The notes under the pieces were generated by a model that did no database searches, was not told the origin of the DNA, and worked only from the letters and a program-made list of their open reading frames with translations. From Cenococcum geophilum 1.58 (Eukaryota > Ascomycota > Dothideomycetes > Gloniales > Gloniaceae), in contig KV748199.1 in assembly GCA_001692895.1 (NCBI GenBank), forward strand, positions 1,798,001 through 1,862,000: a stretch of 64,000 bases of DNA, given 5' to 3'. The translations under genes and the position numbers were made by a program. This document shows positions 1 through 64,000 of the stretch, piece after piece (the stretch's first letter is position 1; the number at the start of each line of letters is the position of its first letter).

Positions 1-450
1 GACCCTACTGTACGAGCAATTCCAAATATATTTAAATATAGTCTTAATAATCTTTCTAACCTAGATTCTGACTATAACACAGAATTTAATAAGCAGCGCT
101 TTAATATACTTCCACCGGTATATAACTACTTATAATAACAGTTCTGGACTAATACTTATATCTAGGTACTCAACGCGTCCCTTTCCTTAAACCTAAACAC
201 CTCCCGCCCTTCCGGCACTGTTACTTAGCCTAATACACCCCACAACATATCGCCTAATCAAACCGACCATAGTACCAATCACTGAGGCGGTAAGCCTAAC
301 AATGTCAGCGACCCTAATAGTGGTATAGATAGCGGGACTAATATAAACAAGTGTCGTAACGGATATAGTGGAGTTAATATAAATAAAAATGGCGATGCGG
401 ATAATAGAACGGATATAGCTCTAGGTAGAAATATAGATAATTAAAATAGT

Positions 451-840
451 GTGAGAAAGGGGGGCAATAAATATAATAGAGTGGACATAGGCAATAATAC
501 TAGCGTAAATAGTAGAGAAGATATGGACAAGGATAGTGGCGCCGGCAATAATTTCGGAAATAATACCTATAAGCTTATCTTTAAAGGTATAAAATCGCGG
601 AATCGGAAACGTACTATTAATATACCATATTGCTGGAATTACAAACAGTTAATGGCTGCAGTTAAGCCATTTAGAAAGACGCTTAGGGCTAAACCCAATG
701 CAAGTCTTTGGTATACTATTAGAAAAGGGGTTAAGTCTATACTATTTAATAATAAGGATCTAGATATCTTTAGAACGAGGGTAAAGAAGGGGCTAGGCAA
801 GGTAAATACTTCGTGGTCTATAATAGGTTTAGAGGAGTAG
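451..840 (+). pseudogene. Unidentified basic ORF (129 codons) in RIPped DNA
   Basis: I do not recognise this reading frame. It opens in an Asn/Gly/Asp-rich stretch, which continues upstream of the ATG from about position 300 with a few stops, and ends in a Lys/Arg-rich block of about 75 residues that stops at 838-840. The composition change from low-complexity linker to basic block suggests part of a once larger protein. The surroundings are strongly TpA-rich, so the ATG is probably not the original start. The basic C-terminal part vaguely resembles N-terminal regions of fungal NACHT or ankyrin proteins, but that is only an impression. It may equally be transposon-derived. Confidence 0.25.
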
Positions 841-890
841 CTATTTTATATAGTAGTTATAATATAAATATATTTTTAAAGGCATATTAT

Positions 891-1060
891 GGCAATCTAT
901 GGCAATCTGTGGCAATCTGTGGCAATCTATAGCAATCTATAGCAGTATATTATAATTTATACAGTTTATATAGTTTGTACAGTTTATATAATTTATACAG
1001 TTCGTACAGTTCGTATAGTTTATACAGTTCGTGCAGTTTGTATAGTTTGCGCGCTATTTA
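891..1060. repeat. Two abutting 10-bp minisatellites
   Basis: From 891 to about 944 a 10-bp unit (GGCAATCTGT with A/G variation) repeats five times. From about 951 to 1055 a second unit of 9-10 bp (CAGTTTATA, CAGTTCGTA, TAGTTTGTA variants) repeats about ten times. The first unit resembles a short stretch inside the 227-bp Gypsy LTRs farther right, where GGCAATCTGTGGCAA-like sequence also occurs, so it may derive from an LTR. Unit differences are mostly C/T and G/A. Confidence 0.7.
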
Positions 1061-1241
1061 TTTATAGGGTAGCAAAAAGCTAGCATTAGTTTGGTAGTTA
1101 AGCGTTTTGCTGTAATTTGCTATTAGATACTACAAACTTGTTACAAAACGCGCGGTTTACTATTAGATACTGCAAACTTATTATAAAACGCACGGTTTGC
1201 ACAATTCGCTAACGACCATATCCACCTGCCGCAACCGTACA

Positions 1242-1264
1242 GTTTGCGGCAATTTGCCGCAAAC
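1242..1264. repeat. 23-bp palindrome, GC-rich in AT-rich context
   Basis: Two perfect 11-bp arms (GTTTGCGGCAA and its complement) flank one central T. The surrounding 1080-1260 bp also carries several partial GTTTGC/GCAAAC copies. This could be the end of a DNA transposon or a fold-back element; no partner end was identified. Confidence 0.6.
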
Positions 1265-1280
1265 CGCAACAACCAGCCTA

Positions 1281-3128
1281 AAAAAAAAAATCCTGATGTA
1301 GGTCTAGAATGTAAAAGGGGATACTATATTAGCGTTATCCGTTAAGAGCGATATATAACTTTAAGACGTGGGTAATAGGCTAACCGGCTTAGCCGTTATA
1401 GCCTTTTACCTAGATAGGCTTCTCTAGTTAGATAGCTTCTGCATTTAGAAACTTGGCAACATTATTTATATAGGTAGTTATAACCGACTACTAATGCTCG
1501 CTTTAACTTATGACTTACTACCCGTTTCTTAACTTATATATCTCTTGCCATTATATGTCTCATTACTGTATTACACCTATCTTTAATATCTACCTATTAA
1601 TTGTTTCTATTACCTATTTATTACCTATTACCGACTAAGTGGCAATGGCGACCTTGTGGCAATTAAGTAACAGTTATAAATCGTTATCGGTATCGCCGAC
1701 AACCTTAGCCACCTATTTCTTGTATATAGTATCCTTAATTTCCATAGATTTAAAATCAAGTCGTTTATTTAATTCTTTACACTGTAAAGCTTACAGTAGT
1801 ATTTATAAAGGCAAAGCTATTTACTCTAGTGTTAATAAGGGCGGTTGTATTAACTTTATAACCATTTTAAAATACTATACATAGAACTATAAAATGCTTT
1901 CCACCCATTAATTAACTAAGATTAATCTCTTTAAGATTGATAGGGTACCCTAGGGGGGAGTTTTTCCCTAGGGTTCTTCTTTTTCTAACTTATTAGACGT
2001 TTCTCCTTCCTCTATTTCCTTAATATCGCCTATATCCTTTAGCTCCGGGCAGAATAAAGCAAAGTAACCCTACTTATTATTGTTATAGCATATAGCCGAG
2101 GTAGGGTTAATTAGAGTATTGCGGCGAATACTAGTTAATAGCGTGGTATGTAACTAGTTAGGCGAGGCTCGCTAGTATATAGTTATAACCGCCTTTAGTA
2201 TAGGAGCAGTTATAACTTGTTTTTCTGCTTTAGCTCTTATAGGTATAGCTAGCGAGTTCTAATTGTTACGGAGTTGCTTCTGCTAATTAGGGTAGGCGTT
2301 AATCCGCTTTAGTTCTAAGTCTAATAATAGGTAACGAGCTATAAGTCTTTCATAGGTTAGTAGGTTATTTAAGGTTATAGTAATCTTTTCTTATAGCCGG
2401 ATTATTAGTTTATTGTATAGGTCTAATCGATAGTTCTTAAGGGAAACCTAGCCTTCTCCTATAAGGTGTAGGAATTAAGTTTAGAATTTAGCAAAGAGTT
2501 AGTTTAATTTTATTATTAAGCGATTATAGTTATAATAGGTATCCTATACTTTATTTAGGTTAATATAGATAGCCGCTAGGTGCCGTATTATCTTGTTAAC
2601 AGATATAAATTAGATAGGGGAGTCGTCCTTAAACTTAGCTTAAAGGTGCCGTTAGGCGTCCCCAGTAGTTCAACTAAAGAGGTAGATTATTTTGGCTTCT
2701 TTAGAAAGGAAATAGTTATGGTTAACACGGAGCTTTCCTTATACTTAAATCCTCTAATTTTTAAAGGTAGGGTCTATTCTATTAGATAGTAGTAGAGGGT
2801 TAGGGAGCTTAACGGACTTTAATTACTTTATTATTATATCCGTACTTTCTAGTATATCGTATTTAGTAAAGTAAATAGGTCGGCTAGGGCTTTAAGAAGG
2901 GGAAGCTAGGCTATTTTATAGGGCTGTGAGGCTTTCTAGGATCTCTTATAGGGTCTCTTGTATATTTCTTGCTTTAAGACAATTGGCTTCCTAGCTGGCT
3001 ACAAGGGCGCAAATCTACTCGCGTACGTCTACGACGTTATTATTATCTTTAATTTCTGATCCTAATTAGATCTTAGGTTCCTCTTAGGTAGAGGCAGCTC
3101 TCTTAAATAAGCTTGCTTTAGGTGCCAT
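1281..3128 (-). pseudogene. RIP-decayed Ty3/Gypsy gag-protease remnant
   Basis: Read on the minus strand from an ATG at 3128 (MAPKASLFKR...), the frame gives a gag-like protein with stops at former Gln/Trp/Arg codons. It includes IDPTFKN.RI.V.GKLRVN (about 2590-2680), typical of fungal retrotransposon gag, and a zinc-knuckle-like CYNNNK.GYFALFC near 2050-2095. The aspartic protease follows: TTALINTRVNSFAFINT (about 1700-1850), i.e. DTGAN decayed to NTRVN, then VAKFLNAE...KPI.VKGYNG (about 1390-1480) and IPFYILDL near 1300. About 200 bp of unrelated sequence separates the two protease halves. Reverse transcriptase and integrase are missing: the element is cut at about 1281, next to A-rich sequence. 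No LTR pair was found. Confidence 0.65.
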
Positions 3129-3938
3129 TGTTAACTTCTTAAGGTTTTGTTAGTATTATACGCTTTAGTTTTAATTCTAGGGGTATAGGTCTAGTCCTAT
3201 CTAGCTTATAAGGTAGGATATTATCTAGGCCTTCTCAGGTAATATAAAGTTATTTTAGTGTCTAAGTATAGCGCGTTAATGCGTTATTGCAGACGAAGTT
3301 TTTTTGGGGTGGGATATTATTAAGGCCTTCCCAGGTAATGTAGGGTGAGCTTAGTATAATATTACGGCTTATATAAATGCCTCTAAACTAAAGCTTATAG
3401 AATGCTATATTACGAAGATACTAAGCTAAAGAGAAGGAAAAGGGGTTGCTAAGACCAATGTAAATAAATATATAAGGTAAGCCGCTAAGGCGCTAGCTTT
3501 AGGCGGGCCAATTATAGGTCGGTAGAATATAGTAGAATTTGGTAGGTAATGTGCGATAGCGCCGTTATAAAAGCTAGAACTACTAAGTTGGCCTATACTA
3601 AGGGATATACTACTTACGGCTATATTAATAGTAAAGTTAGACCTAAACTAGCTTACTACCTATAACTAGCTCTACGCTAAATATAAGGATAATTTACGCG
3701 TATACTAGAAGCAAAAATAGGCTATAAACGATATTAATAACTACATTGTTCGCACTATATTGGTAGCCTACCTTTTACTTATTAATAGCCTTAGTAGTTA
3801 GTTACATTAAATATTTAAGGCGTCTCTACTACTATAGTAGCTACTATAGTAATAGAGACACCCCGTATTTTAGTAAGTAATTAAGCCCATCTTATATAAG
3901 AATCTTATACTATTAGTACTTACTAAATTATATACTTA
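3129..3938. other. RIPped DNA without recognised gene
   Basis: AT-rich sequence upstream of the decayed gag and possibly including its 5' LTR. A roughly 30-bp segment around AAGGCCTTCCCAGGTAATG is present twice (about 3215-3245 and 3325-3347). The only other structure I see is the palindrome at 3819-3862. No coding frame was recognised. Confidence 0.5.
3819..3862. repeat. 44-bp palindrome with no spacer
   Basis: GTCTCTACTACTATAGTAG (3822-3840) is immediately followed by its near-perfect reverse complement (3841-3859, one C/T mismatch). With one more mismatch the symmetry extends three bases on both sides. Head-to-head inverted DNA of this kind can extrude as a cruciform; origin unknown. Confidence 0.75.
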
Positions 3939-4200
3939 TAGGGCCTCCTCCCGTCTATAAATACTCCCTCCTTTATACCTTCTATTTTCTTTCTTTCTTT
4001 TTCCTTATAAGACTTAAAGGTGCTCTAATACCTTTCCCTAGTCCCTACTAAGGGATCTATTAGTTAATGTAGTAATATAGATAGTATTAGACAATAAGAC
4101 GGGTAAGAGAGGATAGAAAGGACGGAGGAGCCTCTAGTATATATTAGTTAAGTAATATTACTAGCTATATTATAGCTACCTAATCTCCTATACTTGTAGG
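3939..4200. repeat. Satellite unit 1 of a ~257-bp tandem array
   Basis: Starts at TAGGGCCTCCTCC and ends at the next TAGG (4197-4200). It is homologous along its length to the three units at 7518-8265. Each unit has TATAAATACTCCCTCC near its start, a pyrimidine run, AAGGGATCTATTAG in the middle and AGGAG.CTCTAGTA near its end. It is separated from the other units only by the hAT insertion. Confidence 0.8.
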
Positions 4201-7200
4201 CAGTGTGTCCAACAGCGAGCCATTAGCGAGCGAGCTGCTAAGACGCACTAGCTAGCTGTCAAAAAATGCTTTAAAGCTGACTCGCTGCTGTTTTTGGAGC
4301 TTGTCGCTAGCGCGCTAATAGCGCGCTATCCCGATTAGGAAATACATAATAGAAGATTAGTATAATATTAAATTTTTAGTAGAACCTCCCCCTATATACA
4401 AGTTAACGTTACCTACTTAATCAGACGTCCTTATATTGCTTATATTATATTTAAATATCCTTAAGATTATCCTCTAAAGCGGCCAAGTTATAGAAGGTAG
4501 ATAAGAAGGTAGGGGTATAAGAGAGAAAGGATAGCTATTAGGGGGTAGGCCGCAGTCTACTAGAGGTTAGATTAAGCAGATATTAAGAGCTTTAGTAAAT
4601 TAAACTTACTAAGCCGTCGCTACCGCGCCTAAATCTAGATTAAAGCTAGTAAGATTAACTATAAGACTGCTAAGCTACGGTGTAGTTAACAATCTATTAG
4701 TCTTAATATAGTTAGTTAAGCTACTTAAAATAAGCCCTTTTAATAGCCACCACTTTTAATATTTATCTGCTTTAATTGTGTTCGTAAATAGGCGATTTCT
4801 TTTATTAGTAACCACCTTCTTAGCAAGGCTAAAGACTCGTTTGTAAGCTAAACTTATAGCGGGTATAGAAAAGAGATTTAGGGCGATTTTAGTAAGGATT
4901 AGATAGTAAATAGAGCCTTATATTAACTACTAGGTAAGCAAATTTACTATTAGCTCTACTAATTCCTTATTATCCTCCTTCTAACGATAAAGCTTAAGCC
5001 CAGCCTTATAGTATCTTTAAAGCTTATTCGCTAGCTTTATCTTCTTCTACGTATGTATTATTATAGCGTAGTCCTTATCTACTATAAGGCGAGCTTTAAA
5101 GTCGTTATCTAAATTGTTATTAGGCTTCTGCAGTACCTTTTAACAACTTAGCTATATAAGCTTCTTAGCTTCCTCCTTATTCTCTACCTCTAGGTATTTA
5201 GCGAATAGAGTTTTAATACTCTTTTTGGCGTGCCTAACCTATATTAGCTATTTCCGCTACTTATCTACAAACTAGGCTCTCTTAAGGGAGGGGTAAAGGA
5301 TAACTGCAGTAAAGTAGTAGGGACTTTCTGTCTTAAACTTATTGAAATACTTATTAACCTTTTAGATGGCCATAGTAATACTAGACTTAAGGAAGGAGTT
5401 GTCCTTATTCTTAAGCTTCTGCTTAGCTTAAAGAAGGTATTTATAGAGCGTATCTAAGCTAATAATAGACTCCTATAAAGCACTATAAGAGCCTTTAACT
5501 TCTAAGGCGTTCGCGTTACCTTTTATACGCTTTATTATTTTTATAAATGGCTTAAGCAACTTAATAAGTTGTTTAATTAATTGCCAGTCGCTCTTAGTAA
5601 GGAAATCCTGCCTTAAATTATAGCTATTCTTTTTATTAGCTGGCGGCCGCTATAAGAGGCAGTACTTCTAAATCGCCTTCTTAAGCTTTAGAGCTTAAGC
5701 AGCTATAAAGTAGGTAGAGTTCCATTACACGCCGCCATCCTTTACTAGCATAAGCTCCAGCTAATTAAAGAGCTTATCCTTAGCCGCTACTTCGGCTTAA
5801 TTATCTACAAAGTCCTTATAACGGCCCATACTTCTTATAATATATTTAATAATATTATAAAGCTTACTAATAAATCCCTTCTCTCTTATAAGCTTAAACT
5901 TAGCTTTATTACTTATATTAATAAGCTTCTATTTAAGTTTGCTAATACCCTTTCTAAATATTAACGCCTTAACGATAAGGTTAATAATATAGCCAACGTA
6001 CTAAAGGCATATATAAGGAGGGAGGGAGAGGCTTCTAAAGAGGTAAGTATAAAGCTTATTATTATTTGTAGCGTTATCCATTATAAGGCAGCTAAGCTTA
6101 TATTAAATCTTATACTATTTAAGTGCTAGAGTAAGGACTTGTGCGATATTTTTACTAAAATAAGAGCCGCGGATTTAAGGAAGTCCTAAAAAAACAAATT
6201 AAAGCTTACTAGATTTGTTAATAAAATAGGCAACTACACTAAGTAATAAGAGCCTATTTGTAGATATCCAAATATTGTAGCTAATATTAATCTTACTCCT
6301 ACTTAATATCATTAACTTCTTAATATCCACTTTCCGCAGCTTATACGCGTTCGTAATCTATATAAATAAAGAGATAGGGGCATAGGCGAGGCAGTATTGT
6401 AATTTAGGACGATTAAATGTAAGTAGAGCTCTTGTATAAGCACTAGTTACTTACTAGAAGGTAATATCTTAAAGAATCGCCTAGTTAATAAAGGCCTGGA
6501 TATAACCTCTTAACTAAAAAGGAATATATTACCTAGTAGAAGTAGTAGCCGCTTTAGCCGCTTTAAATAAATTAGCTAGTAAGAGCTCGCTAAGGTAAAC
6601 GCCTTTAATAATATTATAATTTAACTTAAGATATCTAAAAATATGGTTGTTGCCGTTTACTATAAGCAAGCCTCTAGGCTTCTTATTTAAGTAACAAATC
6701 TTATAAAGCCACAGTCTCTTAGTGCCCTAAGAAGTCTGCTAGCTTAGATCTACGCCGTCCTTCTAAATATCTAATATTTAAGCATTTAATAATGCAGTAC
6801 GCTTATATTAAACTTAATAGCCAATTTCTAATAGGCGGATTTTAATTATACTAAGCTAAAGGTTGTCCTATTAAATATAAAAGATTTAGCCGGAATTTAG
6901 ATTAGTTAAAGGTGTTATTTATAATATCTAACTACTAAATAGGGTAGGAGTATTAGGAGAGGTAAAGGGGCGAGAGTTGTCGTTAACTAATAGAGGTAAG
7001 GAGGCAATTAAACTAGTAAGCTTAATGCGTGAACTTAACGCGGTAGGGGTTAGTTAAGGCGTAGTTTATATAGAAGATAAAGAAGAAGAAGTAGTAGAAG
7101 CTTTAAGGCCTAGTTTACATGTTTAAAAGAGGGTCTATTATATAGTAAGGTTAATTAAGGGGGTAGTATTAAGGTAGAGGAAAAGTTAACTCTTAGTAGG

Positions 7201-7517
7201 ATATATAGCTGGCCGATAAAGAACGCGATAATAGGGATATTAAGGGAAAACACGCTAACCCATAGTGTGTATCTCTATATTTCTTATTGCCTAGTAGTAG
7301 ATTAGCGCCCTAAATATAAGCCGAAATTAAGCAAACTTCTATAATCTGCCTTAATACCAAAATCGTATCACTACCTTATTAGCGCGCTAGCGAGCTAAGC
7401 CTTATAGAGCTTTTGCTCGCTGGCGCGCTGTTAATAAATATAATCGCTTGCTGACTGCTTACATTATTAGCGTCTTGGCAGCGACGCTGTTAGCGACGCT
7501 GGCTCTTAGACACACTG
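4201..7517 (-). mobile_element. hAT DNA transposon (hAT-1), RIP-decayed, 3,317 bp
   Basis: The ends are inverted: CAGTGTGTCCAACAGCGAGC on the left and, reverse complemented, CAGTGTGTCTAAGAGCCAGC on the right. The flanking 8-bp target duplication is CTTGTAGG (4193-4200) and CTTATAGG (7518-7525); the single G/A difference is a RIP-type change. An 8-bp duplication and CAGTG ends are hAT hallmarks. Subterminal regions are rich in GCGAGC/GCGCGC motifs on both sides. The element landed exactly at a unit border of the ~257-bp satellite. The transposase lies on the minus strand. Confidence 0.92.
4600..6950 (-). pseudogene. hAT transposase, RIP-decayed
   Basis: On the minus strand around 6280-6020 the frame reads, with several stops, IWISTNRLLLLSVVAYFINK, then FVFLGLP.IRGSYFSKNIAQVL and LSCLIMDNATNNNKLYTYL. 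This matches the hAT RNase-H-like core: the WTSPN...GI.AHFI block, the LLGLPR..GSHSGENIA block, and the DNA(S/T)NN block carrying a catalytic Asp. The N-terminal BED finger should lie near 6500-6950 and the C-terminal dimerisation region near 4600-5000; I could not confirm either. No long ORF remains, so it cannot encode active transposase. Boundaries are approximate. Confidence 0.8.
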
Positions 7518-8265
7518 CTTATAGGCCTCCTCCTATCTATAAATACTCCCTCCTCTATATCTTCTTTTCTTCTTTTCTTCTTCCTTATAAGAGCTAGAGG
7601 TGCTTTAATACTTTTTCCTAGTCCCTACTAAGGGATCTATTAGTTAATATAGCGATATAGATAGTATTTAATAAGGAGATAGGTAAGAGAGGAGATAGGA
7701 AGAACGGAGGGGTATCTAGTAGGTATTAGTTAAGTAACGTTAATATCTATATTATAGTTGCCTAATCTCCCATTTATAGGCCTCCTCCTATTTATAAATT
7801 CTCCCTTTTTTATACTTTTTTCTCTTTTTCTTTCTTCTTTCTTATAAGAGCTAGAGGTGCTCTAATACCCCTCCCTAGCCTCTATTAAGGGATTTATTGG
7901 TTAATATAGTAATATAAACAGTATCTAATAAAGAGATAGGTAAGAGAGGAGATAGGAAGGATGGAGGGACGTCTAGTAGGTGTTAGTTAAGTAATATTAA
8001 TGTCTATATTATAGCTACCTAATCTCCCGTTCGTAGGCCTTCTCCTATTTATAAATACTTCCTCCTCTATACCTTCTTCTCTTCTTCTCTTTTCTTCTTT
8101 ATAAGAGCTAAAGGCGCTTTAATACCCCTTTTTAGTCTCTATTAAGGGATCTATTAGTTAATATAGCGATATAAATAGCATCGGATAAGAAGATAGGTAA
8201 AAAAGGAGATAGAAAGGATAGAGGAACCTCTAGTAGGTATTAGTTAAGCAATATTAACGGCGGTT
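7518..8265. repeat. Satellite units 2-4 of the ~257-bp tandem array
   Basis: Three head-to-tail units begin at the TAGGCCTCCTCC motif at 7522, 7777 and 8034 (spacings 255 and 257 bp). They continue the unit at 3939-4200 and differ from it mainly by C/T and G/A changes. The last unit fades at about 8265. No coding frame is apparent. Each unit begins AGGCCTCCTCC and contains GGAGG.GCCTCT near its end, a short inverted repeat. Confidence 0.85.
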
Positions 8266-8999
8266 TTTGTTATCTAAAAATTGCGTTATATAATAATATT
8301 TAGGAACGTAAATATATACCCCCGTCCCATACTTACACCACTACTAAATATTTTAGATTTTATACTTAGAGTTATTTATAATAGGCATTTTAGGAGATCT
8401 GCTAGTTTAAAGCTCTATAATTAAACATTATTAACGTTTTATATAGGGGTTGTTAATTAAGCTCCTAGGATATAATTTTTAAAGTTTAATACTATATTAA
8501 TATTATAACCTTCTTGCAGTGGCTAAGCTACCCCTAATCTCCTCCCCCTCCTCCCCCCTCCTATTACTTGGCGCTAAGCTATTACGTTATTGCTAAGCTA
8601 TTGCGTTATTGTACGTCCGAACTAGGTAGGTAATAACGTGGTTACTTAATTATATTAGACGTCTGTATATAGTTATATCTCTTTCTATATACGTATTTAA
8701 TTAATTTAGGATAGTAAACTTACTTTAATTCTAGCTATATAGCGATTTAATTATTAGGTATTAAAAATATTTAGTATATAAAGCTTTAAATTAGAATTAT
8801 AATCTACTATATCAGATTCTATATAGAGGGCTCTATATTAAAGCTCTACAGTTTAAATATATACTAGATTTGTAACTAATATAATCCTTAAGCCTAGCTT
8901 AAGTAGGGCGCCTTGGTTACTATAGTAGATTCTTATTTAGTAGTAACTAAGGCGCCTTAATCTTATTACTACTTCTAAATTAAGTAAAAGCTCTATATA
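8266..8999. other. RIPped DNA without recognised gene
   Basis: AT-rich sequence with one C-rich run at 8533-8563 followed by a near-duplicated GCTAAGCTATTGCGTTATTG motif (8573-8609), and a hairpin at 8907-8956. No coding frame recognised. Confidence 0.5.
8907..8956. repeat. Short hairpin with 16-bp arms
   Basis: GGCGCCTTGGTTACTA (8907-8922) pairs with the reverse complement at 8941-8956, one mismatch, with an 18-nt loop. It is GC-richer than its surroundings. It may be a small fold-back element. Confidence 0.6.
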
Positions 9000-9079
9000 G
9001 GGGGGTCCCAGGGAGTCTCCCCCTGGAAAACCTTATCTCTATATATATTAATTAGAGTTAATGTTATAAGATTTAGTTA

Positions 9080-10880
9080 GATCTATTAAAAAGGAGCTCT
9101 TGCTGCACCCGGTTTAAAGAGACCAAAACCAACCAAAAAGAACCCTAAAAAACACCTAGAGAATCCCCCTAAAATGCATGCATTGTAGAGGAGGCATACG
9201 TCGACCGACGGTGGCTCGCACTCGCGCGCAACCGCCAGATCTATGCCTAACAACGGCCCTCTATAACAAAGATAGGCGAATACCACACTATAAAGCGGAA
9301 ATACCTTTATTAAGAAGGCATCTAACAAAATATAAAGCCTACTAGACGTGTCTAGTATCTAGAATTGCGGGGAAGTAACTATTAGCTATAACGAACTAAT
9401 ACAGCTAGTAGAATGGCTCCGCTAGTCTAGCGAACCTTAGGCGCCCCTCTAGTAAACCCTTAATTAAATCCTCTAACGGCTAAGCAAAATTAAAAATAAA
9501 TAAAAACCCCCCTTACCGGCAAACCGCACCTAGGCCGCCGTAGCCGCGCTTCTATAGTATAGGGAACCTACCCCCCTTAAGATAATAACCGGGTATATAA
9601 TTATAATATAACTAAATATAGAAAAAGCAGAGGGGCTTAGGGGATAATTAGAAATAGAAGTCCTTATAGAGATTCGTAAAGAGGTCTATAATATAGTTAT
9701 AGTCCAATACCTTAGAAGCGGAGATATTAAAGTTACCCTAAAGAACTAATAGGTAAAGGAATAAGCTATAAGGGTAGGGGACAGGCTAGGAGAACGTATT
9801 GGCATAAAAGTGCTCCGCGAAGACTACCTAGTTAAAGTCCTAGCAGTTCCTATAAGCCTTAGGGTAAAAAAGGGATACTAGGCAGATAACACAGCAACTA
9901 TATAGGAGATAGTAAAACATATAGAACGCCTTATACTAGGCTTTGAGATTACCTAAATCTAATAGCTTTAATAGGAAAATATAAACTAAGTAAATAATAA
10001 AAATAATAAGAGGATATAAGGGTCGCTAGAGACTTGCTAGGGAGATGCCAGTCAAACGTATAGCTCCCTTATTATTAGTATATATACACCAGAAATGTAA
10101 AAACTCCTTATTTAAAAAGAAATAATTATAAATGGCCTTATATACAATATAAGGCTTTACAACTATAGACTATGCCTAGAATAATACTACCGCTATATAT
10201 AATAGGGATATACCTAATCCACATACGCAGTATAGGTGTGCTGCGGCCACTATACAGGCCCCTATAATATAAGACACTACTTAAATTAAGACTAAACAAA
10301 ATGCGTAAACTGCTACTAAAGCACATATAAGGCGTAGGAGAGAAAAGACTACATTAAATATAGGAGGTAGAAGGTAAGGGCTTAACAGCTATAGGAATAA
10401 CTATACGCTAGGTTATATAAATGGAAATAATAGGCGATAAGCTAAGGGGATATAGGTGCCTTTTTAGCGTTTCCTACCTTTAGTACTAGGGGGCTAGGCT
10501 AGCCATCCTAAGCCTTAACGGGCCAGAAGCGGCGCCGCGTGATATTACCAGACTATATAGGGACATAAGGGTTATAGGGGATATAAGGGAGAGGATACCT
10601 AGTAGGAAGACCCCTATAGACAGCTATAGCAAGCTTAAGACTAGGATAATTAAGAATTAGATTTAACGCGGTAAATATAACATTTGCAGCCGACCTATAA
10701 AGGGCGTATAGCCAGCTAGTAAGAATAGGGGAGGAACTAAAGATAATAATAGATTTAGATATAAAAGCGCTAGTAGGAATATAAGACACGGGAATAAAAA
10801 GCTCTATATAAAATAAGTAGTAACTAGGGTATAAATATAAGAGATAGAAGTTCTAAACATCCTAAAGAAAGTAGAAATAG
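9080..10880 (+). pseudogene. LINE ORF1 region, decayed
   Basis: The first part (9080-9320) is notably less RIPped and reads as a Lys/Pro-rich segment (RPKPTKKNPKKHLENPPK) followed by further coding-like sequence. Downstream to about 10880 the sequence is heavily decayed. Position and the basic character suggest the nucleic-acid-binding ORF1 of a Tad-type LINE. I could not find clear CCHC knuckles. Assignment rests mostly on being upstream of the endonuclease. Confidence 0.45.
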
Positions 10881-10929
10881 AAGAAGTGAGGAATAAAGGA
10901 AAGGCAAAGGACCCTCACTAGGGGTCCGC

Positions 10930-13900
10930 TACCTATCCATTATATAGTATAACTACGGTAATATAAACCACTATCTTATAAGGCCTTTACTAGACAGTCT
11001 AGACCTAAAGAAATACTATATCCTTACTATATAAGAGCTATACTACAATACCTATACATAATTAATATACTGCCCCTAAGGATTCTAGCTCCTATATAAA
11101 CCAAAAGCAGCTATATATATATGCTTTATAATTAGCAAGGCTATTAGCCTATCCTTATAGTTATAGCAGGCAGTTAACCTAGATATTGTAGTTATAACAA
11201 TCTAGATATATAGGGGACTGGTACAAATTATTAATATATATAACCCTAGGGTCGAAGGGGTCCTATAAATAGAGAATATTATATTAGTAATAAGCTTACT
11301 AGAAACCGAAGGCACAGAGTCCATTCTACTAAGAGATATAAACCTCCACCACCCGCGGTAAAAGGGTATCTATATTACTGCTAATTAACAGATAGAGTAC
11401 CTACTAAGAGCTATAGACACCTAGGGCCTTAAGTTAGCTACCCCCTTAGGAGTAACTATATGGTAATAAGGAACCTCTAGAAGTATAATTAACCTCACAT
11501 TTATAGATAAAGGCCTATACTAGAGACTTAAAAGGTATAACCCTAAAGAAGAATAGGCACTCGCCTTAGACCATATCCCTATCTAGATATAGCTAGATTT
11601 AGATATTAAGGCGTAACTAAGTAGTAAAAGATATATAATAAGGAAGCTTAAAATAGACAGTTTCCTTAATACAGTTAAATAATAACTCTAAGACCTAGAA
11701 GAAATCCACCCAATTCTAAACAAGCAAGGCTTATTAGCTACCCCTAAGGAAATTAACTAAAGACTAGAAAGGATCTAGGCAGCAATTAAAAATGGGCTAA
11801 AAGAGCACTGCCCGGTTTTAGAACCGGGCCCCTATATGTGATATATATAGTCCGCACAATACACAGTTCTTATTACTAGCTAATAATGAGTAAGAAGGAA
11901 ATATATAAGTAGCTATAACCCTAAAAATAAGAGATAATACAAAGATATAAGAAACTAGTTAAAGAATACCCTAAAGAAAGAAGTAAGAAATAACTAGAGA
12001 CGGTTTATAAACGAGCATACTTTTAACCTAAGCCTCCCCTATAATAAGGGCCTTTAGGCTATAGCAAAATGGGTAAAAAAAAAAGGTAGGGCGCCTAGTA
12101 GAAGACTTATACCTACTACCCCTACGAAGAGTAGGGGAATTACAGGCTATTAATAACAATAATAAGAAGGCAAAGATCCTTATAAAGAGGTTCTTCCCCT
12201 AACCGGCTCCGGCAGACCTCAGCGATATTATAGGTAAAATACTGGTAATTTGCCTAAGGGTTGACAGCGATATAATAACAGAGGAAATAGCCAGAACTAT
12301 TAGCCGCCTTTTAAATAATATAGTACTAGGACCAGATAGGATTCCAAATAAGGCCTTAAAAACCTATAGACTACTTATAGCACCTTAGCTTATAGATATA
12401 GCTAGGGCATACTTTACTATAGGCTACTACCCACGACTTAGAAGATCTATAACAACGGTTATTCTACGGAAAGAAGGTAAAGTAGATTACTTAATCCCAG
12501 GAAGCTACCGCCCTATTACCTTAAAAAACACCCTTAGTAAGATCTTAGAAAAGGTAATAGCGGACTATATAATAGACACGGCTAAGGAATATAACTTACT
12601 ACTATAAAGCCAAATAGGGGCAAGAAAGAACCGCTTAACACTATTAGCACTTACGCTACTCGCTACTACTATTAAATCCACATAGGCGATGCGAAGGGAC
12701 TTTATAGTATTAATGCTTAGCTTAGATATTAGCGGCGCCTATAATAATATACCCTATAAGTGTCTCCTATACATCCTTAGGGTAAAAGGCTTCCTAAAAT
12801 GGATTATATAATTTGTTTAAGGGTTTATAGGTTAGAAAAAAATATTACTAGTCTTTAGCAGATACTAGAGCCCCCCTATTGCAGTTATAACAGGAATACT
12901 ATAAGGATTACCCCTCTTGCCTATACTCTTCCTTTTCTTTATAAGCAACCTGCTTAACTCTTTTAAGGAAGGGGCAACCTAGGGGATAGGCTTTGTTAAT
13001 AATATAAACCTAATTATATATAGGCTAACAGCCGTAGAGAATTGCAGAACACTAGAGAAAGCTTATAATACCTATATAAAATAGGCAAGACAATATAGAG
13101 TCTAATTCTTATTAGAGAAATACCAGCTAATCTACTTTATAAGAAAACGCAACTAATCTATAGATCTTTAGCATATAATTCGCATCTAAGGCTTTAGGGG
13201 TTAACCAGTTTAGGGCCTAAGGGTATTAGGAGTATAGGTAGATAGTAAGCTCTAGTAGAGCGTATATATAGCGCAAGCGGCCTATAAGGGCCAAGTATAG
13301 TACATCGCATTATCTAGGATTGTTAATTCTATATAGGGTTTATGCTTTTAGAGGTTACGCCTACTATATATAGTAGTTGTCCGGCTAACTATAACGTATA
13401 GGTCCAGTATTTGGGCCATTAGAGAATCTAAGAAAGGCCCCCCTAAATTGCTCCTTAAACCACTCTAAAAGGTCTAAATAGCCTGCCTTTAGAGTATAAT
13501 AGGCGGATATAAGCGAACAGCTACAGCACTGCTTAAAAAGGAAGCTAATATTCCCCCCCTATAACTATATATTAAAGCCGCTGCAATATAAAGGGCGTAA
13601 AATAAACGTAACTCTAATATTATAAAGTATATTAAGACACGCCTAAATAAACTATAAAGGGACCCTAGGGCGCCCTATAGAAGAACAAACTAATAACCCT
13701 AAAGTAGGGAAGATATATTAGAGAAACAGGTAAAGAAAGCAGAAGAAGAATAGTGCTGCTTTAGGGCCTAGGCCTATATAGAGGAGGAAAGAAGACGCGT
13801 AAGAGGCTAGTAAAGATAATAGCAAGAAAGAAAAAGGAGCTAAAGTAGAGCATAAAAGAACGCTAGGAAACTATCTACCGTAATATAATACTGGCTAGAC

Positions 13901-14360
13901 TAACGCTGGAGAGGCGTATAGGAGTTAAAGGTATAGAGGCTAACTAAGGTAAGAGGAACCTAAGCCGTAGTATGGTTAATGCTATAGAGGGTAAATACTT
14001 TAGGGCTCTAAGAAGGCCTAACAAAGGCAGAAAATATAATAGCAACACTCTTAAGAATAGGAATAATAGGACTAAAAGACTAGCTCTACTGGGTGGATGT
14101 CCTAGTAGGTAGCCTAAGATACAAATATAGCTGGCTAAGACAGATACTAAAACATATAATACTATTATGCCCCTTACGCACCAACTAAGAAGTAATGCTC
14201 TTAGTAGCTAATATAGAGAACTATAACACACTACTCTTAATATAAAAAGGCCTTAAGGCGGTTACCCAGTGGCTTATTAGCTAAAATGTACTAAACCAGT
14301 TCTAGGTTGTAAGGGAAATAGTAATAAAAGGTAGGAGGGGCGAGTAACGGGCGCCCTCTA
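10930..14360 (+). pseudogene. LINE ORF2: endonuclease-reverse transcriptase, decayed
   Basis: Endonuclease (about 10945-11610): QYNYGN.N start, YCP.GF.LLY, then ESILLRDINLHHPR.KG (family GDFNLHHP.W; here G-D decayed to R-D), SIINLTF and LDHIPI near the end. Reverse transcriptase (about 12200-13250): GSYRPITLKNTLSKILEKVI, LSLDISGAYNNIPY, and GFVNNINLIIY, where the catalytic F.DD reads VNN, a G-to-A RIP outcome. Thumb/C-terminal part: ACL.SIIGGYKRTATALLKK (13470-13540). Near the end QILKHIILLCPLRTN (about 14140-14190) resembles the conserved Cys/His tail of fungal LINEs. Many stops; catalytically dead. Confidence 0.85.
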
Positions 14361-14645
14361 ATAACTCTATAGTGGTAGAGTAAAGTTTACAATACTAGCG
14401 CGTCCATAGGCTTATTATGGCAGCAGTGGTTCTTAAGGAGGTTAAAAAGTAAGGTAGTAGAGCACTATAGGTAACTCGTAGGCGCCTTGCAGGCGCCTTA
14501 TAGGCGAGTCCTAAAAGGCGGGGAGATAGATTACGGGGTTTTCTTAAATAGAGTTTTCTCCCTATATATATATAAGGAGTAGTCCGCGTGGGCCTAATAG
14601 GGATCTAAATTAGACGTTAAGCAATGAATAATAATATATATATTA

Positions 14646-14778
14646 ATTAAAGTCTATATAATAAAGCTCTAAAATTAATTGGCTTATTACTTATAAACTT
14701 AGGTTAAAATTTACGTTAGGGGATTAACGTTCTAATTTGATATTTAATTAACGTTAGTTATAAACATAATCTCTCCAC
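14646..14778. other. Short AT-rich spacer
   Basis: RIPped sequence between the LINE 3' tail and the hAT-2 target duplication; nothing recognised. Confidence 0.5.
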
Positions 14779-14934
14779 CGCTAGTCTAGTGTATTTAATA
14801 GTTAGCCTAGCTGCGAGCTTAAGCCTTATAGCTGACTGACTGCGTTAATTAGATCGCTCGCTATTCGCTAACTATTAAGTAACATACGCTGACTATTACG
14901 CTATTAGCTAGCTGTCCTAATTTGGAAAGTAGTA

Positions 14935-15010
14935 TCCCTTGCACCGTCAAGTGCCTTAAGATTGTGGCCCGTGCGAGTAATAATCTTAAGGCACTCGACG
15001 GTGCAAGGGA
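14935..15010. mobile_element. 76-bp micro-MITE (hairpin) with TA duplication
   Basis: TCCCTTGCACCGTCAAGTGC opens a 29-bp arm (14935-14963) whose reverse complement closes the element (14982-15010) with one A/G mismatch; the loop is 18 nt. TA flanks both sides (14933-14934 and 15011-15012). In hAT-1 the corresponding subterminal region lacks this hairpin, which supports insertion. TA duplication and long inverted ends point to Tc1/mariner-type mobilisation. Confidence 0.75.
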
Positions 15011-15850
15011 TAGACTTTGTGGTATTTTATTGCGGATTTTTGGTAGCACCTCTCTATATACAAATATTAACATTATATAATTAAAATTTAGCCTTAATTT
15101 ATCTAATATAGTATTTAAATATAGCTAAATTTATCCTACGCACCTATAGAGGCTTAAAAAGGTAAGTAGAATAGTTGGTAGTAAGGGCTCTAGAGGCTCT
15201 ATTTATAATTAAATATAAAGCTTTATTAAATATATCTTACTAGGCTAACTTTTCTACCTCTATAGCTGGCTTATAGCTAGTAAGATTAATATTTAAGTAG
15301 TTAATCTATAAACCCTACGCGGTACTAAGAAAGTTAAGTAATATATAGATTATAAATTTAATAAAAGGAAGAAGTAGAGGAAGAAGCTTTATTGCCTAGC
15401 TAATACGTAAAATATAATATATGTTATATTTTATATAGGTAATAAAATAGTAAATTTTAGTATAGGAGAACGTGTAAGGTATATTGCCTAGGTATATATA
15501 CTTGCTAATAAGTAAGCAATTAAGTAAGAGGCCTTATTTTGGGCAATTAAGCAAGTAAAGGAAGCGCTTACTTACTTATTTATTGCTTATATATAGTTAA
15601 TTTAGTAGTAGCGGTGGTTAATAGATTATTTTTTTTTGCTTTTTTAGAGTTAATTTCTAATGGCTAAGGTAATGTAAATAGTGTAAATAAGTCCTTTTAG
15701 GCAACCGCTAAGTCTATTTAAAAACGGTTTTCTGTGCCGACCTAAAGTCTTAGGCAACTTACTTTTTCGATCCTCTAAGATCGCGATATACGCGCTGCCT
15801 TTACCGCGTCCGCCTTATAAACTGCCTCCGAGTCGCGTGAATAAGCCTAT

Positions 15851-16077
15851 TATTACGGCACTGGCAGAACTTTGCACTGGTAAGTTGCTATAAATTGCCA
15901 CAGATTGCTATATATTGTAATTACGTAACGTAAAGATCTTATAAAACACTAAACGGCATTACTTTTTTTCTCCTTTCCTTTTCCTAGCTTTAGATTCTTG
16001 TTTATAGACAATCTAATTACATAGGCTTACGCGACCCTTTTACTGTGCTTATATCTTAATTAACTAGGTCACTAATA
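15851..16077 (+). repeat. Gypsy A 5' LTR
   Basis: Starts TATTACGGCAC (TGTTACGGCAC with one G-to-A change) and ends ..CACTAATA (from ..CGCTAACA). Length equals that of the other LTRs of the family (227 bp). Confidence 0.9.
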
Positions 16078-16254
16078 TTATCTAAAGCTTACTCTACTCT
16101 TTTTTCCTAAGAAGGAACTTAAATATATCTATAAGAATATAGAATAGGACCCTAAGGATATTACTAGGACTATAAGGATAGAACCTAAAAGAATAGAACA
16201 GAACCCTAAGGAAAGAACCCACAAGATATATATAGACTAGAACCCCTAAAGAAA

Positions 16255-18117
16255 TTACCTAGAATTACCTAATACCTCTACTATTATACTATAAACTATA
16301 GTAGTAGGTAAAGCAGCTATAGGACCCTTAAATACTTTAGATAAANAAATAATTAANNTTTTAACCCCCNAGGCGGAGCTTNCGGCTACTAATACTAAAA
16401 TTAAATAACTACAAGAGCTACTTAAAGCTAGAGATACCCCTATATCTAATAATAAGTTATTATTAGACAACTAAAGACTTACTATAGTCCTTTAGGCCCT
16501 ATTTTAGCGCCTTAGTAGATTTATTAAGGCCTATATAGTACTAAAGCAGTTAGTAAAGGTTGTAGATCCCTTACTACTTATAGACGGAACTAACCCTATA
16601 TTTAATAATTAGAAGCTTTAATTATAGGATAAGCTTAAAGTTAATATAAACTACTTCCCTAATGCCTAAGCTAGAATAGCCTATATTTTTAGCCGTACTA
16701 GCAAAGACGCCTAGACGTATTTACGCCCGCGATATACTAAAGACTTAGTAAACCCCTTTATCTTTAAAGAAGAAATAATTAAATACTTATCTTTTATTTA
16801 TAAAGACCCTTTTAAAGTATAAAACGCCTACTTTAGCTATAAAAGCCTAAATATGAAAATAACGGAGACCTTTTTAGCCTTTTAAACCCGCTTTTTATAT
16901 CTAGTAGGATAGGCCTAGATTCCCTAAGAAGATTTACTATTAAACCTCTTTAATAAGCTTACCTTAGACCTATAGTGGGCCGTATTACTAGCTTATACTA
17001 TAGTATAGACGTTAAAGGAACTTATAGACTATTGCCTAGCTATTAATTAAGGCCTTTATTAAATTAAGGTACGTACTAACTAGCTAAAAACTAGAAACCT
17101 TATAAATTAGGCCGTAAGTACTATAAATACGGCCCGTAGTGCCCTAGTATAATTAACAACTTCTATAGTTAACCTAGTAGTTAGCCGTATAGCTACTTTT
17201 ACTATAGGCCTAGTATACACCTAGCCTATATATAGCGACCCCTATATATAGGCCCTTAGCGATTAAGGAGCTTACTTCTTATATAGTTAAATAGGCTACC
17301 TTATAAGGAATTACCTAATAAAGGTAAAGATAAATAAGGTTTTATTAATTTAGGAGGATAGTATAAAGCTAGAAAAAGAGAAACCCTAAAGGAAGACTCC
17401 TCTCTAGGGTTAAAAGGGATTAATATATTATATATTAATCTAGGTCGGCTAATTAGTAGAAGAAGCTATACTATCCCTTATACTTTATTTTATAATAGAT
17501 ATTAAGTTTTAACCTTTACTTTAGCTAACTTAGAAGTAAATACCTTTACCTTAATTAATATAAAGTGCGCTATAAAACTGGCTAACTTTTTAAATATACC
17601 CCTTAAAGAACTACCTAAACTAGTCCTTATTTGCGGTTATAACGGATAGATAAAACTACCTATTATAACTATCTTATGGATCTACCTCTGTGTTAACAAA
17701 CGAAAGTAATATAATATCCCCTTTCTTATTACGGACCTTAGAAGCTATAATATAATCTTAAGGAGAAAATAGCTAGCCTATTTAGGCTTATAGCTTAATA
17801 TACAAAATAGGTAGCTTATTTAGCCTAAAACTATACCCCTAATGCCTTTCTTTATAAAAGAGATTAATATTATAATAGAAAACCTTATACGGCTATAAAT
17901 AAACACTATTTACTAGGCTAATGTAATGCGTAAGGACTAGGCTTTTAAGAAGGATATATAGCTTAATCCGTAACGGATCCGTATACTACGCCGCCCCTAA
18001 ACTGCCTATATTATACTACCCGTACTAAAGACTTAGGAAGTTAGTAGTAGCCTAGCTAAGTCCCTAATAGAGAACTTAGGCCCTACGTAGCTATAAAAAA
18101 AGGCTAGGGATATTAGA
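16255..18117 (+). pseudogene. Gypsy A gag-protease, decayed
   Basis: Gag-like frame from about 16255 to 17400 with many stops (e.g. YFPNA.ARIAYIFSRTSKDA at 16640-16700, KHYLSFIYKDPF-like at 16760-16810). Protease near 17500-17790: ALANLEVNTFTLINIKCA (family DSGANAFTL) and YNIPFLITDL. It stops where Gypsy B inserted (duplication TTAGA at 18113-18117) and resumes at 38485. Six undetermined bases lie at 16346-16382. Confidence 0.75.
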
Positions 18118-18344
18118 TGCTAGCGACTTAGTTAATTAAGATATAAGTACGGTAAAAGGGTCGCGTAAGCCTATGCGATTAGATTGCCTATAAACAAGAA
18201 TCTAAAACTAGGGAAAAGAAAGGAGAAAAAAAGTAGCGCCGTTTAGTATTTTATAAGATCTTTACGTTATATAATCGCAATATATAGTAATCTGTGGCAA
18301 TTTATAGCAACTTACCGGTATAAAGTTTTGCCAGTGCCGTAATA
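18118..18344 (-). repeat. Gypsy B 3' LTR
   Basis: Begins TGCTAGCGACTT and ends GTGCCGTAATA on the plus strand, the reverse complement of the family LTR; 227 bp. Confidence 0.9.
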
Positions 18345-18399
18345 TTACCCCCCCTCTAAAAAAGCCTACCCTTAGGCTTTATTACTAAAAGTCTTAGTA

Positions 18400-20659
18400 A
18401 GAGAATCTAACTAATTAAATAACTTTAACCGCCGGTTAAAGTTCCTAAATATCTTAATACCTTATATAACTAAGAAATTTTTAGGGTGTTTTTATCCTTA
18501 TATTCTTCTAGTAGCTTATTATCTTTATTATACTAGCATTCTATCTACTCGTTTAGGTACTTTAGCGGTCCGGGTTTATTAGGGTAACGGCTATAAAACT
18601 TTTAAAGCTTATAGGGACTACCTATAAAGTTCTATATAGGGTACTAAGTAGGGTTTAAGTTATATCCTTTCTGACTAATATAATACTTTAATATTCCCTT
18701 TATAAGTTTATAGGCTAGCATTTCTTTAATTTCCTATTTATTATCGCTATTAACTTAAATTAGTAGGGGAGGTTTATTCTTTTATCTAGGTAGTAGGTTA
18801 TTTATAGCTTTCTATAGCTTATCTAGTAAGAAAATAGGGTAAACTTTAATTAAGTCTAGGAGCTTAATCTTATACAAGTTACCTACTTTATTAAGAATCT
18901 TATATAGTTCTACTATTTTATAGTCTAGCTTATAGCTAGGCCGTTCTATCTTCTAGTTCTTTGTTATAATCTAAACTATATTACCTATAGTAAAGTTAGG
19001 CTCGCGCCTATACTTATTTACCTACTATTTTATTAATTTCTAGACCTTTTTTAGGTTTATATAGGCTACTTTCTAGGCTTCTTCTAAGCGCTTAGCGTAC
19101 TATTAGGCTTCCTTATAAGATAGTTTTTCGCATATAGTTTGGGGCCCTTCTAGTCTTTCCTAGTTAAAGCTTATATAGGGTAGGTAACCCATTTCTAGTT
19201 AAATAGGGGCAAATCCGGTAGAGTTATAGGGTAGGGTTGCTTAGGCGTAGTTTATTAAGGGTAATAGTTTAGCTTAATTATCCTAAAAGTAGTTAATAAA
19301 AGGCCAGAGTCTTTAGTCTAAGTATTAATTTATAATCTCCGTTTAACCGTTTATCTAGAGGTAATATACTATAAAAAGCTTTAGCTAAATACCTAAGATC
19401 TAGGTAAACTTATTTTAAAAGGCTAATATAAACTATAGCCCGCGGTCGGATATAATAGTATTTAGTAATCCGTAAATTTGGTAAACGTAATAGATATATA
19501 GTTAGGCTGCCTCTTTAGCGTTAATATTTTTATAATAGGGAATTAAAAACGGGCGCTTACTAAAGCGGTTAATTAGGATTATAACTATATTATATTTATT
19601 ACGGTTTAGGGGTAGCATATAAAAGTCTATAGAGATATATTACTAGGGGCGGTTAGGTATTAAAAGGGGTTTTAATAATCCTAGGGTCTTATTTTATAGA
19701 ATTATAGACCTATAGCAGTTATTATAGTTCTATATATAGCGGTTAATATCTATAATTATTTTAGGCTAATAGTAGCGGTTGCTAATAATTCTATAGGTCT
19801 TATTTTTTCTAGGGTAGGCCGTAGAGACCTAGGTATATACTTTAGCAATAAGCTAAGTTCGTAAGTTCTATTCCTCTACTACTACTAGCCGTTTATAGTG
19901 CTTAAGTAGTCCACTTTTAAGGGACTATAGGCTAGAAACGTTCTTTACCTTTTCGCGGTACTCCTATAGAGAAGGGGCCGTATAGTTTACCTATAGTAGT
20001 TTATTAATAAGGTCTAGTTCTATAAAGTTAATAGGGTATATCTTAATATCTAAAAAGTCTATATTTAGTTCTGCCCGTATTTAGAAGTTAAGGTACTCTA
20101 GTTATAGTAGCGCTTAGGTTTATAATAAGATCTTTACAGCTATCTAGTTATTTATATCCTNTTTACNCCTTATAANAGCGTTTATANNGTTAGTNGCGCC
20201 TNGCCTATATATAATTAGGAAGTTAAACTAAGATAGGGTGTCCGCCTAGCGCGCCTATTAGGCTATAAGGGCCTTTATTATTATAAAATATTCTAAGGCC
20301 TTATAATTGGAAACTACTTAAATAAACTTAGGGGTGCCTTCTAGTTAGGCTCGCCAGTGCTAAAAGCTAAAGATAATAGCCAGCATTTCTTTATCGTAAA
20401 TTAGGTAGTTTAGCTTAGCATTTACTATAGTCTTTAAATAGTAAGCAATAGGGTGCTATTCTCTATTTATCTACTCTTAGGAGTAAACGCTAGCTATAAT
20501 ACTATCTAAGGTATTAGTTTCTAGCATTAAGGGCCATTCTAGGTTAAAGTAGGTAAGTAAAGGAGCAGTAACTAGTCGCTTCTTAAGCTCGTTAAAGGCC
20601 TGCCTATATACGGTATTAAAGTAAAAGGGCTAGTCCTTATAGGTAAGTAGGCTTAGTAG
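18400..20659 (-). pseudogene. Gypsy B RNase H-integrase-chromodomain part, decayed
   Basis: Minus-strand counterpart of the 3' half of the family: chromodomain region (about 18450-18720), integrase core (about 19000-19900) and RNase H tail (about 20170-20560), recognised by their alignment with Gypsy A and C. Frames are broken by RIP stops. It is truncated at 20664 by Gypsy C and resumes at 34618. Seven undetermined bases lie at 20161-20202. Confidence 0.75.
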
Positions 20660-20664
20660 CTAAG

Positions 20665-20891
20665 TATTACGGCACTGGCAGAACTTGGCAGAACTACGCA
20701 CCGGCAAGTTGCCACAGATTGCCGTATAATGCGGTCACGTGACGCGAAGATCGTATATAGCTTCGAGCGGCGCTCCCCTTCTTCTCCTTTCCTTTCTTTA
20801 GCTTTAGATTCTCGTTTATAGACAATCCAATCGTATAGGCTTGCGCGACCCTTTTGCCGAGCTTATATCTCGATTAACTAAGTCGCTAACA
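20665..20891 (+). repeat. Gypsy C 5' LTR
   Basis: 227 bp from TATTACGGCACTGG to GTCGCTAACA; differs from its 3' partner almost only by C/T and G/A changes. Confidence 0.92.
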
Positions 20892-21089
20892 TTATCTAAA
20901 GCTTACTCTACTCTTTCTTTCTAAAAAGGAACTTAAATATATCTACAAGAACACAGAATAGGACCCTAAGGATATCACTAGGACTACAAAGACAGGACCT
21001 AAAAGAAAAGAACAGAACCCTAAGGAAAGGACCTACAAGACACGTATAGACTAGAACCCCTAAAGAAATTACTAGAATTACCTAATACC

Positions 21090-24000
21090 CCTACTACCAT
21101 GCTACGAACTATAGTAGCAGGTAAAGTAGCTATAGGACCCTTAAATACTTTAGATAAAGAAATAATTAACGTTTTAACCCCCTAGGCGGAGCTTACGGCT
21201 GCCAATACCGAAATTAAATAATTTCGAGAGCTGCTTAAAGCTAAAGATACCCCTATATCTAATAATAAGTCATTATTAGACAACTAAAGACTTACTATAG
21301 TTCTTTAGGCCCTATCCTAGCGCCTTAGTAGATCTACTAAGGCCTATATAGTACCGAAGCGGTTAGTAAAGGTCGCGGACCCCCTACTACTTATAAACGG
21401 AACTGACCCTACCTTTAATAATTAGAAGCTTTAATTACGGGATAAGCTTAAAGTTAATGCAGACTACTTCCCTAACGCCTAAGCTAGAATAGCCTACGTC
21501 TTTAGCTGTACTGGCGGAGACGCCCAGACGTATTTACGCCCGCGATACACTAAAGACTTAATAGACCCCTTTATCTTTAAAGAAGAAATAATTAAACACT
21601 TATCTTCTATTTATAAAGACCCTTTTAAAGTATAAAACGCCCGCCTTAGCTATAAAAGCCTAAACATAAAAATAATAGAGACCTTTTCGGCCTTCTAAAC
21701 CCGCTTTCTACACCTGGCCGGATAGGCCTAGATCCCCCAAGAAGACCTACTACTAGACCTCTTTAATAAGCTTACCCTAGACCTATAGCGGGCCGTATTA
21801 CTAGCTTATACTATAGTATAGATATTAAAGGAACTTACGGACTATTGCCTAGCTATTAACTGAGGCCTTTATTAAATTAAGGCACGCGCCAACTGGCTAA
21901 AAACTAGAAACCTTATAAACTAGGCCGTAAGTACTATAAGTACGGCCCGTAGTGCCCTAGCATAATCGGCAACTCCTACAGCTAACCTAGCAGCTGGCCG
22001 CGCAGCTACCCCTACTGCGGGCCTAGTATACACCCAGCCTATATATAGCGACCCCCGTATATAGGCCCTTAGCAATTAAAAAGCTTACTTCTTATACGGT
22101 TAAATAAGCTACCCTATAAGGAACTGCCTAATAAAGGCAAAGATAAATAAGGTCCTGTTAATTTAGGAGGATAGTATAGAGCCGGAAAAAGAGGAACCCT
22201 AGAGGAAGACTCCTCTCTAGGGTTAAAAGGGATTAATATATTATATATTAATCTGGGTCGGCTAGTTAGTAGAAAAAGCTGCACTATCCCTTATACTTTA
22301 TTTTATAATAGATATTAAGTTTTAACCTCTGCTTTAGCTGACTTAGGAGTAAATGCCTTTACCTTAATTAATATAAAGTGCGCTGTAAAACTGGCTAACT
22401 TTTTAAATATACCCCTTAAAGAACTGCCTAAACCAATCCCTATTTGCGGTTATAACGGACAGATAGGGCTACTTATTACAACTATCTTGCAAATCTACCT
22501 TCGTGTTAACGGACGAAGGTAGTATAACGTCCCCTTTCTTATTACGGACTTAGAAAGCCACAATATAATCTTAAGAAGAAAATAGCTAGCCTATTTAGGC
22601 TTATAGCTTAAAATACAGAGTAGACGGCTTATCTAGCCCAAAACTCTACCCCTAACCCCTTCCTTTATAAAAGAAATTAGCATTATAATAAAAAACCTTA
22701 TACGGCCCTAAATTAATACTATTTACTAGGCCAATGCTATACGCAGGGACCAGGCCTTTAAGAAGGACATATAGCTTAACCCGTAATAGATCTGTATACT
22801 ACGCCGCCCTTAAACTACCTATATTACGCCACCCGTATTAAAGACCTAGAGAGTTAGTAGTAACCTAGCTAAGTTCCCTATAGAGAACCCTACGAAGCCA
22901 CAAAGGAAAGCTAGGGATATTAGACGCTATACTAAACTAATAAATAGGAAGGATAACTTACGGAAAATAGAACGTAAGCTAAGGAAGACCATAAACCCTA
23001 TACCGCAAACCACGGCCTAACGGACGCTAAAGAAACCTACGGACCTCCTACTAGTTAATATCTGCTGTATTGGCGCTATAGGATTCTACCGGAACCTAGT
23101 TCAGCCTAATACCGTTACCTTTACGACTAGCCTATACAAAATTAACCGAATAATTAAGAAAAAGAAAAGCGAGCTTAGTAGATAGAAAAGTAGGCTTATA
23201 GATAAAGAACTAGTGGAGCAAAAACTGTCTAATTGACACCGGAAATTCAAGGACGTATTCTCTAAGGCAGCGTCTAACATGCTTCCACCCTATTAACTAT
23301 ATAACTACAAGATTGAGATTAAGCAAGATAAGGGAAGCACCCTTAGCTTTAGCCCTCTCTACCTATAGTCTATTACCGAATTATAGGCTATAAAGTAGTA
23401 CCTTATTGACAACCTAAATAAGGGCTTTATTAAGCCTAGCTAAGCCCCTTTTAACTTACTTATTCTCTTTATTAAAAAGCTAAATAGAGGACTACGCTTC
23501 TATATTAACTACTATAAGCTAAATAATATAACCCGCAAGGACCGCTACCCGCTGCCCTTACTTAATAAGACTCTTACCTAAATAAGTAGAGCTAAGGTTT
23601 TTATAAAGCTCGATATCCGCTAGGCCTTTTACTAAATTAGGATAGACCCTGGGTTTAAGGATCTTATTATATTCCGGACCTATTACGGGACGTATAAATA
23701 TAAGGTACTTCCTTTTAGACTAACTAATAGACTAGCTACGTACCAGCGGTATATAAACGATATACTCTTTAACTACCTTAATAACTTCTATACGGCCTAT
23801 CTAGATAATATTATAATCTACTCGGAGAATAAACTAGAATACGAGGAGCACGTCTATAAAGTCCTATAATAGCTCCGCGAAGCTGGCCTCCAGGCCAATA
23901 TTAAAAAGTTAGAATTTAGTGTTAAGCGTATAAAGTACCTAGGTTTTATTATCAGCATAAACGGAATTAAGGCCGACCTAGAGAAAACAACTATAATTAA

Positions 24001-25928
24001 CTAGTGGACGCCCCCACGGACCGTAAAGGGGGTGCAATCGTTTTTAGGTTTCTATAACTTCTACTAACACTTTATTAAGAACTACAGCAGGATTGCCCGG
24101 CCTCTTAACCGCCTTACTAAAAAAGACCAGCCCTTTTACTTTAACGCTATATATATACAGGCCTTTAATAAGCTTAAAAAACGGCTAGTGTCGGCCCCCC
24201 TATTTACCCACTTTAACCCAGAACAGCCCTTAATACTAAAAACTAATGCCTTAAACGGCGTAATAGCTAGTGTTTTTTCCCAGAAGCAACCGGACAGAGA
24301 ATGGTACCCTGTTATATACTATTTAAAGACTATAATAGATGCTAAACTAAACTACCACATCCATAATAAAGAAATGCTGGCTATTATCTCTAGCTTTTAG
24401 CACTAGCGTGTACAGCTAAAGGGGACCCCTAAACCTATTAAAGTAGTATTAGATTATAAGGCCCTAGAATACTTTATAACAACTAAGGCCCTTACGGCCC
24501 GATAGGCATGCTAGGCGGATATCCTATCTTAGTTTAACTTCTTAATTATATATAGACTAGGCGCTACAAACTATGCGGATGCTCTTACTAGGCGTAAACA
24601 AGACCTAAGTGACTATACGGCTGCGAAGATCTCATTACGGACCTAGATGCTACTACAACTAGAGCACCTTAACCCCTAGATATAGGCAGAACTAAGTACA
24701 GACTCCTTAGGCACTGAGATGTATCCTATTAACCCTTTAGGACTTAACTTAATTAACGAATTGCTGTAAATAAACCGTACGGCCCCTTCTTTATAGAACT
24801 ACCGTGAAAAGGCAAAGAACGTTACCAGCCTATAGTCCCTCGAAAATGGATTACTTAAGCATTAGGAACAGCTAGTAGTGGCAAAGGAACAGAACTTACG
24901 GACTCGGCTTATTGCTAAAGCACATACCTAGGTCTCTACGGCCCACCCTAGAAAGAATAAGACCCATAGGATTATTAGCGACCGCTACTACTGGCCCGGA
25001 ATAGTTATAGATATTAACCGCTATATACGGAACTGCAATAACTACTATAGGTCTATAATTCCACGAGATAAGACCCTAGGACTATTAAAACCCCTTCTAA
25101 TACCCGACCGCCCCTAGTAATATATCTCTATAGACTTTTATAAGCTACCTCTAGACTGTAATAAATATGATATAGTTATAATCCTAATTAACCGCTTCGG
25201 CAAGCGCCCGTTCTTAATTCCCTGTTATAAGAATATTAATGCTAAAGAGGCAGCCCAACTATATATCTATTACGTCTACTAAATTTACAGACTACTAGAT
25301 ACTATTATATCTAACTATAGGCCGTAGTTTATATTAGCCTTTTAGAATAAGTTTACCCGGATCCTAGGCATTAAGCTAAAGCTTTCTATAGTATATTACC
25401 CCCAAATAGACGGTTAAACGGAGATTGTAAATTAATACTTAGACTAGAGACTCCGGCCTTTTATTAACTACTTTTAGAATAACTAGGCTAAACTATTGCC
25501 CTTAATAGACTACGCCTAAGCGACCCTACCCTACGACTCTACCGGATTTGCCCCTATTTAACTAGAAATGGGTTACCTACCCTATATAAGCTTTNACTNG
25601 GAAAGACTANAAGGGCCCTANACNNTANNNGAAAAACTATCTTATAAGGAAGCCTAGTAGTACGCTAAGCGCTTAGAACAAGCCTAGAAAGTAGCCTGTA
25701 TAAACCTAAAAAAAGCCTAAAAATTAATGGAATAGCAGGTAAATAAGCATAGGGGCGAGCCTAACTTTACTATAGGCGATATAGTCTGGGTTATAATAAA
25801 GAACTAGAAGATAGAATGGCCTAGCTGTAAGCTAAACTATAAGATGGCAGAACCGTATAAGATTCTTAACAAAGTAGGCAACTTATATAAGGTTAAGCTC
25901 CCAGACTTAATTAAAGTCCACCCTATCT
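21090..25928 (+). pseudogene. Gypsy C gag-pol, partly decayed
   Basis: Gag about 21090-22180. Protease about 22320-22610: ALADLGVNAFTLIN (family DSGA) and VPFLITDLESHNIILRRK. Reverse transcriptase about 23330-24110: [42 protein letters not shown] (catalytic YLDD decayed to YLDN). RNase H about 24220-24600: LILKTNALNGVIASVFSQKQ (family ETDASD) with an open stretch of 70 codons at 24188-24400. Integrase about 24900-25640: ISDRYYWPGI and CNNYYRS zinc-binding remnant, ISIDFYKLP, and IVYYPQIDG.TEIVN with the last acidic residue. Interrupted at 25928 by Gypsy D. Undetermined bases at 25595-25630. Confidence 0.85.
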
Positions 25929-26353
25929 TATAACAAAACCTTATAGTAGGAACTACGGTAGGCTCATTATTAGGCTAATTGTATAGGTAATATAAGTATA
26001 GAGGTCAACAAATAATAATAACTGGTGGAGTAGTTGCCTAATAGATTAACTCTAATTATATTCTAAGAATTACTATAAGGAAGGAACTATTTAGGTAGGG
26101 ACTAAGGGTCCTTAAATATATAACTATACTCCTATAAAATCCTTCTTGTATATAATATACGTATACTCTATTTACTCTATCGCGGATTATATAAATCCTA
26201 TAGATTATATAGATTACCCCACGTGACCTTAGTTACTATTCCTCGTTATATAGTTCTATTGGCTCTATCTTAGACCGTGCCTAAATTAACTAACTAGCTT
26301 CTTCTAACTCTTCTCCTAGTAGTTATAGCATTATACTTAAAGCGTCCGTAACA
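25929..26353 (-). repeat. Gypsy D 3' LTR
   Basis: 425 bp, homologous along its length to 33477-33901. Confidence 0.92.
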
Positions 26354-27299
26354 CTATTTCCCTCCTCTTTATCTTTATCCTTAAAGATTCCAAATATCTC
26401 TAAGTTATTTACTAGAGGTGTAATATCCGTCTAATTAATTTGGTTAATATTATTACTTATTATACCTAAAGCAATTTCTTCTTCTTCGACCGCTTGTCGT
26501 ACTCGCACTATTACTATAATATTGTCTTTTAGTAAGATTATGCCGTCTCCATATTCTCGCTGTTTAAAAGAGGGGTTAGTTTATATTGCGCTAGCGAACC
26601 TATCTTTATAATAACCGTCCTCTTACTTAGAGTATACTAAAGCGAATATTTATTTGTCCTATAACGTTTGCTCTATCTCTAATACTAAATATACACAACT
26701 TATTACTCTTAATAGTCGTCTAGTTCCCTAATTAATTTGTCTTAGGGTTTTATATTTAATCTACTGCTACGCGGCTAAATAATAAACTATCTATTACTTT
26801 GGCAGAGTTATACTGTTCTTATAACGCGGAATATAAGGCTGCTAAAGCTTAGCAAAGAGCCCTTAATTCCCGTCTTACTACGTCCGCTTAGTTAATCCGT
26901 CTTAAGAAGGTTTATAAGAAGGTGCTTTTTAAGAAGTAGAAACTTGTAGAATAAGGTTTATAGAAACTTGGCGATAAAAGAACGGATTCTCTTTTAATAG
27001 AGAAGGAAATAAATCTAAGTAGTTTGGCAACTGTTCTTCCTAGGTCCCCCTTAGGTAACTTATTCTTTAGCAATCCTTTTTTTTAATATTACCTAACCTA
27101 ATCTCTTTTAATACTCTTATACCTTTCTTATAGCATTCTTTAAATTTTCTAGTAGCTCTTAGGTAGTCTTAGTGTAGCCTATCTACTTAACCTCATACTA
27201 TATTTTATTGTTAATGTCCTTATAACTAACGATCTTTAAAACTTACTATTTATCTTCTTCCTGCCCTCTATATATATCTACTTTATAAACTAGTAGCTT

Positions 27300-30200
27300 A
27301 ATATTCCCGTATACTGGCTCTAGCATTGCGATATGCTATATAGGGTAGATCTTTATTTTGGCTAGTAGGTTTAACTTAAATATAACCGGTAAAATCCTTT
27401 AAATAATTTTAAAAGGTCCTAGTCTAACGTAGTCTAACTTCTTACTTAGTTGTTAACTCTTAAAAATTTTATATAGTAGCTATACTTTATCTCCCTCCTT
27501 AAGATCTAGTCCCTTAGATCTCTTAGCGTTATAATACTTTTTTATTCTCTCTTATACTTTCTTTACTAATTCCATAAGGTCTATATAAAGATTTATTAAC
27601 GTCTTTATCCTTTCTTTAGCTGTGCTACTTATTTTCTTTACTTATTATAGTAATAACGATATTCTTAGCTTATATCTATAATTTGCCTTAAATAGTAATA
27701 TGCCTATTCCTTTTTAAGGTATTACATTATATATAAACTATATAACTGGTAATAGCGATACCTAATTATTCTATACGTAATTAACATAATATCTTAGATA
27801 CTGCTCTAACGTTTAATTTAATCTTTTTGTTTAATTATCTATCTGCGGATAATATACGGTAGAAGTTACTACTCTAACTTCTTACTCTGCCAAAAATACT
27901 TCCTAGAATACTGCTATGAATCTTAGATCTCTATCTGATATAATTTTACTTAATACTCTATATCTTACAAACACTTCTTTAATATAGATTCTAGCGATAT
28001 CTTCCGCTAAGATTTCTTCCGTATATGCTATAAAGTATCCCCACTTTATAAGCTTATCTACTATTACTAAAATTACGTTATAATCTTATCCGGTAATAGG
28101 ATCCCTTAATTTTAGTAACTTAATAATAAAGTCCTATAATATAACCTCCTATAGTCTCTCTAGTATTTTAATAGGTTATAGCCCTCTATATAGCTTATGC
28201 CTTATTAGTTTATTTCTTTAGTAATCTAGACACTCCTTTATTACTTTCCTTACGATATTTTAGATTCTGTTAATAATATACTCCTCTTAAAGTCTTAACA
28301 CTAAGCCTATGGCTCTATTATATCCTTAAGTTAATTCCTTATAGAAGTCCTCTACGAACTACTCTGCTATGCTTCTTGGGATATATTTTACTTCTTAATT
28401 CTTGTATATATCCGTCTGTGGATCTTTTAGTTATACTTTTAAAATTCTTTATACCTAAAAGCTTTCTAGTAACTTATAAACTCTTTCTAACTTATTATTC
28501 TCCTAAGTAGCTACAATTTTTGGATAATTGTACCTAATTAATCTGTCTATATCTTTTCGCAATAAAGCCCCTAATGGCTTTTTATTGTTTTATAGTTTAG
28601 CTTTTCAACTTAGAGTATCTGCTCGCGTATTATCTGTTCCTTTAGTATACTAAATCTTAAAATAGTATTCTATAAGCATCTCTGCCCATCTAACCTGCCT
28701 TTAGTTAAGTTCCTTTGTTATTAGAAATCCTATTAGGTTCTTATAATCCGTCTTAACTATAAATAGTTTCTCTATGCCTTGTAAGAATGCTCTTTATTCC
28801 TTTAATGCTGTAACTATACCTAATAACTCCTTGTTATAGATGTTATAGTTTAACTCTAGTAGTGTTATCTTCCGACTATAGTATACTACTAGGTGCCATC
28901 TATTTTAATGTTTTTACATAAAGTATGCCCCTAGTGTATAGTCTAATATATCCGTTTCTACAACCGTCTCTAGTCCTAGTTAATAGATTTTAAGAACTAG
29001 CTCCTAGGTAAACAACTCTTTAACTTTTTTAAAGAGTTCTCTTTGTTCCTCTCCCTATGCCTATAGTTCTTCTTTCTTTATTAATCGCGTAAATAGCTTA
29101 ATGTCTTTTAACCACTACGCTATAAACCTTCTATAGTAATTGCAAAACCCTAAAAACAATTTTAGCTATATAACGTTCTCTAGTTCTTGCTAATTCACTA
29201 TAGCCTCGATCTTCTTTAGATCTATACTAAGTTAGCCTAGTTCTATAATAAATCTAATAAAATCGGTCTTCCTTATAAAGAACTCGTATTTTTTAATTGC
29301 TACTAGCATCTATTCTTTCTATAGTCTCTTTAAAACCTATTTAACGTGTTCTCCATATTCTTCCTTAGTTATTAAGTAGATAATAATATTATTGAGGTAT
29401 ACCATAATAAATTTATCTAAGTGTTCTTCTAATATATTATTAATACGCTTTTAAAACGTTGCTAGTGCGTTTATAAGCCTAAATTGCATAACTAATAGTT
29501 TATATAGTTCTTCCTTTGACCTAAAGGCTGCCTTCTATTTGTCGCCTTCCTTAATTCTGATTTAATGGTACGCCCATCTTAGATCTATCTTTGTAAAAAT
29601 TTACGCATTACCTATCCTGTCTTAGATTTCGCTAATTAAGGGTAAAGGATATCTATCCTTCCGAGTAATGCTATTTAACTATTTATAGTTAATGCATAGC
29701 CTTAGTTTGCCATTCTTCTTTAGTATAAACAGTACTGGATATCCCGCTAATAACTGCGATGGTCTAATATATCCCTTTTATAGGTTTTCTTAGACAAACT
29801 CTTTTAATGCTCTACCTTCTTCTTTAGTAAGCTTATAGATTGGAAAGAACCTTAGACTTATTTCTAGTTCTAATTCTATCTTATAGTCCTATACTGTATA
29901 CTCTAACAGCTTTTCGCTTTCTGGTAACTATAGTTTCTTACTATACTTATAGTATCTCTTTAGTACGTAACTTAAGCCTTTCTCTGTTTCTTCGTAGGTC
30001 GCCCCTATTTAGTACTATACCAACTTAGCTTGTTATTACTTCTTACGGCGTTAAGTATCTCTAATATCGACCTAACCTATAATTCAATCGATCTTTAGAT
30101 TATATTCCTATAACTAAGGCATGCCTAATACTGCCTTATCCCGTCCCAATGGTAGGATATTAAAAGACATCTTAATTTGTCTTCCTTTAATAGTTATCTA

Positions 30201-33200
30201 AATAGGTCCTATTTAAGATTAATAATCCCTCCTCTGTAGGTTATTGGATCTCCTAAAATCGTAACTAATAGGTAAGGTTGCTCCTTCTGTTTATAAGGTA
30301 GTCCTATTCTCTTAACTGCTGCTAGTAAAATATAGTTCCGTATTACTCCACTATCTATTAGCGCTTTAAACTGCTAATCTTACCAATTAACTTTTAAATT
30401 TAGGTGCTGTCCTTAAATTCCTTTAAGGGTCTAAGGCTCTACTACTAGCTCCCTTTAGTCCTATAGGCCTCTACTTTTCCTAACTATTAGCTGCTTAATT
30501 CTTACGCACTTGGCTTACTCTTTAGCCAATACCTAGTTCGCTTTTTATCTTTAATATACTATAGACACGTATTCTCTAGGCATTTTTACTACTATTATCC
30601 GTCTAAGCATTCTTTTATAAGGAATCTTCCTAGTTAAAGTACTAAACTTCCTTCTTCTTAAACTTCTGCTAGATGCCATCTATGCATATATTTAGCATTC
30701 TTATACTATTACTTATCTATTATCTAGTACATCCTTATAAGGTATTTCCGATTCTTTTCCTTTGGATTCTTATACATCTCGCATATATCGTCCATGCATG
30801 CAATCTATAATAGCGTATAGTGTGCCAGGTGCTTTAGGTTAACTCTTAACTTATCTTTATCTTTAAGTTTAAATTTTTACCGTGCTGATCTGAACGTTAT
30901 AACTTCGTTCGCCAGTACTAAGATGCGTCTCTTACTTCTCTAGTCCTCTAATTATTCCTTTAGATCCTTTAACGTTATTATTAAGGCTTCTTTAATATAC
31001 GTTATAGCCTTTTTTATAATTAGGTGGTCCTAGATAACTCTTTTATCCAACCACATATAGAAATCTTCCCACTTGTTATTATACCTTTGCCTATACTACT
31101 TTTAGTATAGCTACTAGAGTGTATACAGCTTATCCGTAAGGAAGTATCTTCTTATTACTGCATCGTAACAGCCTTTTATATGTCGTTCTTTGAATCTAGT
31201 TAAGATCCCTAAATCCTCTTTATCTTCTAGTTCGGTAAGCTACTTAGCTCTTAGTATACCTACCCTAGGCCTATTAGTGATTCTTTATACTAGCGCCCTA
31301 TCCTTTATACGTCCTAATATACTAGATCTCTTATCTAGTTTCTGTTCTTGCTATACAATAATTCTTTGCCTAAACTCNTNTATAGTTTNNTTTAGTTTNN
31401 NTCTNNCGCTTNAATNCTTAAAGTTCTCTTACTTCTTAATCTTAGTATTAACTTTTTAATCTTTAGTCCAAACACCGTGTTCTACTAGTAAATCTTCTAG
31501 GTTTATATATTCGTCTCCTAGTCTAATTACTATTTATGCTATAGATTTTCTAATCTATAGAGAAGCCTTTTGCCTCTTATTTGTGGGTGTTTTTATTCGT
31601 ACTCCAAATTCCTAACCCCTTTAGATTCTTAATCCTAAGCTTGCTTCTATCTTAAGCTTTACTCTAGCCTTAGTCTAACTAGGCTTACTTAGTATTCTTA
31701 TCTTGTCTTAAGAGTCTTAAATCTCACTTATCTTGTCTTAAGAGTCTTATGCTTTAAGGAAACTTCGTCCTAAGCTTATTTGTATATTACTGAACTAAGC
31801 CATTACTCTGCTCTATCAGTTATCGTCCGTTATAGGTCCTTAAGCTTGCCTTATCTCGTCTTAAGAATCTTAGTTATCTCTTATCTCGTCTTAAGAATCT
31901 TAAGCTTGTGGCCTTTTGCCTTTATTAAGTGCCGAAGTAGCTTGCTATCCTACTTCTCTTATGTTTTGCGAAGCAATAGATATTATATTTAGTGGGGTCT
32001 TAATCCCTACTAATATTCCTTATTCTATAGTGGAATTATCCTCTACTTCTAGTATAACATCTTCAAGGTTTACGCGCCCCTAGTAAGCCGCTTTTGTTGC
32101 CTTATCGTTATAAAATATTTCACCTACGTTGAAATTATCGTCCTTAATGTCCGATCTGCGAACTGGTTTATTAGTTCCTCTGTATTTTATAGGTGCTGGC
32201 TCCTATAGCTAATAGCTTGCGCTATACTTAGCGTCCTTATAAATTCGGTATACGTTATTATAATAAAACGCAAAACTTTTAATTAAATACTCTTTTGTTC
32301 CTCGTAGTATATTATTATCCCTCTATACGTATATATCGTCTACTAGTCTTATGCCTTTTACTATATAGTGACTCTACCCACTTCTATAGTCTCTAACGTA
32401 ATAACCCTATTTTCCGCAATTTATATAAGCTTCTTCTTTAAACCATTTTTCTTATTATAGAGTCCGCCTAAACATCTTCTACTACTAAGATCCCTAATTT
32501 AGCCTCTACTCCTTAGACCTTTAATTACTTAATCCTTATCCTCTAGGTTTCCATGGTTTCTTACTCTATCTTTTATAGGCTTCTTTAATACCACTAAGGT
32601 CCATTAACTTTACGCCATACCATAGTTTTTAACTTAGCTTTAGTTATTGCGTGCTCTGCGCCTTATATAACTATAGAACTCTATCCTAGCCTTTCTTAGC
32701 CTATTCCCTTTAGTAGATCTAATTATTAATCTTAATCACTTAATCTATTAGTTCCCTTAGGGTATCCGCATCTTCCATTAGGATAATTACGTCCTAGACT
32801 TTAGCCTTAAGTCCCTATTTATACTATACTATAAGCGCCCTATTATTCCACTCTACTTACGTCGCTAACGTCTAGAACTACGTTATATACTTAATTACTA
32901 AGATTTGTTGCGTAATATCTTAAAGTTTCTTTTCTACCGTAGTCGTTGCTTTTAGGTCTCTAAATATCTATATAAGTCGTTCTATAAATCCATTCCAGCT
33001 TAAGAACATAAACCGTACCTCTTAGTTAGTGGTCGTTATGCTATTCGCTTATATCTCCGTAAGGTAAGGCTTAAACTATTTAAGTGCCCTTCCTATTAAG
33101 AATAGTCCTGCATAGGCTATTTAATCCATAAATGTTGCCAGCTTTACTCCTTCCTGTGCTACCTTAAAGTGCATTTATATAAGGAATCCTTTAAGCTTTA

Positions 33201-33432
33201 ATCTCTCTCCTAAGTACCTTTTAATTAATAGTAACTTAACCTTTGCTGCGCCTATCCCGTTAATCCTATTTTCCAACATTATATTATTTTCTATTAACTG
33301 GTCGACTATCTCTTATAGTTGTCCGACTATTATAGGTTGCTATAAGTTAGTATCTGCTATACTGGTATCGTTACCTAACCTTAAAGTAGTTGCCACCGTT
33401 AATGGCGTCGTGGTAGCTGCTTTTGGTGGCAT
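27300..33432 (-). pseudogene. Gypsy D gag-pol, decayed
   Basis: Gag starts at an ATG at 33432 (MPPKAATTTPLTVATTLRLG) and stays open, apart from RIP stops, through KRYLGERLKLKGFLIQMHFK and FLIGRALK.FKPYL, typical of retrotransposon gag. Reverse transcriptase about 29150-29750: GKLRLCINYK.LNSITRKDR, FTKIDLRWAYH.IRI and a Y-L-N-N form of the catalytic box. RNase H about 28560-29000: VVETDILDYTLGAYF and NIYNKELLGIV. Integrase lies further left (about 27500-28400). No chromodomain seen. The remaining plus-strand frames in this stretch (29840-30028, 31190-31459, 31780-31992) are shadows. Undetermined bases at 31378-31416. Confidence 0.85.
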
Positions 33433-33476
33433 GTTATTTAACTCTCTATATTAACACTATAACTAGGTAGTGATTG

Positions 33477-33901
33477 TATAACGGAACCTTATAGTAGGAA
33501 CTACGATAGGCTCGTTATTAGGCTAGGTGTGTAGGTGATATAAGTATAGAGGTTAACAAATAATAATAACTGGTGGAGTAGTTGCCTAATAGATTAACTC
33601 TAATTGTATTCTAAGAATTACTATAAGGAAGGAACTATCTAGGTAGGGACTAAGGGTCCTTAAATACACAACTATACTCCTATAAAATCCTTCTTGTACG
33701 TAATATACGTGTGCTTTATTTACTTTGTCGCGGATTATATAGATCCTATAGATTATACAGATCACCCTATATAACCTTAGTTACTATTCCTCGTCATATA
33801 GTTCTATCGGCTCTATCTTAGACCGTGCCTAGATTAACCAACTAGCTTCTTCCAACTCTTCTCCTAGTAGTTATAGCATCGTACTTAAAGCGTCTGTAAT
33901 A
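33477..33901 (-). repeat. Gypsy D 5' LTR
   Basis: 425 bp, lies directly upstream (minus strand) of the gag start at 33432. Confidence 0.92.
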
Positions 33902-33906
33902 TATCT

Positions 33907-34384
33907 TCTTACTAAATAAGCTGCAAATAACCCACTGCCTGGATAAAAGAATGAACCTCCCCTGCCAATTCAAGTTAACGACGATAATGAATAAGAAATT
34001 GAAGAAATACTAGCCTATAAACTTATAAAGGGAACGTTAAAGTATCGTGTTAGTTAGAAAGGATATAACCTAGACCCCACTTAGTACCCTATATAGAACT
34101 TTATAGGTAGCCCCTATAAGCTTTAGAAGTTCTATAGCCGTTACCCTAATAAACCCGGACCGCTAAAGTACCTAAATAAGTGGATAGAATGCTAGTATAA
34201 CAAAGACGATAAGCTACCAGAAGAACATAAGGACAAAAACGCCCTAGAAATTTCTTAGTTACGTAAGGTGCTAAGATATCCAGGAACTTTAACCGGCGGT
34301 CGAAGTTGTCTAATTAGTCAGATTCTCTTACTAAGACTTTTAGCGGCAAAGCCTAAGGGCAGGCTTTTTTAGAGGGGGGGGGTA
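33907..34384 (+). pseudogene. Gypsy C C-terminal chromodomain segment
   Basis: Continuation of Gypsy C after the Gypsy D insertion. The frame reads EILAYKLIKGTLKYRVS.KGYNLDPT.YP, which fits a chromodomain (aromatic cage Y..W....W, the Trp codons now stops), then KFYSRYPNKPGPLKYLNKWI. The same segment exists in Gypsy A (41590-41790) and inverted in Gypsy B. Chromodomains at the integrase C-terminus can guide insertion into H3K9-methylated chromatin. Confidence 0.8.
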
Positions 34385-34385
34385 A

Positions 34386-34612
34386 TGTTACGGTACTAGC
34401 AGAACTTAGCAGAATTACGCACTGGCAAGTTGCTACAGATTGCCGTATAATGTGGTCACGTGACGCGAAGATCGTATATAGCTTCGAGCGGCGCTCCCCT
34501 TCTTCTCCTTTCCTTTCTTTAGCTTTAGATTCTCGTTTATAGACAATCCAATCGTACAGGCTTACGCGACCCTTTTGCCGTGCTTATGTCTCGATTAACT
34601 AAGTCGCTAACA
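34386..34612 (+). repeat. Gypsy C 3' LTR
   Basis: 227 bp from TGTTACGGTAC to GTCGCTAACA, preceded by the G-rich polypurine tract at 34371-34385. Confidence 0.92.
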
Positions 34613-34617
34613 CTAAG

Positions 34618-37600
34618 TAATTCTACTATAGTTCTTAATAAAGCGTTAGTAGAAGTTATAGAACCCTAAGAATAACTATACCCCCTTTACGGTCCTTAGG
34701 GGTACCTATTAGTTAATTATAGCTGTCTTTTTTAGGTCTACCTTAATCCCGTTTATACTAATAATAAACTTTAGGTACTTTATACGCTTAATACTAAATT
34801 CTAACTTCTTAATATTAGCTTAGAGGCTAGCTTCCCAAAGCCGTTATAGGACTTTATAGATATACTCTTTATATTCTAGTTTGTTTTTAAAGTAGATTAT
34901 AATATTATCTAGGTATATAGTATAGAAGTTATTAAAGTAGTTAAATAATACGTTATTTATATATCGTTGGTATATAGCCGGTCTATTAGTTAGTCTAAAA
35001 GGTAGTACTTTATATTTATATATTTTATAATAGGTCTAAAACATAATAAGGTCTTCTAATTTAGGGTTTATTTTAATTCGGTAAAAAGCCTAGCGGATAT
35101 TAAGCTTTATAAAGATCTTAGCTCTACTTATTTAGGCTAAAGTCTTATTAAGTAAAGGTAGTAGGTAGCGGTCTTTAAGGGTTAAATTATTAAGCTTATA
35201 GTAGTTAATATAAAAATAAAGTCCTCTATTTAGCTTTTTAGTAAAAAGAATAGGTAAGTTAAAAGGGGCTTAACTAGGCTTAATAAAGCCCTTATCTAGG
35301 TTATTAATAAGATACTGCTTTATAGCCTATAATTTAGCAGTAGATTACTATTAGAGGGGGCTATAGCTAAGGGTAACCACCTTATCTAGCTTAATTTTAA
35401 TTTTATAGTTATACGGTTGGTAAGGCGGGAGTATATTAGACGCTACTTTAGAGAAGGTATTTTTAAATTTCTAGTATTAATGGGGTAGTTTTTATTCTAC
35501 TAGCTCCTTATCTATAAGCTTACCTTTCTCTTGGGCTAGGGCTTCTTTTTCTTTAATTATTTAATTAATTTTATATAAGCTAGTTGTAAAGGTAATAGTA
35601 TTAAGCTAAACTAGGTTTTAGTAAAATCCTATAACGTGATCCATAAGCTAGTGGCCCAGTATAAGCGAGTGGCCCACTTCAAAACCCCACCAAAAAAACC
35701 AAAGATCGTTCTTTAATATCTTAACAACCGCTTAATAATAAATTATGAAAATTTAAAATTAGACTCTCTTACCTATTTTAAGACCCCTATTAAAGTTTTA
35801 AAGTAATTTAATAAGTGGTTTTTAAGATATAATAATTAGGCTTAAATTTAAAAGCTAAATCTTAATATAGTAATAATAGCTAAACTAATTACTCTAAAAC
35901 TTTAATAGAGGTCTTTAAATAAGTATAAAAGTCTAATTATAAATTTTTATAATTTATTATTAAGCCGTTGTTAAGATATTAAAGAACGATTTTTGGGGTT
36001 TTTGGTGAGTTTTTGGGGTGGGCCACTCGCTTGTGTGGGCCACTAGCTTGTGGATCACGTTAGCGCTAATATAGCAGATATTAACTGGCGGGAGGTCTAT
36101 AGGTTTCTTTACGGATATTTATTAAGCCGTATTTTATAGTATAGGGTTTATAGTCTTCCTTAGCTTACGTTCCATTTTCTATAAGCTATCCTTTTAGTTT
36201 ATTAGTTTAGTATATCGTCTATCCCTAGCCTTTTTTTATAGCTGCGTAGGGCCTAAGTTCTCCATTAAAGACTTAGCTAGGCTACTACTAACTTCCTAAG
36301 TCTTTAATGCGGGTAGTATAACATAGGTAGTTTAGGGGCGGTGTAATATACAGATCTGTTACGGATTAAGCTATATATCCTTTTTAAAAGCCTAATCCCT
36401 ACGCGTTATATCGGCCTAGTAAATGGTGTTTATCTACGGCCGTATAAGGTTTTCTATTATAATACTAATCTCTTTAATAAAGGAAGGCGTTAGGGGTATA
36501 GTTTTAGGCTAGATAAGCTGCCTATTCTATATGTTAAGCTATAAGCCTAAATAGGCTAGCTATTTTCTCCCTAAGATTATATTATAGCTTCTAAGGTCCG
36601 TAATAAGAAAGGGGACGTTATACTACCTTTATCTATTAACGCGGAGGTAGATCTATAAGATAGTTATAATAGGTAGTTCTATTTATCCGTTATAACCGTA
36701 AATTGGAACTAGTTTAGGCAGTTCTTTAAGGGGTGTATTTAAAAAGTTAGCTAGTTTTACAGCGTACTTTATATTAATTAAGGTAAAGGTATTTACTCCT
36801 AAGTTAGCTAAAGTAAAGGTTAAAACTTAATATCTATTATGAAATAAAGTATAAGGGATAGTGNAGCTTNTTNTANTAACTAGCNAACNTANATNNATAT
36901 ATAATATATTAATCCCTTTTAACCCTAGAGAGGAGTCTTCCTCTAGGGTTCCTTTTTTTAGCTCCGTACTATCCTTCTAAATTAATAAGACCTTATTTAT
37001 CTTTACCTTTATTAGGTAGTTCCTTATAAGGTAACCTATTTAACTATATAAGAAGTAAGCTTCTTAATTACTAAGGGCCTATATATAGGGGTCGCTATAT
37101 ATAGGCCGGGTATATACTAGGCCCGTAGTAGGGGTAGCTACGCAGCTAGCTACTAAGTTAACTATAGGAGTTGCCAATTATACTAGGGTACTATAGGCCG
37201 TACTTATAGTACTTACGGCCTAGTTTATAAGGTTTCTAGTTTTTAGCTAGTTAGCGCGTGCCTTAATTTAACGGAGGCCTTAGTTAATAGCTAAGTAATA
37301 GTCCATAAGTTCCTTTAACGTCTATACTATAGTATAAGCTAGCAATATAGCCCGCTATAGGTCTAGGGTAAGCTTATTAAAGAGATCTAGTAGTAAGTCT
37401 TTCTAGGGGATTTAGGCCTATCCTGCTAGGTATAAAAAGCGGGTTTAAAAGGTTAAAAAGGTCTCCGTTATTTTTATATTTAGGCTTTTATAGCTAAGGC
37501 GGGCGTTTTATACTTTAAAAGGGTCTTTATAAATAGAAGATAAGTATTTAATTATTTCTTTTTTAGAGATAAAGGGGTTTATTAAGTCTTTAGTATATTA

Positions 37601-38060
37601 TAGGCGTAAATATATCTAGGTATCTCCGCTAGTACGGCCGAAAACATAAGCTATTTTAGCTTAGGCGTTAGGGAAGTAGTCTATATTAACTTTAAGCTTA
37701 TCCTATAATTAAAGCTTCCAATTATTAAATATAGGGTTAGTTCCGTTTATAAGTAGCGGGAGATCTATAACCTTTACTAACTACTTCGGTGCTATATAGG
37801 CCTCGGTAGATCTACTAAGGCGCTAAGATAGGGCCTAAGGGACTATAGTAAGTCTTTAGTTATTTAATAATGACTTATTATTAGATATAGGGGTATCTTT
37901 AGCTTTAAGCAGCTCTTACAGTCGTTTAATTTTAGTATTAGCAGCCGTAAGCTCCGCCTAGGGGGTTAAAACGTTAATTATTTCTTTATCTAAAGTATTT
38001 AAGGGTCCTATAGCTACTTTACCTACTACTATAGTTCGTGGTATAGTAGTAGGGGTATTA
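34618..38060 (-). pseudogene. Gypsy B gag-protease-reverse transcriptase part, decayed
   Basis: Minus strand: gag about 36950-38060, protease about 36560-36860, reverse transcriptase about 34680-35480 (YLDN box near 34910-34925). Recognised by frame and by correspondence with Gypsy A and C. A 427-bp fold-back MITE interrupts it between protease and reverse transcriptase. Undetermined bases at 36864-36896. Confidence 0.75.
35634..36060. mobile_element. 427-bp fold-back MITE with TA duplication
   Basis: Almost the whole element is one inverted repeat: arms of roughly 190-200 bp begin ACGTGATCCATAAGCTAGTG on the left and mirror it on the right (..CACTAGCTTGTGGATCACGT). TA flanks both ends (35632-35633, 36061-36062). 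Arms differ mainly by C/T and G/A, as after RIP. No ORF. Such ends and the TA target suggest mobilisation by a Tc1/mariner-type transposase. Confidence 0.85.
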
Positions 38061-38252
38061 GGTAATTCCGGGTAATTTCTTTAAAGGTTCTAGTCTGTAT
38101 ATATTTTATAAGTTCTTTCCTTAGGGTTCTATTCTATTCTTTTAGGTTCTATTCTTATAGTCTTAGTAATATTCTTAGGGTCCTATTCTATATTCTTATA
38201 GATATATTTAAGTTCCTTCTTAGGAAGAAAAAGTAGAGTAAGCTTTAGATAA

Positions 38253-38479
38253 TATTAGTAACTTAGTTAATTAAGATATAAGCACGGCAAAAGGGTTGCG
38301 TAAGCCTATATAATTAGATTATCTATAAACGAGAATCTAAAGCTAGGGAAAGAAAAGGAGAAGAAGAGTAGCGCCGTTTAGTATTTTATAAGATCTTTAC
38401 GTTATATAATCGCAATATACGGCAATCTGTAGCAATTTATGGCAACTTATCGGTATAAAGTTCTACTAGTGCTATAATA
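38253..38479 (-). repeat. Gypsy B 5' LTR
   Basis: 227 bp, from TATTAGTAACTT to TGCTATAATA; heavily RIPped relative to the other LTRs. Confidence 0.9.
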
Positions 38480-38484
38480 TTAAA

Positions 38485-41400
38485 TAATACACTAAACTAA
38501 TAGACTAAAAGGATAACTTATAGAAAATGGAATATAAGCTAAGAAAGACTATAAACCCTATACCGCAAAATACAGCTTAATAAATATTTATAAAGAAACC
38601 TATAGATCTTCCACCAGTTAATATTTACTATATTAGCGCTATAGTATTCTACTAAAACCTAGCTTAGCCTAATACCGTTACCTTTATAACTAGCTTATAT
38701 AAAATTAATTAAATAATTAAAGAGAAAGAAGCCTTAGCTTAAAAGAAAGGCGAGCTTATAGATAAGGAGCTAGTAAAATAAAAACTACCCCATTAATACT
38801 AGAAAATTAAAAATACCTTCTCTAAAGTAGCGTCTAATATACTTCCGCCTTACTAACCATATAACTATAAAATTAAAATTAAGCCAGATAAGGTAGTTAT
38901 CCTTAGCTATAGCCCCCTCTAATAGTAATTTATTGCCGAATTATAGGCTATAAAGTAGTATTTTATTAATAACTTGGATAAGGGCTTTATTAAGCCTAGT
39001 TAAGCCCCTTTTAACTTACCTATTTTCTTTACTAAAAAGCTAAATAAAGGACTTTATTTTTATATTAACTACTATAAGCTTAATAATTTAACCCTTAAAG
39101 ACCGCTACCTACTACCTTTACTTAATAAGACTTTAGCCTAAATAAGTAGAGCTAAGATCTTTATAAAGCTTAATATCCGCTAAGCTTTTTACTAAATTAG
39201 AATAAACCCTAAATTAAAAGACCTTATTATATTTTAAACCTATTACGGAACGTATAAATATAAAGTACTACCTTTTAAACTAACTAACGGACTGGCTATA
39301 TATTAACGATATATAAATAATATACTATTTAACTACCTTAATAACTTCTATACTATATACCTAGATAATATTATAATTTACTCTAAAAATAAACTAGAAT
39401 ATAAAGAGCATATCTATAAAGTCCTATAACGGCTTTAAGAAGCTAGCCTTTAAGCTAATATTAAGAAGTTAGAATTTAGTATTAAGCGTATAAAGTACCT
39501 AAAGTTTATTATTAGTATAAACGGGATTAAGGTAGACCTAAAAAAGACAGCTATAATTAACTAATAGGTACCCCTAAGGACCGTAAAGGGGGTATAGTTA
39601 TTCTTAGGGTTCTATAACTTCTACTAATACTTTATTAAAAACTATAGTAGGATTACCCAGCTACTAAGCCTACTTACCTATAAGGACCGGCCCTTTTACT
39701 TTAATACCGTATATAGGTAGGCCTTTAATAAGCTTAAGAAACGACTGGTTACTACTCCCTTACTCGCCTACTTTAACCTAAAACGGCCTTTAATACTAGA
39801 AACCGATGCCTTAAATAGTGTTATAGTTAGCGTTTACTCCTAAAAGTAGATAAACGGAGAATAGCACCCTGTTACTTACTATTTAAAGACTATAATAGAT
39901 GCTAAGCTAAACTACCTAATTTATAATAAAGAAATGCTAGCTATTATCTCTAGCTTTTAGCACTAGCGAGCCTAACTAAAAGGCACCCCTAAGTCTATTT
40001 AGGTAGTTTCCGATTATAAGGCCTTAGAATATTTTATAATAATAAAGGCCCTTATAGCTTAATAGGCGCGCTAGGCGGATACCCTATCTTAGTTTAACTT
40101 TCTAATTATATATAGGCTAGGCGCTACTAACTATATAAACGCTTTTATAAGGCGTAAATAGGATATAAATAACTAGATAGCTATAAAGATCTTATTATAG
40201 ACCTAAGTGCTACTATAACTAGAGTACCTTAACTTCTAGATACGGGTAGAACTAAATACAGACTCTTTAGATGCTAAGATATGCCCTATTAACTCCATAA
40301 AACTAGACCTTATTAATAAACTACTATAGGTAAACTATACGGCCCCTTTTCTATAGGAGTACTATAAAAAGGTAAAGAACGTTTCTAGCCTATAGTCCCT
40401 TAAAAGTGGACTACTTAAGTACTATAAACGGCTAGTAGTAGTAGAGGAATAGAACTTATAGACTTAGCTTATTGCCAAAGTATATACCTAGGTCTCTACG
40501 GCCTACCCTAGAAAAAATAAGACCAATAGGATTATTAGCGACCGCTACTATTAGCCTAGAATAATTATAGATATTAACCGCTATATATAGAACTATAATA
40601 ACTACTCTAGGTCTATAATTTTATAAGATAAGACCCTAGGACTATTAAAACCCCTCCTAATACCTAACTGCCCCTAGTAATATATCTCTATAGACTTTTA
40701 TAAGCTACCCCTAGACTATAACGGATATAATATAGTTATAATTCTGGTTAACTGCTTTAGTAAGCGCCCGTTCTTAATTCCCTATTATAAAAATATTAAT
40801 ACTAAAGAGGCAGCCTAACTATATATCTACTACGTTTACCAAATTTATAGACTGCCAGATACTATTATATCCGACTATAGGCTATAGTTTATATTAGCCT
40901 TTTAGAATAAGTTTACCTAGATCTTAGGTATTAAGCTAAAGCTTTCTATAGTATATTACTCTTAGATAAATAGTTAAACGGAGATTATAAATTAATACTT
41001 AGACTAGAGATTCTGGCCTTTTATTAACTACTTTTAGGATAACTAGGCTAAACTATTACCCTTAATAAACTACGCCCAAGCAACCCTACCCCATAACTCT
41101 ACTGGATTTACCCCTATTTAACTAGAAATAGGTTACCTACCCTATATAAGCTTTAACTAGGAAAGACTAAAAAGGCCCTAGACTATACGTAAAAAACTAT
41201 CTTATAAGAAAGCCTAGTAGTATACTAAGCGCTTAGAAGAAGCTTAAAAAGTAGCCTATATAAACCTAAAAAAGGCCTAGAAATTAATAAAATAGTAGGT
41301 GAATAAGTATAGACGCGAGCCTAACTTTACTATAGGTGATATAGTTTAGATTATAATAAAGAACTAGAAGATAGAACGGCCTAGCTATAAGCTAAACTAT

Positions 41401-41960
41401 AAGATAGTAAGACTATATAAAATTCTTAATAAAGTAGGTAACTTATATAAGGTTAAGCTCCTAAACTTAATTAAAGTTTACCCTATTTTCTTATTGGATA
41501 AGCTATAGAAAGCTATAAATAACCTATTACCTAAATAAAAGAATAAACCTTCCCTACTAATTTAAGTTAATAGCGATAATAAATAGGAAATTAAAGAAAT
41601 GCTAGCTTATAAACTTATAAAGGGAATATTAAAGTATTATATTAGTTAAAAAGGATATAACCTAGACCCTTATATAGAACTTTATAGGTAGTCCCTATAA
41701 GCTTTAAAAGTTTTATAGCCATTACCCTAATAAATCTAGATCGCTAAAGTACCTAAATAAGTGGATAGAATGCTAGTATAATAAAGATAATAAGCTACTA
41801 AAAGAATATAAGGATAAAAACGCCCTAGAAATTTCTTAGTTATATAAGGTATTAAAATATTTAGGAACTTTAACTAGTGGTTAAAGTTATCTAATTAGTT
41901 AGATTCTCTTATTAAGACTTTTAGCAATAAAGCCTAAGGGCAGGCTTTTTTAGAGGGGGG
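38485..41960 (+). pseudogene. Gypsy A reverse transcriptase-RNase H-integrase-chromodomain, decayed
   Basis: Continuation of Gypsy A after Gypsy B. Reverse transcriptase about 38900-39680 with YLDNIIIYS at about 39358-39384; RNase H about 39780-40130 (LILETDALNSVIVSVY, better preserved than in Gypsy C: ETDA retained); integrase about 40440-41160 (ISIDFYKLP at 40680-40710); chromodomain about 41590-41790. Many Trp and Gln codons are stops. Confidence 0.8.
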
Positions 41961-41965
41961 GGTAA

Positions 41966-42192
41966 TGTTACGGCACTAGTAGAACTTTGCACCGGTAAGT
42001 TGCTACAGATTGCTATAGATTGCCGTATATTACGATTATATGACGTAAAGATCTTATAAAATACCAAATGGCGCTACTTTTCTTCTCCTTTCCTTTCCCT
42101 AGCTTTAGATTCTTATTTATAGATAATCCAATTACATAGGCTTGCGCGACCCTTTTGCCGTACTTATATCTCGATTAACTAAGTCGCTAACA
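41966..42192 (+). repeat. Gypsy A 3' LTR
   Basis: 227 bp from TGTTACGGCAC to GTCGCTAACA; followed by the duplication CCTAT. Confidence 0.92.
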
Positions 42193-42730
42193 CCTATTAA
42201 TTAATGGTAGAGGAGTTTAGTGGGTAATATACTGCTACTAGGCGAAGCTATAGCGGATTTTCTATATAACTTTAGATTCTATACTATTTTGGTAAGTAAT
42301 TAATAAGTAAGTAAGTAGACGTAATTTTAAGGCTAGTAAGCAAGTAAGTAAGCGGAGGGCCTTTAAATCGGGCAATTAAGCAAGTAGAGAGGTATTTTAC
42401 TTAGTTACTTACTTATTAGCAAGTCTGGGTATATAATAGGGAGTAGGTAAGCCGAGTATAAGTTATAGGAGAGTTGATAGAAAAGAGGACGATATAGTAA
42501 AGAGTATAGTAATAGCCTTATATAGAGAGAGACAAACCGATAAGGAGGATAGGAGGGCTGAAAGCCTAAGTAAGGGGCTAAAAGAACCTTTATAGAACGT
42601 GTTTACGGCGCGTAATAGAGATATTAGGGAAATACTTTATTTATGTCGGTAGGGGGGTACTTAGGCAGTCTTTTTAGGCTCGGCGACGTATACGTAATAG
42701 ATTACGTAATAGTACGCGGGCCACCTTATA

Positions 42731-44929
42731 TACTACCTCGTCAATTCTAGTGGTTAGCGCTTTTATTAAGCTACTAATTAACCTAAATTTAGTGCATTCC
42801 GTCTTAGTAGCTAAATATTAAAAGGAGACTACCGAACAACCTTACCTAATGGTCAATTTAAAGCTTTTTAACGCCTCTGCTAGCCGCATTATAATTAGGT
42901 GTATTAGTAAACTCTATGCGGTAAGGAACCTAACTTAGAAAGCCTCTACTAATTAATAATACGTTTTTTAGTTTCCTACCCCTCTTCTAAGCCACTAACG
43001 CGTTATGATAATCCTCAACTTCCTTAAGCCTCTATTACGACCTTCCTTAAGCCTCTATTATAACCTTTGCCTTATTCTTCTATTCTAGCATCTAAATAAC
43101 CTTTTTAGTGGTAATAAAGTTTAAAAATGGCTTGCTTTTGTCCTAGGTGACTTTGTAGAAGTTAAAGATAGGCCCTTAGGTATATTAATTACGCTGTTAA
43201 AATAGATATTAATGGCGGTGGTTATAAATAAGGTTTCTAAGTTTAGACGAATATTAGGTCTTAGCGCGATTATAAGGGACTTTAGATAGCTCCGCAGATT
43301 TAAGTATAAAGATGTTTATCTACGCCTATTATAAGTTAATACTATCTTTACTACTTTTTATACTAAATTTGTATATTCCTATAATAAATTCCAACTAAAA
43401 TCTTTTAGATTCTATCCTTAAAGGTATTTACTATACCTTCTCCTAGGTATAATCCTTTCTATATAAAAGGAACTTTAGAACCTACTTTACCTAATCTTTT
43501 TAGAGCTCTACTACGCCTTTCTAGCTTTAGAAGCTTCTTTAGCTTATTTACTCCTTCCTTACCTTATAATATAACTATACTAAATACTCCCTTTACTCGC
43601 TCTGCTATATCTAGTTCTTTTACTCTAATACCTACTACCCTAAACTATTGTATTTACTAAGTAATTGCTCGTTTTAATAGATAGAAAATATATAAGGAAT
43701 AGGAGTGGGAGGAGTAAGCTATAGAATATATTTAACGTCGCTAATGGCTTTAGGAAAGTAACACTTAAGCGCTTATTCCTTACTTTCTAAGATGCATAAT
43801 TAAAGGCCTTTATTACTACCTTTAAGAACCTGCCTTTTATATTGCTGCATTAGTTAAGTAACTATATTCTACTATTTACCGTATTATTAATAAAGCACAG
43901 ACCCTAATACGTGGTGGCTATTGCAATACTCTTATATATAGCTTGCTAATTTGGCGTTAACTAGTTAATTTCCTAGAGTTAAATACTTGGGTACGTTGCC
44001 TTACCTACTTAGAGCTTTCCTTCTATATAGGAGTCCCTTATTCCGACTTTATAGTCGCCTAATATTTTAAGAAAGAGGGCTTTTAATATTACGTTGCTTA
44101 TATAAAGCCCTAGCTTACTATAGCTCACTATTACGCCCGGTTAGCATTTATACTAGCTTACCGTCACTTCTAAAAAGAGGATTAGTGGAGAGTTATATAG
44201 ATAAATAAGGCAGCTATATATTATAGTAGGCACTAGCGGCTTTATATTATTAGAAGACCTAGTAACCGATTTTATCCTAACTACCTTTATTTTAGGTTTA
44301 CTAACGTACCTTATATAATAATATAGGCTGCATTCTACGGTATAGAAAAAGGGCCTTTACTATTTTAGAATAAGGAAGAATAGGGTAATATTATGGCGTA
44401 GGGCTTCCTAGATTATATATATCTAAAGCTTAAAGAATTCTATAATTTTTATAATGGCCGTTTAGAATGTAATAAAGACTTAAATAGCTAGGCGGAAGCC
44501 TTGCCTATTAATAAAAGAAGTAATATAAGTAGCTATTAAATCTAAATAGGAGAATCTAAAGGCCTGCTACTTTAAGGATCTAGTTACTTCTATGCCTATA
44601 CGCCTTTAGGCAGTAATTAAAGTAAAAGGGGGACCTACTAAGTAGTAGAGGATAGTAGAATGCTTAGAGGACGATTAGGATCTTAGAGGACGATTAGGAG
44701 CTTAGAGGAGATATTTAGACACTTATTTGGCTACTGTGACTTTAGAAATATTTGTATATAGGCAATCTACTATACAATCATTGGTTTTAAAAAGCTTTAT
44801 AAATTTTTAATATTGAGGTCTTTTGAAGCTCGCTGCCAAGACGGGGAAACTCATACTAATTTGTATGAGGATTTCCGCCCGAGAGGCGTCACTAGTAAGG
44901 CGCTAACCACCGGAATTGACGAGGTGGTG
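42731..44929. mobile_element. 2.2-kb TA-flanked transposon with ~32-bp inverted ends, product unidentified
   Basis: The left end (from 42731, TACTACCTCGTCAATTCTAG) and the right end reverse complemented (CACCACCTCGTCAATTCCGG) agree over about 32 bp; all mismatches but the innermost are C/T or G/A. TA flanks both ends (42729-42730, 44930-44931). Ends, target site and length suit a Tc1/mariner or pogo-type element. Both strands have long RIP-interrupted frames; I could not recognise a DDE transposase in either, so orientation and product are open. Confidence 0.75.
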
Positions 44930-45229
44930 TAGATATCTTCTTGGGCTATCGAGCCCCTTAGGTTCTTCCTTATAGGGCCTTTTATATATATATTTTTCCG
45001 CCAGCCTTATTAGTGGTCTGATAATTTACTATAGCTAAGTAAGAGATTCCCATAGATTTCTTATTGCTTAGCGTATAATTAGCCAACCGGATCTCCTTAA
45101 CTTCTGCTAAAGCTTTAACTTACTACTAAATCTTACCACTAAGGCAGCGAGCTGCTAGCTAGCTGCAGTCTTATAGCTGACTGTCACAACTCTATAAGCT
45201 CGCTGACTCTTGGACACACTGCGCTAGTC

Positions 45230-45728
45230 TGTAATGACTGAACATGCGACATGAACATCCAGATATGAATTTAGAGGCAAGAGCAACAAACGGATATATA
45301 AGAAGCAATGATGTCCTCAATATTTGATATCTCACAACCAAACAATACTCAAATCCTCCAAGCACAACTTTCAAATCGTAATTAAAAACAAAATCTGCAC
45401 AATCCCAATCCAATTTAAATTCCATCACCTAAAGCTCGCACCATAGGCCCTCAGACGGCAGGGCAAACTTAAGGTCGGTAGATAGCTGATTGGTTAAAAA
45501 AAGGTGGCGTTTATTTAGGCGGAGACTAGTAACACTTTAGTATTAGTGAGTGCGCCTTAAGTTCTGCCCTTGCCGTCTGAGTCGCTTACTGAGATAACAA
45601 ATTGCCCCGTTCAATGACGCAGGTAGTCTGTCTTCGCCCTTTAATATCATATCGCGCATATGATTTCCATTTTCTGCTCCCAAAGCCGATCCACGCGCTG
45701 CGAATACAGTAGGTAAACATATCGAATA
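45230..45728. other. Unique DNA at the repeat/gene-island border
   Basis: Base composition becomes ordinary directly after the hAT-2 duplication (45222-45229). The stretch holds the inverted repeat at 45450-45581 and presumably the 5' region of the following gene; no other gene seen. Confidence 0.6.
45450..45581. repeat. 132-bp inverted-repeat element (possible MITE)
   Basis: CTCAGACGGCAGGGCAAACT.. (45450-45474) is mirrored at 45555-45581 with two one-base indel differences. It is un-RIPped. I see no convincing target duplication. The core GACGGCAGGG recurs at 60314-60323 at the other border of the gene island. Confidence 0.55.
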
Positions 45729-47652
45729 ATGCCAGGAATGGACGTCCCTGCGGCTCGTCGCGAGGTTGAGCAGATCACGCCCGGACAAGATGCTGATCAA
45801 TCAACTTTCTGGGGAGCTGGAGTCTTGACACCACTCGAACAGGAATCGACGCAAGTTCAAGGCAGAAGTAAGGTGAACCCAAGGCATACTTCCGTCCCTA
45901 AATTCGAATTCGTAAACGCCCTGGGACCCCCCAAGAAAGTTTTAGGCGACCATGCTACTCGCAAGCTTGTCCGAGTTCATGCAATGCGCTCTTTCCTTCG
46001 CGAAAAGGAATCAGCTTCAGCTCCGGGGCCACCAAAACCGCAAATCAGAGCACCGGAAGCGGATTCCTGGAAGGCTAATGCCGGCAAATTTAAACTACCA
46101 ACCTGGTCACGCAAGAGCAGTCATAAGAGTACTGTTGCAATGCAGGAAGCGCTTCAGAAAAGGGCTAGAAAGACTGGTTCGCTACTAACAAACGAGCTGG
46201 GACCCATCAACGTTCTCCCAATCCCTTTAAGTCCACATATCCAGCGGCTACTACATTATTGTATGTCTGAACTCTTTACAGACCTGTCTTTCTTCATCAC
46301 CCGTTAACCCTCCTTCACCATCACCAATAAGTTCCTGTATAAATCGTGGACATGGAAATCTAGACAACTGTTGAGCTGAAGCTAAGCGTACGCTTCCGAA
46401 AACAGACCACCACGAATTTACCCAGAACTCCTTTGCAGTTAACCCAGAGGGTAGTTGGTATTCCTTTGCAGTAACAGACGCTGGCCTGCTACACGCCATG
46501 TTATCCCTTGTAGCTCTACATTGTGATCTTGGTCATCATATGGAAGTCTCGTTTGAAACGTCATATCACCAAACCGAGGCTATACGCCTAGTAAATGAAC
46601 GTCTTAGTGATCCGGAGGCGCAGTTGACTGACGCTTTAATCGGCTCCGTGGCGATCCTTGCTAATTTTGAGGTAAGTCGCCCGGCTATCAAAGCATTTGG
46701 AACTACACATAATGATTGAATGACTGTTCTGATTCTACCAACTTAGACCATGAATGGGACCGCCGAAAGCGCCGCAATCCATATGAATGGGCTAGAAAGA
46801 ATGACAGTGCTCCGTGGTGGTCTGCAAGGTTTTGGAAAAAACCGGGTTCTTCAAAGGGTGCTTACATGGTGTGTTCCGCTCTCTAGACTCATCCATAACC
46901 CTTTAATTAATTTAGATTGGTTACTGATATATTTAATTTGCAGGGCCGACTTCTGCTATTCTACAACCTGGGACTGCGGACCTCGCTTTCCAGTGCTATC
47001 CCAATCAACCGCCTCTCTTGGGATGTCTAACCGTTTCATGGCGACAAGCGCCAATGAGCCTGTGCAGCCTAGATTTTCGGAGCTTTCCGAGGTGATATGG
47101 GATATGGTTGAGATACTGGAAACATTGCATCTTATCTCAACAGCCATATCTTCGTCTCAAATCACCAACATTGATCGCAAATTTATCAGTAATTCGATCT
47201 ACCTCGTGGAACACCAACTCATATCTTTGCGCCAAGATTCAGTAGTTAATCACAGTATTACCAATCTTGACATTGACTTATCAGGCCCTCTCCAATATGC
47301 TTCACATCTTTATCTCCACCTGGCCATTCGTGAATTGCCCGGAACTGCCAAAATGCACACCAGGCTTCTTAACCGGCTGGAGAATACTCTACCAACAAAC
47401 TTAGATTACCTCATAGTAGTAGCTCCTGATTCCAGTCTCCGCCTCCTGTTATGGATTTTGTTTATTGGTGCTGCCACTTCACGTGGTAAAGGTGAGCAGA
47501 CCTGTTTTGTACCGAATTTACGACAGGTCAGCTTGGCTTTACAGATTTATGGTCAGGAGGATTTCGAGCGGTCTCTAAAAAGTGTCTTATGGTTAGATAG
47601 GTTCTGTAATTCGCACTGCACTACTTTATCGCCTGAGATATTCTCATTATAA
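45729..47652 (+). CDS. Fungal-specific transcription-factor-domain protein (DUF3468 type)
   Basis: Predicted join(45729..46260, 46406..46671, 46747..46868, 46944..47652), 542 aa. It belongs to the ascomycete family often labelled 'tachykinin family protein' or fungal-specific TF domain (PF11951). Seen: the N-terminal FEFVNALGPPKK...RVHAMRSF motif (residues ~58-95), then after splicing LLHYYHHEFTQNSFAVNPEG and SYHQTEAIRLVNERLSDPEA, IHMNGLERMTVLRGGL and LTWADFCYSTTWDCGPRFPV, all in family order. No Zn2Cys6 cluster is present, which is usual for this family. Introns: GTATGT..ACAG (145 bp), GTAAGT..TTAG (75 bp), GTGTGT..GCAG (75 bp). The third keeps frame if retained, so an isoform is possible. 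Presumed nuclear regulator; target unknown. The start is the first ATG in frame; a second Met lies at codon 4. Confidence 0.8.
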
Positions 47653-48229
47653 TTTATTTATTGCGACGCGTTGTAGTTTTAGCGTTCCGGATTGTGTATA
47701 ATAGCTTTTAGCAAATAGATGAAACGTTCTAAATCGGAAGATCAATCACAACCATTGTAACGGTCAAGCATTAGTGATCATTAATGCAGAGCGCCTTTCC
47801 AGGGTCTTGTCGCACCTGACTCCTGGATGGCACGCGGCCTAAGCCCGGGGCAGCAGTAGCTTTACTGCCTGAATCTTTTAAGGTAGGTGCAGGAAATAAA
47901 GGGAAAGGGGGGTATATAACTGAAATAGGGTATAGTAATATAACCGGAATAGGAATAAGGATAGGGTAATAGGCTAAATCTAACCTGAATCGACAGTTAT
48001 AAATAAGCTTAGGTAGTTCCAAAAATTATATAAAACTTAGCGCGCTATATCCTCCCTTCTAACTAAGATTTTGTAGGGCGGCTAAGGAATCTAAATTTAC
48101 AAAAGGTGGATTTAGTTTATAGTAGGTGGAAGTCGACATAAACAAAACTCTGAGAGTGGATTTTATATTTACCCTTTCGTCCAATACGACCTACGCAAGC
48201 CTACCAGAATTCGGCCTCACGACTGCAAT
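47653..48229. other. Intergenic region
   Basis: Contains an AT/AG-rich low-complexity stretch (47880-48000, repeated GGATAGGGTAATA-like words) flanked by a GC-rich block (47800-47870, ..GGCACGCGGCCTAAGCCCGG..). The latter looks like an old repeat fragment, but I cannot classify it. No gene recognised. Confidence 0.4.
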
Positions 48230-48423
48230 CAGTGCTTTATTAATATTCAATATTTATCGATAAGGATTCAGTATTTCTCAACACCGTAATAGTATACTAT
48301 TGAATAATAATAGAGATATTTAAATACTTTTGGTTTATATTTAATTCAATAATATGTTATTATGGTGTTGCTAAAAAATACTGGATCCTTATCGATAAGT
48401 ATTGAATATTGATAAAAGTACTG
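48230..48423. mobile_element. 194-bp hAT-type MITE
   Basis: Inverted ends of about 78 bp: CAGTGCTTTATTAATATTCA on the left, and CAGTACTTTTATCAATATTC when the right end is reverse complemented, both continuing through TATCGATAAGGAT.CAGTATTT. An exact 8-bp duplication ACTGCAAT flanks it (48222-48229, 48424-48431). CAG ends plus an 8-bp duplication define hAT mobilisation. It does not show the extreme TpA bias of the flanking repeats. No ORF. Confidence 0.9.
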
Positions 48424-48431
48424 ACTGCAAT

Positions 48432-49046
48432 GATAATCACGACCGAATAATGAAGGGGTTTAAAGCTGGTTGAGGATAGAGGTATCGGCGTGAGGGCTGG
48501 ATGGTGATAGAGTGCTGAAGTGGAATGTATTTGGAACTGTACGAGATATCAAGACTCAGGAGAAAGACACAATTGGATTCCGGCGCCGTTGCTATGCAAA
48601 TGCCTACTCTAAATATACTAGAGTGAACTCCTGTGACCAGAATTCCTTATCCCAGGTCGCGACCCTAAGTTCTTTTCGCCCTATCGCCTACCCATCATTT
48701 CCGGAACTCTGACAGAAAGAAAATATGGAAAGTCTAAGAGAACGAAGCAGGTAGGGCTGACTCGACAGTGCAAAAAGGTTGTAAGTCTGATGTAATATCA
48801 GCAGAAGCGCTATGAAGAGCACGTTTGGAAAATGCAAATAAGAAATCAACAATGAAACCCGTATGGCCTGACTCGGGAGACAAAATCACTACCTCTATCC
48901 TTTAAAGCCCTTTTATACTAACCCGGTCTGTGTCAGGAGAGTAACAAGAAAAGCAGCCAGTCCATCGAGTTCGAAACGACCAGAGATGCCAACGTTAGTG
49001 TCAACAAACCTCATCAAATCCACGACAAAACGCTGGAAAACTCGGA
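48432..49046. other. Intergenic region downstream of sepH
   Basis: Ordinary composition; probably the sepH 3' untranslated region at its right end. A 66-codon ORF at 48512-48712 has no recognisable features and is likely chance. Confidence 0.4.
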
Positions 49047-52000
49047 TCACGAAGTGCCCCTTGAACTGCCGACACCATCACCAGCACTTGTTTGTCTTCT
49101 CCTCCTTACAATCGTCAACTTTCCTGGCACAGCCACCGGTGTGCCAGTAGGGGTGACATTCTCTTCGCGCCGCGCCGCTCCACTGGCTAGATTCATCCTT
49201 GTAAATTTTGTTCTCGGCAACCGACTCTTCGTCGAACTCGCACTTGAGCTCGAACTTCCGTTTCCGACTCCATTTAGACCAGAAGGAATACTAGATGTGC
49301 TGCTGGTGCTATCCCTGCTTGCTGGCCTATGTGCTGGCGTGCGCGCCGTGATAGAAGTCGCGGCTCTTGTTAGAGGAGCTGGAGTAGTGGTGGAATCAAG
49401 CAGTGACAGTCCCGTATTCGACTCGAATGCCTCAACATTGCTCCGGCTTCTCAGGTGTTCGTCCCTCACACTGGGCGTGGGCGGCATGCTGGCGCTGTGT
49501 ATGAGTGGTGGAGGTGTCATACTTGCTAATCCGGAGGTGGAGCCAACACCGTTAGAGTTACCACTCGCGCCACGACCTCGTGATGCAGGGCGACGGAGGC
49601 CGCTGCCCCGGGAGGAAGATGAGCGGCCGATGCTGTCACATGCTTTGACGAGCTCTTCAGCCATCTGACGCACCAGGATAGCGGGATCCTTCTCTGCGAG
49701 ATGGAGAACAGTGTCATAAACGCCGAAACGTCTGATCAGAGCACATTCCTCCTCGGTGGCATCGCATATGGTTCTAATGATCCTAAGGAGATTGAGACGC
49801 GCGACTGCGTCTTTGTGACCGAGCTTTTGAATCGTACGGGTGAATATTTCGGGAACTGCAAGAGACGCAGCAATAGGCGGGGAAAGACGCATAAGTTTCT
49901 GCAGCGGTTCGAGCATAGACTCGAACGCATTCTGTGACGTGTCGGGGGAAGTATAGGCGTCAATGATTGCGGTAGAAAAATTAGAGGCGAGAAGGTATTG
50001 CTCAACTCGCGCAGTCTCTTCCTGAAGCCTACTCAATGATTAGACTCTATTTGTATTTGAAAAAAGATACTTCAGTCCTTACCAAATGAATATCGCATCA
50101 AGGGCAGTGACCTGCCAGTTCCGATCCGCAAGCATGGAGATGTAGAACTGTAGCCCACGGTTTTCCCAAAGCTTCTTCCTTGCTACTTTGCCTGAATGCG
50201 CCAATTCGCATAGAATGGGTAGCGCGAACTCCTTTAGCGGCCATTCAGTTTGCACAATGTCTTTAAGAATTGGGATAACATCGTTGAGTGCAGCCTCTTC
50301 CTGACGCGAGCGATTGTGCCGACAGAGATTGTACATTGTGTTAAGGATTTGGTTCGAAATTTCGCGGAACAGAGGCAGCTTCTTTGAGGATCTAAGCAGG
50401 TCCGTGAGTACATCGATTGCATTGGAATTCTGGAGTGCTTCGTGGGTTGAGGACAACATAGACAGGTTCTTGATGAATTTGAGCATCGTGACTTGATGAT
50501 TGGGAGACATCTTCTTGAGGTCTTTGAGCACGCCTGCAGAGCAATTAGCCACCAAGGATTAGGAATTTCAATAAACTGTCTTACGCTTCAAAATCATGCG
50601 ATCAGCAACAAGGTCTTTAACGTGACTCTCAGCTTGAGAGAAAATAAGGAAGATATTCACAATGCGGCCTTCGATAAGCTCAGCAAGTTCATCCTTTTTT
50701 TTTTCGTCTAAAACACGATTCAAGACAAGAGAAAGTGGATATAGAACAGAGCTGCGGGAAAATATTCGACAGAAATCGTTTTTGGGAGTTGGTCCCTTTC
50801 AAAGTATTAGCTTTATCTAATACAGCGTAATGAATACGTACCTGAAGCTCAAATACACTCCAAACGCCATTCACACCGATTAACACAAGGTCGCGTTCAG
50901 TGTCGATGTCTTCCTCGAGAAACTCCACTAACACATTGATGCCACCACAGCCAATGAACATTTGCAAAGTAAGAGTAGACGTTTGATACATCTGCCGCAC
51001 AAACGCAGCAGCCTCTTTGCGAATTTCGCTCGGATATTTCTTGTGCGCAAAGCTTGATATGATCGGAATGCCGCCTAAGAAAGATAAGCTCTCCTGAGCC
51101 TCGGCGTCCTCTAGGATAATCTACAATTTTGGCTTCCGTAAGTGGCGTATATATATGGAATGAGGGTTCAAAGTCATACCATGTTGACAATCCTCAGTAG
51201 CTTTAAAACTACATCTCTTGGAGGGCCAGTGCCAAGAATCTCAAGGATGGGTAGCATGCCATGCGATCTGAGAACGATCGCCTTTTTATCTGGTGATTCA
51301 AGAAGAACTTGTTGCTGCAAATTTTTAGGAGAAGCAGAAAACGTTTAACGAGTAAAACATACGAGCTGCTCTGCTAAGTCTGATAGCACACCGTTAGGTT
51401 GCGTAGTTTTGAGACAGCCAACCAAGTTTTCGGTTAGCTTCGCTAAGCGATCATCTTTATCGCGAGCGACATTATTCTCAAGATCTGAACAAGCTTAGTA
51501 ACCTCAATTCGTGGAACAGGAAATCGTCATACTAATATTCTCTAATCCTTCCTCTAAATTGGCAAAAGGGTCGGATTCGTCCTCGTCCATAGCGATCTAG
51601 CACAGTTAGATGTGAATTCACATAACACATAACACATAGCTTAGAGACTTCACATACAAATGAAGACGACATCTTGGAAGTAATCATAACTAAGCTGTTC
51701 TGATCTGAGCCGCTGTCACTGTCTGCCTTTGGCAGGCTGGGAACGTCGTGTCCAAAGATGTCAGAGAAATCTTTGTCCTTATCATCTTCTGCATATTTTT
51801 GAATCTCAATCTCAGACTGAGAGCGCTGCATGCCCCTTCGCTCAGATGTATAAGAGGCAGAGCGTTGCCGCATACTCCCACCTTTCTTCGCATTCTGGGT
51901 TGAGCGTGGGGCGGTCTTAAGATCAGATGGATGAAATAATTTAGGCGAAAAGGATTCGGCGGGATTGGCCTGAATTAGGTCAGTGATGGAGTTATGAGGT

Positions 52001-53999
52001 TAAAACCTTCCTATCTCACCCGCATGGCCTTTAGCTTTCTCTCAAAAGCAGCGTCATCGGCAGCGATAAGATCAGAGTAGTCTTCTACAGAATTTTCTCG
52101 AAAGACGGCTGTCGGCCGTGCCAATGACGCGACTTTGCTTTTCGACAGTTGAGTAACTTTTGGGATACCTCGAAGAATAGCAGTTTTAGGCTCAAATTCC
52201 TGCCGGGAAGATGAGTTGTTAGGAGGATTGGCCTTAGAACTAGAAGCCTTCGCCTTAATCGATGTAGAAGCTCGAACCGTATCTATGTCATTGAAGTGAT
52301 TGTCTGAGGCGAAGTGATGTGAACTCTTAACAGTGAGATCACCGCCACCGCTTTCTTCAGTGCTCATAGGCTCTTCTGTTACATATTCGAATGTAGCATA
52401 AGATTTTAACTTTTCAGATGAAAGCAGGCCTGCAAAATTGTCCTGTGGTCGGAGGTGGGGCAAGTGTAGTGCACTAGGACTTATTGAAGACACAAAGTCG
52501 TCGTCCCAGTTATCGCTTGTATCAACTTCAGGTGAACGATAGAGGTCTGCATTGGGCCTAGCCTTGGCAAGATTCACTCCACCTTTGGGGGGTGCTGGCG
52601 TTTTCAGTGACGGCGGAGGTTCTTTTTTAGGCGGGCTAAGGCTAGAAGACAGGGGTCGTGACGCTCTTCGAAGTGAACCATTGTTGGGAGATTTCAAGGC
52701 TTCATTCCACTCCTGGACGCTCTTGATGGCTTCGTCGTACTCGGTCGGTTTAGTGGGAACTACAGAAACAGTTCTCTTTGCACTTAATATCCATGGGTGC
52801 TTCAATAATCGTTTTGCTGATATCCTAAGGTTAGGGTTCTTCTGAAAACATTGCATGAGAAAATCGCGCACAGCCTGCTACGAGTGAGTACATGTTTGAA
52901 TTAAGGTCAGAGCGTATGCGATATAACTGACCGGAGAGGCGCTGCCAGGGATAGGGGGATGTTCATCGTTCACAATTCGAAATAATGCTTGCATGGGTTG
53001 CAATTTGTGATAAGGTGGTTTGCCCTCGATCAACTCGATGACGGTACATCCTAAGCTCCAAATGTCCGAGGAAGTTGTTGCGCCTGATAATTCAATGACT
53101 TCTGGTGCCATCCAATAGGGCGTTCCTACTACGCTAGATTCGTCTAGTCCGGACGCTTTAGTAGCAACTCCGAAATCCGCAAGCTTAACGAGACCCTCTT
53201 TGGTGGTGAGAATATTGGCACCCTTGATATCCCTATGGATGACGCCCTGCTCGTGGAGGTATAGGAGCCCATGTAGGACCTGAGACATGTATAGCGCAAC
53301 CAGATTTTCAGGAAACTTCCCAAAATTTTTGCAAATCGAGTGTAGGGAGCCATTCTCGCAATACCTAGTTACTCTCAGCCATAGCAATGGATAGGCAATG
53401 ATAGTAGCCTTACTCGAGAATGATGTAAAGAGAGTCAATTGACTTAACGAAGCCATGATACTTGACAATGTTTGAGTGCTAAGTTTCAAAGTCAGCATAT
53501 GTTCTGGACAGACTTCTAGAAATTAATACATTTAGATTTTTCAACAGGTCAATTTCTAGCTAGATAACGTGTCAGCCGTGGCCCAAAGCACTTGTATAGT
53601 TTCATACCATTATAGTTTTCAGCTCGCTCTTCGGTAAATTTTCTAATCGAACCTGTTTGATTGCTACAGCCTCTCCGGTACCCCAATTCAAAGCCCTATA
53701 GACAGACCCAAAGGCTCCTTTGCCGAGGCAATCCCCCAATTGCTATCCATAAAAACGCCATTAGCCATTGTATCCATTTTGCGACCGCTCCGAGTTGTAG
53801 CTCCACATACATAATCCTTCAATCCAGCAACATCTTGTGCCGCTCTTTGAGCATGCCCTTCTCTACTTGGTGGAGCCGAGGCTGCCTTCGCTGACCTTGA
53901 TTGTCCTGGTGTTCCATATCCTGCCTGTCGCCCATTCTTCTGCTTATCCGGCGGATGGGAAACCATCATGGCCCCAGATTGGTGTGATCCAGGAGACAA
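49047..53999 (-). CDS. sepH: Septation initiation protein kinase SepH (Cdc7/Cdc15 family)
   Basis: Ser/Thr kinase heading the septation initiation network (SIN) at the spindle pole body; orthologue type of A. nidulans SepH, S. pombe Cdc7. Predicted exons (minus): 53811-53999, 53608-53742, 53530-53559, 53414-53478, 52932-53364, 52020-52874, 51658-51969, 51533-51596, 51363-51484, 51180-51314, 50842-51120, 50585-50795, 50083-50533, 49047-50028; 1,420 aa, all frames consistent. Kinase about residues 60-315: GKGAFGSV loop, VAIK Lys, [35 protein letters not shown]. Middle: linker with [20 protein letters not shown]. From ~residue 750: armadillo-like C-terminal half ([64 protein letters not shown]). 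Ser/Arg/Gly-rich tail of about 200 residues. Introns 46-68 bp; intron 11 seems to use an AAG acceptor. Confidence 0.93.
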
Positions 54000-54790
54000 T
54001 TATGACGAGGCCTTGATCTCGGTCGTCGTCGAGGAGGGAGGTCGGTTCGGTGAGTATGGGAGGTTAGAGGTCTCGGAGAACTTCATAGCACGCTCTGAAA
54101 GGTCGCCTTCCGCCGCCTGCAAGTGTTGACCCGACGCAAGCACGCTGCCTCACGGGTTTGAGGCGTGCTATAAGCGTTCTATCGTAGGGATCCTGGCTTG
54201 GAATATTGTTACGGGTTGATTGCACGCGACTGCTTGACGATCCATGCACGCGCTGATTGCCAGTGCTCCTGCGGGCTCTGCATAAGGTTAAAACTGCGGC
54301 CTGTGAGGTCTGCTGAGCCCCAAAGTGTGAATATTGGGGCACAAAAGTCAATTCATGGATGGCAGATTGTGGTTTGCTGCTGGGGCGCATCATCGGGAGT
54401 CTGCACTAATGTGTGGCTTGTGTTGGATCTTTCTCCGGCGGAAAAGACCGAGCCATCTCCGTCCGACAGTCCACTTCAAAATCTTCCTTCTGGGAGTGTA
54501 TGAGATATTAGCCTTTTAACTCGTCGCGACGAGGTCCTGGATCCTGGCCTTAATGCTGTTATTTAAAGCATAATGTGCATTAATGGACACGCTGTCACGT
54601 GGAGAGTGAAGACGTGTCCCTGTTTTCAATTCCTCCCACTTAGCTGCTCTGCTACAGATCATAATATGCGTTATAGTCGATCTCCCGTCTTCCTCCTCCA
54701 TTGTTCGTCGTCATCAAGAGCACCTCATAGACTCACCGCCAATCTTCGTCCCCCGCTTCGATGCCCTATCCGCTGATATCCGTGCGTAAG
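54000..54790. other. sepH upstream region / intergenic
   Basis: Presumably holds the sepH promoter and 5' untranslated region (right side of the gene). Several short ORFs overlap on both strands (54064-54519), none with recognisable features. Confidence 0.4.
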
Positions 54791-55700
54791 CTACCAACCA
54801 GATACCACATTGAACACGCCCCCATCGACAGCAAGTATCTCGCCATTGACATATGCATTCTTCGTCAGGAACAACTAAACGGCCATAATTAGCTCCTTAG
54901 TCTTCGTTTCATACAGGACACACTTACCACAGCTTGTGCCATCTCCTCATCACTTCCGGCTCTCATCGCTGACACGTGCCCTTTCTTCTGTACCTTCTCA
55001 TCCGGCAACTCACTCTTCATATCTGGACCACTCTGCTTTGCTATCATCTCGCTTGGGAAGTAGCCAGGTGCAATACTGTTCATGCGTACTTGCGCTTTTT
55101 GGAACTCGGTACTCATCAGCTTGGTAAGGTGAACGGTGCCGCCCTTGGCAGCACTGTATGAGAAATGACCCTGAGCATGCCGTATAATGCCACTCATGCT
55201 AGAGGTGACGATGACAGATGCCGAAAGATGGTCATGAGTCTCGGTACCAGCTTGGAGCAAGGGGAGAAACGCGACGGTTGTGAAGTAGACGGATGTCACG
55301 TCCGTATTGTAGGTTTCGTTCCACTGCTCAAAAGTCTCGTTTCTCTTTCAAATTAGTAGCTGATTCTTCGTCAGGCTCAGCTTTGGCGCCGGAAATGCCT
55401 GCTGCACAGACTGAGACGTTGTTAGTCCAATGCTGTCTGATCCTGTGGAACGTCCAAGTTGATACCAAGAAGATTAATGTACTTCTCCTTTTTTGAGAGA
55501 TCGTTGTAGATTTTTGCCAAGTCATTCTTTTTCGTGACATCGCAAGGTCCAAGCCTAAACGATAGTTAAGATCTTCGCACGCTATGGACCTACCGTGGTT
55601 GACACTTACGGAATGATCTTTCCGCCCTCTTCAGGGTCATGAGATTCAGACGCGCGAGATCCACGGCGACAGCGATGTCAATACTCGAAGCCTAACGGCT
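54791..55700 (-). pseudogene. Short-chain dehydrogenase/reductase, broken
   Basis: NAD(P)-dependent oxidoreductase of the SDR superfamily. Exon pieces (minus): about 55610-55700, 55466-55554, 54928-55410, 54791-54874. Splicing restores KIIPLGPCDVTKKNDLAKIY, NLLVCAAGISG, VIVTSSMSG (catalytic Ser), FSYSAAKGG (catalytic Tyr-x3-Lys), MNSIAPGYFPSEM, and the C-terminus YVNGEILAVDGG..VVSGW ending at 54791. Introns have GTAAGT/GTATCA donors and an ACTAAC branch site. Two defects: a one-base frameshift near 55335-55345 between NLKEK and FEQWNE, and no intact N-terminal TGxxxGIG nucleotide-binding motif upstream of 55610, where only frame-broken remnants and a stop are seen. The Copia fragment begins right beside the lost N-terminus. 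The frameshift alone could be a sequencing error; together they favour a pseudogene. Confidence 0.75.
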
Positions 55701-55734
55701 GCTAATGGAGAATCGTGCTATATCACAACGACCG

Positions 55735-56313
55735 GCTGATCGTGTTCTTTTATGTCGACGATCTTGCGGCGATATGCCGCAGAGAGAACTTACCAAAGCT
55801 TTAAATCTTCAAGGAAGAGTTGATAAAGAAGTATGAGATTGCCCGACCTCAACGGAAGCTTGGCTCTGCTAGAATTCCTACATTAATAAGATCGCTAGCA
55901 CCACCCATCTAACGGACTTTCGTCTAGTATATACGCCCCTACACGAAGCCGCAATCAATCGAGCAATCGATTGGCGCTCTACTAACTATTTAGCTTATTT
56001 ACACCATCTCTTTATTCACCAAGTTCTTAATTCAGACGGCATATTCGACTCAACACCATGCCAAGACCCATGATACAGCTTTGACCTATAAGAGCTCAAA
56101 GCTTGGGGGTGTGTCAATCCAGGTCGGATTTTGTCGATTACCCTGCTCCTGTTCCAGTTGCCTGTCACCCTATGACCCACACTGTTTCTGTTGCCTGTAC
56201 CCCTTGTACCCCCCTTTGTTGCCTATACCTTCCTCGTGTATATATAGTTTCTTTTCTTCATAGTTTGAATAGACAGTCTTCCTCATCCTCTCCTGATCTG
56301 CATCAGATCGACA
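55735..56313 (+). mobile_element. Ty1/Copia retrotransposon 3' remnant
   Basis: Plus-strand frame from 55735 reads NDRLIVFFYVDDLAAICRRE, containing the YVDD catalytic box of Copia reverse transcriptase, then, after one stop, FKEELIKKYEIARPQRKLGS and YINKIASTTHLTDF (Copia YI.KI.S.F.L). RNase H is mostly missing, so the internal part is deleted. A polypurine-like GCTTGGGGGTG (56101-56111) precedes a probable LTR. Not RIP-biased, unlike the other retroelements in the window, so it is probably short and single copy. Confidence 0.75.
56112..56313 (+). repeat. Probable Copia 3' LTR (~200 bp)
   Basis: Starts TGTCAATCC right after the G-rich tract and ends at ..CAGATCGACA, giving TG..CA termini. A TATA-like TATATATAG lies at about 56239-56247, followed by a pyrimidine-rich stretch, as in an LTR promoter. 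No second LTR in the window, so the right limit is inferred. Confidence 0.45.
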
Positions 56314-56890
56314 TATGTCTACCGGAACACGTTGTCAAATACTCCAGCCGCATAGGAGAAATTGAGTCTCCTTCACCGGAATGGACAGAGCGCGAAGTTC
56401 AAGGTTTCGCTTCCTAGCTCTCACGAACCCATGCAGAGGTCCTAATAAGATGAGGACAAATCCGTGTGGGGTCTGCAGAAATTTTTCCGTAGAACTACTG
56501 TCGGTAATCCACACGAGGGCAAGAAATCTTCCAAAATGGAAGGCTGAGCCCTCATTGCTGGTCTTGAGCGCTGTGGACACGCCGATCCAAAGGGATGAGG
56601 CCACTTCATTCTACGGCTAGTCTTTCAAGCTCAATCAGTTGCGACTTTTGCGGAATTAGTCTTTACGTACCCCAAGCCCTACTAAAGTGGGTTGAGTGGT
56701 CACTATGATGCGGTTACTTCAGCAGTAGGCACGCACCTTTTCACCCATTTATCAGCGCTTACGGACCTCAATCTCCATTCCCAAGAGCATGGAAGGCTTT
56801 GGCTCTAGTTTCCTATGAGCACGATCAACGGAGCGAGGAACTATAATTTGTATCTTCTTGGATTAGGTTCCCACCCCCTGATCTTTACAT
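56314..56890. other. Intergenic region
   Basis: Short overlapping ORFs only (56335-56620, both strands); nothing recognised. The right end is probably the 3' untranslated region of the lipoate ligase gene. Confidence 0.4.
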
Positions 56891-58397
56891 TTAAGTCCTG
56901 TCAATCTCTGCGATTGGCATCATGTCTCCAAGCCATGTAGCTATAGCATTTATCTCTTGAGCACTATTACCGTGCTCGGTTGCAAGGAGGTGGTTCCAAT
57001 CCTTGATATCCCGGAGTTTCTGGTTTTGAAGACGTGACTGGAACCATTTCAATTGTTCGGAGGCGATCGCAGGTCCCTCGACTAGGCTCTCGGTGATGAT
57101 ACCATGTTGGACTTTGAAGCATATCCGCGCCTATGCTGTTGTTAGTCACTTAACTCGACATCCATCTATCGAGGATAGAGAGACAGAATACACCCACAGA
57201 GAATGGTATGGTATGAGGCGCCTTCTCATGGCCATCTTGGTCCACAAGATGGCTCGAAAAAGTGAACTGGGGCGTTTGGGAGTATGTCCACTCCAGAGTC
57301 TACACAAAGATCAGCATAAACACCGTCACATGTATGCAGTAATGCACGAAAGACCACTGGCAACGAACCTTCAGCTCATCATATCCTTTCCGGATTTCCG
57401 GAGTGCTTAGATGCTCTTCACCAACGGTCACCACAGTCGGGACATTTCCAGCATCGCGATACACTGTCGCAAACTCATCTTGGATGGATTTCTCAAATAC
57501 GTGGTTCACTAATCCAATATTGCCGACCGGAGAGCTTACACTCTCGACACCCCGCGCTCTAAGATATGGCCTTGCAGGAGAATGCAAGTATTGTGGTATG
57601 ACATGCAAGTTCGGCGATGCGAGGAGACAAGTGCCGTGGTGCAAAGCCCGTCTTCGTGTGAGTTTGTACGCGGAGCCAGAAACCTTAAGCGGTCGCGGGC
57701 CAGCTCCATCATCAGAAGTATACGGTGTCTTGTGCGTGTCCTGAGGATCTGTGTCATATTTTCTATGGCCTTGATCCAGGACGATGTCGTGTCGCTCATT
57801 GACTCTTGCCCGGTCAATGCCCAGTTTCCGTAGAGCTCGCACTACCATCTCTGCGTGCTTGTCGCGTGTGAAATTCGCAGGCGGGCAGATGATGCTCCAG
57901 TTGACATTGCCTTCATCGTGGAAGACAGCGCCGCCACCCGAGCGTCGTCGCACAAGGTCGACGCTGCCAATGACTGGTGGTTCGGTCTCTTTCGCCTTGC
58001 CTGATTTGACCGCGTTAAGGATCCTAAGGTTAACCTCTAGCCATGGGTTCTGGTTGCGGCCAATGACGATGCAAGGGCGATTCGTGTAGAGAAACAAGAC
58101 TGTGGAGTCGGGTGGTGAAGTCTGTAGAAGGTGGTGTTCAATCGAGAGATTGAGGTACGGGTCGTTGGACCGCGAGATGTAGCTCTGGATGCGATTGGAA
58201 GGATCAATAATCGCTTCGGAAAAGGACGAGAACCTGCGACGGATGCCCCGAACGTTGCTGCTTTGAAGAAGTTTGCCAGGGCTAAACTGGAGAAGTAACC
58301 CTCTGGAAGGAGCCATCATGGCTATCTTCATAGAGCTGTCAAGAAAGTGAACAAGGTTCGTTGGTGGTTGGTTGATCGGACCGAATATCCCTGACAC
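56891..58397 (-). CDS. AIM22: Lipoate-protein ligase A family protein (AIM22-like)
   Basis: Predicted exons (minus): 57369-58397, 57198-57299, 56891-57130; 456 aa. The BPL/LplA-fold enzyme attaches lipoate to mitochondrial E2 subunits; fungal AIM22 works in the mitochondrial lipoylation pathway. Seen: SRSNDPYLNLSIEHHLL and TVLFLYTNRPCIVIGRNQNPW (substrate-binding core), VRRRSGGGAVFHDEGNVNWS (signature RRxSGGGAVxHDxGNxN), and KVSGSAYKLTRRRALHHGTC with the conserved Lys of the GSAxK motif. C-terminal exons give WTYSQTPQFTFS and FKVQHGIITES, typical of the LplA accessory domain. The first Met is at 58397, but a second at codon 23 (58331, MKIAMMAPSRG) begins an Arg/Ser-rich, acid-poor stretch that looks more like a mitochondrial presequence. 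Introns 69 and 67 bp, the second with an ACTAAC branch site. Confidence 0.9.
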
Positions 58398-60318
58398 GCG
58401 AATACGAAAATGGCGGTGGCGGAGAACGTTAAAGTGAACCTCATCTCATGGGATGGCTGGAAAAATCTCCATAATGTGGAGAAAATGGAGTTCTGTTTTC
58501 TGATGAGGTCCAGTGAGGATGCTAAGTGATTGTGCGGAAGGCCAGGGCATTTATCGACGGATGAGTGAAGACATCTCCAGCCGAATGTGATAGAATACAC
58601 CTAAGCATCAGAGAAATCGGTATGAGCCTTAGGATCGCTTGGGGAAATCCTCATTGCATTCTGCATTTTGGGATATATTTCGGATGGGCTCCCTATACGT
58701 ACGGATTTCCACGTCTCCATATCTCTCTGCTCCCCTCACCCAGTCTCACTTCTTACATTAAGTCAAGATGGAGGAAGAGAGACTTTCTATCCTCCTTTCA
58801 TTTCTTAATTCTCAAGGTTCCTTGTGCTTCGTCGCTTGGACCTTGCAAACATGTCATGCTTCTCTGGAGTGGGAACCCCCCTTCTCCTAGATATTTCCCC
58901 CGTTCAACGACGTGAGGAGAATCATTCCTACGTATTTCTACCCACGTCTAAGACCTCCATATTCTCCCTCTTAAATTCTGGAATTCAAATTGCTGTGATG
59001 GTGTTGCTGATGTTTGGCGGGGGGTGGGTATCCCAAGGCTATCCCTTGGGACTCTGCAGAGATATTCACCACAACTCCGCACCCTTACCGACACAACACC
59101 ACCCAAAGATTATTTTCTATTATGCTTTAATCACTCGGCGTCATTCTATACCCGCCGCAGCTCTCTTTGATGTAATGCGAGAATACATCACGGGGCTGTG
59201 GTAGAAATTGTAGCTATTAGTGGAGAGCTAGTGGATTGATCTATGTAGATTAATTATTTTCTCTCTAATATAATCAAGAAGCGAGGAGCATTTGGTCCAG
59301 TGGTCAAAGCAACATACTAACGTGTTCAGTAGGGCCCCGGCTTGCGGGTTGGACGTCGGTAGTGCTAGGTAAGCAACATCCAACTTCCAAAAATGCTCCT
59401 CGCTTCTTGATTCTTTTTTTTTTTGCCTCCCGCGAGAATAGTTACTACCTTTTTCCACCCTGCCGCTACTGTCTATGTGGTGTCTGCAAGAATATTGTAA
59501 ACGGTAAGGATGGTAGCATAAGAATGAATGGAATAACATTTTGGCCTAAATCTATGTACTGACGTAATCTTTTGGTGTTTTTATTGCAGTAAGGCACTGC
59601 GAATCGAGAGGCCGTTCTAGGCCTCAAGGTCGCGGGAGGGGTTTAGCATCGTACATCCACATTCTTCCCTAACATGGCTTTCAAACCTGCAGCGAGCTGT
59701 TCTGAAAGACTCGCAACACCATAGAGCAATACTTGCAGTGATAGCTGTTACTGCAGTTCGATTCTGGTATTTCGTACAATCCTCATTCATTTTTGTGAGC
59801 CTTCAGCTTTTAACTGTGATACTTCAGCTTTCAACTGTGATACTTCAAATCTTTCACTTTCCCACACAAACGCTAATTGTCAGGGGTTACAACCACCGGC
59901 TTAGGTTGTCATTATTACTTCATCCAGAATACACTCGCCTAATTCGTAACCACGCACCCTGCTTCTACAATATTTACTTCTCGACAGAGTAAATCAAATG
60001 CCACGGTCACTTCATTGTCTCACGAATCATGCTAGACAGCCCCAAACATCTTCACAGTAGTTGTGTCAGCACAAGTAGCGACCTGATTATCGGAAATTAT
60101 TGAAAATACTTTAATCTAATAGTTTATATAGCAAAGGTGAACCTTACGAAATCCCGCCCCAAGGTCAAAGCCGCGAAGACGCAAGTTTTCTCACTTGCTG
60201 CTAAAGCACCTCCACATTAAAGGAACAATAACTTTAAGGCGCATTTACATCTCAAGGAACTACTTCAGTAAAAAATATGTATTTAGAGCCGAGTCCATCA
60301 AACAAGACGGCAAGACGG
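58398..60318. other. Intergenic region right of the lipoate ligase
   Basis: Ordinary composition. ORFs at 58565-58915, 58824-59204 and 59738-59992 have no recognisable domain. The only structures I see are the tRNA-like inverted-repeat unit at 59272-59412 and a 21-bp tandem duplication (CTTCAGCTTT.AACTGTGATA, about 59802-59846). Confidence 0.4.
59272..59412 (+). repeat. tRNA-like sequence inside 22-bp inverted repeats
   Basis: AATCAAGAAGCGAGGAGCAT.. (59272-59293) is perfectly mirrored at 59391-59412. The loop of about 97 nt holds TGGTCCAGTGG (59293-59303), a good RNA polymerase III A box, and GGGTTGGACGTC (59346-59357), a weak B box (consensus GGTTCGANNCC), 43 bp apart. A run of T follows the right arm. 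I cannot fold it into a proper cloverleaf: the anticodon loop is the wrong size. A decayed tRNA, a tRNA-derived SINE fragment or a fold-back element are all possible. Confidence 0.4.
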
Positions 60319-62540
60319 CAGGGTTGTAAACAATTAGCCACAATCAGCCACAATCGGATTATTGTGATTGCGAGATTCTGATTAACGATCACAATCTAAT
60401 TAATAATCACAGCACGTGATAGCAGATTCCTTAGCACCCCGTATAATTAATCCTATTAAAAAGATATTTCTACCCCTAGAACCCTTACTATATAAAAAAA
60501 TAAAGGTAAACTAGACTCTAAATAACCCCGCTTAAAATCCTACTTCTATACTAGTTTTTTAAATATTCTATTCTCTTAAGGCTATCTATTTCTATCTTTA
60601 TTCTTTTTTAGCTTATTATATAACGGCCGCCTAAGAAAACTCTCTCTAGATTATCGCTTATAGCTAGAATAGAGAGGATATTTATAGTAAGAATTAAAAG
60701 CCTTGGCTATTGTTTTCTTTACGGCTCCTAAGTCCACTAATAAAGAGCTAGGCCCTATATTTTATACGAAGCTTTAGAGTAATAATCCTTATACTTATTA
60801 AGGCTTTATAATTAAACAATTTTTTTTAAGGTTGTTTATAATAAGATTAAACTTATCTAGCTCCTTTTCCTTTATTTAGTACTATAAAGGCCTCTTATAT
60901 GATATAGTATAAAGGGGATATAAATTTTGGAATTGCTCCTAAAACTACTTTAACTTTTAAAGCATAAGTTTCTACTACTCCTTTTTCTATATCTCTTTAA
61001 TGTATTTTATATAACGCTAAGGCTAAAGAATTAGTACTATAGCGTAGAGAGGAGAGCTGTCTGTTTTAGTATAGTATTTATTAAACTTTTTCCAAGCTTG
61101 TTTAATATAATGCTTTAGGTCTTAGTTTAATCTAATACCTACTAATACCTATTATATCTCTATATATTTAATAAGGACGTCTATTATAAAGAGAACTTCG
61201 CTAAGGCTTAAGCTATACCCTTAAAGTTTTATAGTTGCGCTATAAAAAGGCCTAAGGAAGTTCTTAATTATATAAAAAAGGGACTAGTTAGCTAGGTTAA
61301 GAAAGTCTTTATAAAGTATATCTATATTAGCCTTTGTATACTAGTTAACTCTAGACTTATACTAGATTATAGTCTCTAGTATTTACCACTAGCTATTCTA
61401 TTTCGTACAATTATTAAGAGGAATCCTTTATCCAATAATTAACTTAAACTACTTTATATAATTGCTTAAGGAGCGGGAGTAGATAATAATGTTATATAAC
61501 CGCCCAAGCGCCCCTATTACGCGGAATATATCCCTTTTATTCTCTTACGCGGCCTTATTATATATTATCTCTAGCTTTATACTCCCCTTTTTAGAGAGCC
61601 TTTTATACGCCTTAATCTCTCCCTCCTAAGTAGTACTAAAGAGGAAAGCATTAACCGCAAGGTTAATAACATATCCTTAGTATTAAATTCGTTAATAGAC
61701 AGAATCCTATTAAATATCTTTATTCTCTAGTAGGAAATTAGATATTATACAACATAGCGTATTATTTATTAAAGAATTATCATTAATAATAGCCCTAATC
61801 TTTTATATAATACCGTAATCTAATAGTACTAAAAGAAGGGTATTCTACTATTCTTTTTTACTATAGTTTATAATTAGCTGTAAAGTAAAAAGAGCCCGCG
61901 CTTTTTACTCTTAAGTATTAATAAAATGGGAGTAAATAGTAAGGAGAGAGTAGTTATTTAAAAAGGTCCAGACATTAATAAAGAGATAAATATTTAAAAT
62001 CGCTAACTAAAGTTTTTTTTATATAATATCCTTTTAAGAATTAAATAACTGTTTAATCTTCTAGCTAATATCTCTATAAGCTACTATAATAAAGCTCTAG
62101 GACTCCTAATTTAAAGCCTAATAAAAAGTATAGAATTCTAGCCATTTAACCGTATTAAATAGAAGGTTTTATATAATAATTAAATTAATAAGGGCTTAAT
62201 TAATGACTTTATAATTAAGAGAGGACCTTAGAATAATAGATTTAAACTCTAATAGATTGCTTTTAGATCTAGCCTACCCCTAAAGATCCTTAAGTATAGC
62301 ATTTGCTTTAGTCTTTATATAACTTATTCTTAAGAGGCTAATATTAATTAAGTAATTTCGTTTAAGATGCCTCTAGAAATTTATAGTAACTATTATACTG
62401 TACTTACAGTCTATAGACTTGCAGTAATAGATTTTTTTTCCATTTTTATCTTATGCTAGCTTATATTCGTACAGTTCTTAGGTATATAGAAGAATTAGGC
62501 TTTAATATTTCCCCTTATTCTAAGAAGAAAGCTTAATTAA
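60319..62540 (-). mobile_element. Second hAT-type transposon (hAT-3), RIP-decayed
   Basis: RIPped DNA with a minus-strand hAT transposase. The left end may be CAGGGTTGTAAACAATTAGC at 60319, followed by direct GCCACAATC repeats, but no matching right end is seen. The element may be truncated by, or continue beyond, the LINE copy at 62541. The first ~110 bp are not RIPped. Boundaries are weak; identity rests on the transposase. Confidence 0.55.
60900..62300 (-). pseudogene. hAT-3 transposase, RIP-decayed
   Basis: On the minus strand: NVWTFLNNYSLLTIYSHFIN (about 61925-61985; family D.WTSPN...I.GHFID), then KKE.NTLLLVLLDYGII and IINDNSLINNTLCCIISNFL (about 61740-61810; the DN.S.ND block with a catalytic Asp), and GYVINLAVNAFLFSTT (about 61630-61677; family CGHIINL). 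The motif spellings differ from those of hAT-1, so it is a different family. Many stops; inactive. Limits are approximate. Confidence 0.7.
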
Positions 62541-64000
62541 TTATTATTATTCTTTACTTAACGTCCGATTTAGATCCCTATTAGGTCCACGCGGACTACT
62601 CCTTATATACATATAGGGAGAAAACTCTATTTAAGAAAACCCTGTAATCCATCTCCCTGCCTTTTGGGACTCTCCTATAAAGCGCCTACGAGGCGCCTAC
62701 GAGTCACCTATAGTGCTCTACTACCTTACTTTTTAACCTTCTTAGGAACCACTGCTGCCGTAACAAGCCTATAGACGCGCTAGTATTGCAAACTTTACTC
62801 TACCACTATAGAGTTATTAGGGGGCGCCCGTTGCTTACCCCCCCCTACCCTTTATTACTATTTCCTTTATAACCCGGAACTGGTTTAGTACATTTTAGCT
62901 AATAAGCCACTAGGTAACCGCCTTAAGGCCTTTTTATATTAAGAGCAGTATATTATAGTTCTCTATGCTAGCTACTAAGAGTATTACTTCTTAGTTAGTG
63001 CGTAAGGGGCATAACAGTATTACGTGTTTTGGTGTCTGTCTTAGCTAGCTATATTTATATCTCGGGCTACCTACTAAGACACCCACCCAGTAGAGCTAGT
63101 CTTTTAGTCCTATTATTTCTATTCTTAAGAGTATTACTATTATATTTTCTACCTTTATTAGGCCTTCTCGGAGCCCTAAAGTATTTACCCCCTATAGTAT
63201 TAACCATACTACAGCTTAGATTCCTCTTGCCTTAGTCAGCCTCTATACCTTTAACTCCCATATACCTCTCTAGTATTGGTTTAGCCAGCATTATATTACG
63301 GTAAATAGTTTCCTAGCGTTCTTTTATACTCTACTTTAGCTCCTTTCTCTCTCTTACTATTATTTTTACTAGCCTCTTACGCGTCTCCCTTCCTCCTCTA
63401 TATAGGCCTAGGCCCTAAAGTAGTACTATTCTTCTTCTGCTTTCTTTACCTATTTCTTTAATATATCTTCCCTACTTTAGGGTTATTGGTTTATTCTCCT
63501 ATAGGGCGCCCTAGGGTCCCTTTATAGTTTATTTAGGCGTGTCTTAATATACTTTATAACATTAGAGTTGCATTTATTTTACGCCCTTTATATTACAGCG
63601 GCTTTAATATATAGTTATAGAGGGGGAATATTGGCTTCCTTTTTAAGTAGTGCTGTGGCCGTTTGCTTATATCCGCCTATTATACTCTAGAGGTAGGCTA
63701 TTTAGACCTTTTAAAGTGGTTTAAGGAGTGATTTAGGGGGGCCTTTCTTAGATTCTCTAATAGCCCAAATACTGGACTTATACGTTATAGTTGGCTGGAC
63801 AACTACTATATATAGTAGGCGTGACCTCTAAAAGTATAGACCCTATATAGAATTAACAATCCTAGATAATATAATATACTATACTTGGCCCTTATAGGCC
63901 GCTTACGCTATATATACGCTCCACTAGAGCTTACTGTCTACCTATACTCCTAATACCCTTAGGCCCTAAACTGGTTAACCCCTAAAGCCTTAAATGCGAA
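62541..64000 (-). mobile_element. Tad-like LINE, second copy, 3' part (runs off the window)
   Basis: Reverse complement of about 13170-14645: shared landmarks include the 3' tail with AAT repeats (62520-62560), GTCCACGCGGACTACTCC (62587-62604), the C-terminal Cys/His region and, at the window edge, CTGGTTAACCCCTAAAGCCT (63971-63990) matching 13190-13210. The window holds only the thumb and C-terminal parts of ORF2. It is less decayed in places than the left copy (a 68-codon plus-strand shadow ORF at 63029-63235). Confidence 0.9.

What the first reader, a model, noticed from the sequence alone, without database searches (positions are those of the whole stretch)
14779..45229. Five-deep nested transposon stack with its order readable from target duplications
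hAT-2 (CGCTAGTC) contains a TA-flanked element, which contains Gypsy A (CCTAT), which contains Gypsy B reversed (TTAGA/TTAAA), which contains Gypsy C (CTAAG), which contains Gypsy D reversed (TATCT). Removing each element with one duplication rejoins the next outer element in frame order: Gypsy A protease to reverse transcriptase, Gypsy B RNase H to reverse transcriptase, Gypsy C integrase to chromodomain. All six A-C LTRs measure 227 bp and both D LTRs 425 bp, which cross-checks the borders. RIP load visibly falls from outer to inner copies, as expected if outer ones are older.
Basis: seen in the sequence. Interest (0 to 1): 0.85.

Follow-up and report, generated by a model that had tools for sequence, protein, structure and literature searches.

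The report
Seven-layer nest of fungal jumping genes
A 30-kb stretch of what looks like a fungal chromosome holds jumping genes that landed one inside another six times in a row, a well-preserved but ordinary record of how such genomes swell, with mutation damage that does not simply follow age.

Summary
The nest is real and slightly deeper than claimed. Gypsy A, B, C and D sit inside one another with exact borders: six 227-bp LTRs, two 425-bp LTRs, no gaps within pairs, duplications CCTAT, TTAGA/TTAAA, CTAAG, TATCT. At nine junctions inside the outer hAT, copies elsewhere in the same 177-Mb genome run across without the insert. Two corrections. First, the single "TA-flanked element" is two short elements, each with an 8-bp duplication (AGAACGTG, GGTATATA); the chain is hAT-2 > MITE > MITE > A > B > C > D, seven elements. 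hAT-2 also holds a 76-bp hairpin and a 179-bp solo-LTR-like repeat split by a TA-flanked 2.2-kb element; B holds a further MITE. Second, RIP load does not fall steadily inward. LTR-pair mismatch falls A 15.4%, B 12.8%, C 5.3%, but D, which must be younger than C, has 8.5% (p = 0.16), and the hAT layer is not the most depleted. RIP-free transversions fit A and B before C: the C subfamily is about five times less diverged. Nested clusters in a RIP-affected fungus are published (PMC4522978). Ordinary in kind; useful as a calibration case.

The parts
14787..45221 (.). Layer 1: hAT-2, internally deleted copy; TSD CGCTAGTC (14779-14786/45222-45229)
   Evidence: TSD exact; ends TAGTGTATTT and CAGTGTGTCC; matches the 3.2-kb copies L075/L076 at 14788-14935, 15010-15304, 15295-15440, 42595-42643, 45024-45208, lacking about 2.3 kb of their middle
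14935..15010 (.). 76-bp hairpin (palindromic) insertion in hAT-2, TA on both sides
   Evidence: 31-nt arms 97% complementary; 14 of 14 loci with a hit run across without it; coordinates
15475..42593 (.). Layer 2: short MITE with TAAGG-like ends, TSD AGAACGTG (15467-15474/42594-42601)
   Evidence: TSD; 11 of 12 loci with a hit run across without it, 1 to 18 gap columns in the six listed; repeat elsewhere, 39 other scored matches of 667 first-look candidates
15499..42427. Layer 3: hAT-type MITE with CAGACTTGC ends, TSD GGTATATA (15491-15498/42428-42435); probably an internally deleted relative of longer copies (inferred)
   Evidence: TSD; of 9 copies elsewhere 5 have exact 8-bp duplications, 2 imperfect ones, 2 had fewer than both ends found; host runs across in L064 and L066, 2 of 2
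15851..42192 (+). Layer 4: Gypsy A, LTRs 15851-16077 and 41966-42192, TSD CCTAT (15846-15850/42193-42197)
   Evidence: 9 of 9 loci with a hit run across
18118..38479 (-). Layer 5: Gypsy B, LTRs 18118-18344 and 38253-38479, TSD TTAGA/TTAAA (18113-18117/38480-38484)
   Evidence: 20 of 20 loci with a hit run across
35634..36060 (.). 427-bp MITE inside Gypsy B, beside C; ends ACGTGATCCA, TA duplication as read by eye
   Evidence: 20 of 20 loci with a hit run across without it (the six listed show 3-4 gap columns, so the exact duplication length is unsettled)
20665..34612 (+). Layer 6: Gypsy C, LTRs 20665-20891 and 34386-34612, TSD CTAAG (20660-20664/34613-34617)
   Evidence: 21 of 22 loci with a hit run across; RT, RNase H, integrase zinc finger, weak SH3_Tf2-1
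25929..33901 (-). Layer 7: Gypsy D, LTRs 25929-26353 and 33477-33901, TSD TATCT (25924-25928/33902-33906)
   Evidence: 11 of 13 loci with a hit run across; RT on minus strand, tblastn E 3e-16 to C's RT piece
42644..45023 (.). 179-bp solo-LTR-like repeat in hAT-2 (TG...TA ends, TSD ATTTA 42639-42643/45024-45028), split by the next part
   Evidence: 9 of 13 loci with a hit run across without it (8-9 gap columns in those listed)
42731..44929 (.). TA-flanked TIR element, about 2.2 kb, inside the 179-bp repeat; 35-nt arms 86% complementary
   Evidence: with the joined site as query 37 of 41 rows span the join (2 of the other 4 are the window's own halves; 40 of 159 candidates scored)

Best explanation
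This is a stratified nest of transposable elements in an AT-rich, RIP-mutated block that ends at the right edge of hAT-2. An internally deleted hAT inserted first; a MITE landed in it, a second MITE in that, then three copies of one Gypsy family (A, B, C, of two subfamilies), each inside the last, and finally a different Gypsy (D). Each insertion left its own target duplication (shown). After insertion, repeat-induced point mutation (RIP) turned C to T and G to A in the copies (shown as nearly transition-only divergence; the RIP pathway itself is inferred). The order is fixed by interruption, not by mutation counts. Why Gypsies landed in Gypsies is inferred: much of the AT-rich DNA here is older transposons, so new insertions often hit one, and a chromodomain on the A-C integrase may favour silenced chromatin.
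For: Exact LTR lengths and duplications; loci elsewhere that run across the join at all nine junctions tested and at the 2.2-kb element; LTR-pair differences 35, 29, 11 and 35 transitions against 0, 0, 1 and 1 transversions, no gaps; 52 of 110 of these transitions at CA, 35 at CG, 18 at CT, 5 at CC; TpA/ApT 1.61-2.02 in the seven chain layers against 0.81 in the first 500 bases right of the stack; no stop-free frame of 150 aa or more inside the stack; mean transversion distance within the A/B type 0.27%, within the C type 0.055%, between 2.5%; private transversions A 4/3530, B 2/3532, C 1/3949. Chromodomain-like stretch in C: 10 of 10 PDB matches with E up to 10 are chromodomain proteins, best 0.0038.
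Against: D, the innermost, has more private transversions (13/3831) than C, though against only 2-4 relatives, so this bounds family divergence rather than insertion age. Other A/B-type copies range from 0 to 13 private transversions and C-type copies from 0 to 4, so the A-B-C trend is within scatter. D's LTR mismatch exceeds C's. Pfam gave no chromodomain for the two X-masked stretches. No empty site was seen for hAT-2 itself among 40 scored of 1632 candidates. No reads were available.
Confidence: 0.93

Rival explanations
1. The apparent nest is an assembly artefact in which reads from several repeat copies were joined.
For: The layers are repeats with many copies, the kind of sequence that misassembles.
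Against: A false join would not be expected to place matching target duplications at the borders nor equal-length LTR pairs; the contig is 2.25 Mb.
Confidence: 0.03
2. Part of the stack, such as the A-B-C arrangement, moved here as a block by duplication or recombination between copies rather than by successive insertions.
For: A, B and C are relatives in alternating orientation, so inverted copies could recombine.
Against: Each has its own duplication and its own LTR pair; C belongs to another subfamily than A and B; uninterrupted hosts exist at the junctions tested. Not searched: the same nested arrangement elsewhere in the genome.
Confidence: 0.04
3. RIP load works as a clock and the layers simply record age from outside in.
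For: LTR mismatch falls A, B, C, and A vs D is significant (p = 0.008); the share of T/A at variable sites falls A 0.673, B 0.619, C 0.262.
Against: D exceeds C in LTR mismatch (8.5% vs 5.3%, p = 0.16). D is ordinarily RIPped for its family: highest of 3 copies at one end, fourth of 5 at the other. RIP substrate index along the chain is 0.56, 0.27, 0.47, 0.22, 0.19, 0.45, 0.47 from hAT-2 to D (the two MITEs are short). C's load is typical of its own subfamily, 7th of 12.
Confidence: 0.2

Closest known systems
Nested TE clusters of Mycosphaerella graminicola (PMC4522978; section 8 read in full, other passages)
   Same: LTR elements inserted into each other with mostly 4-6-bp TSDs in an AT-rich, RIP-affected fungus; 78 clusters of 7.5-63 kb, 2 to 7 different elements each
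   Different: Deepest bracketed chain in its Table 4 is four elements (242 > 49 > 263 > 623); here seven, with DNA elements as the outer layers. That table lists only clusters with an LTR base element and verified TSD
Chromodomain-bearing Ty3/Gypsy elements (chromoviruses), e.g. MAGGY (recalled; search listing only)
   Same: RT, RNase H and integrase zinc finger pieces in C; chromodomain-like stretch at the end of pol; 5-bp TSD
   Different: Frames are broken by stop codons here; Pfam did not call the chromodomain
Fungal hAT elements and hAT-type MITEs (recalled)
   Same: 8-bp TSDs, short terminal inverted repeats starting CAG
   Different: No transposase shown; hAT-2 lacks about 2.3 kb of its longer relatives' middle

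Membership tests
Nested transposon cluster | Host element interrupted, host homology resumes on the far side | tested here: met
   nine junctions; tenth; not shown for hAT-2 in its own surroundings
Nested transposon cluster | Target duplication for each insertion | tested here: met
   B's two copies differ by one G/A; the duplication of B's extra MITE is not settled
Ty3/Gypsy LTR retrotransposon (A-C) | LTR pair with TG...CA ends and 5-bp TSD | tested here: met
   several ends read TA in place of TG or CA, RIP-type changes
Ty3/Gypsy LTR retrotransposon (A-C) | RT and RNase H before integrase | tested here: met
   C: RVT_1 23636-23866, RNase H 24068-24397, Integrase_H2C2 24932-25114; B: RVT_1 only; A not scanned, joined by DNA homology
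Chromovirus (A-C) | Chromodomain at the integrase end | tested here: inconclusive
   Pfam 0 of 2 stretches, from B and C; PDB 10 of 10 weak hits for C's stretch are chromodomain proteins, best E 0.0038
Ty3/Gypsy LTR retrotransposon (D) | RT and RNase H before integrase | tested here: inconclusive
   RT and RNase H in order on minus strand; protease-like piece below cut-off; integrase not found by Pfam
hAT (layers 1 and 3) | 8-bp TSD and short TIR | tested here: met
   layer 3's left end has lost two bases against its right end
hAT (layers 1 and 3) | hAT transposase | not tested
   only three stop-free pieces of 42441-45221 were scanned, 0 of 3 matched, and these lie in the nested TA element; the longer relatives' middle was not scanned

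The most novel reading that the evidence does not exclude
The A-C Gypsies home to silenced, RIP-mutated copies of their own kind through their chromodomain, so a RIPped copy becomes a landing pad for the next, and stacks like this grow by a feed-forward loop; RIP intensity then depends on the family and its copy number, not on depth in the stack.
Probability: 0.2. Interest if true: 0.45.

Novelty: new member of a known kind. Interest (0 to 1): 0.22.

Why it matters
Nests give insertion order without any clock, so they can test dating methods. At least one study of fungal TE ages assumes a constant RIP rate (PMC8759822, passages). In this stack LTR divergence is almost purely RIP-type (110 of 112 differences are transitions), and its order fails, weakly, at the innermost layer. 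A genome-wide set of such nests would show whether RIP-inflated LTR ages can be used at all and whether transversions do better.

Tried and rejected
Rejected: one TA-flanked element around Gypsy A. Copies elsewhere carry 8-bp duplications and hAT-type ends, and the hAT homology runs to 15470 and resumes at 42594, which exposed a second MITE outside the first. Rejected: the right arm of hAT-2 as plain hAT sequence; most of it (42731-44929) is a separate TIR element. The first RIP table was made before that was known, and its 'hAT' row is mostly this TIR element; it was replaced with the right pieces. Tried without result: Pfam on stop-free pieces of D other than a weak protease and on three pieces of 42441-45221; a chromodomain call by Pfam; an empty site for hAT-2 itself; longer stop-free chromodomain frames in ten other copies, none reached 30 aa. 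A first script of the copy comparison stopped on an error after printing its loads and was rerun with the part around the B-specific MITE left out. Not done: a genome-wide count of nests, for want of letters.
Full report
Size and repeat content recall Cenococcum geophilum (178 Mb, 81% repeats; PMC5023957, passages), but the species, and that it is a fungus, were not established; the RIP-like signature and genome size suggest an ascomycete.

Borders. LTRs of A (15851-16077, 41966-42192), B (38253-38479, 18118-18344, reversed) and C (20665-20891, 34386-34612) are each 227 bp and those of D (33477-33901, 25929-26353, reversed) 425 bp; no pair has a gap. Target duplications are CCTAT, TTAGA/TTAAA, CTAAG and TATCT, and CGCTAGTC for the outer hAT. 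Random k-mer pairs from the region match with P 0.0027 for five bases and 0.00012 for eight. No stop-free frame of 150 aa or more lies inside the stack.

Independent test of nesting. Short flanks on either side of each insert were joined and compared with 67 loci of the same genome outside the window (76 held, nine overlapping the window left out). Loci whose hit crosses the join by at least 12 bases, of those with any hit: hairpin in hAT 14 of 14; TAAGG MITE in hAT 11 of 12; CAGACTT MITE in TAAGG MITE 2 of 2; A in CAGACTT MITE 9 of 9; B in A 20 of 20; C in B 21 of 22; MITE in B 20 of 20; D in C 11 of 13; 179-bp repeat in hAT 9 of 13. The printed alignments (up to six per junction) are free of gaps or nearly so for the hairpin, B in A and C in B, have 3-4 gap columns for the MITE in B, 8-9 for the 179-bp repeat, 10 for D in C, 12 for the CAGACTT MITE, 10-24 for A, and 1-18 for the TAAGG MITE. 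A genome search with the joined site of the 2.2-kb TIR element gave 37 spanning rows of 41; two of the others are the window's own halves. For hAT-2 itself no spanning copy was seen among 40 scored of 1632 candidates, so that outermost border rests on its duplication and ends.

Correction of the layer around A. Nine relatives of the sequence flanking A were held. Five have ends like CAGACTTGCTGATAAG and exact 8-bp duplications (CTCCTCCC in L046, ACGCTGCA in L047, GGGCCTAT in L048, CCTACGAA in L051, CTTATACT in L053); L050 and L054 have imperfect ones (two and three transition mismatches); in L049 and L052 both ends were not found. The window copy has GGTATATA on both sides. That MITE lies in another short repeat with TAAGG-like ends, duplication AGAACGTG, uninterrupted in L064 and L066 and present elsewhere. 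The main chain is thus hAT-2 > TAAGG MITE > CAGACTT MITE > A > B > C > D.

Other contents of hAT-2. Compared with 3.2-kb copies L075 and L076, hAT-2 lacks about 2.3 kb of middle sequence. It holds a 76-bp hairpin, and a 179-bp solo-LTR-like repeat (duplication ATTTA) that holds a TA-flanked TIR element at 42731-44929. Gypsy B holds a 427-bp MITE.

Gene content. In C, stop-free pieces match RVT_1 (7.2e-07), RT_RNaseH_2 (5.9e-21) and Integrase_H2C2 (1.1e-10) in Gypsy order and SH3_Tf2-1 (1.8e-05, below its cut-off) just before the D insertion. After D, a stretch with X at stops matches only chromodomain proteins in the PDB, 10 of 10 hits, best E 0.0038, while Pfam gave none for it or for B's counterpart. 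D's RT and RNase H lie on the minus strand (tblastn 3e-16 and 1.4e-07); whether D has a chromodomain is unknown.

RIP and age. Differences within LTR pairs are 35 transitions and 0 transversions (A), 29 and 0 (B), 11 and 1 (C), 35 and 1 (D); of the 110 transitions 52 are at CA, 35 CG, 18 CT, 5 CC. LTR divergence here is therefore almost all RIP-type, not a clock of ordinary substitution. Mismatch is A 15.4%, B 12.8%, C 5.3%, D 8.5%; A vs C p = 0.0006, B vs C 0.008, A vs D 0.008, B vs D 0.10, A vs B 0.50, C vs D 0.16. The first 500 bases right of hAT-2 have 1.38, and TpA/ApT drops from 1.73 in hAT-2 to 0.81, so the RIP signature stops at the element's edge. Within its own subfamily C ranks 7th of 12 in RIP load, and A and B 2nd and 3rd of 12 in theirs. 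These relatives were the best-scoring ones, so they are not a random sample.

RIP-free signal. Over about 2.5 kb (three C-type and one A-type locus cover only one of the two segments), transversion distances average 0.27% within the A/B type, 0.055% within the C type and 2.5% between types. C therefore seems to come from a separate, more recent burst, in agreement with its place inside B. Private transversions are A 4 of 3530, B 2 of 3532, C 1 of 3949 sites: right order, but other A/B-type copies range from 0 to 13 and other C-type copies from 0 to 4, so these do not separate the layers. D has 13 of 3831 against only two to four relatives, which measures how diverse family D is rather than when this copy landed.

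Elsewhere. Of 16 held loci of the A/B type (10) and family D (6), at least five show nesting on the flank that was seen, with only the window's own repeats as a library: L037 is an A-type copy in another A-C family copy and is itself cut by a D LTR, L044 an A-type copy that abuts D internal sequence, L004 a D in an A-C copy, and L007 and L008 D copies in a repeat also present left of the stack. L044 suggests that D-family sequence was present before at least one A-type insertion, so D may be a long-lived family.

Precedent. Nested clusters with verified duplications are described for Mycosphaerella graminicola (PMC4522978, section 8 in full and passages). The literature was searched; I make no claim that this locus is unpublished. 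The depth is notable against that one table; the kind is known.

Noticed in passing
window 13179-14646 and 62533-64000: Inverted pair of one repeat, 91.8% identical; D copies L007 and L008 elsewhere are inserted in this family or its neighbour at 12151-14658.
   Followed up: partly
window 14635-14732: 98-bp stretch just left of hAT-2 matches 38 other places at 91-100% identity, 34 of them at 96% or more, higher than most other repeats here; perhaps few RIP targets are left in it.
   Followed up: no
window 7521-8257: 257-bp tandem repeat, 2.9 copies, with a related single unit at 3935-4188.
   Followed up: no
L037, L044: Further nests: A-type in an A-C family copy and cut by a D LTR; A-type abutting D internal sequence.
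   Followed up: partly
L068: Another hAT copy carries the right part of the 179-bp repeat beside the same hAT sequence, with a different sequence beginning at the same TA.
   Followed up: partly
window 45230-45729: RIP signature stops at the edge of hAT-2: TpA/ApT 0.81 and substrate index 1.38 in the first 500 bases outside.
   Followed up: partly
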